Of a stretch of 46,756 nucleotides of DNA, positions 1 through 46,756 are shown one piece after another. The stretch is from Bacteroidales bacterium. GTDB taxonomy: Bacteria > Bacteroidota > Bacteroidia > Bacteroidales > UBA932. The first letter of the stretch is position 1. Every line of letters begins with the position of its first letter. The notes below the pieces were generated by a model. The model saw nothing but the letters and a program-made list of their open reading frames with translations. It was not told where the DNA came from and searched no databases. Position numbers and translations under genes: made by a program. The DNA is taken from assembly GCA_017479265.1 (NCBI GenBank), contig JAFVCK010000074.1, forward strand, positions 1 to 46,756, given 5' to 3'.

Positions 1-429
1 CATGCCGTATCCTGCGCCGTTGGCCAAGCCGTCAAGGAATGAAGTGAGGTGCTTGTTGCCCAGGGCGAAGGCTTCGATGCTGCCCATCACTATACATTTG
101 GTGATGATGAGGCCGATATACACCGACAGCTGCTTGTCTATTGCGTAGGTGGCTTCGAAGGACTTTAGAATCTGGTCCACCAGAATCACCATCATGGCCA
201 CCACCACGAGCTGTACGATGATGCGCACCCGGCTGGGAATGGTGTTGCGCAGGATGGAGAGTATGAGGCTGGAGATTCCGGTCACCACGATGACGGAGAG
301 GGCCATTACGAGGGCTCCCTTCATTGTCACGGTGACAGCCAGGGAAGAACAGATACCCAGCACCAGGACGGTGATAGGGTTACCCTTGAATATAGGGTTC
401 AGAATGGTTTCTTTAAGTTTTGCGTCCAT
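1..429 (-). CDS. nqrD: Na+-translocating NADH:quinone reductase subunit D (partial, 3' end off window)
   Basis: The first 143 codons of NqrD, an integral membrane subunit of the sodium-pumping NADH:quinone oxidoreductase. I translated this strand by hand: the protein begins MDAKLKETILNPIF and continues with hydrophobic helices, including a run around residues 23-60 and another around 70-86, then a conserved-looking stretch ending in NGAGYGM at the window edge. The ATG at 427-429 follows the nqrC stop codon by 3 bp and has a GGAGG-like ribosome site inside the nqrC end (minus strand GGAGGAATAAGAC before ATG). Position directly after nqrC in the order A-B-C-D matches the standard nqr operon. 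The gene is cut by the left boundary, so nqrE and nqrF are presumably outside. Identification is firm from both sequence and context. Confidence 0.93.
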   Translation of the reverse strand, partial: MDAKLKETILNPIFKGNPITVLVLGICSSLAVTVTMKGALVMALSVIVVTGISSLILSILRNTIPSRVRIIVQLVVVAMMVILVDQILKSFEATYAIDKQLSVYIGLIITKCIVMGSIEAFALGNKHLTSFLDGLANGAGYGM

Positions 430-432
430 GTC

Positions 433-1266
433 TTATTCCTCCTCTGTATTGGTTTCGCATGCGGCCTCGCCCTCATCTATGCCCTGCATTACGGTCATGA
501 GGGAAATGCCGATCCGGAAATGCTTGGAATATGCTCCGAGCCAAGTGTCAATGGCCTTGTCAAGGCCCCGGGAAGTCATTGTGGCACCGGTGATAGCGTC
601 AATCTTGTTGTCTATGACTTCGCTTCCGTCAGCATTCTTGGGAGAACCTCCCTTTACGATTTCGAAGACGTTGCTGTTCTCGAAATCGGGAATCTCGCCC
701 ACGAATTCGCTCTGGAATGCGGGGTCGTCCTTGATTCTGGAGCCGAGGCCTGCGGTCTCGGACTCATGGTCGAAATATGCACCCTTTATGGTGATGACCC
801 CGTCCTTGGGCTCATTGAAGGCGATGTAGCCCCAGATAGGGCCCCAGAGACCTGCTCCATAGACGGGAACCACGGTGACACCGTTCTTGAACTCGAACAC
901 GGGAAGCGCAACCTCGCCTTCCTGCATGCCCTTGATGATGTAATTCTGTTTCTTGAGCATTGCGGGGGTGTAGATTTCGGTGTTCTCTATGCTGAGGTCG
1001 GTGAGATTGGTGCCTTCGAGATTGACTGTATATGCGGAAGCGATTTCTTCTGCATATTTTGCGATGACGGCCTCGTTGCCCATCTTCTGGAACTCATCCT
1101 TGGTGCCGAATCCGGCGGCGGTGAGCATCTGGGAGATGGTGTCGGCCTTCTCATTGGCATCCTGCTTGCTCTTGAGCGACTGTGAAACAACCGCGAGGAT
1201 GGCTGCAACCAGGACTACGATGACTGTAGTATAGACTACTGTATAAACGTTGCTGTTCGTATTCAT
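433..1266 (-). CDS. nqrC: Na+-translocating NADH:quinone reductase subunit C
   Basis: NqrC, 277 aa, carries one of the two covalently bound FMN groups of the Na+-NQR respiratory complex. One N-terminal transmembrane helix (about residues 8-29) anchors a periplasmic domain. The flavinylation motif D-x-x-T-G-A-T is visible at about residues 223-229 (DAITGAT), with Thr229 the expected FMN acceptor; attachment needs an ApbE flavin transferase. The gene starts at ATG 1264-1266, 12 bp after nqrB, and ends 3 bp before nqrD, so it is co-transcribed with its neighbours. Length is near the usual 250-270 aa, with an acidic tail (ETNTEEE) that adds a few residues. Nothing suggests damage. Confidence 0.96.
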   Translation of the reverse strand: MNTNSNVYTVVYTTVIVVLVAAILAVVSQSLKSKQDANEKADTISQMLTAAGFGTKDEFQKMGNEAVIAKYAEEIASAYTVNLEGTNLTDLSIENTEIYTPAMLKKQNYIIKGMQEGEVALPVFEFKNGVTVVPVYGAGLWGPIWGYIAFNEPKDGVITIKGAYFDHESETAGLGSRIKDDPAFQSEFVGEIPDFENSNVFEIVKGGSPKNADGSEVIDNKIDAITGATMTSRGLDKAIDTWLGAYSKHFRIGISLMTVMQGIDEGEAACETNTEEE

Positions 1267-1278
1267 ATCCTTGGCAGT

Positions 1279-2424
1279 TTATGCGGTTTTCATTTTCTTC
1301 GCCCTTCTGGAGATGGCTCCGTTGACTACGCAGTAGTCGATAAGGGGTGCGAAGGTGTTCATGAGCAGGATGGCGAGCATCATGCCCTCGGCATATCCGG
1401 GGTTGAAGAGGCGTACTGTGATACAGAGGGCTCCGACGAGGAAACCGTATATCCACTTGCCTGTCTCGGTCTGTGCCGAAGTGACGGGGTCGGTGGCCAT
1501 GAATACGGTACCGAAGGCGAAGCCGCCCATGATCAGCTGCATCCAGCAGGGAACGGTGGTAACGCCGGCGGCTGTGCCTATCCAGCCCACGCAGAGTGCG
1601 CCCAGAACGGAGGATACCATGATCTTCCAGCTGGCGACTCCCGTCCAGACGAGAATCAGTGCGCCTATGAGAATGGCGATGACGGAAGTCTCTCCCACGG
1701 AACCGGGGACCGTGCCTGCGAAGAGGTTCCACCAGTCGAATCCGGCTGCGGTGACACCGTCAATGCCCTCGGAGAGGTGTCCAAGAGGGGTCGCTCCGGA
1801 GAATCCGTCCACTGCGCTGCCCTTGCCGAGGCTTACCCACACGTCGGAACCCGACATCTTGCTGGGGTATGCAAAGAAGAGGAATGCGCGTGCGAGGAGG
1901 GCGGGATTGAGGAAGTTCATTCCGGTGCCGCCGAAGACCTCCTTGCCGAAGATGACTGCGAAAGCGACTGCTATTGCAAGCATCCAGAGGGGAACGTCCA
2001 CGGGCATGATAAGAGGAATCAGGAAACCTGAAACCAGGTAGCCTTCGTTGACTTCCTCGCCCTTGATCTGGGCTCCAGCGAATTCAATGAAAAGGCCTAC
2101 GCCGTAGGATATTATGTACAGGGGGAGAACCTTGAGGAATCCGTACCAGAAAGTGGCCCAGAATCCGGCAGTTTCACCTATTGCCAGGTAGTGCTGATAA
2201 CCTACGTTCCACATTCCGAAGAGGGCTGCGGGTATGAGGGCTATCACGACGAGTATCATGACTCTCTTCAGGTCGACGGCATCACGCACGTGCGAACCTC
2301 TTGCGGTCACGGTTGAAGGAACGCGCAGGAAGGTGTCGAACGCATCGACGGTCGAATGAAGGAATTCAAGTTTTCCGCCTTTTTCGAAAAGGCCGGGTTT
2401 GTTTGTGTTTTCTTCCATAACCAT
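1279..2424 (-). CDS. nqrB: Na+-translocating NADH:quinone reductase subunit B
   Basis: NqrB, 381 aa, polytopic membrane subunit of Na+-NQR with about nine or ten hydrophobic segments between residues 50 and 375. The covalent FMN motif D-x-x-S-G-A-T is present at about residues 206-212 (DGFSGAT), with Thr212 the expected FMN site. Two ATG codons compete: 2422-2424 (MVMEEN) and 2416-2418 (MEEN); I keep the first, but the second is equally possible. The gene begins 6 bp after the nqrA stop and is followed after 12 bp by nqrC. NqrB forms part of the sodium and quinone pathway in this complex in characterised relatives; that role is carried over from the family, not visible here. Confidence 0.96.
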   Translation of the reverse strand: MVMEENTNKPGLFEKGGKLEFLHSTVDAFDTFLRVPSTVTARGSHVRDAVDLKRVMILVVIALIPAALFGMWNVGYQHYLAIGETAGFWATFWYGFLKVLPLYIISYGVGLFIEFAGAQIKGEEVNEGYLVSGFLIPLIMPVDVPLWMLAIAVAFAVIFGKEVFGGTGMNFLNPALLARAFLFFAYPSKMSGSDVWVSLGKGSAVDGFSGATPLGHLSEGIDGVTAAGFDWWNLFAGTVPGSVGETSVIAILIGALILVWTGVASWKIMVSSVLGALCVGWIGTAAGVTTVPCWMQLIMGGFAFGTVFMATDPVTSAQTETGKWIYGFLVGALCITVRLFNPGYAEGMMLAILLMNTFAPLIDYCVVNGAISRRAKKMKTA

Positions 2425-2430
2425 CAGTGT

Positions 2431-3789
2431 TTAAGCCATTTCCTTGATCATCCTGTCGATTCCGTTCTGGATAATGGCCTGAATGTCATTCTTGGACGGA
2501 TCGACGAATTCGCAGAGAGCAAGGTCCTCGGGAAGAACCTCGTAGATACCGTACTTCTCCATCTTCTCTATGTCGCCGGCAAGGCAGGCCTTGACCAGGT
2601 AGATGGGGAATATGTCCATGGGAAGAACCTTGCCATAGACATCGGACACCACGAATGCGCGGGGGCCGCCGTGGGTGTTGGTGTCCATGGAGTATTTCTT
2701 CTTGGGAAGGAGCCATGAGAAATATGTCATGGAAGAGCTGAACTGGTTGAACCTGAAAGGCTTGATCCAGCCGAAGAGCTCCCTTTCAGTGCCTTCGTGA
2801 AGCAGGGTGACCTGGTTGTCGAAGAATCCCAGGAAGCCGTCTTCGCCGACATTGCGTCCGCTAAGGGGATTGCCGCTGACAAAGCGGATGTCCTTTGCGG
2901 AGTTGTCGTAGAAAGCGCCCAGCTGCCTTATGGCCATGCCGGGAACGGTCTCCACGTATGCAGGGTCCTTTGCGACGGGGCCCGTCACCGCAACCTTGCG
3001 CACCAGGGACAGCTTGCCGCTGACAAAGAGCCTGCCTATTGCTGCGAGCAGGGTCAGGGACACGGTCCATACTATGTCTCCCTTGCCGATGGGGCTGATG
3101 TGGCTGATCTGAACGCCTACGTTGCCCGCGGGGTGCTTTCCGGAGAAAGTGTGCAGCACCGCATGCTCTATCCTGTGGAATGGAGTGCCGCTGTAGTTGG
3201 CCTCGTTCAGGCAGACATGTACTCCGCCGGGAGTCAGCTTGCCGAGCGCATCGACGCCGGCCTGGATGTCTTCCATGCGGTCGCCGAGGGTGTACTCGGG
3301 ATTGGCGGCCAGAGGGGCCGTATCAAAAGCGGACACAAAAATGGCCTTGGGCTTGGCCGCGGGGTCTGCAATGACACCGAAAGGCCTCTGCACCAGGGCA
3401 ATCCAAAGACCGCTGGAAAGGAGCTTCTTCCTTACGTCCTCTTCCGACAGGGAGGATACCTTGGCCGTGCCGAAATCCACGCTTTCCTGCTGGTCGTCGG
3501 CCTTCACCAGGACTGCAAGCAACTTGCGCTTGTCGCCCCTGACCACCTGCTGCACGGTACCGCTCACAGGGGATGTGACCAGAATGTCAGGACGCTGCTT
3601 GTCGGCGAGGACCGGAGACCCGGCCAGAACCTTGTCGCCTTCGCGCACCAGAAGACGGGGGACGAGTCCCTTGAAATCATCGGGCTGGATGGCTACAACG
3701 TCAGGCTTTATCGAAGCAACGGTCTTACGGGCTGCCTCCCCGGAAATAGGGATGTCCAGCCCACCTTTTAATCTGATGTTGTTTGACAT
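2431..3789 (-). CDS. nqrA: Na+-translocating NADH:quinone reductase subunit A
   Basis: NqrA, 452 aa, the peripheral subunit of Na+-NQR and first gene of the operon. The N-terminus (MSNNIRLKGGLDIPISGEA) is the typical NqrA start, with the conserved region of biotinyl-lipoyl-like fold around residues 35-95 (LLVREGDKVLAGSPVL...) and a long C-terminal part shared by Bacteroidota NqrA. There is no signal peptide or membrane helix, as expected for a cytoplasmic-side subunit. The start is ATG 3787-3789, about 38 nt downstream of a perfect -7 box on the minus strand at 3827-3834. The gene is divergent from pcrA/uvrD. Length matches the family. Confidence 0.96.
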   Translation of the reverse strand: MSNNIRLKGGLDIPISGEAARKTVASIKPDVVAIQPDDFKGLVPRLLVREGDKVLAGSPVLADKQRPDILVTSPVSGTVQQVVRGDKRKLLAVLVKADDQQESVDFGTAKVSSLSEEDVRKKLLSSGLWIALVQRPFGVIADPAAKPKAIFVSAFDTAPLAANPEYTLGDRMEDIQAGVDALGKLTPGGVHVCLNEANYSGTPFHRIEHAVLHTFSGKHPAGNVGVQISHISPIGKGDIVWTVSLTLLAAIGRLFVSGKLSLVRKVAVTGPVAKDPAYVETVPGMAIRQLGAFYDNSAKDIRFVSGNPLSGRNVGEDGFLGFFDNQVTLLHEGTERELFGWIKPFRFNQFSSSMTYFSWLLPKKKYSMDTNTHGGPRAFVVSDVYGKVLPMDIFPIYLVKACLAGDIEKMEKYGIYEVLPEDLALCEFVDPSKNDIQAIIQNGIDRMIKEMA

Positions 3790-3826
3790 TATTGATAAAA
3801 CTTAAAAATGTTTCTTTTTAATCGTG

Positions 3827-3834
3827 CAAAGTTA
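3827..3834 (-). promoter_or_regulatory. -7 box of the nqr operon promoter
   Basis: The minus strand reads TAACTTTG, an exact match to the Bacteroidota -7 consensus TAnnTTTG. It lies 37 bp before the nqrA ATG, giving a leader of about 30 nt. No clear -33 TTG was found at the right distance. Confidence 0.7.
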
Positions 3835-3846
3835 CTAAAAAATTAG

Positions 3847-3854
3847 TAATTTCG
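3847..3854 (+). promoter_or_regulatory. probable -7 box for the pcrA/uvrD gene
   Basis: TAATTTCG matches TAnnTTTG in seven of eight positions and ends 4 bp before the ATG at 3859, so a transcript from it would have almost no leader. It overlaps the same 70-bp divergent region that holds the nqr promoter. Confidence 0.45.
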
Positions 3855-3858
3855 CGAT

Positions 3859-6276
3859 ATGAATACAGATAATATTAACGCTATTATAGGAGGATTGGAC
3901 AGCAGGCAGGCAGAAGCGGTGCGCTGCACGGAGGGGCCGGTGCTGATAGTGGCCGGAGCCGGGTCCGGGAAGACAAGAGTGTTGACAAGCAGGATAGCGT
4001 ATATCCTCGAAAAGGGAGGCGACCCCTCGAGGATACTGGCGCTGACCTTCACCAAGAAGGCGGCCGGCGAAATGAAGGAAAGGATAGCCCTCATGGTAGG
4101 GGAGAGAAAGGCGAGGAGGCTGCAGATGGGCACCTTCCACTCCGTATTCATCCGTTTCCTGAGGGAATGGTCGGACCGCCTGGGATATCCCTCTTCATTC
4201 ACCATCTACGACACCTCCGATTCCACCAGCGCCATAAAGCGCATAATCAAGGAAATGAACCTTGACGACAAGGTGTACAAGCCCAAGGACGTGCTCGGAC
4301 GCATTTCCATGGCCAAGAACAACCTTGTCACCGTGGCCGCGTACAGGAGCAACCTGGCCGCGCAGAAGAACGATGCCGCCGCCAAGAAGCCCCGCATCGT
4401 GGACATCTATGCCGCCTACCAGGACCTCATGCTCAAGGCCGGGGTCATGGATTTCGACGACATCCTGGTGAACATGAACCTGCTGCTCCAGTACCATCCG
4501 GATGCAGCTTCGGACCTCGCCGCCCGTTTCGACTATATCCTCGTGGACGAGTACCAGGACACGAACCTCGCCCAGTACTATATACTCCGGAGGCTTTCCA
4601 CCGCCAGCGGGAACCTTTGCGTGGTGGGGGACGATTCCCAGTCCATATACGCTTTCCGAGGGGCGAAGGTGGAGAACATACTGAATTTCCAGAAGGATTA
4701 TCCCGGCTGCAAGGTCTTTTACCTGGAGCAGAACTACCGCTCTACGCAGAACATAGTCAATGCGGCCAACTCGCTGATAGACAAGAATAAAAACCGCATC
4801 CGCAAGGTCTGCTTCTCGCGGGGCGACACGGGAGAGGGGATACGCCTGGTGCAGGGATACACGGAGTCCGAGGAGGCCCTTCTCATAGCCTCTTCCATAG
4901 TATCCCGCATGCAGACGGACCACGCTTCGTATCAGGACTTTGCCATACTTTACAGGACCAATTCCCAGTCCAGGGCCCTTGAGGAGGCTCTGCGAAAGAG
5001 GAACCTTCCGTATATGATATTCTCCGGCAACTCCTTCTTCGAGCGTCAGGAGGTCAAGGACATGATGGCATATCTGAAACTTGCCGTCAACCCTTCCGAC
5101 GACGAGTCTTTCAGGAGGGTGGTGAACAAGCCGGCAAGAGGGATAGGGGACACTACCGTAGATGCTCTCACGGCCGCGGCAAGGGAAAAGGCCGTTCCTC
5201 TGATGAGGGCCGTTTTTCTGGAGGGCCCGGAGGCTTACGGCCTTCGCAACGCCGCCATTGAAAAACTTCGCGTCTTCGCCAAAATGATATTGGAGGCCAA
5301 TGTCAAGATACCTTCCACCGATGCCTGGGAAGTTGCAAGTTCCCTGTCTTCCGCCTGCGGCCTGTTCCGCTTCTTCAAGGAGGACAAAAGCATTGAAAGC
5401 CAGTCGCGCGCGGCCAATATAGAGGAATTGCTCAACAGCGTCAAATCCTTCGTCGAGAGCCGCCACAACGATTATGTCGAGGACCTCATGGCCGAAGGCC
5501 AGATCGACGAAGGGGACGAGATTCCCGACGAGCAGCTGCCGATAGTGACGCTCGGAGAGTTCCTCGAGGACATATCCCTGCTGAGTTCCGTGGACGTGGA
5601 CGACGAGGAGTCGGCCAACAAGATAGCCCTGATGACCGTACACTCGGCCAAGGGCCTTGAATTCCCTTACGTCTATGTCTCCGGCATGGAGGAGAACCTT
5701 TTCCCTTCAGGCGGCATGATGGCTTCTCCTACGGACATAGAGGAGGAAAGGAGGCTGTTCTATGTGGCCCTGACAAGGGCCCGGAAAGCCGTTTCCCTGA
5801 CTTATGCCGTCACCAGGATGCGAAATGGAAAGCACGAGAGCAACCCTCCCAGCCGTTTCCTTAGGGAACTGGACCCCTCCTGCGTGCAGAATCCTCTCAA
5901 GGACGATGGCGGAGACTCTCCTTCATTCTCTGGCTTGCACCATCCCGGAAGCAGCCCCTGGCAGGCTCCTTTGTGGAAGCGTCCCCAGACTCCCGCCTCA
6001 AGGCTCCGTCCTGCAGAGTCCGGGCCCTCTTCCCTGGGCACCGGCCGCCCTCTTCAGGTTCAGCACAAGGCTCCTCCGGCACCTGTTGCGGATTTCGTCC
6101 CTGATTCGGTTCTGGACCTCAGCGAAGGCTGCCGCGTGGAGCACAACCGCTTCGGAAGAGGCACCGTCGTCCAGATAAGCGGGAATTCCTCTGATTTGAA
6201 GGCAGTTATAGATTTTGACCGCTACGGAAGAAAGATTTTGTTGCTCCAATATGCCAAAATGAGGCTGGTCAAATGA
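3859..6276 (+). CDS. pcrA: UvrD/PcrA-type superfamily 1 ATP-dependent DNA helicase
   Basis: An 805-aa 3'-5' DNA helicase of the UvrD/Rep/PcrA group, which unwinds DNA in repair and at stalled forks. All main SF1A motifs are visible: Walker A GAGSGKT (residues 33-39), TFTKKAA motif Ia, DEYQDTN motif II (230-236), GDDSQSIYAFRGA motif III, QNYRST motif IV (291-296), VHSAKGLEF motif V (about 594-602) and RRLFYVALTRAR motif VI (about 630-642). The C-terminal 60 residues (CRVEHNRFGRGTVV...) match the PcrA-type Tudor-like tail; a Pro/Ser-rich linker precedes it. The ATG at 3859 gives the normal start just before DSRQAEAV. It stands alone as a single gene, with a terminator 110 nt after its stop. Whether it should be called pcrA or uvrD cannot be settled from sequence alone. 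Confidence 0.93.
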   Translation: MNTDNINAIIGGLDSRQAEAVRCTEGPVLIVAGAGSGKTRVLTSRIAYILEKGGDPSRILALTFTKKAAGEMKERIALMVGERKARRLQMGTFHSVFIRFLREWSDRLGYPSSFTIYDTSDSTSAIKRIIKEMNLDDKVYKPKDVLGRISMAKNNLVTVAAYRSNLAAQKNDAAAKKPRIVDIYAAYQDLMLKAGVMDFDDILVNMNLLLQYHPDAASDLAARFDYILVDEYQDTNLAQYYILRRLSTASGNLCVVGDDSQSIYAFRGAKVENILNFQKDYPGCKVFYLEQNYRSTQNIVNAANSLIDKNKNRIRKVCFSRGDTGEGIRLVQGYTESEEALLIASSIVSRMQTDHASYQDFAILYRTNSQSRALEEALRKRNLPYMIFSGNSFFERQEVKDMMAYLKLAVNPSDDESFRRVVNKPARGIGDTTVDALTAAAREKAVPLMRAVFLEGPEAYGLRNAAIEKLRVFAKMILEANVKIPSTDAWEVASSLSSACGLFRFFKEDKSIESQSRAANIEELLNSVKSFVESRHNDYVEDLMAEGQIDEGDEIPDEQLPIVTLGEFLEDISLLSSVDVDDEESANKIALMTVHSAKGLEFPYVYVSGMEENLFPSGGMMASPTDIEEERRLFYVALTRARKAVSLTYAVTRMRNGKHESNPPSRFLRELDPSCVQNPLKDDGGDSPSFSGLHHPGSSPWQAPLWKRPQTPASRLRPAESGPSSLGTGRPLQVQHKAPPAPVADFVPDSVLDLSEGCRVEHNRFGRGTVVQISGNSSDLKAVIDFDRYGRKILLLQYAKMRLVK

Positions 6277-6317
6277 AAAGTTTGCGGATTTTTTTCTAAA
6301 TATTTTTCCGAAAAGTG

Positions 6318-6346
6318 TTGATAATCAGAAAAAATGCATATATTTG
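6318..6346 (+). promoter_or_regulatory. promoter for a candidate small RNA
   Basis: TATATTTG (6339-6346) is an exact TAnnTTTG -7 box, with TTG at 6318-6320 and an 18-bp spacer, close to the Bacteroidota -33/-7 arrangement. It lies after the pcrA stop codon and before the hairpin at 6385, with no open frame in between. Confidence 0.6.
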
Positions 6347-6351
6347 CAACG

Positions 6352-6421
6352 AAGTTTTTCATAGTTTAAGTTTAGGTTAAGTGGCGGAATTTCGCAGTGA
6401 TTGCGAAGTTCCGTTTTTTTA
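6352..6421 (+). ncRNA. candidate small non-coding RNA, about 70 nt
   Basis: A transcript starting a few bases after the -7 box at 6339-6346 and stopping at the hairpin at 6385-6413 would be about 70 nt long and hold no plausible coding sequence. Its 5' half is AT-rich with a repetitive GTTTAAG / GGTTAAG pattern (about 6364-6380); its 3' half is the stable hairpin. It could instead be just the pcrA 3' untranslated end with a chance promoter match. I do not recognise a known RNA family. Confidence 0.4.
6385..6421 (+). terminator. intrinsic terminator after pcrA / candidate small RNA
   Basis: A 12-bp stem (6385-6396 with 6402-6413, one G-U pair) encloses a 5-nt loop and is followed by seven T residues at 6414-6420. 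This is a textbook Rho-independent terminator on the plus strand, separating upstream transcription from the tRNA promoter. Confidence 0.85.
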
Positions 6422-6436
6422 TTCGGGAAAATTGTC

Positions 6437-6444
6437 TATCTTTG
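6437..6444 (+). promoter_or_regulatory. -7 box of the tRNA-Gly promoter
   Basis: TATCTTTG is an exact match to TAnnTTTG and lies 10 bp before the first base of the tRNA, the expected distance for a tRNA start. No convincing -33 element was found. It is the only clear promoter for the downstream M16 protease gene too. Confidence 0.7.
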
Positions 6445-6454
6445 CACTGCAAAA

Positions 6455-6527
6455 GCGGATTTAGCTCAGTTGGTAGAGCGGCGGCTTCCCAAGCCGCAGG
6501 TCACGAGTTCGAACCTCGCAATCCGCT
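6455..6527 (+). tRNA. tRNA-Gly (anticodon CCC)
   Basis: A complete 73-nt cloverleaf. The acceptor stem GCGGATT (6455-6461) pairs with AATCCGC (6520-6526), with discriminator T6527. The D arm contains AGCTCAGTTGGTAGAGC, the anticodon stem GCGGC/GCCGC (6481-6485/6493-6497) flanks the loop TTCCCAA with anticodon CCC at 6488-6490, and the T arm contains the GTTCGAACC loop. CCA is not encoded. It decodes GGG glycine codons. Confidence 0.97.
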
Positions 6528-6541
6528 CTCATTTTTTCCCT

Positions 6542-9442
6542 ATGAAATCTTACATGAAACTTTGTGCGGCGTGTCTGTTGTGTCTCGTCGCGGCCGGTTG
6601 CAGCCGGTACGATTACGAAACGGTCAAGGGAGACCCCATGGGGGCCAGGATTTACACCCTTGACAACGGTTTGAAGGTGTATATGAGCGTCAACAAGCAG
6701 ACTCCTCGCATACAGACCTACATAGCGGTGCATGCCGGAGGCAAGAACGACCCTGCCGACAACACGGGACTGGCCCATTACCTGGAGCATATAATGTTCA
6801 AGGGTACGCCCGGTTTCGGCACTTCCGACTATGAGGCCGAAAAGCCCATGATCGAGCGTATCCAGGCCCTCTACGATGTGTACAGGACCAAGACGGACCC
6901 TGCCGAAAGGGAGGCTATATACCATGAGATAGACTCTGTCAGCTACGAGGCCTCCAAGCTCGCCATCCCCAACGAGTATGACAAGCTGATGTCCCTGATA
7001 GGTTCAGAAGGGTCCAACGCCTTCACCTCCGAGGATGTCACCTGCTACCAGGAGGACATTCCTTCCAACCAGGTGGAGAACTGGGCCAAGGTCCAGTCGG
7101 ACCGCTTCAAGAACATGGTTGTCAGGGGCTTCCATACTGAGCTCGAAGCCGTCTATGAGGAAAAGAACAGGGGTCTCAACAATGACGGGGAGAAGGCTCT
7201 CGAGGCCGTGAACGCAGTGCTTTTCCCCAACCATCCTTACGGTACCCAGACAGTTATCGGCACCCAGGACCATCTGAAGAATCCCTCCATTACCGCCATA
7301 TTGAAGCAGAAGGCCGCATACTATGTGCCCAACAACTGCGCAATCTGCGTCAGCGGCGACTTCGACCCCGACGAGTTCGTTGCCATAGTGGAGAAATACT
7401 TCGGCGACTGGGAGCCCAATCCGGAAGTCCCCGTCTTCGAAATGCCCGAGGACCGGCCTCTTGCCTCACCCGTGGAAATGGATGTCTATGGTACCGAGTC
7501 CGAGTTCGTGATGCTTTCGTGGAAGTATCCCGGAGCCGCTACGGTGGACAGCGAAATAGCCGAGGTGGCCGGTAGCATACTCTACAACGGCATGGCCGGC
7601 CTGATGGACCTGGACCTTAACCAGCAGCAGAAAGTGCTTGGCGCTTACGGATTTACATACGGAATGTCCGACTACGGCGAGTTCATAGCCGAAGGTCTTC
7701 CCCAGCAGGGACAGAGCCTGGAGCAGGTACGCGACCTTATCCTCGGCGAAGTGGCCAGGCTGCGCAGCGGTGATTTCGACCCCGCCATCCTGAAGGCCGT
7801 GGTCGCAAACATGAAACTCCACCGCATGAACTCTCTCGAGCGCAACTCCCTAAGGGCCATGCTCTTCGTGGATTCCTTCATCAACGGTACTTCCTGGGAG
7901 TGGGAGACTTCCCGCATGGACCGTCTGGAGAAACTTACTCCGGAAGACATCTCCGCCTGGGCTTCCAAATACCTTGGCGACAACAATTACGCCCTGGTTT
8001 ACAAGCATATAGGCGAGGACAAGAGCATACGCAAGATAGAGGCTCCCAAGATTACCCCCATAGTGACCAACAGGGACAAGGAGAGCGCATTCCTGCGCGA
8101 GGTCGCCGACAGCAAGGTCAAGCCCATAGAGCCCGTGTTCGTGGACTATTCCAAGGATATGTCAGTGGCCGAGGCCTGCGGCATGGAGCTTCTCTACAAG
8201 CACAATGACTACAACGACCTCTCTTCCGTGTCCTTCGTATTCGACAAGGGACTGCTGGACAATCCCGCCCTTTCCATGGCTTTCAACTACCTCGGATACC
8301 TTGGCACTCCTACGGTTTCGGCTGAGGAATTCGCCGTCAGGATGTACTCCCTGGCCTGCACCTGGGCTCCGAGAGTGACAGACGGCAGCGTACGCATCAG
8401 CGTATCCGGTCTGGACGAGAACATAGGGGAGGCCCTTGACCTGGTGGCCGACCTGCTTGCCAACGCTACGCCCGACGAGGACGTTCTCGCCGCTCTGATA
8501 GCCGACGAACTGAAGGGCCGTGAGGACAGCAAATTCAGCCAGGGAGCCTGCCGCAACGCACTTCAGACCTATCTGCGCTATGGTCCCGAATATATAGCCG
8601 CCACCACGGTGCCCAGTGCGAAACTCTCCTCCATCAGCTCGGAGGAACTGCTTTCTGCCGTGCGCGAACTATCCGGCTATGTTCACACCATACTCTACTA
8701 CGGTCCCTCTGCCATGAAGGATGCCAAGGCTATGCTTGAAGAGCATCACAAGGTGGCCCCTAATCCTCTTCCTCTTGAGAAGAAGCATGCCGGGAGCCGC
8801 GTCATAGATGCCCCCGAGGTGCTGATTGCCCCCTATGAGGCCCGTCAGTTCAACTATGTCCAGTATTCCAACCGCGGAGAGAAGTTCGAAATCGGCCAGG
8901 ATGCTTACATAGACCTTTTCAACGAATACTTCGGAGGCGGAATGAACACCATTGTCTTCCAGGAGATGAGGGAATCCCGCGCCCTTGCCTACAGCGCAGG
9001 CGCCTGGCTGGCAACTCCTTCCTGGGCTGACGGAGTGTATTCCTTCTCGGCTTCCATAGGATCCCAGAACGACAAGCTCCGCAAGGCCGTGGAGGCCTTC
9101 GACGGCATAATCAACGACATGCCCCTGTCCGACAAGGCCTTCGACATAGCCAGGACTGCCATGGAAGCAAAACTGCGTACCAGCCGTACCGTCGGCTATT
9201 CCGTCCTTCTTTCCTACATGTCCGACCGCGAAATGGGCGTGGACGTATGCCGTGACCGTCTGGTGTTCGAGAAGCTTCCTTCCATCACCCTCGATGACCT
9301 CAAGGCCACCCAGGAGCGCTGGATAAAGGGCCGCACATACGCATACGGCATTCTCGGAGACACTTCCGACCTGGACATGGACTTCCTGCGTACCCTGGGT
9401 CCCGTCAAGGTACTTACCCTGGACGAGATTTTCGGCTACTAG
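6542..9442 (+). CDS. M16 family zinc metalloprotease, lipoprotein
   Basis: A 966-aa two-half M16 (insulinase/pitrilysin) peptidase, probably in the cell envelope and degrading peptides. A lipoprotein signal peptide ends in LVAAGC, with Cys20 the acylated residue. The inverted zinc motif HxxEH is at about residues 79-83 (HYLEH), followed by the ELEAVYEEKNRG region that supplies the third zinc ligand. The C-terminal half (about 560-966) lacks HxxEH, as usual for the inactive half, but keeps the R/Y substrate-binding region (RESRALAYSAGAW). ATG 6542 begins a normal signal peptide; ATG 6554 is a second option. Frame extension upstream would run through the tRNA and is not coding. It starts 14 bp after tRNA-Gly without a visible promoter of its own. 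It ends 2 bp from the convergent DUF4493 gene. Confidence 0.92.
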   Translation: MKSYMKLCAACLLCLVAAGCSRYDYETVKGDPMGARIYTLDNGLKVYMSVNKQTPRIQTYIAVHAGGKNDPADNTGLAHYLEHIMFKGTPGFGTSDYEAEKPMIERIQALYDVYRTKTDPAEREAIYHEIDSVSYEASKLAIPNEYDKLMSLIGSEGSNAFTSEDVTCYQEDIPSNQVENWAKVQSDRFKNMVVRGFHTELEAVYEEKNRGLNNDGEKALEAVNAVLFPNHPYGTQTVIGTQDHLKNPSITAILKQKAAYYVPNNCAICVSGDFDPDEFVAIVEKYFGDWEPNPEVPVFEMPEDRPLASPVEMDVYGTESEFVMLSWKYPGAATVDSEIAEVAGSILYNGMAGLMDLDLNQQQKVLGAYGFTYGMSDYGEFIAEGLPQQGQSLEQVRDLILGEVARLRSGDFDPAILKAVVANMKLHRMNSLERNSLRAMLFVDSFINGTSWEWETSRMDRLEKLTPEDISAWASKYLGDNNYALVYKHIGEDKSIRKIEAPKITPIVTNRDKESAFLREVADSKVKPIEPVFVDYSKDMSVAEACGMELLYKHNDYNDLSSVSFVFDKGLLDNPALSMAFNYLGYLGTPTVSAEEFAVRMYSLACTWAPRVTDGSVRISVSGLDENIGEALDLVADLLANATPDEDVLAALIADELKGREDSKFSQGACRNALQTYLRYGPEYIAATTVPSAKLSSISSEELLSAVRELSGYVHTILYYGPSAMKDAKAMLEEHHKVAPNPLPLEKKHAGSRVIDAPEVLIAPYEARQFNYVQYSNRGEKFEIGQDAYIDLFNEYFGGGMNTIVFQEMRESRALAYSAGAWLATPSWADGVYSFSASIGSQNDKLRKAVEAFDGIINDMPLSDKAFDIARTAMEAKLRTSRTVGYSVLLSYMSDREMGVDVCRDRLVFEKLPSITLDDLKATQERWIKGRTYAYGILGDTSDLDMDFLRTLGPVKVLTLDEIFGY

Positions 9443-9444
9443 GC

Positions 9445-10527
9445 TTATTCGAGGCTCCACCGGGTGATGTTCTTGACCCCCGGGATGCCGTAATAGGATT
9501 CGACTATATCCCCTCTGAGGAACACTTTTCGTCCCTTGTATGAGGGGTGGTCGAAAAGATTCAGTTCATCCCGAAGGTCTCCCTTGCGGAGCTCAACGGA
9601 AAGGCAGGATTCCTTGGAAGTGGAGGATGCCCTGGAGGTGATTGCTAGGTTGGTGGCTGAAGGGAAAGGCTCTTCGAAAACTATATTGCCCGAGGATTTG
9701 AAGGCACCGGCTATGTAGCCATAGACCCAGACATTCTCGGCACCGATATTGGATCTGGCGGTGGATATGTCCATCGCCTTTTCCTTGTCCGTACCCCTGT
9801 CGCCTGAGCCCTGGCCCCCGAGCACCAGTTCGCCCGCAGTCCAGTTCCTTGTGGTATCCACGGCAATGGAGAGATTGCCTCCGGAGGTCGAGGAGTTTCC
9901 TCCCGGAGCCGACACACGGACCGTAAGTATCTCCTTTGCAGCGAGTTCCCTTGTAAAGACCCTTTCTTCGCGGGAGCCCCGGGTCAGCAGTATGGAGACC
10001 TCTCCGGGCCTGAAAAATGCCGTCCTGGTCTCTTTGTATGCATACATCAGCTTGCCGTCCGCGGAGGACACGTACAGGACTCCGTCGGGATAGCTGTCAA
10101 GAAAGTCCGGGGCTATCTTCAGCCTTATTCCGGAGTTCATCTGGCTGCAGCTCAGCCTTACGTCAGTGACAGCCCCGGCCTTGACGATAACGCACTGGTC
10201 GTCACCGTATTGCGGAGCCGAGAACTTCGGCCCGGAAAAGACAATGCTCCGGGCGCAGACGGTGTAGCTGCCGGGATCCACCAGAAGGGATTCGGGCGAG
10301 GCCCCGAAAGTCCCGTCATAGATAACATTGCCCCCGGCATCCGTCACGGTGATAAGAAAGGCGCTGGTATCCGGGATTTCAGGGTTGGAAGCTTTGGTCC
10401 TGGCGTAGGCCTCATTTGCAAAATGCAGTCTGAGTTCGCCTTTGCCTTCGTCAGGGAGAATGGAGCAGGAAGTCAAGCAGAGGAGGATGGCCGCTGCGGC
10501 CAGGGCCCCCGTGAGGGTGTTTTTCAT
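9445..10527 (-). CDS. DUF4493/DUF6359-type surface lipoprotein of unknown function
   Basis: A 360-aa lipoprotein. The signal peptide ends in LLCLTSC (Cys21). The N-terminal part (about 30-220) reads like DUF4493, a Bacteroidota domain with Ig/fimbrillin-like strands (GELRLHF, DTSAFLITVTDAGG, LVDPGSYTVCARS). The last 105 residues (about 255-360: VWVYGYIAGAFKS ... GDIVESYYGIPGVKN) match the DUF6359 pattern, an OB-like small domain. A Gly/Ser-rich stretch separates them. Enzymatic residues are not evident; a binding or adhesin role is a guess. The gene is a monocistron: its 3' end meets the M16 gene tail to tail with 2 bp between, and upstream it is shielded by the terminator at about 10590. Confidence 0.75.
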   Translation of the reverse strand: MKNTLTGALAAAAILLCLTSCSILPDEGKGELRLHFANEAYARTKASNPEIPDTSAFLITVTDAGGNVIYDGTFGASPESLLVDPGSYTVCARSIVFSGPKFSAPQYGDDQCVIVKAGAVTDVRLSCSQMNSGIRLKIAPDFLDSYPDGVLYVSSADGKLMYAYKETRTAFFRPGEVSILLTRGSREERVFTRELAAKEILTVRVSAPGGNSSTSGGNLSIAVDTTRNWTAGELVLGGQGSGDRGTDKEKAMDISTARSNIGAENVWVYGYIAGAFKSSGNIVFEEPFPSATNLAITSRASSTSKESCLSVELRKGDLRDELNLFDHPSYKGRKVFLRGDIVESYYGIPGVKNITRWSLE

Positions 10528-10547
10528 ATATCCGTCGTTTTTGGCGG

Positions 10548-10555
10548 CGAATATA
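10548..10555 (-). promoter_or_regulatory. possible -7 box for the DUF4493 lipoprotein gene
   Basis: The minus strand reads TATATTCG, seven of eight matches to TAnnTTTG, 20 bp before the ATG at 10527 and downstream of the PUL terminator. No -33 element is clear. Confidence 0.4.
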
Positions 10556-10584
10556 ATAGATAAAACTGTTGTCTGGGGTCAGAA

Positions 10585-10627
10585 AGGTAAAAACTTGGAA
10601 CAACAAAAAAGTGTTGTCCCAAGTTTT
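10585..10627 (-). terminator. strong intrinsic terminator ending the 17-gene PUL operon
   Basis: Positions 10590-10605 and 10612-10627 form a 16-bp stem with a 6-nt loop. In minus-strand RNA the only irregular pair is a G-U wobble, and the stem is followed by a run of five U residues (10590 down to 10586). A T-run also follows on the plus strand (10630 onward), so it may work both ways. It sits 25 bp beyond the stop codon of the last PUL gene. Confidence 0.88.
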
Positions 10628-10652
10628 ACGTTTTTTACTGTTGAAAATCTTG

Positions 10653-11990
10653 TCAAATCTCCCAGCCGGGCTCGTAATTGCGGGTATAGAGCTTCTGAGC
10701 GTCGGGAGATCCTATTATCCGGCCGTTTTCAGGATTCACTTCAAGAGAATGTCCTACCCTCTGGGCTATGTTTCCGAGCTGCACGAGCTGGGTGCTTATG
10801 CAGGCGTTGCGTATGTCGGAGTTCAGGGCCGCGCCCTTGCGTATCGCATCGAACCAGTTGGAGAAGTGGAAGGTGTCGAGCTTCTCGCAGGGATTTATGA
10901 TGTTGGCAGGCTCGAAAGGATATTCGCTCAGTACCTGCTTTATGACATTGCCCTTGAGGTCGCAGATCTTGTACTCGTCTCCTCCGTTGAGGAAAATGCT
11001 GCCGTTCTCGCCATAGAAAGCCACTCCGAGGCCGGCTCCGTCGGAAGGCGTGCTGTTGCAGCTGCGACCTTCCCAGCAGCCTGAGGCCTGCTCTCCGAAC
11101 TGGAAGGTAATAAGCTGGGTGTCAGGGAATTCCCAGTCGTCGTCATAGCGGAAGCGTCCGCCTACGGAAGTGACCTGGGTAGGGTAGTCCACGCCGAGTC
11201 CCCAGCGCATTATATCCACGAAATGGGTGCCGTTGTTGAGGGCTTCGCCCGTGCCCCAGCGGTAGAACCAGTGCCAATTGTAGTGAATGTAGTTGTCGTG
11301 GAACTCACTAACTCTCGGGGCAGGTCCCTGCCAGAGGTCCCAGTCCAGGTTGGAAGGCACGGGGACAGCGCGGCCGCGTCCTATGGAAGGACGGTTGGCG
11401 GTGTACCATGTCCTGGCGTTGCGCACCCTTCCTATGGAGCCGTCTCGGATTTCCTGTATGGCCGCAATGATATTGGGCCAGGAACGCCTCTGGTTGCCGG
11501 CTGTTATGACCTTGCCGTACTTCGCTGCGGCGGCAAGGAGAGCCTCGTTCTCTGAAGGACAGTAACTTGTGGGTTTCTCCAGATAGACATGCTTTCCGGC
11601 CTGCATGGCCATGATTGCGGCTTTGGCGTGCCAATGGTCAGGCATGGCGATGACCACGGCATCCATGCCCTTGTATTCGAGGAAACGCCTTATGTCCTGG
11701 TATCCGGCGGGGCGGTTGCCTGCCACCTTGCGGACCTGGTCCTGGGTCTTTGCGAGAGCGCCGAGGTCGCAATCGCAGAGCGCGGTCACCTGGCATCCGG
11801 GCATTTTGGCAAAGCCTGTGGCAAGGGCGAATCCCCTGGAATTCACTCCTATCACGCCAACCCTTATCCTGTCGTTGGCTCCGGCTACCGAAGCTGAGCT
11901 TGCGGCCGGGGTCCCGCCGCGAAGCCCTTGGGCGGAGAGAGCCGCTGCACCGGCAACGGCAATCTTGAGAAAGTCTCTTCTGCTTGTCAT
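10653..11990 (-). CDS. Tat-exported Gfo/Idh/MocA family oxidoreductase (445 aa)
   Basis: NAD(P)-dependent oxidoreductase of the Gfo/Idh/MocA family, expected to oxidise or reduce a sugar or sugar derivative in the periplasm. The protein begins MTSRRDFLKIAVAGAAAL: a twin-arginine signal (SRRDFLK) followed by an Ala-rich stretch, so it is probably exported folded with cofactor bound. The Rossmann start is IRVGVIGVNSRG (about 43-54), and the conserved EKP motif is EKPTSYCPSE. The C-terminal half (from about residue 190) contains the family's substrate domain, including NNGTHFVDIMRWGLGVD. The ATG at 11988-11990 is chosen because it starts the Tat signal; the longer frame overlaps the upstream gene. 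Last gene of the PUL operon, 2 bp after a tiny membrane-protein gene, followed by a strong terminator. Its exact substrate is unknown. Confidence 0.9.
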   Translation of the reverse strand: MTSRRDFLKIAVAGAAALSAQGLRGGTPAASSASVAGANDRIRVGVIGVNSRGFALATGFAKMPGCQVTALCDCDLGALAKTQDQVRKVAGNRPAGYQDIRRFLEYKGMDAVVIAMPDHWHAKAAIMAMQAGKHVYLEKPTSYCPSENEALLAAAAKYGKVITAGNQRRSWPNIIAAIQEIRDGSIGRVRNARTWYTANRPSIGRGRAVPVPSNLDWDLWQGPAPRVSEFHDNYIHYNWHWFYRWGTGEALNNGTHFVDIMRWGLGVDYPTQVTSVGGRFRYDDDWEFPDTQLITFQFGEQASGCWEGRSCNSTPSDGAGLGVAFYGENGSIFLNGGDEYKICDLKGNVIKQVLSEYPFEPANIINPCEKLDTFHFSNWFDAIRKGAALNSDIRNACISTQLVQLGNIAQRVGHSLEVNPENGRIIGSPDAQKLYTRNYEPGWEI

Positions 11991-11992
11991 AT

Positions 11993-12232
11993 CTAGAATA
12001 ACTTTTTGAATATCAATACTATAATGAAGACCGCAAGGCGCACGGCCCAAAGGGCTGCATAAAGGCACAGGGCCAGGGTCAGCATGAACCCCACCTGGGT
12101 GAACAGTTCGGACCAGGGCCGCTCATAATATATGATGGCTCCTATGTTGGTGGCTATTGCCGCCGCCAGACAGCCCAGCAGTATGAACAACTCTCGCCGG
12201 AGCGATTTTCCGCGTATTACCAAATCTTTCAT
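11993..12232 (-). CDS. small integral membrane protein (79 aa)
   Basis: A 79-aa protein with a short basic N-terminus (MKDLVIRGKSLRRE) and two hydrophobic stretches at about residues 15-34 and 46-76, the second long enough for one long or two short helices, ending in a basic FKKLF. I do not know a characterised family. Its reality is supported by tight packing: it begins 4 bp after the 439-aa oxidoreductase gene and ends 2 bp before the 445-aa one, in the same direction, with a good ATG. An inferred role is a membrane partner or anchor for the exported oxidoreductases. Confidence 0.72.
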   Translation of the reverse strand: MKDLVIRGKSLRRELFILLGCLAAAIATNIGAIIYYERPWSELFTQVGFMLTLALCLYAALWAVRLAVFIIVLIFKKLF

Positions 12233-12236
12233 AGGT

Positions 12237-13556
12237 TCAGAACTTCATGTAAGGAATCTTGTACTGCTCGGGGAATTCTATGGTGCGTCCCTCTTCCATG
12301 GCCATGTTTCCAAGCAGGCACAGGGTGGTGGCGCAATAGGCTTCTTCCACTACGTTTTCGGCCCTGCGGCCGCTCAGGCAGGCATCGCAGAATGCTGACA
12401 GTATGATATCGGAGCCGTCGTTGTCGGCCGCGACCATGCTCTGGCCTGCATTCACGCTGACCTTGCCGCTTATGACGGGGTGGGGAGTGAACCGGGACTG
12501 CAATTCCGGCCTCCAGGACGGCCCTGCGGCCGGAATAGAAGCGAAGGTCCGGGTCTTTATCTGCTGGAGCAGCTGTTTCATTCCCGAATTGAGGTTGTCG
12601 TTCTCAAGGTAGAAAACGCCCTTGGTGAGGTCCACTGTCCCGTCCTTGCACAGAATCTGGTCCTCCATGCCGTTGTACTTGTTCGAAATGAGGGACTCGT
12701 AGCATATTTTCCGGCCGTCGGAGTACCTGTAAGTCACATTGACGCTGTCATATACCTCGCGTCCGTCCTTCCAGTACACTATGTCGCCCATGCCGCAAAT
12801 CTGCGAAGGCATCTTGTCGATTGCCCAGTTGCAGACCTCTATCTGGTGGCAGGCGAGTTCGGTCATAAGGCCCGCGGAATACTCCTTGTACAGCCTCCAG
12901 TTGATTCTTCTCTCAAGCTCGGGTGAAGGCACCTCGCGCCTCCAGTCGGCGTTGCGGAACCAGTGGCAGCGCATTCCGACGACCTCGCCCAGGCTCCCTT
13001 CCCTTATCATCTGTATGCCCTTTATGTACTTCTCGTCGAACATTCTCTGCATGCAGTAGTACAGCACCCTGTCCGAGGAGCGGTATGCCTCATAGACGCT
13101 CTTGCACTCGTCCAGCGTAAGGGCCATGGCCTTTTCGCAGAAAACGTGCTTGCCCGCCGCCATCGCATCCAGGGTCATGCGGGCGTGAAGTCCCAGGGGA
13201 GTGGCTATTATGACTCCGTCTATCTCCTTGTCTTCCAGGAGTTTCCTGTAATCCGTATAGGTCCTCGCCGAGGGCACCATGGCGTGGGCGGCATCGAGAT
13301 TGACCTTATAGTCGTCACATAGCGCCACGACCTCGGCATGGGCAATGGAGCGCATCATCACCAGATGATACTGCCCCCTGGAACCGCATCCTATGAGGGC
13401 TATGCGCGCCTTTCTTCCCTTTGTGGAGGCAGGCTCGCCGGGGGTACAGGACGACAGCCAGGGAGCGGTCGAAAGCAGCGCCGCGCCTCCTGTCAGCAGT
13501 CCGAGTCCCTTGAGGAACCTTCTCAGTCCAAGGTCAGGCTCTTGAGTTTCTTTCAT
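12237..13556 (-). CDS. exported Gfo/Idh/MocA family oxidoreductase, Tat/lipoprotein-like signal (439 aa)
   Basis: Gfo/Idh/MocA-type dehydrogenase, 439 aa. The N-terminus has a twin-arginine-like motif (LRRFLKGLGLLTGG) followed by a possible lipobox LSSC at about residue 31, suggesting a folded lipoprotein exported by Tat. The Rossmann segment is ARIALIGCGSRGQYH. The usual EKP motif reads EKA (CEKAMALT), keeping the catalytic-region lysine. The C-terminal domain includes ELACHQIEVCNWAI and a Trp/Tyr-rich section. The ATG at 13554-13556 overlaps the apbE-like stop codon as ATGA, indicating translational coupling; a frame reaching to 14084 only runs over the apbE-like gene and is rejected. It belongs to the redox block at the end of the PUL. 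Substrate unknown. Confidence 0.87.
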   Translation of the reverse strand: MKETQEPDLGLRRFLKGLGLLTGGAALLSTAPWLSSCTPGEPASTKGRKARIALIGCGSRGQYHLVMMRSIAHAEVVALCDDYKVNLDAAHAMVPSARTYTDYRKLLEDKEIDGVIIATPLGLHARMTLDAMAAGKHVFCEKAMALTLDECKSVYEAYRSSDRVLYYCMQRMFDEKYIKGIQMIREGSLGEVVGMRCHWFRNADWRREVPSPELERRINWRLYKEYSAGLMTELACHQIEVCNWAIDKMPSQICGMGDIVYWKDGREVYDSVNVTYRYSDGRKICYESLISNKYNGMEDQILCKDGTVDLTKGVFYLENDNLNSGMKQLLQQIKTRTFASIPAAGPSWRPELQSRFTPHPVISGKVSVNAGQSMVAADNDGSDIILSAFCDACLSGRRAENVVEEAYCATTLCLLGNMAMEEGRTIEFPEQYKIPYMKF

Positions 13557-14341
13557 AAATCGTATGTTTTGACTTCCGTTTCCGGAAAATTTTCCATTAT
13601 GCTCTCCCTTTCCTGCGGGGTGGCAATCATCATTGCGGTGCTCAGGACCTCCGCCTCCAGAGGGTCGCGGCCGACGACGGTCACTATCCTGCGGCTGTTC
13701 ACGGGGGTCCCGTCGCCGGGATTGATTATATGTCCGCTGTAAGAAGGCCTGTTTCCCGATACGGAAAGGCAGTTGTCCTTCAGGCAGACTTCGCACACCT
13801 GACCCTCCTCGTAGGGATTGGCGACGGATGTCTTCCAGCAGGGGCCGAAGGGGTGAGAGCCCATGGCCAGAATGGAACTGCTGCCGAAATCCACGAATGC
13901 GGAGGTCACTCCCCGGGATTCCATCAAGTCCTGTATGTATTTGAGCGCCAAGCCCTTGCCCATTCCTCCGAAATCCAGTTTCTCTCCGCCGGTGTCTATT
14001 GCTCCCGCGCTCCAGCGTAGTTTCCTGAAGTCGTGCTTGGTGATATCGAAAAGGCCTCCGGTGCGAAGCCACCATCCCGAACATATCTCCAGGACCGTCT
14101 GAAGGTCCGGGCTAAGGGTGCTTACAAGGCCCTCGTTTATCTTATATACCTCGCTTTCTGGAGAGAAGCGGCTCAGCAATCCGTCCATTCCGGCGAGATT
14201 CGAGCATATATTTTCCCATATATCTTGAGCCGGCCTCCTCTCAATGTCGCAGACCAGCATATCGAACCTCGTGCCCATCACAAGAGGAATGCTCCCGTGG
14301 AAGGCCCGTGACCCGGCTATATATGAAAAACTATTCTCCAT
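13553..14341 (-). CDS. divergent ApbE-like FAD:protein FMN transferase
   Basis: A 262-aa ApbE-family protein. Classical ApbE enzymes transfer FMN from FAD to a Thr/Ser of a target motif such as DxxTGAT. Family landmarks are visible: MGTRFD near the N-terminus, GGLFDITKHDFRKLRW, DFGGMGKGLALKYI, and HIINPGDGTPV. Two positions deviate: the usual V-N-L-G-G-N segment reads VDFGSSS, and the metal-binding D of the D-A-L-S-T motif is Glu (AEVLSTA). Most ApbE proteins are secreted or lipoproteins; this one shows no signal peptide from either start. I chose ATG 14339-14341 (MENSF), which overlaps the upstream gene by 11 bp; a start at 14365 would overlap by 35 bp. It sits between exported oxidoreductases and is coupled by ATGA to the next. 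No protein in the PUL shows a DxxTGAT target. Active transferase function is uncertain. Confidence 0.72.
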   Translation of the reverse strand: MENSFSYIAGSRAFHGSIPLVMGTRFDMLVCDIERRPAQDIWENICSNLAGMDGLLSRFSPESEVYKINEGLVSTLSPDLQTVLEICSGWWLRTGGLFDITKHDFRKLRWSAGAIDTGGEKLDFGGMGKGLALKYIQDLMESRGVTSAFVDFGSSSILAMGSHPFGPCWKTSVANPYEEGQVCEVCLKDNCLSVSGNRPSYSGHIINPGDGTPVNSRRIVTVVGRDPLEAEVLSTAMMIATPQERESIMENFPETEVKTYDL

Positions 14342-15479
14342 TTGCCATTTGTACCGCCCGGCCAATCAACCTGTATTTGGTAAGGGTGTTGCCTGCCTCG
14401 TGCTCGGGGAAGGCCTTTTCGCCTCTTATGTATGCGAGGAAGTCCTTGAGTACCAAGGAGAAATGGTCCTCGTGCGAGAGACTGTCCTTGGGAAGCGTCC
14501 CTTCGAAGCCGGAGTATTCAGCCTCGAAACTGTCAGTGCCCTCGAAGTCCCAGATTACTTCTATCCCAACGGATACTCCCTTGATGCACAGTATCATGCT
14601 GCCGTTTGCATATACGTTGAGCACCCCGTCTTCAATCCAGGGCTCCAGATATGAGGGGAAGTCCCCGGCACCGGTTGACAGCCTGAACTGTTCCCTTGTA
14701 ATCGGAGTGGTCCAGTGGCGGGCGCTCACTACCGATACGTCCTCCTGGCTTATGGCCTGCCCGGGGAAACACTCCGTCATGACCATGTCTATGTAATGGG
14801 TGGTCACATCCGCTATTCCTTCTCCCTGGCAGCGTATGTCGTAGTACCATTCGGGGCGGGTGAGGGGCTTGCCGTCCACCTCCTTGTAGAAATGGTGGAC
14901 GCTGCGAATCCTGACCGCAGGAGCCCCGGGGCTTCCCGGCTCTATGGGATGGGAGGAGAACCATTCCCGAAGGGCTATGTTCCCCGCCACCGTGCGCTCT
15001 GTCATAAGTTCCTGAATGACAAGACCTTTCTCTCTTGCCAGGGCGTATGCCTGCTCAAGGATGTCAATGTCGGCGGCACTTATGGCCATGGGCTTGTCTG
15101 ACAGCACGTTATATCCCTTGGACACGGCATGCAGTATGTAGGCGGCCTTGTTGCGGTTGTTGCCCGCGAGTATCACCGCCTCTCTTCCCGAGGCCTCGGG
15201 CAAGGTCTCGAGCGGAGAGCCTTCCACTATGACTTCCTTCCAGTTGCAGGGGGCCTCGGAACGGGAGTTGTAACCTTCTATGGCGGCGAGGTACTGCTCC
15301 AGTTCCGGCCCTGCGGGAGCATAGACCCTCACGGTGGGGTCCACGTCGGGAAGGCTGTATTTCTGCACTAGGGAGGCGTGGAAATGGCCGGGGTCCACAA
15401 CGCTGAGCCGGACGGTCCTTCCAGAGGAACATCCGGCAAGACAGGCAGCCAATGCCATTATGGTCAACGCTTTATTCAT
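14331..15479 (-). CDS. lipoprotein Gfo/Idh/MocA-like oxidoreductase (382 aa)
   Basis: A 382-aa lipoprotein with signal MNKALTIMALAACLAGCSS (Cys17). After it comes a Rossmann-like segment beginning VRLSVVDPGHFHASLV, where the usual GxGxxG glycines are not evident; the middle has the family's SDKPMAIS motif and MTERTVAGNIALREWF, and the C-terminal domain includes GIADVTTHYIDMVM. The missing glycine motif means nucleotide binding is less certain than in its neighbours. The ATG at 15477-15479 is chosen for the signal peptide and overlaps the previous gene by 8 bp. It is the second member of the four-protein redox block. Function is inferred as an envelope-facing sugar oxidoreductase or a relative that has lost catalysis. 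Confidence 0.8.
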   Translation of the reverse strand: MNKALTIMALAACLAGCSSGRTVRLSVVDPGHFHASLVQKYSLPDVDPTVRVYAPAGPELEQYLAAIEGYNSRSEAPCNWKEVIVEGSPLETLPEASGREAVILAGNNRNKAAYILHAVSKGYNVLSDKPMAISAADIDILEQAYALAREKGLVIQELMTERTVAGNIALREWFSSHPIEPGSPGAPAVRIRSVHHFYKEVDGKPLTRPEWYYDIRCQGEGIADVTTHYIDMVMTECFPGQAISQEDVSVVSARHWTTPITREQFRLSTGAGDFPSYLEPWIEDGVLNVYANGSMILCIKGVSVGIEVIWDFEGTDSFEAEYSGFEGTLPKDSLSHEDHFSLVLKDFLAYIRGEKAFPEHEAGNTLTKYRLIGRAVQMANGE

Positions 15480-16473
15480 ATTTGCGCAGAAGTTTGGCTG
15501 CATCCTTGCGCCCCGCTTTCATGGCCTCGGCTATGCTCACGGGCTTTCCTCCCTTGGCCTTGCTCATGTTGGAAGCCTTCATGAAGGCGTAAATCTCCAC
15601 CGTCTCTTCGCGGCTCACGGGAGGCTCGCCGCTGCGGAAGAATGTAAGTATCTGGTCCAGAAGTACTTTGTATCCTGCATATCCTCCAGCCTCTACGGCT
15701 CCGTCCTTGGTGAAGGCGGTGCCTCCGTAGATGGCAGGGCCGCTGACTATGGCCCTGAAAGTGCCCAGCCTGCCGTCGGACCACAGCCCCGTCACTATGT
15801 CTCCGTCGGGGGTGGACATCCTGCTTACCGTCTCGCAACCCGTGCCCATAAGGGTGTATAGAGTCTCTACTCCATGGATGCCGTAGAATCCGAAATCGGG
15901 ATGGGTAGGCTCGGTTTTATGCGGGGAATAGCAGTCCGCCCCGAGAATGGCTCCGAACTTTCCGCCGCGAAGCTCAGCGTTGCGGGGCGAAAACCTCAGG
16001 GCCGAAGAGGAGAAGATGGGGATGCCGTACCTGTCGGCCAGTTCGTAGATGGCGAGGGCCTCGCCGAGGGTCGCTCCTATGGGCTTGTCTATGTAGCAGG
16101 TCTTGCCGCTGCGGAACACCTCTACGGCCTGCTCCGGATGAAGCCTGCCGTCGTTGGTCTCGAGCATGACGAAATCCACCATGTCAAGCATTTCCCGGAT
16201 TGACGAGCAAATCTTTACGCCGTGCTTCTCCACTTCCTTGATATAGCCGGGAATACGGCTGAAACTGGACTCTATGGTCCTTGAACCGTAGGGGTAGGCG
16301 GCCACCACTTCGAATTCCCTGACGAAGGGGTCGTCGGAATCGGAGTTCAGCAGCTCGGTAAAGGCCGTGGAATGGGATGTGTCAAGCCCTATAATGCCTA
16401 TTTTCTTTACTTCCTGTGCCCCGGCCGCTATCGTAAGCAGAGCGAGAACCAAAATCGCAAGTGTCTTTTTCAT
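15472..16473 (-). CDS. Sec-exported Gfo/Idh/MocA-like oxidoreductase (333 aa)
   Basis: A 333-aa protein with a plain Sec signal peptide (MKKTLAILVLALLTIAAGAQ, cleavage near residue 19). The mature part opens with KKIGIIGLDTSHSTAF, a Rossmann start typical of a Bacteroidota branch of the Gfo/Idh/MocA family, and contains IDKPIGATLGEAL in place of EKP. The protein is shorter than classical members but has both an N-terminal nucleotide-binding part and a C-terminal alpha/beta part (from about 130). No twin-arginine pair is seen, so it would have to bind NAD(P) after export or act without it. The gene starts at ATG 16471-16473, 2 bp from the DUF4855 gene, and overlaps the next gene by 8 bp. Confidence 0.83.
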   Translation of the reverse strand: MKKTLAILVLALLTIAAGAQEVKKIGIIGLDTSHSTAFTELLNSDSDDPFVREFEVVAAYPYGSRTIESSFSRIPGYIKEVEKHGVKICSSIREMLDMVDFVMLETNDGRLHPEQAVEVFRSGKTCYIDKPIGATLGEALAIYELADRYGIPIFSSSALRFSPRNAELRGGKFGAILGADCYSPHKTEPTHPDFGFYGIHGVETLYTLMGTGCETVSRMSTPDGDIVTGLWSDGRLGTFRAIVSGPAIYGGTAFTKDGAVEAGGYAGYKVLLDQILTFFRSGEPPVSREETVEIYAFMKASNMSKAKGGKPVSIAEAMKAGRKDAAKLLRKYE

Positions 16474-16475
16474 AC

Positions 16476-17714
16476 TCAGTTATCGTCCCTCAGCGGCCTT
16501 TCGACCACAAATTTGCAGAAATCGTTGAACAGCTCCCGGTCTATCTCCGAGGTGGAATATTTCAGCCAGCGGACGGCCCAGCTGCCCTGGTAATAGACCA
16601 GTTTGCAGTTGTCCCAGACCTCGTAGTCCCTGGCGGCCTTCATATAGTCCCTCAGCCTGTAGCCCCATTTGTATTCGGAAGTGTCAAGGACCTTTCCGTC
16701 GAACTCTATTTCCATTCCCATGCCGTTCTCCAGCACGTCCTGGCAGGCGGTCGTCAGCCTGTCGTAGGTTATCTCTTCGGAGAAGAAATAATTGGGCTGC
16801 ATGAAGGCGTAGGTGAATCCGTACTGCTTCCAGTTGGTATAGCCGTAGGCATGGAAATAGGGTATCCAGTTGAAAGAATACTTCATGGGCTGCAGGTACC
16901 GGCTTATGTCTATCAGTATGTCGTCCACGAAGTCGGAACGCTCCGCCGTGAGGTAGAAGCCTCCGAGCTCCACGTTCTGGTAATTCCTGGCGTTGAACAG
17001 CTTGATGACGGTGTCTATGTACCATTTCACGGCGGTCAGCCTGTCCTTGGACTTGGAGAAATCCATGGTCTTGCCGTCTATTTCGCCCCAGTAGGTGGTG
17101 CCTCCGCTCTGGTTCTGGCCGTAATTGTTGTAGCGGTATTCTATGGGTTCGGGGATGCCGACCACTATCTGGCGCTTGTGGGAGGGCTGTCCGAGGGTCT
17201 TTGCTGCATCACCGACGGCCCTGTCTATGGCTCCGACATTGACATAGTCCTGGAAATAGTAGTCAGCCAGGCTCTCCCAGTCGCTCTTGTTGGCTGATTC
17301 GAGATAGTTCCCGTTGTACTTGTATCCGGTTATGAAGGTCTTGTTGCCGTTATGGCCTCCGCAATCCATGAATTCCAGGCAGAGGAAGGCATCGAAAAGC
17401 CAGTGGGACTTTCCCGTAGCGGGGTCGGTCCAGGACACATAGTCCCTCATGTACTCTTCCGTCCAGTTGTACGGGCTGCGGTGGGGACTGTAGCCGTAAA
17501 CCAGCACCATGTCGGTATATGCAGGAATCTCCTTGCGGGTCCCGTCATCGTCCTTGGAAGGGTCCGTGGAAGAAGGATCGTCCGAATGATATGGAGATTC
17601 TGAAGGGTCAGCGGACCCGTCCTTGCTGAAATCCCATACAGGAATATCCTTGGGAGTGGTCTGGCATGAGGCGCACAGGGCCGCTGCCAGAAGCAATGCA
17701 AATGTTTTTCTCAT
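16476..17714 (-). CDS. DUF4855-domain lipoprotein
   Basis: A 412-aa lipoprotein. Signal peptide MRKTFALLLAAALCASC (Cys17) is followed by the short segment DIPVWDFS and a Ser/Asp/Pro-rich linker to about residue 62. From about residue 66 (TDMVLVYGY) to the end the sequence matches the DUF4855 pattern, a TIM-barrel-like domain in Bacteroidota and Firmicutes surface proteins, with the characteristic ELGGFYLTAE and FTYAFMQPNYFF sections. Glycosidase activity is suspected for this domain but unproven. Its start ATG overlaps the previous stop codon as ATGA. The same IPVWDF tag follows the lipobox of the neighbouring phosphodiester glycosidase, which suggests a shared location at the cell surface. 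Confidence 0.82.
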   Translation of the reverse strand: MRKTFALLLAAALCASCQTTPKDIPVWDFSKDGSADPSESPYHSDDPSSTDPSKDDDGTRKEIPAYTDMVLVYGYSPHRSPYNWTEEYMRDYVSWTDPATGKSHWLFDAFLCLEFMDCGGHNGNKTFITGYKYNGNYLESANKSDWESLADYYFQDYVNVGAIDRAVGDAAKTLGQPSHKRQIVVGIPEPIEYRYNNYGQNQSGGTTYWGEIDGKTMDFSKSKDRLTAVKWYIDTVIKLFNARNYQNVELGGFYLTAERSDFVDDILIDISRYLQPMKYSFNWIPYFHAYGYTNWKQYGFTYAFMQPNYFFSEEITYDRLTTACQDVLENGMGMEIEFDGKVLDTSEYKWGYRLRDYMKAARDYEVWDNCKLVYYQGSWAVRWLKYSTSEIDRELFNDFCKFVVERPLRDDN

Positions 17715-19108
17715 CTTTTGTAAAGTCCTATGGTTGAGACGACTTTCCTGCTCTTTTCAGCAGTCTGGTCGCCAATGTGTTCCGTTCCTACCATCATGCC
17801 GGTGGAGCCTCCGCCGTCAAAGTTCACTGCATCCTTGCATCCGAGGCCCTTCATGACCCTGGCGAGTTCCACAAGGTTGAGGCCGGGACTTGCGGTGATG
17901 CGGCCGTCGCAGATGAACAGCACCACCTTGCCGTCCTCCCTGTATCCTACGGCCGTGCGGTCGCAGACGCTGCCGGGGCCGAAGATATCGTAAGGCATTA
18001 TCTCAAAGTTGTTCAGGTAATATTCCGTTCCCTTGTCCGTCTCTTCGAAGTTGAACGGAATCTTGCCGTCCTTCAGCAGCACCGGACCGGCGCTGAGGGC
18101 ATATTCCGGCTTCCAGTCCACAGGGGCGGCGGGATTGGAGACGGAGATTGCGCCGTACTTGCTTTCACCCCTTACCGACGGCAGGGGACGGTCGAAGTAG
18201 AAGTTGAAACTGTTGCCTGTGCCTGCCCAATAGACTGCGGGCCTGCCCTGGGCATCCACTCCGAAAATGCCCCTCGTGACGTTGTACATTATGTTGAATT
18301 CCTCGTCGCCGGAACGCAAGGAACCTCTGACAGAGGGGATTGCGCCATTCTCCTTGCCCGCCGTCACGGCCAGTCCCGTATGCCTTCCGTTGTAGAAATA
18401 TCCTCCGTTTATCATTACCATGCAGTCATCCTGGGCGGCGGACTGGTCGTCTATGGTTATGGCTTCGGAAGGGACGTTGACCCTGAGGTCCACCTTGCCA
18501 AGGTCGGCGAGGGCGTACCATGCGTGGAAATTGCGCTCCGACACCTTCGAAGTGGTCTCGTATAGTTCTATGCCGTCAGGCAAAACGCTGCGGCTGAGCT
18601 TGTTCCACTCAAGTTCCAGAGCGGCGGGAGCATCCTTCATGGCCGCCTGCGAAGGCTCTGTCCAGAGGGTTTTCCCCTCCTTGTCCACGAAGGCCCTTAT
18701 GGAATAGGTCTTGCCGAAATCAAGCAGGGCATCGCTGATTACCTGGAATACCTTGCCGTCCGAATCCATGGCCGGACCCCACTGTATGATGTCTTCTCCT
18801 CCTGCATTCCATCCGAGGCCCCACTTGCATCCCTTCACCTTCGAGGCCTTTGGGAAAGAATACTCCACCACTATGCTGCAATCCGTCGCAGTAACCTTGT
18901 CTATGACCAGAAGGTCGGTAAGTTCATATTCCTTTTCGGGGACGGGCTCGTCCTTGGAAGGTTCCTCGGAAGGACTGTCCGAAGGGCTTTCTGAAGGACT
19001 CTCCGCTGAGGGGTCGTCGCTTGTAAAGTCCCAGACTGGAATCTCCCTGGGCTTTTGCGAAGTGCAGGCGGCGCATAGCAGTGCCAATGCCAAATACTTG
19101 ATTTTCAT
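17711..19108 (-). CDS. NAGPA-type phosphodiester glycosidase lipoprotein
   Basis: A 465-aa lipoprotein of the phosphodiester glycosidase (NAGPA, formerly DUF2233) family. The human member removes GlcNAc from a GlcNAc-1-phospho-6-mannose diester, so this enzyme is expected to cleave sugar-phosphate diesters of a glycan. Signal MKIKYLALALLCAAC (Cys15), then EIPVWDFT and a (D/E)SPS-rich linker (about 25-60). Residues about 65-165 form a fibronectin/Ig-like part. The catalytic domain (about 185-465) shows MINGGYF, SAGPVLLKDGK, TAVGYREDGKVVLFICDGR and NFDGGGSTGMM, the conserved blocks of the family. The ATG 19106-19108 forms an ATGA overlap with the upstream stop, which favours it over the ATG 12 bp earlier. 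It lies among GH20 and DUF4855 genes. Confidence 0.88.
   Translation of the reverse strand: MKIKYLALALLCAACTSQKPREIPVWDFTSDDPSAESPSESPSDSPSEEPSKDEPVPEKEYELTDLLVIDKVTATDCSIVVEYSFPKASKVKGCKWGLGWNAGGEDIIQWGPAMDSDGKVFQVISDALLDFGKTYSIRAFVDKEGKTLWTEPSQAAMKDAPAALELEWNKLSRSVLPDGIELYETTSKVSERNFHAWYALADLGKVDLRVNVPSEAITIDDQSAAQDDCMVMINGGYFYNGRHTGLAVTAGKENGAIPSVRGSLRSGDEEFNIMYNVTRGIFGVDAQGRPAVYWAGTGNSFNFYFDRPLPSVRGESKYGAISVSNPAAPVDWKPEYALSAGPVLLKDGKIPFNFEETDKGTEYYLNNFEIMPYDIFGPGSVCDRTAVGYREDGKVVLFICDGRITASPGLNLVELARVMKGLGCKDAVNFDGGGSTGMMVGTEHIGDQTAEKSRKVVSTIGLYKR
18955..19018 (-). repeat. short in-frame tandem repeat coding a Ser/Pro/Glu linker
   Basis: Imperfect 12-bp units coding (D/E)SPS are repeated about five times in the N-terminal linker of the phosphodiester glycosidase. 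A looser version (DPS/ESP) occurs in the neighbouring DUF4855 lipoprotein. Such repeats can expand or contract by slippage without breaking frame. Confidence 0.65.
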
Positions 19109-21066
19109 ATCCTTTTGCAACTATATGCTTCAATTTCAATTTCCTTGCCGTCAAGGCTAACCTTGTGGGCGCAGGAATCCATGTTTACAATAATCGTGCT
19201 TTCTTTGCCCTTTACATCCAGCCATCTTGCACCCATCACCACGGGGGTCCTCTGATAGGTGGGTATGTCCTTGAGAGGGTTGTCTCCGCCGGGGATAACT
19301 TCGCCCTTGAAGAGTCCTCCGACAAAAATGTCGTGGTTGGCTTTGCGGAACCTGGCCAGGGTACGCATGAATTCGGCCTGGACTGCATTCTCCGGCTTCA
19401 TGAGCTGTGATGGAGCGACCCAGCCCAGTTGAGAGCCCCACAACAGGCTTTTCATGCTGAGGTAGTCCAGAATGCCGTTGTTCAGAGTATCGGGGATATA
19501 GGTCAGTCCGCTGTATATGCACCTGTCCGAATAAATCAGGGGGAACAGCGGCACCATTTCCGTCCATGCGTTATGGGGAGAATTGACTATCAGCATCATG
19601 TCGACGAGGTCCATGTAGCACTCAGCGTTCTCCTCCGTTGTGACAGCCTTGCCCTTGGTGAATATATCCTTGCGCATTCCTTCAAGAAGGCTTCTGTAAG
19701 CCATTGGCCACCAGCTGCCTGCGCCTTTTGCATGGGGATGCTCGCCGCTGTAGCAGGGTTCGCCTATGGCAGCTCCTATCTGGTCTATATAGACTCCGTC
19801 CGTGCCATAGTCGCGGATAATGTCCGAGCAGGTCTTTCTCATTACTTCCTGCCAGATAGGGGAGGCAGGGCAGGTTACGGTGTTGACAGCCTTGGAGCCA
19901 TATACTTCCGTGTAGAGGGCACCGTCGCTCTTGCGGCAGGAAGCGTGTGCGCCGCCATATTTGATGTAGGTTTCGTTGGCGGGGTCCCAGAGCCTTCCGT
20001 TTATGTAAGGAGTGACGAATCCTCCCAGTTTCCTGGCCTCCTTGACCTTTTCGGCAAAGCCTTCCCTGGCAGGCAGGTAGTCGGGATAGTTGGTGTCGAA
20101 GGGATATTTGTGCCACTGGTACCAGTGTATGCCCGTTCCTTTGCCATAGTAATTGAGAGCCTGGCGTACCGCTTCCATCTCTTCATCGCTTACGCTGCAG
20201 GGCCTTATCCATACGTCGGCATTCTCTATCCATTTAGCTATCTTCCTGTCCCTTAGGGATTTGGCTCCCCACCGGCATTGCAGGGCGAAGGGCCTGTACC
20301 ACTCCGAAGCCGTTGTCTGCCAGTCGTCCTTGCGGAAGCCAAGCACGGATTTCCATGGGATGCGGAACACCCCGTCCGAAGTCCAGGCGTAGGAGGTGAA
20401 AATCTGCTGCAGCAGGGTCACTCCGCCGTTTTCCGATATCAAGTAGAAGGACTTTCTGGAAGCCTCATAGTCCCTTGCCGAGAAGAACAGGGTGCCTTCT
20501 GGGTTGTCCAGCATGACCATCTGCATCGTGCCCGTGCATGAAGGATAGTCGGAGCGAAGGGTGCCCGACATATCGTATCTTGCTCCGTAACTGATTGGCA
20601 GTATGGCCTTTGTGTTATTGTCGCTGCGGACGCTGATCCTCGGGAAGTCGGCCTTGGTGACCACCCATCCTTGCGGCATGCAGGCCTCGAAGCTCCACTG
20701 GGGCATTTCGTCTCCCGGGGCCAGAGCAACCCTCATCCTTACCTTCCAGTCCTCCCGGCCTTCGAGGAAAAGCCTCCAGGTGAATACCAGGCTGTTGTCT
20801 TCGCGGGTAACTCCGTCATACCAGGAATACCTGGGCACCAGCAGGGGATTCTCCCCACGGGGCCCGAGAAGCGTTATTTCCCAGGGCATGGCCGTGCTGC
20901 CGCCGTCGGGCAGGATTTCATGGCCGGCCATGGTGAAACTTGTGAACTTGAAATCTTTGCCGTCAGAGAACACCAGACGGGCGTTTTCGTTGGAGAGTAC
21001 AACCTCTCCGGCCCTGCCGAGAATGCAGGACAGTAGCAGAATGATGGTTATGCAAATCCTTTTCAT
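19105..21066 (-). CDS. DUF6259-type glycosidase-like secreted protein (653 aa)
   Basis: A 653-aa protein with Sec signal MKRICITIILLLSCILGRAGE. An N-terminal beta-rich region (about 20-265: VVLSNENARLVFSDG, FKFTSFTMAGHEIL) resembles the beta-sandwich of large glycosidases. The central part (about 290-570) looks like a (beta/alpha)8 barrel: WYQWHKYPFDTNYPDYLPA, GFVTPYINGRLWDP, YGTDGVYIDQIGAA and VTTEENAECYMD. By analogy with related clans the Asp in VYIDQIG and a Glu in TTEENAE are candidate catalytic residues; this is inference. A short beta domain closes the protein. It most resembles proteins labelled DUF6259, which have no assigned CAZy activity known to me. Start ATG 21064-21066 overlaps the upstream stop as ATGA. 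Confidence 0.7.
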   Translation of the reverse strand: MKRICITIILLLSCILGRAGEVVLSNENARLVFSDGKDFKFTSFTMAGHEILPDGGSTAMPWEITLLGPRGENPLLVPRYSWYDGVTREDNSLVFTWRLFLEGREDWKVRMRVALAPGDEMPQWSFEACMPQGWVVTKADFPRISVRSDNNTKAILPISYGARYDMSGTLRSDYPSCTGTMQMVMLDNPEGTLFFSARDYEASRKSFYLISENGGVTLLQQIFTSYAWTSDGVFRIPWKSVLGFRKDDWQTTASEWYRPFALQCRWGAKSLRDRKIAKWIENADVWIRPCSVSDEEMEAVRQALNYYGKGTGIHWYQWHKYPFDTNYPDYLPAREGFAEKVKEARKLGGFVTPYINGRLWDPANETYIKYGGAHASCRKSDGALYTEVYGSKAVNTVTCPASPIWQEVMRKTCSDIIRDYGTDGVYIDQIGAAIGEPCYSGEHPHAKGAGSWWPMAYRSLLEGMRKDIFTKGKAVTTEENAECYMDLVDMMLIVNSPHNAWTEMVPLFPLIYSDRCIYSGLTYIPDTLNNGILDYLSMKSLLWGSQLGWVAPSQLMKPENAVQAEFMRTLARFRKANHDIFVGGLFKGEVIPGGDNPLKDIPTYQRTPVVMGARWLDVKGKESTIIVNMDSCAHKVSLDGKEIEIEAYSCKRI

Positions 21067-23216
21067 AGTTTTCTTTCTCTGAATGATTGGATGAGTTCTT
21101 CCTTGCCGAGGTCTGTTTCCAGCACGAGCCTTCCACCGAGAGGCAGGGTCAGCGAAGAGCCGGACCTACTGAAGGGCACATCGTTTCCATCCATATCCCT
21201 AAGGGCGACCTTTCCCCTAATGCGGAGACGCATTTTCCCGCTGCCGCTCATGTGCCAATATACCAAGCAGTTGCGTCCTTCTTTCTCAATCAGGAAGGCC
21301 CTGACGGGGGAATCTCCGTTGTCGGGGGTGAGCTGCTGCGCGGGATATATCCTGCCTCCGAGCAGCATCCATTCGCTTTCAGGCTCCCTCAGCCTTTGTA
21401 TGTCTTTTTCGCCGAGGAGTCCTTCTGTCTTGGCCCTTTCCCAGTCGCGGATTACCCTGAGGTTGTCTTCCGTCCTGGGGTGGCTGTCCAGGGCCGGGAG
21501 CTTGCCCATGAGCGAAATGGGAGAATTCCAGGCGAGGGCCTTGCTGCAGATATATTCCAGTATGTCCGGCTGCATTCCTATGGTGCTTTCATCCGGGGCG
21601 AGGTAGTCGGTCCAGCCGAAATCCACGCTTGTGAAGTCGTCTGCAATGGCCTTGGCGCAGCGCAGGGTGTATTTGCGGTATGCAGGACGGATTTTTTCAG
21701 GGCGGAAGAGGTCGAAGGCGTTGCCACGGGACAAAATGTGCCATCCCCAGTGGGATTTGAGTGCGCCCTCGCAGTATATGGGCTTGTCTTCCAGGCGGTC
21801 GTAAACGGCTTGCTGCGAGCGGGATACATTGTACCAATAGGGGAAGGGCACGTCTTCGGCTCCGTCGTAATACAGGAAGTTGAATCCGCACTCGTTGTAT
21901 ATCTCGGCCAGCCTCCCGGCAATCTCGTCCTGAATGGCGCTCTCCTGGTCTATCCTGATGAATAGAGGCCAGTCGTCAACATCCGGCTGACGGGCTGCCG
22001 AACCCTTGCCGTGCCGGGCGGCCTTGCTGTTGTAAACACCTCGTTCACAGCCATATAATCTGTATGGAGCCTCCGTGGAGAAGCCCTCGTACATAATGAG
22101 TTCGTCATCAATGCGGACAAGCCTTCGTCCCGCTTCGAGGCGGAGCCTCCCGGGATTGCTCTCAAGGAATATCTCCTTGTCCTCGGGGGAAAGCTCTCTT
22201 GCAAGGGTGAGGCTGCCGACATAGTTCATCCTGTTGTCGGGAATGCCGGAGTTGATATAAGGGTCAGTGACAGAGACCTTTGAATAATGTATATGGAAGC
22301 CAAGGTCGAAGCCCTCCCCGCGGATGCGGCGGCAGATGTCCTTGAGAACGGACATGTCGAAGCCGTCTTTCCACAGATAATGTCCGCAGGTGGAAGCGAA
22401 ATCCGTATAATATATGACTATGGCTCCGAAACCTCCCCGGCGGGCATAGTCAAGATGCTTCCCAAGGTTCTCGGGAGTAACGTCGCGAAGTTCGTAGTAT
22501 GAACGGTTGTACCTCTCCGAACGCCTGCTCTGCACTCCTCGGGGCATGCCGAAATCCCTTTCCGCATGGTCTATGGCATCGAGGAAACCCTCTGTGGCAG
22601 AGGCAATCAGCACCGCTCCCCTGGAGGAAAAGCCTACGCTGTGGTCCAGCCCGGCGTACATGGTGCTGCCGAAGCGGTCTATCCTTGTCTTGGGGTCCGC
22701 TCCCATGAGGCACACGGCCGTGGAGGAATCCCATACCGCATTGAGCCAGCTGCCGAAATGCTCCCTGTCCCTGATATTCAGCATGACGAGGGCGAGTTCG
22801 TCCACCTCCGTCTTTCTCTTTACGCCCATGTCCTCTATGCGATAATCCCTGCGAGCCAGCCTGAAGGCCATGTAATCGCTCTCGAGGGTGACATCAATGA
22901 CGGCTATGTCGTAAGTGTCCTTGAACTCAACAAACAACTGTCCGTCACGCATTTCCAGTCGGTTGGAAGGGACTGTGACGCTCTTTGCCGGCATCATCAG
23001 GAAGTTCTCGTTGTCGTATGGCCTGTACTGGGTGATGGCGCAAAGGGGCCCCGGGCTCTCAAGGCATTCTTCCCCCGTGGACTTGCAGACGAGGCTCCTG
23101 GCCGTGCCGTCTTCGCCCAGAACAAGGCGCATGGCATCATTCTCCAGCACCACCTGCGCGGAGGCGTTGAGCACTGCCAAGACAAAGCATCCTGATATTA
23201 TTAACTTTCTAATCAT
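21063..23216 (-). CDS. secreted glycosidase-like protein of unassigned family (717 aa)
   Basis: A 717-aa protein with Sec signal MIRKLIISGCFVLAVLNASAQ. I do not recognise a named family. The first 200 residues are beta-rich (VVLENDAMRLVLGEDGTARSL), similar in style to the N-terminal sandwich of the next gene's product, so the two may be distantly related. The middle (about 230-560) reads like a TIM barrel: GGFGAIVIYYTDFAS, GFDLGFHIHYSKVS, ECGFNFLYYDGAEDVPFPYWYN, IYCEGALKSHWGWH and SVDFGWTDYL. Acidic residues in YYDGAED and DFGWTDY are candidates for catalysis. A beta domain follows (from about 620: GGRIYPAQQL...). Its place between GH20 and the DUF6259 gene supports a role in cleaving the same glycan. 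Confidence 0.7.
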   Translation of the reverse strand: MIRKLIISGCFVLAVLNASAQVVLENDAMRLVLGEDGTARSLVCKSTGEECLESPGPLCAITQYRPYDNENFLMMPAKSVTVPSNRLEMRDGQLFVEFKDTYDIAVIDVTLESDYMAFRLARRDYRIEDMGVKRKTEVDELALVMLNIRDREHFGSWLNAVWDSSTAVCLMGADPKTRIDRFGSTMYAGLDHSVGFSSRGAVLIASATEGFLDAIDHAERDFGMPRGVQSRRSERYNRSYYELRDVTPENLGKHLDYARRGGFGAIVIYYTDFASTCGHYLWKDGFDMSVLKDICRRIRGEGFDLGFHIHYSKVSVTDPYINSGIPDNRMNYVGSLTLARELSPEDKEIFLESNPGRLRLEAGRRLVRIDDELIMYEGFSTEAPYRLYGCERGVYNSKAARHGKGSAARQPDVDDWPLFIRIDQESAIQDEIAGRLAEIYNECGFNFLYYDGAEDVPFPYWYNVSRSQQAVYDRLEDKPIYCEGALKSHWGWHILSRGNAFDLFRPEKIRPAYRKYTLRCAKAIADDFTSVDFGWTDYLAPDESTIGMQPDILEYICSKALAWNSPISLMGKLPALDSHPRTEDNLRVIRDWERAKTEGLLGEKDIQRLREPESEWMLLGGRIYPAQQLTPDNGDSPVRAFLIEKEGRNCLVYWHMSGSGKMRLRIRGKVALRDMDGNDVPFSRSGSSLTLPLGGRLVLETDLGKEELIQSFRERKL

Positions 23217-23236
23217 TCATATAGGGACAGTAAAAG

Positions 23237-24721
23237 TTATTTAAAATAGTTTATGGGTTTCTGCGGAATGACAGTAGGGCCCTGAGGCTCAGGGTGGGCC
23301 GAGGGGTCCCTGTAGTCGAAATAGTACAGTCCCATTGACTCGTAGCGCTCGTACTCACGCTCAAGTACCCGGCAGAAATGCTCGTAGTCCTTTGAGAGCG
23401 GAATGCACCACGCAGCCTCTGCAAGAGCGGCGATGCGAGGGAAAAGCATATAGTCCACGCGGGCCTTGTCCTGCATAGTCTCCGTCCACATATTTGCCTG
23501 AAGGCCAAGCACTTCTCCAAGCTCCTCGTCGGAAAGCTCCCACCGGGAGTACCTGTTCTCGGGGAAGCCATATACGTCGTCAAGGGTATTGAATCCGTCC
23601 CATTCGCGTCCCACCCTGTGGGTAGAATCCTGAATGAAGTCAAAATACAGCGGCCGGCGGGGACAAAGCACGGCCGGACATTTATTCTCGGCTATGCTGC
23701 GCAACTTGTCCGCCCTGTCGTGCCTCCACCACATAATCACCTGGTCCTCAGCGCCGAGCCCCACGTCGAAAGCATCGTCCCAGCATACAAGGGTCTTGCC
23801 CAGAACCTTGACAGAATCGGCCATCCTGTGCATGAAATAGCTCTCGACTTCCTTCACGCCCTCAAGCCCCTCTCTTTCCATAAGAGCCTTTACATCAGGA
23901 TTTTCCATCCACGCCTCACTGCCGTAGGACACCTCGTCCCCGCCTATGTGAAGCCATTTCCCGGGGAAAAGTCCGGCCACTTCGCGGAGAATGTCGGTAA
24001 GGAAGGAATATGTCTCTTCCTTGCCGGGATTGAAGGTAAAGCCGAACCAGTCGCCTCCTGCATACTCCGGATATGAACGGCAGGCCGCCCCTGCATGTCC
24101 CGGCATGTCTATTTCAGGAATGACGGTGATATTCCTCTCTGCGGCATAATCCACTATTTCCCTGATATCATCCTGGGTATAGTAAACTGAAGGGGAGTCG
24201 GGGTCGCTGTGGCTGCCCGTGGAGCCGATTACGGTCAGGCGGGGGTACTTCTTTATTTCTATCCTCCAGCCCTGCGCGTCGGTCAGATGCCAGTGGAAGC
24301 GGTTGAGCTTGAGCCTGGCCATTTCGTCCAGTATCAATTTCACCCTTTCCTTACCGGAGAAATGCCTGGCCTCGTCCAGCATGAAACCTCTCCAACTATA
24401 TCTGGGACAGTCGTTTATGACTCCTGTAGGAAGGGCCTCGAGGGACTCCGTCATCTGTCTGAGGGTCTGCATGCCCCAGAAGGCTCCGCTCTGCGAGCCG
24501 GCCGTTATGGTAACGCCCTTGCGGCCTATCTTGAGAGTATAGGCATCCTCACCCAAGGAAGGCTTTTCCTTGAAACGGATATTGCCGGGGTCCTCGCAGA
24601 ATGGACCATTGTACAGTTCGACATCCGAGGGAGCCGGAATTACAGGCACCCGGGTAATCTTCTCGCCCCTGCCGCAAGAGCATGCGGCAAGTAGCATTAA
24701 GGCGTATATAAATTTCTTCAT
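23237..24721 (-). CDS. GH20 beta-N-acetylhexosaminidase, lipoprotein
   Basis: A 494-aa family 20 beta-N-acetylhexosaminidase, which removes terminal beta-GlcNAc or beta-GalNAc by substrate-assisted catalysis. Lipoprotein signal MKKFIYALMLLAACSC (lipobox Cys at 14 or 16). The GH20b domain spans about 25-105, then the catalytic barrel with RGFMLDEARHF, NRFHWHLTDAQGWRIEIKKYP and EIDMPGHAGAA. The Asp-Glu catalytic pair is in HIGGDEV (D262, E263 by my count). The C-terminal part has LGLQANMWTETM. The gene is 1 bp after the GH2 stop and 20 bp from the next gene. Periplasmic or surface location is inferred from the lipobox. Confidence 0.95.
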   Translation of the reverse strand: MKKFIYALMLLAACSCGRGEKITRVPVIPAPSDVELYNGPFCEDPGNIRFKEKPSLGEDAYTLKIGRKGVTITAGSQSGAFWGMQTLRQMTESLEALPTGVINDCPRYSWRGFMLDEARHFSGKERVKLILDEMARLKLNRFHWHLTDAQGWRIEIKKYPRLTVIGSTGSHSDPDSPSVYYTQDDIREIVDYAAERNITVIPEIDMPGHAGAACRSYPEYAGGDWFGFTFNPGKEETYSFLTDILREVAGLFPGKWLHIGGDEVSYGSEAWMENPDVKALMEREGLEGVKEVESYFMHRMADSVKVLGKTLVCWDDAFDVGLGAEDQVIMWWRHDRADKLRSIAENKCPAVLCPRRPLYFDFIQDSTHRVGREWDGFNTLDDVYGFPENRYSRWELSDEELGEVLGLQANMWTETMQDKARVDYMLFPRIAALAEAAWCIPLSKDYEHFCRVLEREYERYESMGLYYFDYRDPSAHPEPQGPTVIPQKPINYFK

Positions 24722-24722
24722 A

Positions 24723-27431
24723 TCAATATATTACAATCTCTACGGGCCCTACAGCGTCTTCTTTGGACAGGCGGCCTTCTATCACTTTTTCCTCTCCCGG
24801 GAACAAAGTTACGAAATTATCGTTCCAAAACACAGGCCGGACAGGTTTTTGGTCGCTCTCAAGTGCTATCCTGTTGAAAAAACTCACTGTAGGACTGTCG
24901 TTCCTGAGCGTGACCTTGACTATGCATTCCCTGCCGTCGGATTCGATTGTCACGCCCTTGAGTATCTCCACCCTGGGCAGGGTGGTCAGAGCGTAGAAGT
25001 TCTGGTGCTGACTGTAGCGCCAGTAAAGGTTCTCCGAGAGGGTCTTTCCTTCCTTGTCCCTTAAGAAAAGGCGTATGAAGTACACCGGCCCTGCCTCCTT
25101 GGGGAAGGGCACCTTGGTCAGTTCCCTGAATGATTCCCCTGTGAGGGAGGCATCCCCGCTCCAGCTCCAAAACTCCCTGTTGTCGGGCCCGGTGACAAGA
25201 ACCTCGGAGCACAGCCCCTCGAGGGCCTTCCCGGTGGAGTTTATGACGCTGACGATGTTGCTGTTCGCATTAAGCTGTATATGAACGGGTTCCATAGCCT
25301 TGCGGGCAAACCAGTAGGCCGCTCCGCTCTCCAGAAACCAGTCGTAAATCTGCCAGCAGACATCAGGCCAGCAGGAGTTCAGTTTCCATATCATCAGGCC
25401 TGTTGTGATGTCCCACATCCTGTGGTTGGCCGCCTCGAACATCGCCCTGTAGCCCTCGGCGCTCACCATGCCTGCCTTGCGGACATAGTCTTCGGCGGAG
25501 GAAGGGTCGCTGTAGAAAGTCCTTATTGCGTTGTCGTAGGCCCTGTAGCAGAAGTTGTTGGCATCCCAGGCCCCGTGCTCCGCCCAGATACTGTCCAGAG
25601 GGAAGAGCCTGTCCCTGACATCGAAAGGCTTGTCGAGGGTAGGTATGAATTCTCTCAGGCTGCTGTAAACAGGCATTCCGGGCATTCCCATTTCGTTCTT
25701 GAACATCTGGTGGCGCACCTCCAGGACCTTGTCGAAGTAATGATCCGAAGGAGCCCAGTTGTAGTCGGGCGCACCGTCGTCAGTAGTCCCGGAGGGCAGG
25801 TCTTCCAAAATCCACGGGGTAAGTTTCTCTACGTCCCAGCTGGTGCTTGTTGTCGGTATGAAAGGACGGGATGGGTCCAGCTCGGCCGCGGCGGCCTTCG
25901 TGGCCTTGTACAGGTCCTCGTCGAACATTACTTCGTTCACTCCGAACCAGGCCGCTATGCAGGGGTGGTTGCGGTACCTCAGCATTTCGTCCCTGGCGCA
26001 TGCCTCAGCGAGGTCATGGTCGTCGGGATTATGGGCGTTGGCCCTGCCGGGGAACATCCTGTAGCACTGGTAGAATACATGCCAGTCCATAAGTCCGTAC
26101 CTGTCCCAGGAGTCCAGCCAGTCCTCGCCGGGGGAGGGCATGTCCTCGCTGCCGATGAGATTCACATTGGCTTCGGACAGAAGTCTTGCCTGGTCGAAAA
26201 TGTTTTTCCTGCTGTTGTCCAGCAGAATGTCCGGCTGAAGCCAGCCGCCCCGGCAGAATATCCTTTGTCCGTTCACCCTGAACACCAGGCCCTTTTCTCC
26301 GTCTTTGTCAAGCAGTTCAGTCTTTATTTCCCTTATTCCGAAATAGAAACTGACCCCGTGCGACTGCTTGCCGGCGCAGGAGAATGACATCTGCATCCGG
26401 TGCAGGTGCTGCTGTCCGTAACCATTTGGATACCAGAGCAGAGGATTCGCTATCTCAATGGGATAGAAGGCTACCTTGCGTCTCTCTCCGGGTTTGAGGA
26501 CGACCTCGCAGCTGCGAAGCACGGGGGTGAAGTCGCCGGGGGTATGTTTGGTCCAGCTGCCCATGTCCAGGCTGTCCAGATGGGATATCCTCGCAGTGAA
26601 TGTGCCGCGCACGCTCCTGCGGCTGTTGTTGCAAAGCGTGGCGCTGACGCTGACCCTTGCCAGATGGTCGGACACAACCTCAGAATATACGAAGGGGTCT
26701 TCCACGGTGACGGCCCCGCTGCCTTCCAGCCATACATCCTGCCATATTCCCATGTTGCGGTCGCGCACTACGGGAGCGCAGTCCCAGCCTCCGGACATCT
26801 TGAGGGTCTCGTCACGGAATATGTCGCCTGCATTGCCCCTGTTTGGCCCGAACAGTATGAACTGCGTCCCTGGGGAGGGCGTGCCGGGGTGGTCCACCTG
26901 CCATATCTTTATGGCCAGAGTGTTGCCTTTGCCGCGTATGGCTCCGCTCACGTCGAAGCGGAAACGGCGGAACATGCCCACCACCTCGGAGTGGTCCGCT
27001 ATCTTCTTGCCGTTGAGCCAGATATCTGCCCTGTAATTGATTCCGTCGAGGTTCAGCCATATCGTGGAACATCCTTGAAGTTCCTCAGGCAGGTCGAAGC
27101 AGGTCCTGAACCACCAAGGGTCCTTCCAAAGGTTCTCGCCCTTTATTCCCAGCCTTTCGTTGAAAGAGTCGGAGACATCAGGTATGGAGAAGTTGTCCAT
27201 GCCGAATCTGGGGTCGGGATACACCCCCTCCTTGACAAGAGCGCCGAGTACCGTGGTAGGGAGAGTCACCTTGTGCCAGGAGTCATCGCTGAAAGACGAG
27301 GAGGCTATCCGGGCCTCGCTCCCCGATACCTTGAGGCTGCTCTGCATGGTCCAGTCCCTGAGTACTACCTTGGCGCTCAGAAGGCAGGGGACCAGCATCA
27401 GAAAAGATATTGACAGGAGGGCCTTTTTCAT
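24723..27431 (-). CDS. GH2 exo-beta-glucosaminidase-like glycosidase (902 aa)
   Basis: A 902-aa glycoside hydrolase family 2 enzyme with Sec signal MKKALLSISFLMLVPCLLSA. The sugar-binding domain shows GVYPDPRFGMDNFSIPDVSD and WDCAPVVRDRNMGIWQDVWL, a pattern seen in enzymes annotated exo-1,4-beta-D-glucosaminidase rather than in beta-galactosidases. Ig-like domains follow, then the barrel with acid/base motif AWFGVNE (E500 by my count) and FKNEMGMPGMP, where E580 is a candidate nucleophile. Release of GlcN or mannose from a non-reducing end is the likely reaction; the exact sugar is uncertain. The true start is ATG 27429-27431, in an ATGA overlap with the SIS gene; a longer frame to 28250 lies over that gene and is not coding. 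1 bp separates its stop from GH20. Confidence 0.88.
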   Translation of the reverse strand: MKKALLSISFLMLVPCLLSAKVVLRDWTMQSSLKVSGSEARIASSSFSDDSWHKVTLPTTVLGALVKEGVYPDPRFGMDNFSIPDVSDSFNERLGIKGENLWKDPWWFRTCFDLPEELQGCSTIWLNLDGINYRADIWLNGKKIADHSEVVGMFRRFRFDVSGAIRGKGNTLAIKIWQVDHPGTPSPGTQFILFGPNRGNAGDIFRDETLKMSGGWDCAPVVRDRNMGIWQDVWLEGSGAVTVEDPFVYSEVVSDHLARVSVSATLCNNSRRSVRGTFTARISHLDSLDMGSWTKHTPGDFTPVLRSCEVVLKPGERRKVAFYPIEIANPLLWYPNGYGQQHLHRMQMSFSCAGKQSHGVSFYFGIREIKTELLDKDGEKGLVFRVNGQRIFCRGGWLQPDILLDNSRKNIFDQARLLSEANVNLIGSEDMPSPGEDWLDSWDRYGLMDWHVFYQCYRMFPGRANAHNPDDHDLAEACARDEMLRYRNHPCIAAWFGVNEVMFDEDLYKATKAAAAELDPSRPFIPTTSTSWDVEKLTPWILEDLPSGTTDDGAPDYNWAPSDHYFDKVLEVRHQMFKNEMGMPGMPVYSSLREFIPTLDKPFDVRDRLFPLDSIWAEHGAWDANNFCYRAYDNAIRTFYSDPSSAEDYVRKAGMVSAEGYRAMFEAANHRMWDITTGLMIWKLNSCWPDVCWQIYDWFLESGAAYWFARKAMEPVHIQLNANSNIVSVINSTGKALEGLCSEVLVTGPDNREFWSWSGDASLTGESFRELTKVPFPKEAGPVYFIRLFLRDKEGKTLSENLYWRYSQHQNFYALTTLPRVEILKGVTIESDGRECIVKVTLRNDSPTVSFFNRIALESDQKPVRPVFWNDNFVTLFPGEEKVIEGRLSKEDAVGPVEIVIY

Positions 27432-28456
27432 TCTGTTACAGTTACTTTTGCTCCGTGGGCGAAATCTCCCGGAGTCATTCCGTGAGCGCATGCCCAGTCG
27501 TTTACCATAAGTTGCAGTGGAATGACTCCGAGTATGGGAAGCAGCAGTTCGCCGCTGCAAGGAACGGCTATCTGCACAAGGCGAGGGGAGTCCTCCGGCA
27601 TGCCTTTCTTGTCGCTGACAAGCACCACATTGCCTCCGTATCGGAGAATATCCCCGCAAAGCCTCAGGCTCTGAGAGTAAGTTCTTGACAGCGAATGGGT
27701 AAACACCACGACAGTCATGCCTTCCTTCACCATTTCCAGAGGGCCGTGCCTGAAGTTCCCCCCGCACATCGAGGAAGCCGGTATATGGGCTGCTTCCATC
27801 CACATGAGTGCGCTCTGGCTGACTGCGGCCATGACGGGGCCTCGACCGACGATTTGCAGGAAGGAAGAATCTCCGATAAGGGCTACGGCTTTGGAAACAT
27901 CGCACCCGAGGGCCTTTTCCACGCAGGAGGCCACGTCCTCCCAAGAGAAACCGAATTCCTCGCTGCCGGTGAGGGCCTTGCAGAGCAGGAGCATTGCCTG
28001 CCAGCATGTTACGAAAGTCTTGGTGGAAGTCATTTCTTCCTTTCCAGCCGTTGTGACCATCCTGTATTCCGCAGCTTTTGCAAGGGTGCTTCCGGGCTCG
28101 TTGGTTATAGCTATGACCGTACCAAGGCGTGGCAGGAGGCGTACTATCTCGTAACTTTCTCCCGACTGGGAAATGCATACGGTCAGGTACTCGTCCAGAC
28201 TGTCCGGGCCGTAGTGCAGCAGTTCCCCTGCATTGATGTATGTCGCGCATATACCCTTGGCCTGCAGAAGGGCAGCTCCCGCCGAGGCTATGAAATCGGA
28301 ACTGCCCATTCCAGTGAGTATCAGGCCCTTGAACTCAGAGGCCCGCCTTCTCCACATTTCGTTTATGTCTTTCAGTACTCCGCACCCGACTATGTTCCGG
28401 GCAGTATCGGACAGCGCCTTTGACTGCCCTTTGATTTCTTTCAGAAAAGGATTCAT
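27428..28456 (-). CDS. SIS-domain sugar-phosphate isomerase/deaminase
   Basis: A 342-aa cytoplasmic protein with two SIS domains, like the isomerase half of GlmS and AgaS-type enzymes. Motifs: ILTGMGSSDFIASAGA in the first SIS domain, CISQSGESYE (sugar-phosphate loop, SQSG), TSTKTFVTCW, and GGNFRHGPLEMV in the second. No glutamine amidotransferase domain is present, so it more likely deaminates or isomerises an amino-sugar phosphate than synthesises GlcN-6-P. No signal peptide. I chose ATG 28454-28456 (MNPFLKE); an in-frame TTG 6 bp earlier is possible. It is the only clearly cytoplasmic catabolic enzyme inside the operon, and pairs logically with the upstream ROK kinase. Confidence 0.88.
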   Translation of the reverse strand: MNPFLKEIKGQSKALSDTARNIVGCGVLKDINEMWRRRASEFKGLILTGMGSSDFIASAGAALLQAKGICATYINAGELLHYGPDSLDEYLTVCISQSGESYEIVRLLPRLGTVIAITNEPGSTLAKAAEYRMVTTAGKEEMTSTKTFVTCWQAMLLLCKALTGSEEFGFSWEDVASCVEKALGCDVSKAVALIGDSSFLQIVGRGPVMAAVSQSALMWMEAAHIPASSMCGGNFRHGPLEMVKEGMTVVVFTHSLSRTYSQSLRLCGDILRYGGNVVLVSDKKGMPEDSPRLVQIAVPCSGELLLPILGVIPLQLMVNDWACAHGMTPGDFAHGAKVTVTE

Positions 28457-28470
28457 ACTCAATTAATTGG

Positions 28471-28502
28471 TTGCGGCGGCACCGGTCAGGGTACCGCCGC
28501 AA
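28471..28502 (-). other. intercistronic hairpin between transport and enzyme genes
   Basis: A 13-bp inverted repeat (28471-28483 with 28490-28502; TTGCGGCGG core, one wobble) with a 6-nt loop lies in the 57-bp gap between the SusE/F-like gene and the SIS gene. No U-run follows on the minus strand, so it is more likely an mRNA processing or stabilising hairpin than a full terminator. Confidence 0.7.
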
Positions 28503-28513
28503 AGGGGTCGCTT

Positions 28514-30487
28514 CTACAAACCGATTTCAAATCCTATGAGTCCGAGGTTCATCACCAGGGCATAGACCTGGACCTTGTTGTCGCCGGACTTTGCGAACAC
28601 CACGTCGCCTATCTGGTCTATATTGGCTGCTACGGCATTGGGACCGAGCATGGTCTGGTTGTCGTAGGAGAAGGGCGAAATCATGCCGTTCTTTCCGTAT
28701 CCCATACCCTCGCCTTCATCCTTCCTCGTGGCGAAAAGCACGCCGTCGTCGAAAGAAGACTCAGTGGGATTCTCGCCTATGTCGCTGACAATCAGCTGAT
28801 AATAGAAACGGTTGTTGCCGAATGCATCCTGGGAGCCGGCATACCATCCGTTGAGCACTCCGAGCAGGCAGTGGCTTCCGACCTTGATATAGTCGCCGCC
28901 CACTGCATTGCGCTGGTACTGCCCGCCGCCCATGTACCAGTGACCGCCTGCGGCTTGGTCGCTGATGGTGAAGGGGGCTCCGCCGCAATAGGAAATGTAC
29001 TGGCGGAAGTTGCCGGAAACGGAGATGTATTTGATATCTCCGGCAGTCTTTGCACTGCCCTCAAGAGGTATGATGTTGCCGCCCCACCAGAGGGAGCCGT
29101 CGTAAGAGTCAACCGCGACCCTTGTTTCAATCATGCCGTTGGTGACGATTTCGCCTATGCCCTTTCCGGAGGCGGGAGCGCCGGTCAGGATTACGGCGTC
29201 GGAGGTGAGGTCACCCGCTATCTTCATGTTGGCATAGGCATTGGTACCGCCTACACTGTAGTTGGAAAGGTTGGCCCACCAGAATGATTTAGGATCCTTG
29301 TCCAGGCCTTCTTTCCATACGAAGCCGCGGACTGTGCCGTTTGCAATGGGATTTTCCCTTGTGTCAGAGAATGTTACGGCTGCCAGATGGCCCTCGTCGT
29401 CGCTTGCTATGGCCCAGAATTTCTGGTTGTCTTCAAGGCCGGTGATTTCAGAAGTGTTGATGATGTCATCACCCAGGTATTCTCCGGTGAAACGGTTGTA
29501 AACCGGCATCTTGGTGATATCCAGGGCATTGGAGAGGATAAGGTAGTCACCCACGACGGCTATGCTCCTGTGAGCGTCCGCTGTCATTCCGCAAGGGGCC
29601 TCAACCGTAGGCTGTATGCCGAAGAGGGGAGTGACCGTGATATCGGAAGGCTCGGGAGCGGCCTGCTTCTCGATTGTGTAGGTCATCTCGTTGGAATTGA
29701 CGTTGATGGTGTAAGTGCCGTCCTCGGGCACATCTATGTTGTTCGTGTCATTGTCGCTGTATCCTACCGCGAGAGTGCCGTCGGTTGCGCCTTTGACAAG
29801 GCAGGGCCACCAGGTGTTGGACTTTTTCTGGAGAGGGAAGCGGAGTTCTCCGCCGGCGGTAAGCTCTCCGGTCCAGGTGAACAGGCCGTCGCCTTTGTTC
29901 TCGAATGCCTCCATGTCATCAAGGCTCCATCCCCATGCGGTGGAATCTCCGAGCAGGTAGAGTTCGGTCACAACGATGGGGTCGTCATTGATTTTCTCCT
30001 TGAGCTCCACTGTCATCTTGATTGCCTCGCTGTCCTTTGCATTTATGGTAATGAGGTAGATTCCGTGTTCATCGACATGGAATTTCACGTCCATGTTGTC
30101 GCCCGTTCCTACTATGATTGCGTAGGGATCTACGGAGTCCTTGTCGCGTACGAGGCCGGGCCACCAGCCGTTTTCTTCCTTCTGGAGGAGGAACTTGAAG
30201 TCCTCATGGGCCTTGATTTCGCCCTGCCATGTGAAGATGCCTCCGTTGTTGGTCATTTCTTCGGCTGCCATGTTGTCCCAGCCCCAGGGAAGGGCGGCGC
30301 CTACAGGGTACAGGTGCTCTATAACGAGTTTGTCAGAAGGTTGCTGAGGGTCGTCGCTCTCTACTACAGGAGTCTCGCTCGGGTCTTCGGATACCGGCTG
30401 AGGCGCAGGTTCAGGAGTCTTCTGGCAGGCCGAGAAGCCCACCAGGACAGCAACCACCGGTGCAGTAAGTTTGAAAATCTTTTTCAT
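28514..30487 (-). CDS. SusE/SusF-like surface glycan-binding lipoprotein with C-terminal propeller-like domain
   Basis: A 657-aa lipoprotein (signal ends VGFSAC, Cys21) with a Pro/Glu/Asp linker to about residue 50. Two tandem SusE/SusF-type carbohydrate-binding repeats follow: about 56-160 (LYPVGAALPWGWDN ... FTWQGEIKAHEDFKFLLQKEENGWWPGLV) and about 168-275 (LYLLGDSTAWGWSLDD ... FTWTGELTAGGELRFPLQKKSNTWWPCLV). The remaining 380 residues are related to the C-terminal half of the protein coded just upstream: shared blocks include FWAIASDDEGHLAA, SGNFRQYISY, YMGGGQYQRNAVGGD, YYQLIVSDIGE and VQVYALVMNLGLIGFEI. Repeated strand patterns suggest a beta-propeller. It probably binds glycan at the cell surface and hands it to SusCD. 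The gene is 17 bp from its relative. Confidence 0.85.
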   Translation of the reverse strand: MKKIFKLTAPVVAVLVGFSACQKTPEPAPQPVSEDPSETPVVESDDPQQPSDKLVIEHLYPVGAALPWGWDNMAAEEMTNNGGIFTWQGEIKAHEDFKFLLQKEENGWWPGLVRDKDSVDPYAIIVGTGDNMDVKFHVDEHGIYLITINAKDSEAIKMTVELKEKINDDPIVVTELYLLGDSTAWGWSLDDMEAFENKGDGLFTWTGELTAGGELRFPLQKKSNTWWPCLVKGATDGTLAVGYSDNDTNNIDVPEDGTYTINVNSNEMTYTIEKQAAPEPSDITVTPLFGIQPTVEAPCGMTADAHRSIAVVGDYLILSNALDITKMPVYNRFTGEYLGDDIINTSEITGLEDNQKFWAIASDDEGHLAAVTFSDTRENPIANGTVRGFVWKEGLDKDPKSFWWANLSNYSVGGTNAYANMKIAGDLTSDAVILTGAPASGKGIGEIVTNGMIETRVAVDSYDGSLWWGGNIIPLEGSAKTAGDIKYISVSGNFRQYISYCGGAPFTISDQAAGGHWYMGGGQYQRNAVGGDYIKVGSHCLLGVLNGWYAGSQDAFGNNRFYYQLIVSDIGENPTESSFDDGVLFATRKDEGEGMGYGKNGMISPFSYDNQTMLGPNAVAANIDQIGDVVFAKSGDNKVQVYALVMNLGLIGFEIGL

Positions 30488-30504
30488 TGTTTGTAAATGG
30501 TTGA

Positions 30505-32340
30505 TTAGTAATATGATATTTCGTAAGCAATAAGTCCGAGGTTCATGGCCATGGCATATACCTGCACCCTCTTTTCGGAACTCTTTCCGAACACAACGTC
30601 GCCTATCTGGCTCTTGTTTGCACCGTACCCGTTGGGGCCGAGAACGGCAAATCCGGGTTCGTATGCGAAAGGCGAAATCATTCCGGCGACACCATATCCC
30701 ATGTCGCTGAGGATTGCATCGTCGGTGGAGGAGCGTGAGGCGAAGATAAGACCGTCGGTGAGGGAAGTCTCGCCGGGAGCGTCACCTATGTCGCTGACTA
30801 CCAGCTGGTAGTAGAAGGAGTTGTTGTTCCAAGGGTCGGGGCTGCCCGCATACCAGCCGTTCATGGTGGCCATCAGGGTGTGGTCTCCCACCTTTACTAT
30901 GTCGCCGCCGACTGCGTTTCTCTGGTATTCTCCGCCGCCCATGTACCAGTAGGAAGCGTCGGGAACCAAAAGCGTGCCGTCGTAGGTGATATACTGCCTG
31001 AAGTTGCCGGATACGCTGGCGAAATGCACGTTCTCCGCGGAAGTGGCGTTGGCATCCAGAGGGATGATACTGGCGCTCCACCACAGGGATCCTTCATGTG
31101 CCTGGGCGCTGAAGCGGTCAGTCACTTTGCCTGAAGATCCGACTACGGAGAAGGCCGCGCGCCCGGCAGCGGATGCGCTGGTGGCTATCAGGGCCCCCTG
31201 AGTTACGTCTCCCGCTATCTTCATGTTGGAGAATGCCCAGGATGCGCCTGTGGCCCAATTGTAGAACCCGGCCCATTCTATGGACTTGGGCTCGTGGTCT
31301 ATTCCGTCAGTCCATGCGAAAATCCTGACGGTGCCGTTCTCGGCGTCGCTGCGGGTATCCACGTATGTGGCCGCCACAAGGTGACCTGCGTCGTCGGAGG
31401 CTATGGCCCAGAACTTCATCTTTTCGTCCAGTGTGGATATTTCGCCGTCGGTGTTGACAAGGTCGTTTCCGAGATATTCGCCGCTCATCCTGTCATAAAC
31501 AGGCATCTTGGAGACATCCTCGGCGTTGGACAGTATGAGGTAGTCGCCCACTACCGCCATGCTTCTGTTCGCGTCCTTGACCATGCCGTGAGGATCCTGC
31601 TCCGTAGGCTGGAAGGCGAACAGGGACTTGACCTTGCGCAGGCCTTCGAGTCCTTCGGGCTCGTCCAGGACCACCTTGTAGGTACCGGTGACGTTGCCGC
31701 TCTGCGAGACAACCTTGATTTCGCCGGCCTTGGTGAGGTCCAGCAGTCCCGTGGCCTCGTCATAGGCCTCGCACTGCAGCGTAGCCCATGGAGATACCTT
31801 GGGCCTGGTCTTGGTGATGAAAGGCTCGGTCTCTTCGTCGTAGGGTACGGTGACGGAGCCGTCATTGCCCTCGGAAGGGTGGACTATGGCATATACTATG
31901 TCAGGGTTGTCCATGGCCACGTCCCTCAGAAGAGCCAGGTCGGACTTGACATATACGGCGAGGAAGGTGTACTCCTTGGCCTTGCCGTCGGCGTATGTCA
32001 GGGTGGACTTGAATCCGCTGCCCAGGTCATGCAGGCCTGTCAGAGCCGGATTGAATGTGGCTCCGAGCGGAAGTTTCGCACTTATGCGCATCTGCGTCAA
32101 GTCGGCCTGTATGGGCTCCGTGTCGCTCAGATAATAGGGGATTGACACGGTGACCGTGCCGGCCGCCTCGTCTATTACGGCGGGATATTCCACCATCCTG
32201 TCATCCTTGGTGGATACGCTGACCGTGAGGCTCTGCAGGTTCGCATTGTCCTCAGAGAAATAGTTGTATTCGGGCTTGTGGCAACTTGCCGCGAGGCAGA
32301 GCATGAGCGCCGTCGTCAGATATAATCCTTTGTGTTCCAT
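30505..32340 (-). CDS. DUF5018-type PUL surface lipoprotein with propeller-like domain
   Basis: A 611-aa lipoprotein whose signal ends LAASC (Cys19). The N-terminal 220 residues form two or three Ig-like modules (NLQSLTVSVSTKDDRMVEYPAVIDEAAGTVTVSIPYYLSD) typical of DUF5018 proteins in PULs. From about residue 235 to the end it is clearly related to the C-terminal half of the next gene's product (FWAIASDDAGHLVA, SGNFRQYITY, YMGGGEYQRNAVGGD, YYQLVVSDIGD, VQVYAMAMNLGLIAYEI). So one shared 380-aa domain carries two different N-terminal modules. It occupies the position of SusE after susD, 1 bp from the susD stop. ATG 32338-32340 is chosen for the signal peptide. A glycan-binding role at the surface is inferred. 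Confidence 0.82.
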   Translation of the reverse strand: MEHKGLYLTTALMLCLAASCHKPEYNYFSEDNANLQSLTVSVSTKDDRMVEYPAVIDEAAGTVTVSIPYYLSDTEPIQADLTQMRISAKLPLGATFNPALTGLHDLGSGFKSTLTYADGKAKEYTFLAVYVKSDLALLRDVAMDNPDIVYAIVHPSEGNDGSVTVPYDEETEPFITKTRPKVSPWATLQCEAYDEATGLLDLTKAGEIKVVSQSGNVTGTYKVVLDEPEGLEGLRKVKSLFAFQPTEQDPHGMVKDANRSMAVVGDYLILSNAEDVSKMPVYDRMSGEYLGNDLVNTDGEISTLDEKMKFWAIASDDAGHLVAATYVDTRSDAENGTVRIFAWTDGIDHEPKSIEWAGFYNWATGASWAFSNMKIAGDVTQGALIATSASAAGRAAFSVVGSSGKVTDRFSAQAHEGSLWWSASIIPLDANATSAENVHFASVSGNFRQYITYDGTLLVPDASYWYMGGGEYQRNAVGGDIVKVGDHTLMATMNGWYAGSPDPWNNNSFYYQLVVSDIGDAPGETSLTDGLIFASRSSTDDAILSDMGYGVAGMISPFAYEPGFAVLGPNGYGANKSQIGDVVFGKSSEKRVQVYAMAMNLGLIAYEISYY

Positions 32341-32341
32341 A

Positions 32342-34042
32342 TTATTTCTCCTCCTTGAATAAACCGCCCCATTCTGCGCTCTGCAGGCACAGGGAGTTGG
32401 TGCTGAGTTCGGATTTGGGTATGGGATAGACATTGTACTTGGCGGGGAAGGACCTCACCTGGTCGTCACATTCTATGACGGTGTAAGTAAAGTCAGAGCC
32501 GCTCTTGACAGGCTTTACGCCATGGAGTTTCTTGCCGTTGAGGGTCTCCTGAGCCAGGCCCCAGCGGACCAGGTCGAAGAAGCGGTGTCCTTCGAGGCCG
32601 AGTTCGCAGACCCTTTCCTTGCTAAGGTCCTTTACGTAAGCGTCCCAGCTGTTCCTCTGGGTGAGTTCGGGCAGGCCGACTCTGTCGCGTATGGTCTTGA
32701 GGTCGGCGTAGGCCTTCTCCCAATCGCCCTGACGGGCGTATGCCTCGGAGCGTATGAGATAGATTTCAGCCAGCCTCATTTCTATCCAGTACTGTCCGCT
32801 GAGAATGGAAGTGTAGTTCATCGCACCCTCGTACACGAACTTGCGGAAGAGATAGCCGGTGGTGGACTTGTGAACGTTGTCCTGGCCCTCGCTCTTGTAC
32901 TCCATGAATCCGTCCGCTCCGTCCTCGTAAATCTCCAGCTTGCGGCCTCTCCAGTCCGCTCCGTTGTAGAGTATGGAGGCATAGAAACGGGGCTCCCTGT
33001 TGTCGTACGGCTTGCCTCCGTAGAGGGTGGACAGGTTAGCCCAGTCGAAATTCTGGTACGTACCGCCCACCTTTATGTCGAACTTGGAGGCATATTCCTC
33101 GGTAGGGGTGGCGGCTGCGCCTACGTTTACGTCGTATGCCGCGCCGTCTCCGGGAGGACAGAAGTAATTGTTGAAATTATGCTGCTTGCCGGTGGAACCT
33201 CCGCTGCTCTGCTGGAACAGGACGGGGAGTATGAGTTCCTTGTTCTGCCAGGAAGTGAAAATCTTGTTGTAATCTTCGTATGTCGCACCAGGGAGGAGTT
33301 CGTACCATTCTTTGCCGAGAAGTTCGTTGCAGGCGTTGACCGCATCCTCCCAGCGTCCGGCATAGAGGGCGGCGCGGGCTCGCATGCCTATGGCTGCTCC
33401 CTTTGTGACCCTGCCGTAATCGGTGCCGGACCAGCTTTCGGGCAGGTCGGCCTGGGCCTTTTCATATTCCTTGATTATGAAATCCCAGCATTCCTTCGCG
33501 GTGGAACGGGCCTTGGCCTTGTCCTCGGGGCCGTCCACATGATTCTCGTCTGTCCTGAGAATGACTCCGCCGAACCTCAGCGTGAGCTCCTGATAGGCGA
33601 AGGCCCTGAGGAAACGCGCCTCGGCCAAACGGACCTTTACGACTTCCTGGTCCAGGTCCTTGATATAGCCGTAGTTGTAGTCGAAGAAGAATTCGTTTAT
33701 CTGGCGGATATAGGTATATGTCCCCCAGTTGGAGCGGAAGTTGCTGTCTTCGGTGATTATGTTCTGCTGGTAGAACATCTTGTTGACGGTGCCGCCGCCC
33801 GTGCCGTACCATGATTCCTTGACCAGGTCGCTGACGCAGTCGTCGAAAATGTATCCTGCCGTGATGTCGGCATTGGCATACAGCACGGAGTACAAACTCT
33901 TGACATAGAGGTCCATGTGCTCTTCCGAGTCATAGACTACGCTCTCGCTGTGCCATCCTGTGGGGTCCAGGTCGAGAGGGTTCTTGCAGGCGCTTATCGT
34001 CATTGCCGCAAGGGCCGCGTAAAGTATATGTCTTGCTTTCAT
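32342..34042 (-). CDS. susD: SusD/RagB family glycan-capture lipoprotein
   Basis: A 566-aa SusD/RagB lipoprotein, the lid of the SusCD outer-membrane glycan importer. Signal ends TISAC (Cys19), then CKNPLDLDPTGWHSESVVYDSEEHMDLYVKSLYSVLY. The TPR-containing N-terminal half shows VRLAEARFLRAFAYQELTLRFGGVIL, and the C-terminal SusD domain shows YWIEMRLAEIYLIRSEAYAR and DLSKERVCELGLEGHRFFDLVRWG, both family hallmarks. The C-terminal YPIPKSELSTN element is also typical. It lies 12 bp after susC in the same operon. The gene symbol denotes the family role; the substrate is unknown, but the neighbouring enzymes point to an amino-sugar glycan. Confidence 0.96.
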   Translation of the reverse strand: MKARHILYAALAAMTISACKNPLDLDPTGWHSESVVYDSEEHMDLYVKSLYSVLYANADITAGYIFDDCVSDLVKESWYGTGGGTVNKMFYQQNIITEDSNFRSNWGTYTYIRQINEFFFDYNYGYIKDLDQEVVKVRLAEARFLRAFAYQELTLRFGGVILRTDENHVDGPEDKAKARSTAKECWDFIIKEYEKAQADLPESWSGTDYGRVTKGAAIGMRARAALYAGRWEDAVNACNELLGKEWYELLPGATYEDYNKIFTSWQNKELILPVLFQQSSGGSTGKQHNFNNYFCPPGDGAAYDVNVGAAATPTEEYASKFDIKVGGTYQNFDWANLSTLYGGKPYDNREPRFYASILYNGADWRGRKLEIYEDGADGFMEYKSEGQDNVHKSTTGYLFRKFVYEGAMNYTSILSGQYWIEMRLAEIYLIRSEAYARQGDWEKAYADLKTIRDRVGLPELTQRNSWDAYVKDLSKERVCELGLEGHRFFDLVRWGLAQETLNGKKLHGVKPVKSGSDFTYTVIECDDQVRSFPAKYNVYPIPKSELSTNSLCLQSAEWGGLFKEEK

Positions 34043-34054
34043 GTCCTGTCTCGT

Positions 34055-37000
34055 TTAGAAGGTTATGTCAAGTCCGAAAGTGACGGTGCGCTGCTGGGGA
34101 TAGTATCCCGTGACCGCATTGGGGCTTTCGGGGTCCAGATACTTGAACCGGGTGAAAGTCAGAAGGTTGCTGCCCGAAACGGAGAACCTTACGCTCTGTA
34201 TGTTTATCTTGCGGGTAATCTTGGAGGGAATGGTGTAGCCCAGGCTTGCGTTCTTGAGACGCAGGTAGGCTCCGTTCCTCATCCAGAAGTCCGAAACGCG
34301 GTAGTTGTTGGCATAGGAGCCGCCGTTGACGGACAGCCTCGGGTACTCTGCATCCGTGTTGTCCGGCCTCCAGCTGTTCTCCACCAGGTAGAGAGGAGCG
34401 TTGTCGTAGCCTGCATAGAATGGACGTGTCAGAGGGTTGGCATCCGTAACTCCGTTGGCCCAGCGTCCCAGCAGCATCTTGTCGCAGAGTGCGGAGCCCT
34501 GGAACTGGAGGTTCACGTCGAAACCCTTCCAGCTCATGTCGAACTGGAATGCGTACATGAGTTCGGGACGGCTGTTGCGTGCAATCTGCACCACGTCATC
34601 GCTGTTTATCATGCCGTCGCCGTTGATATCCACGTACTTGATGTCACCAAGCTGCACATCCACTCCACCGGGAGCGGTGTCGAGGTCTTCCTGGGTCTGG
34701 TACAGGCCGTCGGACTTGTAGCCCCAGATGGCTCCTATGGAAGTGCCTATGGTGCTCTGCCAGGGCAGTACGTTGTCAGCCTCGGTCTTCTTGAGGATGC
34801 GGTTGCGTGCCCATGAAACATTGCCCGAAATCCTGTAGTAGAAGTCGTGGACCCTGTTCTCGTGGCGCAGCGACAGCTCGAAGCCCCTGTTGTCGAACTT
34901 GCCGTCGTTGACATTGGTGGGGTAGTGGCCGCCGAGGGAGGCGGGATATGCCGCGCTGATATTGTTGAGAATGTCGTAGGTGTATTTGTAGAACCAGTCG
35001 AACTCTGCGCTCAGCAGGCCCTTCCATGCGGAGAACTCGATACCTGCGTCGTATGTCCTGATATGCTCCCAGGTGAGGTCGAAGCGGGGATATGAGACCG
35101 TGTTGTAGAGAGTGGGCTGGGCCGTCTGTCCGAAGGCCACGGCGTTTATGTTGGTAGCGTAGCTCTTGCGGAACAGCCATGCGGTGGCGTTGTCGTTTCC
35201 TACTTCGCCCGCCGAAGCCCTGACTTTCAGCAGGTCTATGCTGCTGACATTGTCCTTGAACCAGTTTTCCTTGGAAATGACCCATCCTGCCGAAACTGAA
35301 GGGAAGAAGCCCCAGCGGTACTCCTTGGCGAATTTATAGGAACCGTCCAGACGGGCTGCAATCTCTATGAGGTAGCGGTCGTCGTAGGAGTAGTTGATAC
35401 GGCCCACGAAACCCGCGTAAGCGTCATGTCCGGAAGAGCTGCCTGTGGTCCTGGTCTTAGGATCGGACTGGCTGAGCTCCACTATGTCGAAGAAGTCGAA
35501 GTTCATTCCATTGCCCGAGAACTGGGTGCTGTTGCCCTGGTTGAGTTCGTACAGCACGAGGGCCGAAACGGAGTGCTTGCCGAAGGTGTTGGAATAGGAG
35601 ATTTCCGGACGGAGTATGGTCTGCCATATCCTCTGAGTCCCCATGTTGAGGTTGCCTGTCTCCAAGGCGTTGGAACACATTTTCGGCTCCTTGTCGAAGG
35701 TTTTGGCCATAAAGTTCCATCCCATGACCTTGTATCCGTAGGCGAAGGTCTTGGTGGTGATGTCACGGTAGTCCCAGCTGTAGCTGAGGGCGGCGCGAAG
35801 GCCTTTCAGGAATGGCGCGTTGTACTGGATCTTGCCCAGGGTCTCCACCTTCATCGTGCGTGTCTTGGAATAACCGCTGTTCTTGGCTCCATAGACGGCG
35901 TTCGCAACGAAAGCGTCGCTGGTGCGCATTCCGGAAGTAGCCATGCCCTTGTACTGGGGAGAAGTGTCCATTTCGTAGGTCTGGGGGACAAACGGCAGGG
36001 CGTACATGAGGCAGAAAGGCACCGTACCGCCGAGCTCTCCGTTTGCGAAGGACATCACGCCGGGCTGGTTGTAATCCTGTATCATCAGGCCCAGGTTCAG
36101 GCTTATGGTCAGGTTCCTGGTAGGCTTCGCATCCACGTTGGAGCGGATGTTGGTACGGTTGTTATAATGGTCCTCGAGGAATCCGTTCTGGTTCTGGAAG
36201 GCTCCGCTTATGTAGTAGTTCACCCTGCTGTTGCCTCCTGAAACGGAGAGGTTGTGCTGGTGGGTGAGGGTGGTGCGGAGCATGGGGTCTATCCAGCTGG
36301 TGTTCTCGATTCCGTCGGTGAGGTCGCCGTTGTTGACAAGAGCGATGTCGGCCGCCGTAAAGAAGGGCGTGGTCTCCTCGAGGGCATATCCCTTGGACAC
36401 CTGGTCCAGCTGGTAGGCGAGGTTGTAGTACTTCATGTACTGCTCGCCGTTCATCATCTTGGGCAGCATGGTAGGGGTGGAAAGCACCACTCTGCCGGAA
36501 TAGCTCACCGATGCCGAGCCTTCGTCTCCACGCTTTGTGGTGACAAGCACTACGCCGTTCGCGCCCTTCATTCCATATACTGAGCAGGATGCGGCATCCT
36601 TCAGTACGGAAATACTTTCGATATCGGCGGGGTTGACCGTGTTCATGTCCCTTTCTATGCCATCTACCAGCACCAGCACCGTACCGGCATCATTGTAGGA
36701 GGAATATCCTCTCACAAGGATGGATACCTGGTCGGAACCGGGCTGTCCCAGGGACTGCTGGGTGATGACTCCCGGCAGCTTTCCGACTATGGCCTGGGAA
36801 GTGTTGGTCACCGTGACTTTCTTGAGCTCGGTGTTGGATACTGCGGAAACGGAGCCCGTCATGTGAATCTTCTTCTGTGCTCCGTAACCGACTATGACCA
36901 CCTCGTCGATGTAATCGCTGTTGTTCTTCATGACGATGTCTATGACGCTGCGGCCGGCAACGGGGACGGTTTCGGTATTCATGCCAAGACAGGAGAATTC

Positions 37001-37243
37001 AAGCGACTGGCCTTCGGAGGCTACCCTGATGGTGTATGCTCCTGCGCCGTCGGTGGTCGTGCCCGTCTTGGTGCCCTTGACCAGGACTCCGACTCCTGGA
37101 AGGGGAAGCCCGTCCTCGTCGGTAACATGTCCTTTCACCGTGCTTTGTGCCAACGCAGGCACAGCGGACAGCACCGTCAGGACGAGGGCCAAAAGGCCTC
37201 CTCTGGAAGCGAAGTCCGTGAATGAGTGAAATTTGGCTTTCAT
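34055..37243 (-). CDS. susC: SusC/RagA family TonB-linked outer membrane transporter
   Basis: A 1062-aa SusC-type TonB-dependent transporter that imports glycan fragments through the outer membrane. Signal peptide to about residue 32 (LSAVPALAQ), then a carboxypeptidase-regulatory-like domain (about 34-110: VKGHVTDEDGLPLPGVGVLVKGT), the TonB box region DEVVIVGYGAQKK, a plug domain (about 120-235; VLVRGYSSYNDAGTVLVLVDG, YGMKGANGVVLVTTKRG) and a 22-strand-type barrel ending in TVTFGLDITF. Size is normal. First gene of the 17-gene operon; its ATG at 37241-37243 lies 34 bp downstream of a perfect -7 box. No extra N-terminal signalling (STN) domain is present, so it probably does not signal through an anti-sigma factor. 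Confidence 0.97.
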   Translation of the reverse strand: MKAKFHSFTDFASRGGLLALVLTVLSAVPALAQSTVKGHVTDEDGLPLPGVGVLVKGTKTGTTTDGAGAYTIRVASEGQSLEFSCLGMNTETVPVAGRSVIDIVMKNNSDYIDEVVIVGYGAQKKIHMTGSVSAVSNTELKKVTVTNTSQAIVGKLPGVITQQSLGQPGSDQVSILVRGYSSYNDAGTVLVLVDGIERDMNTVNPADIESISVLKDAASCSVYGMKGANGVVLVTTKRGDEGSASVSYSGRVVLSTPTMLPKMMNGEQYMKYYNLAYQLDQVSKGYALEETTPFFTAADIALVNNGDLTDGIENTSWIDPMLRTTLTHQHNLSVSGGNSRVNYYISGAFQNQNGFLEDHYNNRTNIRSNVDAKPTRNLTISLNLGLMIQDYNQPGVMSFANGELGGTVPFCLMYALPFVPQTYEMDTSPQYKGMATSGMRTSDAFVANAVYGAKNSGYSKTRTMKVETLGKIQYNAPFLKGLRAALSYSWDYRDITTKTFAYGYKVMGWNFMAKTFDKEPKMCSNALETGNLNMGTQRIWQTILRPEISYSNTFGKHSVSALVLYELNQGNSTQFSGNGMNFDFFDIVELSQSDPKTRTTGSSSGHDAYAGFVGRINYSYDDRYLIEIAARLDGSYKFAKEYRWGFFPSVSAGWVISKENWFKDNVSSIDLLKVRASAGEVGNDNATAWLFRKSYATNINAVAFGQTAQPTLYNTVSYPRFDLTWEHIRTYDAGIEFSAWKGLLSAEFDWFYKYTYDILNNISAAYPASLGGHYPTNVNDGKFDNRGFELSLRHENRVHDFYYRISGNVSWARNRILKKTEADNVLPWQSTIGTSIGAIWGYKSDGLYQTQEDLDTAPGGVDVQLGDIKYVDINGDGMINSDDVVQIARNSRPELMYAFQFDMSWKGFDVNLQFQGSALCDKMLLGRWANGVTDANPLTRPFYAGYDNAPLYLVENSWRPDNTDAEYPRLSVNGGSYANNYRVSDFWMRNGAYLRLKNASLGYTIPSKITRKINIQSVRFSVSGSNLLTFTRFKYLDPESPNAVTGYYPQQRTVTFGLDITF

Positions 37244-37277
37244 TAGCGTTATAATTTAGTTGTATTATCCAATACCC

Positions 37278-37285
37278 CAAAGTTA
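37278..37285 (-). promoter_or_regulatory. -7 box of the PUL operon promoter
   Basis: The minus strand reads TAACTTTG, an exact TAnnTTTG match, 34 bp before the susC ATG. No -33 TTG is present at the right distance, which fits a promoter that needs an activator. Confidence 0.7.
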
Positions 37286-37303
37286 CTTTATATAGCGCCT
37301 TCT

Positions 37304-37324
37304 TTTTGCGGAAAAAACGCAAAA
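37304..37324 (-). promoter_or_regulatory. inverted repeat upstream of the susC promoter, candidate operator
   Basis: TTTTGCG and CGCAAAA form perfect 7-bp arms with a 7-bp spacer. The repeat starts 18 bp upstream of the -7 box, where an activator would sit in place of the missing -33 element, and just after the stop codon of the adjacent AraC/XylR-type regulator gene. It could also be a weak RNA hairpin after that gene. Confidence 0.45.
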
Positions 37325-37330
37325 TTATAT

Positions 37331-38476
37331 TCAAATACCGCAATTCAGACTGCGATATTCCTTTGGAGACATTCCGTAGAACTTCTTGAAAGTCCGGGAG
37401 AGATTGTTGCTGTCCAGGAAGCCCGATTCCATGGCTATGTCCATGAGTGGCCTGTCGGTCGAAAGCAGCAGGCGGGCGAAGCAGTCCAGACGGCAGCTTA
37501 TGAGATACTGGTAAATGGTCGTGTCCATTTCGTTCTTGAAACGCAGTTCGAGGTTCCTTCTTGACATTCGCGCGCACGCGAGAATGTCCTGCATTCCAAT
37601 GTCGGAAGCGAAATTCTCCTCTATGAAGGACACTACTTTCGCGACGGCTGCATCCTTGATGTCATGCCTGTCGGTGGACTTCCTCCGGACTATCTGCCGG
37701 GGCTTTATCACAACGGTGAAAGGCTCTTTGCTGCCGCTTTGCATGCGCTCTTCCAGCATCTGGCAGGTGCGGTAGCCGCCCTGTTCTACATCCAGTTCTA
37801 TGGACGAAATGGGAGGGTCCGATATTTCGCAGAAAAGGTCGTCGTTGTCCACTCCCAGCAGGGCCAGGTCGGTGGGAATCTGTATGCCTTCAGTCTTGCA
37901 TATTTCGGATATGAAAAGGGCGTGAGCGTCGTCGCAGCAAAAAAGCGCCACGCTCTTTGGAAGAGTTCGGAGCCAGGCGGTTACCTCTCGCCGGGCCTCG
38001 TTCTCCGGCACGTCTATCAGCATGGTCGACAGGCTGCCGCCGGCCTCTGAAACCCTCTCCGAAAAGCCCTGCAGCCTCTCCTCGGACCACACCACGTTCC
38101 GGACCCCGTAGTAAGCGAAGTTGGTGAACTGCCTCTTTATGAAAAAATCTGCGGCGATTTCGCCCGTCCCTATGTAATCCCCCGTAAGGTTGGAATAGTC
38201 CTTGCTGCGGCTGCGATAGTTCTGCAGCACTATGGGGATGCCCAGTTTCTTCAGCAGGGGAGCGCGGCTGCTGTTCCAGCGGCCTATGATGCCGTCGGCC
38301 TGCCATTTGCGAGCCCAGCGCAGGATGTGCTGTTCCCCGTTCTCGTCCCAACTGTACCAAGAGGGCATGCGGTAGAACTGCCACGGCCCTTTTTCATGGG
38401 AATAGCGGACGATTCCGCGCAGCAGCTTGCGGTCGAATTCGCTGGCGCAGTCAATGAGCAGGATGACCTTTCTCAT
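37331..38476 (-). CDS. XylR-type transcriptional regulator (sugar-binding domain + AraC HTH)
   Basis: A 381-aa cytoplasmic regulator. Residues 1 to about 265 form a LacI/periplasmic-binding-protein-like ligand domain (VILLIDCASEFDRKLLRGIVRYSHEKGPW, TDLALLGVDNDDLFCEISDPPISSIELD). Residues about 280-378 are a double helix-turn-helix AraC domain (IGMQDILACARMSRRNLELRFKNEM; PLMDIAMESGFLDSNNLSRTFKKFYGMSPKEYR). This architecture is that of E. coli XylR, an activator of sugar catabolism. The ATG 38474-38476 overlaps the ROK stop as ATGA. It lies immediately upstream of the PUL operon and is the likely regulator that senses an incoming or processed sugar. No hybrid two-component sensor or SusR is in the window. 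Confidence 0.92.
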   Translation of the reverse strand: MRKVILLIDCASEFDRKLLRGIVRYSHEKGPWQFYRMPSWYSWDENGEQHILRWARKWQADGIIGRWNSSRAPLLKKLGIPIVLQNYRSRSKDYSNLTGDYIGTGEIAADFFIKRQFTNFAYYGVRNVVWSEERLQGFSERVSEAGGSLSTMLIDVPENEARREVTAWLRTLPKSVALFCCDDAHALFISEICKTEGIQIPTDLALLGVDNDDLFCEISDPPISSIELDVEQGGYRTCQMLEERMQSGSKEPFTVVIKPRQIVRRKSTDRHDIKDAAVAKVVSFIEENFASDIGMQDILACARMSRRNLELRFKNEMDTTIYQYLISCRLDCFARLLLSTDRPLMDIAMESGFLDSNNLSRTFKKFYGMSPKEYRSLNCGI

Positions 38477-39342
38477 AGCCTTCTGTGTGCGTCTATTCCT
38501 GCTCCCACGACCCCTGCGTCTCCGCCGAGAGCGGCCTTGGCGATGCGCAGTTTCTTGGAGGTGGAATCGCAGATGAAGCGTCTCATGAATGTTTCCGCCT
38601 CTTCGAGGAACAGGTCCGAAGACTGTATCACCGAACCTCCCAGGACCACTATGTCGGGGTCGTCCATGTTCACAGTCCAGCTGAGGGCGAATCCGAGGGC
38701 CAGGGCGAATTCCTTCCATACCTTGCATGCGTCAGGGTCGGAGCGCCTTGCAAGGTCGGCTATTTCCTTGCCGGAGCGGGAGATGCCCGTGAGTTTTTCA
38801 TACATTCTCTGTATGCCCGTTCCGGACACCCAGTCTTCTATTATTCCGTCGCGGTAGGGGGCCGTCCATATTTCTCCGGCATTGTCCGCAGCGCCTCTGA
38901 CCACCTTCAGAGAGACCACCAGCGCCGCTCCGAGTCCCGTGCCTATGGTTAGGCCGAGCACCCTGTCATAGCCTTTCCCCGCCCCGGCGGCCGCTTCTCC
39001 GAGTATGAGGGCGTTGGCATCGTTGTTCAGGAAAACCGGCAGCCCCGTATCCTCAGAGAGCCTCTTGCAGATAGGGAAATACTGCATGGAAGGCAGGTTG
39101 TTGCAGTCCAGGGTCATTCCCCTGTCTATGTCTATGGGACCTGTGGAGCCTATGCCTATGGCTGCGGTCGAGCGGTTGCGCGTGCCCTCGACAAGGCGGA
39201 CTATCCTGCTGTATATTTCCTCTCCTGTGGCCGTCATCGCGTCGGTGGGAAGGGAGGCAGTATAGCCGTCGATTTCCCCTCCGGGAAGTATCCGGGCCGC
39301 CCTTATGTTGGTGCCTCCGAGGTCTATTCCTATGGTATTCAT
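38473..39342 (-). CDS. ROK family sugar kinase
   Basis: A 289-aa ROK protein without an HTH, so a kinase rather than a repressor. The phosphate-binding motif DLGGTNIRAA is at residues 7-16, the catalytic Asp in NNDANA (D108 by my count), and ADP-binding glycines are in LTIGTGLGAALV and LGGDAGVVGAG. The canonical GE(I/F)GH plus CxCGxxGC zinc site is absent: the region reads AGEIWTAPYRDG, a variant seen in some Bacteroidota ROK proteins. It likely phosphorylates a hexose or amino sugar such as GlcN, GlcNAc or ManNAc; the context of GH20/GH2 and SIS favours an amino sugar. It is coupled by ATGA to the regulator and divergent from the CNNM gene. Confidence 0.9.
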   Translation of the reverse strand: MNTIGIDLGGTNIRAARILPGGEIDGYTASLPTDAMTATGEEIYSRIVRLVEGTRNRSTAAIGIGSTGPIDIDRGMTLDCNNLPSMQYFPICKRLSEDTGLPVFLNNDANALILGEAAAGAGKGYDRVLGLTIGTGLGAALVVSLKVVRGAADNAGEIWTAPYRDGIIEDWVSGTGIQRMYEKLTGISRSGKEIADLARRSDPDACKVWKEFALALGFALSWTVNMDDPDIVVLGGSVIQSSDLFLEEAETFMRRFICDSTSKKLRIAKAALGGDAGVVGAGIDAHRRL

Positions 39343-39366
39343 GGCAGTTTTAATATATAATCGGTG

Positions 39367-39374
39367 CTAAATTA
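39367..39374 (-). promoter_or_regulatory. possible -7 box for the ROK-regulator pair
   Basis: The minus strand reads TAATTTAG, seven of eight matches to TAnnTTTG, 24 bp before the ROK ATG. It lies in the 78-bp divergent region shared with the CNNM promoter. Confidence 0.4.
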
Positions 39375-39395
39375 GTAAAAAAAACGAATTTTGGC

Positions 39396-39403
39396 TATAT
39401 TTG
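39396..39403 (+). promoter_or_regulatory. -7 box for the CNNM/CBS gene
   Basis: TATATTTG is an exact TAnnTTTG match, 17 bp before the ATG at 39421, giving a very short leader. No clear -33 element. Confidence 0.65.
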
Positions 39404-39420
39404 CAGGCTATTTTTGCACA

Positions 39421-40479
39421 ATGGGACTTTTGATTTCATATTTGCTGCTGGCCATACTGGTATCGTTCCTCTGCTCTTTGCTGGAGTCGGTGCTTATGTC
39501 TTCGCCCATTTCCTACCTCACCATGAAGGCCGAGGAAGGGGACAGGAACGCCTCCCTGATGCTGAAAATGAAGTCGGACATGGACAGGCCCATAGCCGCC
39601 ATACTGTCCCTCAACACCATAGCCAATACCATAGGCGCGGCCGGAGTCGGCCGTCAGGCCACCATACTTTTCGGCAGCGAAATGTTCGGCGTGGTCTCCG
39701 CCGTAACCACCATACTGATACTGCTTTTCGCCGAGATAATCCCCAAGAACATAGGCTCTGCCAAGTGGAAGCACCTGCTGTGGCTCTCCAGGGTCATGAA
39801 GGTGCTCATCTATATCCTCTATCCTCTTGTAATCCTTATCGAATGGCTGTCCAAGAAGGTCTCTCCCGATGACGAGGACGACCAGAGCATCAGCCGCGAG
39901 GAAGTCTCGGCCATGGCCAACATAGGGGAGGAGGAAGGCGTTTTCGACAAGAGCGAGAACAAGGTCATACAGAATATCATAAAGCTCGACGACATAAAGG
40001 CTTATGACATAATGACTCCCCGCGTGGTCTCCGCCATAGCTCCGGAGTCCATGACGCTCAAGTCTTTCTACAAGGAAAGGCAGCTGTCCCACAATTCCAG
40101 GATTCCGCTCTACAGCGATTCCCCCGAATTCATAACCGGCTATGTGCTGCGCTCCACCGTGCTTGAGAATCTGGCCGAGGACAAGTTCGGCATGACCCTG
40201 GGCGACCTCAAGAGGGACATAGCGGCCTTCAACGAGGATGTCTCCGTCAGCGACATCTGGCAGGCCCTGCTCCGCAGCAAGGACCAGATATCCATCGTCA
40301 TCGACGACTATGGCTGTTTCCAGGGCATAATCACCCTTGAAGACATAATTGAAACCGTTCTCGGAATGGAAATCATAGACGAGAGCGACACGGTGACGGA
40401 CATGCAGCAATATGCCCGCGAGAGATGGGAGAGGAGGCAGAAGCAGTACAAGCAGATAACACTTCCGGATGACGAATGA
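39421..40479 (+). CDS. CNNM/CorC-type membrane protein with CBS domains
   Basis: A 352-aa CNNM-family protein, related to magnesium/cobalt efflux and hemolysin-like proteins. The DUF21 transmembrane domain spans about 1-150 with four hydrophobic segments (LLISYLLLAILVSFLCSLLES; SLNTIANTIGAAGVG; VTTILILLFAEIIPKNIG; VLIYILYPLVILIEWLSK). A CBS pair follows (about 190-330; AYDIMTPRVVSA, SRIPLYSD, GIITLEDIIETVLGMEI). The C-terminal CorC_HlyC transporter-associated domain is missing: the protein stops after a basic/acidic tail, which accounts for its shorter length than 420-aa members. The true start is ATG 39421. Mg2+ transport or its regulation is the family-level guess. Confidence 0.88.
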   Translation: MGLLISYLLLAILVSFLCSLLESVLMSSPISYLTMKAEEGDRNASLMLKMKSDMDRPIAAILSLNTIANTIGAAGVGRQATILFGSEMFGVVSAVTTILILLFAEIIPKNIGSAKWKHLLWLSRVMKVLIYILYPLVILIEWLSKKVSPDDEDDQSISREEVSAMANIGEEEGVFDKSENKVIQNIIKLDDIKAYDIMTPRVVSAIAPESMTLKSFYKERQLSHNSRIPLYSDSPEFITGYVLRSTVLENLAEDKFGMTLGDLKRDIAAFNEDVSVSDIWQALLRSKDQISIVIDDYGCFQGIITLEDIIETVLGMEIIDESDTVTDMQQYARERWERRQKQYKQITLPDDE

Positions 40480-40511
40480 TTTGGCTTTTTGCTTACATTT
40501 TTTTATCTTTG
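40480..40511 (+). promoter_or_regulatory. promoter of the BACON lipoprotein - M6 protease operon
   Basis: TTTG at 40480-40483, a 20-bp spacer and TATCTTTG at 40504-40511 give the best match in the window to the full Bacteroidota -33/-7 promoter. It begins immediately after the CNNM stop codon and ends 14 bp before the first ATG. Confidence 0.8.
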
Positions 40512-40525
40512 GAGGCTTTTAACCA

Positions 40526-41764
40526 ATGATTATGAAGAAATATCTATATCTTATTCCGGTTATGGCCGGACTTATTTGTCTGAATTCCTGCACGATGGGG
40601 CTTTTCGGAGACACCCCCGGCCAGTTCAGCGCCGAGCAGGAGACCTATTCGTTCTCGGCGGCTGTCCAGGACGTTACGGTGAAATTCAATTGCGACAAAA
40701 TGTGGAGTGCGTCGCTTTCTGACGGTTCCTGGGCAAAGGTCATCAAGGAGACCATAGAAGAAGACAATGTCTCGGCCGGAGTAGTGGTGAGGGTCGCCTT
40801 CAACGGGAGTTCTTCAGAACGCAAGGACAAGCTCGTTGTCACCAGCGGCAGCAAGACCCTCGAGGTGGAACTTGTGCAGAAGCCGGTCGGCTCTTTCATT
40901 TCGGCTACCACCATATCATTGGACAAAGGTCCCCAGACCGTTACCCTCCAATCCGTTTCCGCATGGAAGATTGTCGCCAACGACGCCCCATGGCTTGTTA
41001 TAGAGCCCTCGTCCGGTCTTGTCGGCAGATACACCATCAGCTTTGCGGCAAAGGACGGAGGAAAAGAAGTCTATGAGCCCCGCAGCGCTACCGTCAACCT
41101 CGTCTATGACAATGCCACCATGCCGCTGACCGTCACTGAAAGCGCTATTGACGCTATAATACTTCCCGAAGACGAGTCCATGGTGGACAATACCATAAGG
41201 CTCGGCAATGTCGAGGGCAGCTTCTCCATCACGGTGGATGCGAACGTGGATTATTCCGTGTCCGTATCTAAGGACTGGCTCAAGTACAGGGACCGCACTA
41301 CCAAGGCGATGGAAGAGTCCGTCCTAAGCTTCGACTATTCTTCCAATACCCTCCAGGAGGACAGGGAGGCCGTCATAAAGATTGCCGCCAAGGACAATCC
41401 CGACCTGGTGCAGGAAATTACCGTCGTGCAGAGCGGCTATGACCCGGCGATTGAAATAAAGGTGCCCGGACTGTATGGGGCCAGTGATTCCGACACCTTC
41501 ATCTATGACGAGACCCGCCATCAGACGAGCCGTCATTACATGGATACATATCTGACTTTCCGCATCATGGATCCTGCCGAAGGCACCGTGCTGCAGGTCG
41601 CCGGATACAGTTCTGACATGCGTGAGGGCGAAACCGCCTCTCTTGCCATCCTTTCTGACCTTTCAATGGCACCCCTCCGCAAGGTTGCGACCCTGCTTGC
41701 CGCCAAAGACGGATTGGCCTGGTTCAAGTCCTCGGACGATACTGTCATCATAATCAAAATCTGA
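40526..41764 (+). CDS. BACON-domain lipoprotein
   Basis: A 412-aa lipoprotein; signal MIMKKYLYLIPVMAGLICLNSC (lipobox LNSC). Two ATGs (40526 and 40532) are possible. Three BACON-type or related beta-sandwich modules follow at about 35-125 (FSAAVQDVTVKFNCDKMWSASLSDGSWAKV ... VELVQKP), 128-210 and 225-315 (GSFSITVDANVDYSVSVSKDWLKY ... EITVVQSG), each with the W-containing core of the family. A further domain of about 95 residues ends the protein. BACON domains are proposed to bind carbohydrate or mucin. The gene is 5 bp upstream of the M6 metalloprotease gene, so the two are coexpressed; it could help target, inhibit or chaperone the protease (inference). Confidence 0.85.
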   Translation: MIMKKYLYLIPVMAGLICLNSCTMGLFGDTPGQFSAEQETYSFSAAVQDVTVKFNCDKMWSASLSDGSWAKVIKETIEEDNVSAGVVVRVAFNGSSSERKDKLVVTSGSKTLEVELVQKPVGSFISATTISLDKGPQTVTLQSVSAWKIVANDAPWLVIEPSSGLVGRYTISFAAKDGGKEVYEPRSATVNLVYDNATMPLTVTESAIDAIILPEDESMVDNTIRLGNVEGSFSITVDANVDYSVSVSKDWLKYRDRTTKAMEESVLSFDYSSNTLQEDREAVIKIAAKDNPDLVQEITVVQSGYDPAIEIKVPGLYGASDSDTFIYDETRHQTSRHYMDTYLTFRIMDPAEGTVLQVAGYSSDMREGETASLAILSDLSMAPLRKVATLLAAKDGLAWFKSSDDTVIIIKI

Positions 41765-41769
41765 GTTCC

Positions 41770-43626
41770 ATGAAAAAGTTCATTCTCACCATATCGGCTG
41801 CTGCGGCAGTGGTCTGTGCCTATGCAATTCCCGCCAAGAGAGGCCCCATAACCGTGACCCAGCCTGACGGCAGCACCATCACCATCCTGATAACCGGCGA
41901 CGAGTTCTCGCACAAGGTGACCGATCTTTCCGGAAATGTCCTCACATCCGACGAGAACGGCTTCTATCGCAGGGCCGTGATGAGAGGTCCCGCTCCGACA
42001 GCCAAGCAGATGAAGATGAGAAGCCAGGTCAAGGAAATGCGCAGGGTCTCCCGTGCCAATACTTCGCAGAACAAGGGCGTAAAGCACATTCCCGTGCTTC
42101 TTGTCAACTTCGCCAACAAGAAGTTCTCCATCAGCAATCCCCAGACGGCATTCACCAACATGCTCAACCAGGACGGCTACAGGGACAATGGAGGCACCGG
42201 TTCCGTCCAGAACTTCTATGTTGACAATTCCGACGGGCAGTACACCCCCGTGTTCGATGTCTATGGCCCTTATACCGTGTCCAAGAACTACAGTTACTAC
42301 GGAGGCTCCAGCGGTACCGAGAACCCTGAACAGTGCCTGGACGAGGCCTGCAAGCTGGCTGATTCCGATGTCGATTTCTCCCAGTACGACCATGACGGGG
42401 ATGGAATCGTGGACATGCTGCTTTTCTATTATGCAGGATATAACCAGGCCGAGGGTGCATCCAATACGATATGGCCGCACCAGTGGTCCCAGCAGTACAG
42501 CAGCTATGCCGACAACAAATATGACAATACTAAGATAGGCAATTACTTCTGTACTTCGGAACTCAAGGGCACAAGCGGTACATCCATGTGCGGAATCGGC
42601 ACCACCTGCCATGAGTTCGGCCACTCACTCGGCCTTCCGGATTTCTATGATACGGACTACGAGACCAACGGTCAGAGCAACGCCGTGCTCGACTTCTCCA
42701 CCATGGACAGCGGCGCATATCTGAATAACGGATGTACTCCTCCGTATTTCGGAATAGAAGAGAGGATCATGCTCGGATGGATATCCTCCACTGCCATAAA
42801 GGAAGCTCCCCGGTCCGGCAGTCTCAGCATCCCTCCCGTGTATGAAAATATTGCCTACAAGACCTCTACTTCCATGACTGACGAGTACTTCCTGTATGAG
42901 TATCGCGACGGCACGGGATGGGACAAGTACCTGCCCAAGGGAATGGTGGTCTATCATGTTGACAAATCGACCCGCCAGGTCAAAATCAAGGACGAATACG
43001 GTTACACTCGCACCGTGACAGCCGGCCAGCTCTGGAACGACTGGGAGTCCTACAATGCCATCAACGAGAACGGCTCCCATCCATGCTATTATGTTGTTCC
43101 CGCCCCGGACCCTGAAAATGTGAAGTACAAGCAGGAGTATTGGTCCGGTTACGGATATTATTATGCAGGCGAAATGAGCGAAATCCCTTTCCCAGGCTCC
43201 ATGAAAGTGACTACGTTCAGGCCCAAGGACTGGAACGGAGTCTCCGCCGACTTTGAATTCAGGAATATAGCCGTTTCCGGTGGTTATGCAACAATGGCCA
43301 TATATCAATACGGAGGTTCGGAAGACCCCGGCGTGTCCGACGACCCCGTATCCACCGATCCCGACCCGCTCCCCGACTGGGGCTTCAACTACATAGTTCC
43401 TTCCGAGGCTTACAGCGTAGGAGAAAGGCTGGAACTGAAGGTCCGCATGGCCGGAGATGCCAAATACAAGGAGGTGGTCTGGTATATGGATGACAAGAAG
43501 GTCTCCACTCCCGTCACCCTGTCCGAAGGCCGCCATGTCATCATGGCCGAGGTTACCTTGTCCGACGATACCGTGGAGCTTATCGAAATGGTGATAAACG
43601 TCGGGAGGACCCCTGCAAGCCAGTAG
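41770..43626 (+). CDS. secreted M6 family metalloprotease (immune inhibitor A-like)
   Basis: A 618-aa secreted zinc protease. Sec signal MKKFILTISAAAAVVCAYAIPA, an N-terminal propeptide region to about residue 110, then the M6 catalytic domain. The zinc motif HExxHxxGxxD is at about 281-291 (HEFGHSLGLPD). Calcium-type loops are visible (YDHDGDGIVDML), and the Met turn is likely in DFSTMDSGAYL. After about residue 510 an Asp/Pro/Ser linker (EDPGVSDDPVSTDPDPLPD) leads to a C-terminal beta module of about 90 residues that could be a binding or sorting domain; a typical type IX secretion signal is not evident. It is cotranscribed with the BACON lipoprotein. It may act on host or mucin proteins (inference). 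Confidence 0.92.
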   Translation: MKKFILTISAAAAVVCAYAIPAKRGPITVTQPDGSTITILITGDEFSHKVTDLSGNVLTSDENGFYRRAVMRGPAPTAKQMKMRSQVKEMRRVSRANTSQNKGVKHIPVLLVNFANKKFSISNPQTAFTNMLNQDGYRDNGGTGSVQNFYVDNSDGQYTPVFDVYGPYTVSKNYSYYGGSSGTENPEQCLDEACKLADSDVDFSQYDHDGDGIVDMLLFYYAGYNQAEGASNTIWPHQWSQQYSSYADNKYDNTKIGNYFCTSELKGTSGTSMCGIGTTCHEFGHSLGLPDFYDTDYETNGQSNAVLDFSTMDSGAYLNNGCTPPYFGIEERIMLGWISSTAIKEAPRSGSLSIPPVYENIAYKTSTSMTDEYFLYEYRDGTGWDKYLPKGMVVYHVDKSTRQVKIKDEYGYTRTVTAGQLWNDWESYNAINENGSHPCYYVVPAPDPENVKYKQEYWSGYGYYYAGEMSEIPFPGSMKVTTFRPKDWNGVSADFEFRNIAVSGGYATMAIYQYGGSEDPGVSDDPVSTDPDPLPDWGFNYIVPSEAYSVGERLELKVRMAGDAKYKEVVWYMDDKKVSTPVTLSEGRHVIMAEVTLSDDTVELIEMVINVGRTPASQ

Positions 43627-43650
43627 TGCTTCGTGCCCTATTGAATTATT

Positions 43651-43685
43651 ATCCCGGACTCCTTTGGCAGGGGCCCGGGATTTCT
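43651..43685. terminator. bidirectional terminator between the M6 and VWA genes
   Basis: ATCCCGG (43651-43657) pairs with CCGGGAT (43675-43681), extended inward by a CTCC/GGGG pairing, with a loop of about 7 nt. A short T-rich tail follows on the plus strand, and AT-rich sequence on the other side could serve the minus strand. It sits between convergent genes. Confidence 0.65.
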
Positions 43686-43717
43686 ATATATGCAGAAGTT
43701 AGTGTGTGAAATGTGCT

Positions 43718-44974
43718 TTACTGTGCTGGCTCTTCTTGGGAACCGCTCGAAGGCTGCTCCGCTGCGGGAGTCTCCGTATAGTAGTTTATTAGCCTGATTA
43801 TGAGGTCATTGAGCTTCTCGACCTGGTAGTCTCCCACGGAGGCTTCTATATGGTCGTTGCCCACTCCGCTGTCATTGGTTATGAATACGTATGTGGCGTT
43901 CGTAGCGATGGAGAACATCCTGAGCAGGGCCTCGGTACTCTTCTCTATTCCGCTGGCGGAAATAGGTATGAGCTTTATGCCGTTCTGGGCATAAATGCGG
44001 ATGGATTTGTGGAGGCTTTCTATAATTGCAGGGTCGTCATGGGCAGGAGCGTCCAGGAGCATGAATGCCAGACGGGTCATGGCCTCTGAACTCCAGCTGA
44101 GTTCCTGGATAGAAGCCTCAAGTGCGGAGTGCACCGCCTCGGGATAATCTCCGCCTCCGTCAGCGTTCTGGGCCTCGATGAAATCCCTTGTGACCGAAAG
44201 CTCGTCGTTGAAGTTGGAGGTGCGGGTCAGGTAGTCGTCGCCCTCATCCCTGTAGAACACTGCTCCGGTGCGGATTTTCATGCCGGACTGGCTTTCCATT
44301 ACCTTTTTTATGATGCTGACCATGTCGCTCTTGAGGAACATTATCTCATCCGCCATGGAGCCGGTGGCATCCACTATGAAGGCTATGTCTGCCGCATATT
44401 GGGTACTGATGGGACTGATTGTATATACATTGGTCTTGACCTCGTCGTCCTGGAACCATGTGACCGCGGGTATCTCTTCCATGGTCTTTCCGGCAATGGC
44501 CAGGGAAAGTCCTGAGGAGGCATATTTGCCGTCGTAAAGGCCTGTCCAGCATTCGGCTCTTCCGTGGTTGTCAGTTTTGGTAGTCCAGATGGCTGAGCCG
44601 TCCCTGAGGAGCTCCACCTTGGCTCCGCATACGGGAACGCCGTCCTCGTCCACGGCCTTGACGGCGACTCTGCCGTCAGTATAGAAGCCCCAGTCGCCGG
44701 TCATGTCCTTGAAATCTCCTTCAGCCAGCTTGCTCCAGAACTTCCAATTGTCGAGGTCATTCCATTCGCCTGCCGTGACTATTCCGGAGGCATCTCCGCC
44801 GCCCTGGCCGTTGCCGCCGTCGGAATACGCCGCTTCGGCATCCATGGGGTAGGCTCCTCCGCGCGAGTCGAAAGAAGCTGCGGAACCGGCCTTCATGCAA
44901 GAAAAAGCCAGGGCCGAGGCTGATGCCAGGGCTCCGGCTATGATGATGGTGTGTACAAACTTTGTCATAAGCAT
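43718..44974 (-). CDS. von Willebrand factor A domain lipoprotein
   Basis: A 418-aa lipoprotein (signal ends LAFSC; ATG 44972-44974 or ATG 44966-44968). A Gly/Asp-rich segment (about 30-65) leads to a carboxypeptidase-regulatory-like beta module (about 100-165: RVAVKAVDEDGVPVCGAKVELLRDGS). The VWA domain follows (about 190-385), starting ADIAFIVDATGSMADE; the MIDAS motif reads D-x-T-G-S instead of DxSxS, which is common in bacterial VWA domains. Further parts are FYRDEGDDY and LAFMLLDAPAHDD. The C-terminal tail is Pro/Glu/Ser-rich. Metal-dependent binding to a protein partner on the cell surface is likely; the partner is unknown. Confidence 0.85.
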   Translation of the reverse strand: MLMTKFVHTIIIAGALASASALAFSCMKAGSAASFDSRGGAYPMDAEAAYSDGGNGQGGGDASGIVTAGEWNDLDNWKFWSKLAEGDFKDMTGDWGFYTDGRVAVKAVDEDGVPVCGAKVELLRDGSAIWTTKTDNHGRAECWTGLYDGKYASSGLSLAIAGKTMEEIPAVTWFQDDEVKTNVYTISPISTQYAADIAFIVDATGSMADEIMFLKSDMVSIIKKVMESQSGMKIRTGAVFYRDEGDDYLTRTSNFNDELSVTRDFIEAQNADGGGDYPEAVHSALEASIQELSWSSEAMTRLAFMLLDAPAHDDPAIIESLHKSIRIYAQNGIKLIPISASGIEKSTEALLRMFSIATNATYVFITNDSGVGNDHIEASVGDYQVEKLNDLIIRLINYYTETPAAEQPSSGSQEEPAQ

Positions 44975-45000
44975 CGTTCAATCATTCAGACTATAAGATG

Positions 45001-45008
45001 CAAAGACA
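45001..45008 (-). promoter_or_regulatory. weak -7 box for the VWA lipoprotein gene
   Basis: The minus strand reads TGTCTTTG, seven of eight matches to TAnnTTTG, 26 bp before the first ATG. The upstream acyltransferase gene ends at 45024, so read-through is also possible. Confidence 0.35.
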
Positions 45009-45023
45009 AAGCGGAATGTTGCA

Positions 45024-45872
45024 TCAGATTTCGCTTCTTTTGACGAATTTGTCCGGCAGCGGCATCCCATATACGGACTCGCGGAGGAATGCGGTGAATT
45101 CGCCTATGTCCGCAATGCGGTCCTGGGCTTCCACGTCCAGAATCTCCCCGATGGCGACCCTCACCCTCTTGCCTCCTTTGTTGATGCCTTCACGGCAGAG
45201 ACGGGTCAGTCTCACTTTCCAGTCAATCAGGCCCAAAGCATAGTAATAGAGGGAGTTGCGGTCGAAAAACCTGACGGGCACAATGGGCACTCTCAGTTTC
45301 TTTATGATCTTGACGACGGATTCCTGCCACTGCCTGTCCCTTATGGACATTTCCTTGAGGCTGAGGTCGGAAACAGCTCCGGAAGGGAATATCCCGAGGG
45401 GATGGCCGTCGCGGACATGCTGCATGGAAAGGCGTACGCCCTGGAGGCTTTCCCTGGTCGGGGCCGATTTCTCGTTGCCGGTAGGGGTGACGGTGATGAA
45501 ACTGGGGCTGAAGGCCTTGAGATGGCCCAGCAACTTGTTGACCATCACCTTGTAGTCGCTCCTGAAGGTGCCGAACATGTCCACCAGGATGAGGCCGTCC
45601 ACACCTCCGTACGGGTGGTTGGCTATTGTGATGAAAGGACCTTCCGGAAGATGGAGAAGCCTGTCGTAATTGCCTATCTGATAGTCTGTCTTGAGGTATT
45701 GGAGGGTGTGCGTTGCAAACTCCTTCCCCTCGTGCATGGAATTGTCCTCATAGACCTTGGACAGTGCGTCCAGGGAGGTAATCCGGCACAGAGCCTTGTA
45801 TAGGATGGCGCCGCCCTTGCCGTTGAAAACAGGGGCCAGCTTGCGTGCGTCCTCGAGGCTGAGAAGTGCCAT
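45024..45872 (-). CDS. PlsC-like lysophospholipid acyltransferase
   Basis: A 282-aa acyltransferase of the PlsC/hemolysin-like group, which attaches fatty acyl chains to lipid precursors at the inner membrane. Visible motifs are ITIANHPYGGVDGLILVDM (the catalytic His-Asp block, here HPYGGVD with five residues between H and D, a spacing seen in the hemolysin-like branch), PTGNEKSAPT, and GIFPSGAVSDLS (the second conserved block). There is no obvious transmembrane helix. Bacteroides O-acyltransferases for glycine and ornithine lipids are relatives, so an aminolipid role is possible, but the usual partner N-acyltransferase is not next to it. It starts 2 bp after the CDP-alcohol phosphatidyltransferase gene, suggesting joint work in membrane lipid synthesis. 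Confidence 0.82.
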   Translation of the reverse strand: MALLSLEDARKLAPVFNGKGGAILYKALCRITSLDALSKVYEDNSMHEGKEFATHTLQYLKTDYQIGNYDRLLHLPEGPFITIANHPYGGVDGLILVDMFGTFRSDYKVMVNKLLGHLKAFSPSFITVTPTGNEKSAPTRESLQGVRLSMQHVRDGHPLGIFPSGAVSDLSLKEMSIRDRQWQESVVKIIKKLRVPIVPVRFFDRNSLYYYALGLIDWKVRLTRLCREGINKGGKRVRVAIGEILDVEAQDRIADIGEFTAFLRESVYGMPLPDKFVKRSEI

Positions 45873-45874
45873 CG

Positions 45875-46585
45875 CTACTTGTCTTTGTCCTTGCGCAGAG
45901 GCTCCAGGGCCGCGAAGTACCTGGCATCCTTGAACAGGCTGACGAGGTATGCCACCAGAAGGACCACCAATATCACTATCGCGATGTAGTCCAGAATCTT
46001 GAATGTAATCTCATGTCCGAGGACCGTGGTGGTCAGGGCGTAGTCCCTGATGGCGGGGACATAGATGAACAGCAGTCCGGCCAGGGCGATTATGATTCTC
46101 AGTTCGGTAGGGCCCATCTTCGCGTAGGTAAGCTTGAACTCGCCCTTGAGGTGGGAATTGATATAGACATATACCGAGAGCATGAGGTACGCGGCCAGCA
46201 CCATCAGGGCTATCTCAAGGTTCATCAGGGGGGATAGGCCGAAACCTGTGAACATCAGGGCCTCGTTGATGCAGTCCACGTTGTGGTCCAGGAAGAAGCC
46301 GTATCGGGGCCTCTGCTGGTTGCGCACCCTGGCTATGGTCCCGTCGAGGGAATCTCCGAACCAGTTGACTGCCAGGCCGAAAACCGACAGCCACAGCCAA
46401 TTGATGCTGTAATTGGACAGTACGCATCCGAGGCAGATTATGACCGCGCCGAGGAATCCCGTGAATGTCATCATGTCGGAAGTCACCCGGCGGGGGAGCC
46501 GTTCCGCTATCCATATAAGGGCTTTCTTCTCCGCCGCATTGAGCAGGGAAGTCTGTATTCTGACCGCTTGTTTCTGAGTCTCCAT
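45875..46585 (-). CDS. CDP-alcohol phosphatidyltransferase family membrane protein
   Basis: A 236-aa integral membrane enzyme with about six hydrophobic segments. The family signature D-x2-D-G-x2-A-R-x8/9-G-x3-D-x3-D is complete: DSLDGTIAR (starting about residue 77) and GFFLDHNVD. Such enzymes transfer a phosphatidyl group from CDP-diacylglycerol to an alcohol such as glycerol phosphate, serine or inositol (phosphate); the acceptor here cannot be told. The ATG at 46583-46585 is clear, and the 3' end is 2 bp before the acyltransferase gene. No terminator was seen between this pair and the VWA gene. Confidence 0.88.
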   Translation of the reverse strand: METQKQAVRIQTSLLNAAEKKALIWIAERLPRRVTSDMMTFTGFLGAVIICLGCVLSNYSINWLWLSVFGLAVNWFGDSLDGTIARVRNQQRPRYGFFLDHNVDCINEALMFTGFGLSPLMNLEIALMVLAAYLMLSVYVYINSHLKGEFKLTYAKMGPTELRIIIALAGLLFIYVPAIRDYALTTTVLGHEITFKILDYIAIVILVVLLVAYLVSLFKDARYFAALEPLRKDKDK

Positions 46586-46710
46586 ATCTTCTATTATTGT
46601 CTTACTATTATCTTAGCAAACCTTAGATTTGCAGTTTAGTTTTCTGTATCAAGGTTTGTACGACAAAAATAGTAAATTTATGCCGATATTGAAAGTTTAA
46701 CTAAAGGACA
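46586..46710. promoter_or_regulatory. divergent intergenic region with a plus-strand -7 box
   Basis: TAGATTTG at 46624-46631 on the plus strand fits TAnnTTTG exactly and TAAATTTA at 46673-46680 is a seven-of-eight match. No equally good box was found for the minus-strand lipid gene. AAAGGA (46703-46708) precedes an ATG at 46711. Confidence 0.4.
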
Positions 46711-46756
46711 ATGGAGCCGGGCGGTTCTCAATCTCTGCAAATGGGTAAGACCCGAG
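46711..46756 (+). CDS. possible 5' end of a gene cut by the window edge
   Basis: An ATG at 46711 with a Shine-Dalgarno-like AAAGGA just upstream opens 15 codons to the edge (MEPGGSQSLQMGKTR). The product cannot be recognised from so few residues, and coding status rests only on the start context and the promoter-like boxes upstream. Confidence 0.3.
   Translation, partial: MEPGGSQSLQMGKTR

Follow-up and report, generated by a model that had tools for sequence, protein, structure and literature searches.

A Bacteroidales PUL that combines predicted amino-sugar hydrolases with Gfo/Idh/MocA and ApbE-like proteins

Gene content and borders of the locus

The window, which is the whole stretch of 46,756 nucleotides analyzed here, is one contig (C20) of a 2.04-Mb Bacteroidales genome that comprises 77 contigs and is 89% complete. 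From 37243 down to 10653 on its minus strand, 17 co-oriented genes follow one another, and the 16 junctions between them range from an 11-bp overlap to a 57-bp gap. Gene products were named by Pfam, with unk717 denoting a 717-residue protein without a Pfam family. The gene for a 79-residue membrane protein between GFOc and GFOd is overlooked by an open reading frame list with a 100-residue limit. The 17 genes, the two genes directly upstream on the same strand and the border signals are given below in the direction of transcription.

38473..39342, minus strand: ROK-family sugar kinase (PF00480)
37331..38728, minus strand: sensor/AraC regulator, with a periplasmic-binding-protein-like sensor domain and an AraC HTH (PF13377, PF12833)
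37285-37278, minus strand: putative -7 promoter box TAACTTTG upstream of susC, read from the sequence
34055..37243, minus strand: SusC-like TonB-dependent transporter (PF07715, PF13715)
32342..34042, minus strand: SusD-like lipoprotein (PF07980, PF14322)
30505..32340, minus strand: DUF5018 lipoprotein (PF16410)
28514..30487, minus strand: SusE/F-like glycan-binding protein (PF16411, two stretches)
27428..28456, minus strand: SIS-domain protein, GlmS/NagB-II-like (PF01380)
24723..27431, minus strand: GH2 enzyme, nearest to the exo-beta-D-glucosaminidase CsxA (PF22666, PF18368)
23237..24721, minus strand: GH20 beta-N-acetylhexosaminidase (PF00728, E 1e-107)
21063..23216, minus strand: unk717, exported protein with a predicted GH36-type alpha-glycosidase fold (structure model)
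19105..21066, minus strand: DUF6259 exported protein (PF19773, E 2e-86)
17711..19108, minus strand: NAGPA-domain lipoprotein (PF09992, E 3e-26)
16476..17714, minus strand: DUF4855 lipoprotein, TIM barrel (PF16147, E 2e-82; structure model)
15472..16473, minus strand: GFOa, Gfo/Idh/MocA-like, GLDTSH replacing GxGxxG (PF01408, 31.8 bits; alignment of 12)
14331..15479, minus strand: GFOb, Gfo-like lipoprotein, PGHFHA replacing GxGxxG (PF16490; alignment)
13553..14341, minus strand: ApbE-like protein, no signal peptide visible (PF02424)
12237..13556, minus strand: GFOc, Gfo/Idh/MocA, GCGSRG motif, twin-arginine-like signal and lipobox by eye (Pfam, alignment)
11993..12232, minus strand: 79-residue membrane protein with two hydrophobic stretches (conserved downstream of GFOc-type genes)
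10653..11990, minus strand: GFOd, Gfo/Idh/MocA, Tat-like signal SRRDFLK (NF058561 and 8tdf matches)
10578..10640, minus strand: intrinsic terminator hairpin and T run (folding energy against shuffles)

The box upstream of susC matches what we take to be the Bacteroides -7 box, consensus TAnnTTTG; no good candidate for a -33 box was seen at this promoter. At the other end, the hairpin at about 10590 has a folding energy of -21.9 kcal/mol against a shuffle mean of -9.6 (z -4.8), and none of 200 shuffles was as good. A promoter and terminator scan of 9400-29399 gave results at shuffle level and was unusable. The one-way run of 17 genes with gaps of at most 57 bp between a putative promoter and a terminator, as given in the preliminary description, is therefore confirmed, with all genes present. 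The adjacent susC/susD pair and the glycan-active enzymes in a single operon-like run also identify the locus as a genuine PUL. The regulator and the ROK gene lie beyond the range of that description. The regulator reading frame overlaps the ROK gene by 256 bp, so that its true start is probably near 38470. The top NCBIfam match of the ROK protein was the ROK glucokinase family, below the cut-off; the gene is counted as part of the locus because it lies within the operon in 8 related loci.

Amino-sugar enzymes and the hydrolytic core

Among solved structures, the GH2 enzyme was closest to CsxA (2vzo, E 1e-63), and the next group, beta-mannosidase, followed at 7e-32. CsxA comes from a chitosan-degrading actinomycete, whereas no recognized chitosanase is found in the PUL. 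The first (acid/base) Glu aligned with that of CsxA, the second candidate Glu (KNEMG) adjoins an alignment gap, and both Glu motifs were invariant in all 12 aligned proteins. The SIS protein is probably a GlcN-6-P deaminase/isomerase, as judged from sequence scores of 100.9 bits for the GlmS isomerase part and about 50 bits for GlmD/NagB-II, all under the NCBIfam cut-offs.

In an order-level sample of 393 genomes, unk717 matches at E 1e-10 or better occurred in 32 genomes besides the host, with at least 50% identity in two only, both from other families; the gene was absent from all five genus or family relatives within the sample. Of these two, one (G377) has the order susC-susD-DUF5018-SIS-ROK-GH2-GH20-unk717-DUF6259-NAGPA-DUF4855, and in the other (G289) unk717 stands isolated in 38 kb. 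A scan of named-species genomes, tabulated by tblastn, yielded 27 loci from Alistipes, Muribaculaceae, Parabacteroides, Bacteroides, uncultured Bacteroidales, a Kiritimatiellia and an unplaced bacterium; two of them are the same contigs as above (L053 is G377 and L045 is G289), and several are closely related (for example L046/L047, L050/L059 and L056/L058). Picking of open reading frames had overlooked NagB in L048, L050 and L059, MFS in L050 and unk717 in L044. GH20, unk717 and DUF6259 were consecutive in 19 of the 27 loci, and NAGPA was seen in 13, with DUF4855 next to it in 11. The recurrence of the same order in other Bacteroidales families indicates that it is more than chance.

These counts depend on the visible sequence. 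Six loci (L042, L047, L055, L057, L061, L062) end 3 kb or less past unk717, and absence of later genes was left uncounted there; L044 stops inside NAGPA, and L046 shows 3.9 kb past unk717 (DUF6259, then a susC piece). The upstream view of unk717 is below 6 kb in L047, L052, L055 and L062, and past DUF4855 the visible stretch is shortest in L053 (2.3 kb) and reaches about 5 kb at most. Three Parabacteroides loci (L043, L045, L049) have no other core gene within about 10 kb on either side of unk717, and L052 keeps GH20-unk717-DUF6259 but has neither NAGPA nor DUF4855 within 10 kb.

GH2 was present in exactly the 11 related loci that have the SIS gene. Five loci lack GH2 and are visible far enough upstream, and four of these carry NagP/NagA/NagB. 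This linkage of GH2, SIS and ROK or of the Nag genes to the core, together with the CsxA-like GH2 and the predicted unk717 fold, means that the amino-sugar part of the earlier interpretation is well supported.

The top structural neighbor of the unk717 model (VIA-align) was FpGalNase, the alpha-galactosaminidase of Flavonifractor plautii, for which PMC11762096 gives a three-domain GH36 layout. In contrast to this likeness of fold, unk717 profiles had no significant sequence match in the PDB (8x1b at E 1.6), and four distant relatives are likewise without a Pfam family. DUF6259 gave only chance matches in the PDB (antibodies); its profile matched that of unk717 weakly (36.5% probability, 63 columns) and that of DUF4855 more weakly still (14%, 36 columns). 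In the open literature, a scope outside which most subscription papers fall, DUF4855 was mentioned in a single paper, where it is a list entry, and DUF6259 had no mention. All three are families for which no assigned activity was found, and they now have an amino-sugar context. Their fixed order next to glucosamine-pointing enzymes makes their substrates directly testable.

The NAGPA domain scored 93 bits against a curated cut-off of 25. It shares its domain and the DGGGS/NGG-F motifs with human NAGPA (the uncovering enzyme); NGGYF and DGGGS are conserved and aligned with both human NAGPA and 6u11. Unlike the human enzyme, the locus protein is a bacterial lipoprotein, and its relatives carry a fibronectin-III-like N-terminal part. 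With the domain intact by motif, cleavage of sugar-1-phosphate diesters is possible, but the NAGPA fold by itself does not decide which bond is cut. A phosphoglycan had been put forward as the target on this ground, and the motif evidence and the pairing of NAGPA with DUF4855 are consistent with a PUL in which NAGPA would cut GlcNAc-1-phosphate diesters in a teichoic-acid-like polymer, a capsule or a phosphorylated N-glycan and other enzymes would remove the rest. We consider this reading rather unlikely: NAGPA aside, phosphatase and phosphodiesterase families were absent among the locus proteins scanned with Pfam, the alignment with solved NAGPA lies chiefly in the region around DGGGS, and 6 NAGPA genes in the 2.04-Mb host genome suggest a wider role of the domain.

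The DUF4855 model raises a different substrate. PgaB entries, whose C-terminal domain family is GH153, took structural ranks 1, 2, 4, 6 and 8, yet they were tied with unrelated barrels, and identity was 7 to 9%. Together with FpGalNase as the top neighbor of unk717 and CsxA as that of GH2, these ranks would fit a partially de-N-acetylated exopolysaccharide (PNAG- or Pel-like) on which DUF4855 would act as a PgaB-like endo-hydrolase, GH20 and GH2 would finish the beta chain and unk717 would remove alpha-linked galactosamine or glucosamine. Degradation of PNAG, however, needs no alpha-type enzymes, and DUF4855 was not seen in L060, where about 10 kb is visible on each side of unk717; such a substrate therefore appears unlikely.

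The redox block

The four Gfo proteins fall into two kinds. The NAD-binding loop GxGxxG is absent from GFOa and GFOb, being replaced by GLDTSH in 12 of 12 aligned GFOa proteins and by PGHFHA in 6 of 6 GFOb proteins. Both retain in the alignment a lysine and a histidine of the Gfo fold, which we take to be functional positions. The loop is kept in GFOc (GCGSRG) and in a near form in GFOd (GVNSRG). The possibility that all four are ordinary dehydrogenases was thus ruled out. GFOd scored 142.2 bits with NF058561, the BT_2158 glycoside 3-dehydrogenase family, which is below the cut-off of 750 and places it outside the family proper; its best solved matches were 8tdf (E 8e-25) and 8tdh, and 8tdf presumably belongs to the BT2158 group. 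The ApbE-like protein scored 115.9 bits with PF02424 (cut-off 25.6). It has Glu, in all 10 PUL-type proteins, where a lipoprotein-like ApbE of the same genome (on C27) has Asp, at what we assume is the metal-site Asp. Signal peptides and Tat motifs were judged by eye. By this means the four Gfo proteins have signal sequences, as the exported oxidoreductase set of the preliminary description would require, whereas none is visible in ApbE. The missing signal and the Glu for Asp suggest that ApbE may be active in the cytoplasm, ahead of Tat export, or may not be a transferase. For the 79-residue protein, an NQR2/RnfD identity was rejected, the Pfam match at E 0.06 being too weak.

GFOa was found at E 1e-40 in 8 of the 393 genomes, host included. 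In the seven others it lies outside the PUL, with GFOd in the same cluster in six and NagP/NagA/NagB-type genes (at least 45% identity) in five; one of the two genomes without Nag-type genes in the cluster is represented there by a 3.3-kb contig. The cluster in G289 reads esterase-GFOd-NagP-NagA-NagB-GFOa-GFOb. GFOa, GFOb and GFOd outside the PUL thus occur mostly near NagP/NagA/NagB genes. In 12 PUL loci some sequence is visible beyond DUF4855 or the position it would occupy; six of them have GFOa, in five cases after NagP-NagA-NagB. PUL-type ApbE occurred at E 1e-25 in 11 of the 393 genomes, with a GFOc-type gene in the same cluster in 10 (the exception is G289), and the 79-residue protein follows GFOc in eight of these ten places, this locus included (the G368 copy has diverged). 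A profile census placed the membrane protein in 26 of 393 genomes at 27 places. Upstream of it, visible in 24 places, a GFOc-type gene directly adjoins in 21 and a GFOd-like gene in one, where GFOc-type means the best match among the Gfo proteins of this window, at 30 to 100% identity and with partial length in three cases. The cluster and census counts indicate that ApbE, GFOc and the membrane protein recur as a unit, although the pair of GFOc and membrane protein occurs more often than all three together.

Two modules make up the redox block: GFOa/GFOb/GFOd is one, and ApbE-GFOc-79-residue membrane protein is the other. Inheritance of the whole locus as one block was ruled out, since core and redox genes part in related genomes. 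Of the synteny of NAGPA, DUF4855 and multiple Gfo genes envisaged earlier, the NAGPA-DUF4855 pairing recurred, whereas the redox genes proved separable.

GH109 enzymes have a Gfo fold and act on N-acetylgalactosamine, and GFOc matched GH109 (6t2b) at 2e-14. The Gfo proteins could then be NAD-recycling, GH109-like glycosidases that hydrolyze hexosaminides alone, with no net redox. This is improbable, because the best solved matches are inositol-type dehydrogenases for GFOc (7e-19) and 8tdf/8tdh for GFOd, GFOa and GFOb are without the NAD motif, and the recurrence of GFOc with ApbE and a membrane protein would be odd for a redox-neutral enzyme. That the Gfo/ApbE block is a functionally unlinked neighbor, inserted by chance beside the PUL, would fit the six core loci with no Gfo gene and the GFOa copies outside the PUL but is very unlikely in view of GFOa downstream of the core in the other six, the Nag genes near it in most cases of both settings, and, in this locus, junctions between GFOa, GFOb, ApbE and GFOc that leave 2 bp at most and overlap by up to 11 bp.

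Proposed function and known systems

We consider it probable, though far from assured, that the 19-gene PUL (with ROK and regulator) targets a glycan whose hexosamines, chiefly GlcNAc and GlcN, are partly N-acetylated and partly free amines, and that it does so by hydrolysis and probably also by oxidation. This reading draws on gene content, gene order, family matches and co-occurrence, from which we infer the activities, the substrate and the electron route. SusC/D, DUF5018 and SusE/F would bind and import the glycan; DUF4855, DUF6259, unk717 and NAGPA would open alpha- and internal links; and GH20 would take off beta-GlcNAc and GH2 beta-GlcN. GlcN would enter glycolysis via the ROK kinase and the SIS protein, and GlcNAc would pass to NagP-NagA-NagB, encoded elsewhere in the same genome. 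The Gfo block would add to this a periplasmic, oxidative path for hexosamine glycosides. In this path GFOd, and perhaps GFOc, would oxidize C3 of the glycoside, and GFOa and GFOb, both without the NAD motif, would carry out a follow-up step on the keto product; electron transfer to the membrane may fall to ApbE, GFOc and the 79-residue protein.

As a more tentative extension, possible but not likely as a whole, this may be a hitherto undescribed Bacteroidales periplasmic oxidative route for hexosamine glycosides. In it, the ApbE-like protein, Tat-exported GFOc and the two-helix membrane protein would be wired together, so that electrons taken up by exported, NAD-bearing sugar dehydrogenases reach the inner membrane through them. 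GFOa and GFOb would work on 3-keto amino sugars as the lyases or hydratases of the route, and the PUL would couple it to hydrolases that include unk717 as an alpha-hexosaminidase family. If true, the ApbE-GFOc-membrane protein set would explain how electrons leave sugar dehydrogenases that are exported and NAD-dependent.

PULs, NAGPA, CsxA-like GH2 and periplasmic 3-oxidation are already known. Withers and colleagues reportedly presented an oxidative route in Nature in 2024. A redox pathway that acts on glycosides is on record for Bacteroides (BT2156-BT2158), with BT2158 as a periplasmic glycoside 3-dehydrogenase (PMC11300592) and BT2157 as a DUF1080 3-ketotrehalose hydrolase (PMC9007349). The earlier description called the combination with an exported oxidoreductase set unfamiliar from described PULs; redox chemistry as such is not new for Bacteroides glycosides, although the combination seen here was not found in the open literature, a weak indication of novelty. 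The same holds, in that scope, for GFOa/GFOb with Nag genes, the ApbE-GFOc-membrane protein set, ApbE with Gfo in PULs, and 3-keto-GlcNAc catabolism by such enzymes. LacABC, the membrane-bound lactose 3-dehydrogenase of Caulobacter (PMC9007349), is comparable to the proposed route in function, as periplasmic sugar 3-oxidation.

Like the Bacteroides thetaiotaomicron system, the PUL has exported Gfo/Idh/MocA proteins that may act on glycosides in the periplasm, and GFOd is remotely related to BT2158. It differs in having GFOa, GFOb, ApbE and the small membrane protein as extras, and amino-sugar genes in place of DUF1080 and a sugar isomerase. A DUF1080 hydrolase is absent from this contig, and two such proteins (three matched stretches) are encoded elsewhere in the genome. 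DUF1080 was also observed near some places of the membrane protein in other genomes (L097, L111 and L135).

Small membrane protein following the oxidoreductase

The Gfo/Idh/MocA gene of the PUL at 12237..13556 is followed by a short reading frame:
11993-12232, minus strand, two-helix membrane protein of 79 aa

A census with the protein's own profile found relatives in 26 of the 393 Bacteroidales genomes, and the corresponding type of oxidoreductase lies immediately upstream in 21 of the 24 places where the upstream side is visible. A Pfam scan of the protein returned nothing above the cut-off.

Surface proteins and the M16 peptidase start

Two surface proteins are encoded by neighbouring genes:
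30505-32340, minus strand, DUF5018 lipoprotein
28514-30487, minus strand, SusE/F-like protein

Over its residues 285-655, the SusE/F-like protein matches, at 31%, the DUF5018 gene of G377, a genome with the hydrolytic core in the same order, so the two neighbours have a C-terminal part in common.

Elsewhere in the window, a tRNA lies within the start of a peptidase reading frame:
6401-9442, M16 peptidase, longest reading
6455-6528, tRNA-Gly

The true start of the M16 peptidase is therefore further downstream.

Related genes elsewhere

The 2-Mb source genome has six NAGPA-domain genes (contigs C3, C76, C50, C17 and C20). At one related locus, a second, longer DUF4855-like gene (L058:2604-4607; 667 aa, 33%) lies between the SIS and ROK genes. 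Relatives of the 717-aa exported protein, at 39-40% identity, occur at L064 and L065, in the genomes of an unplaced bacterium and of a Kiritimatiellia member; the other core genes are absent from the stretch seen.

Next after the NagP-NagA-NagB run of the source genome (L108:8075-12361) comes a gene of 393 aa that, judged by eye, looks like a mannonate dehydratase. At the contig start lie nqr genes:
433-3789, same strand as the PUL, nqrC, nqrB and nqrA-like genes

A second ApbE, lipoprotein-like, is encoded on contig C27.
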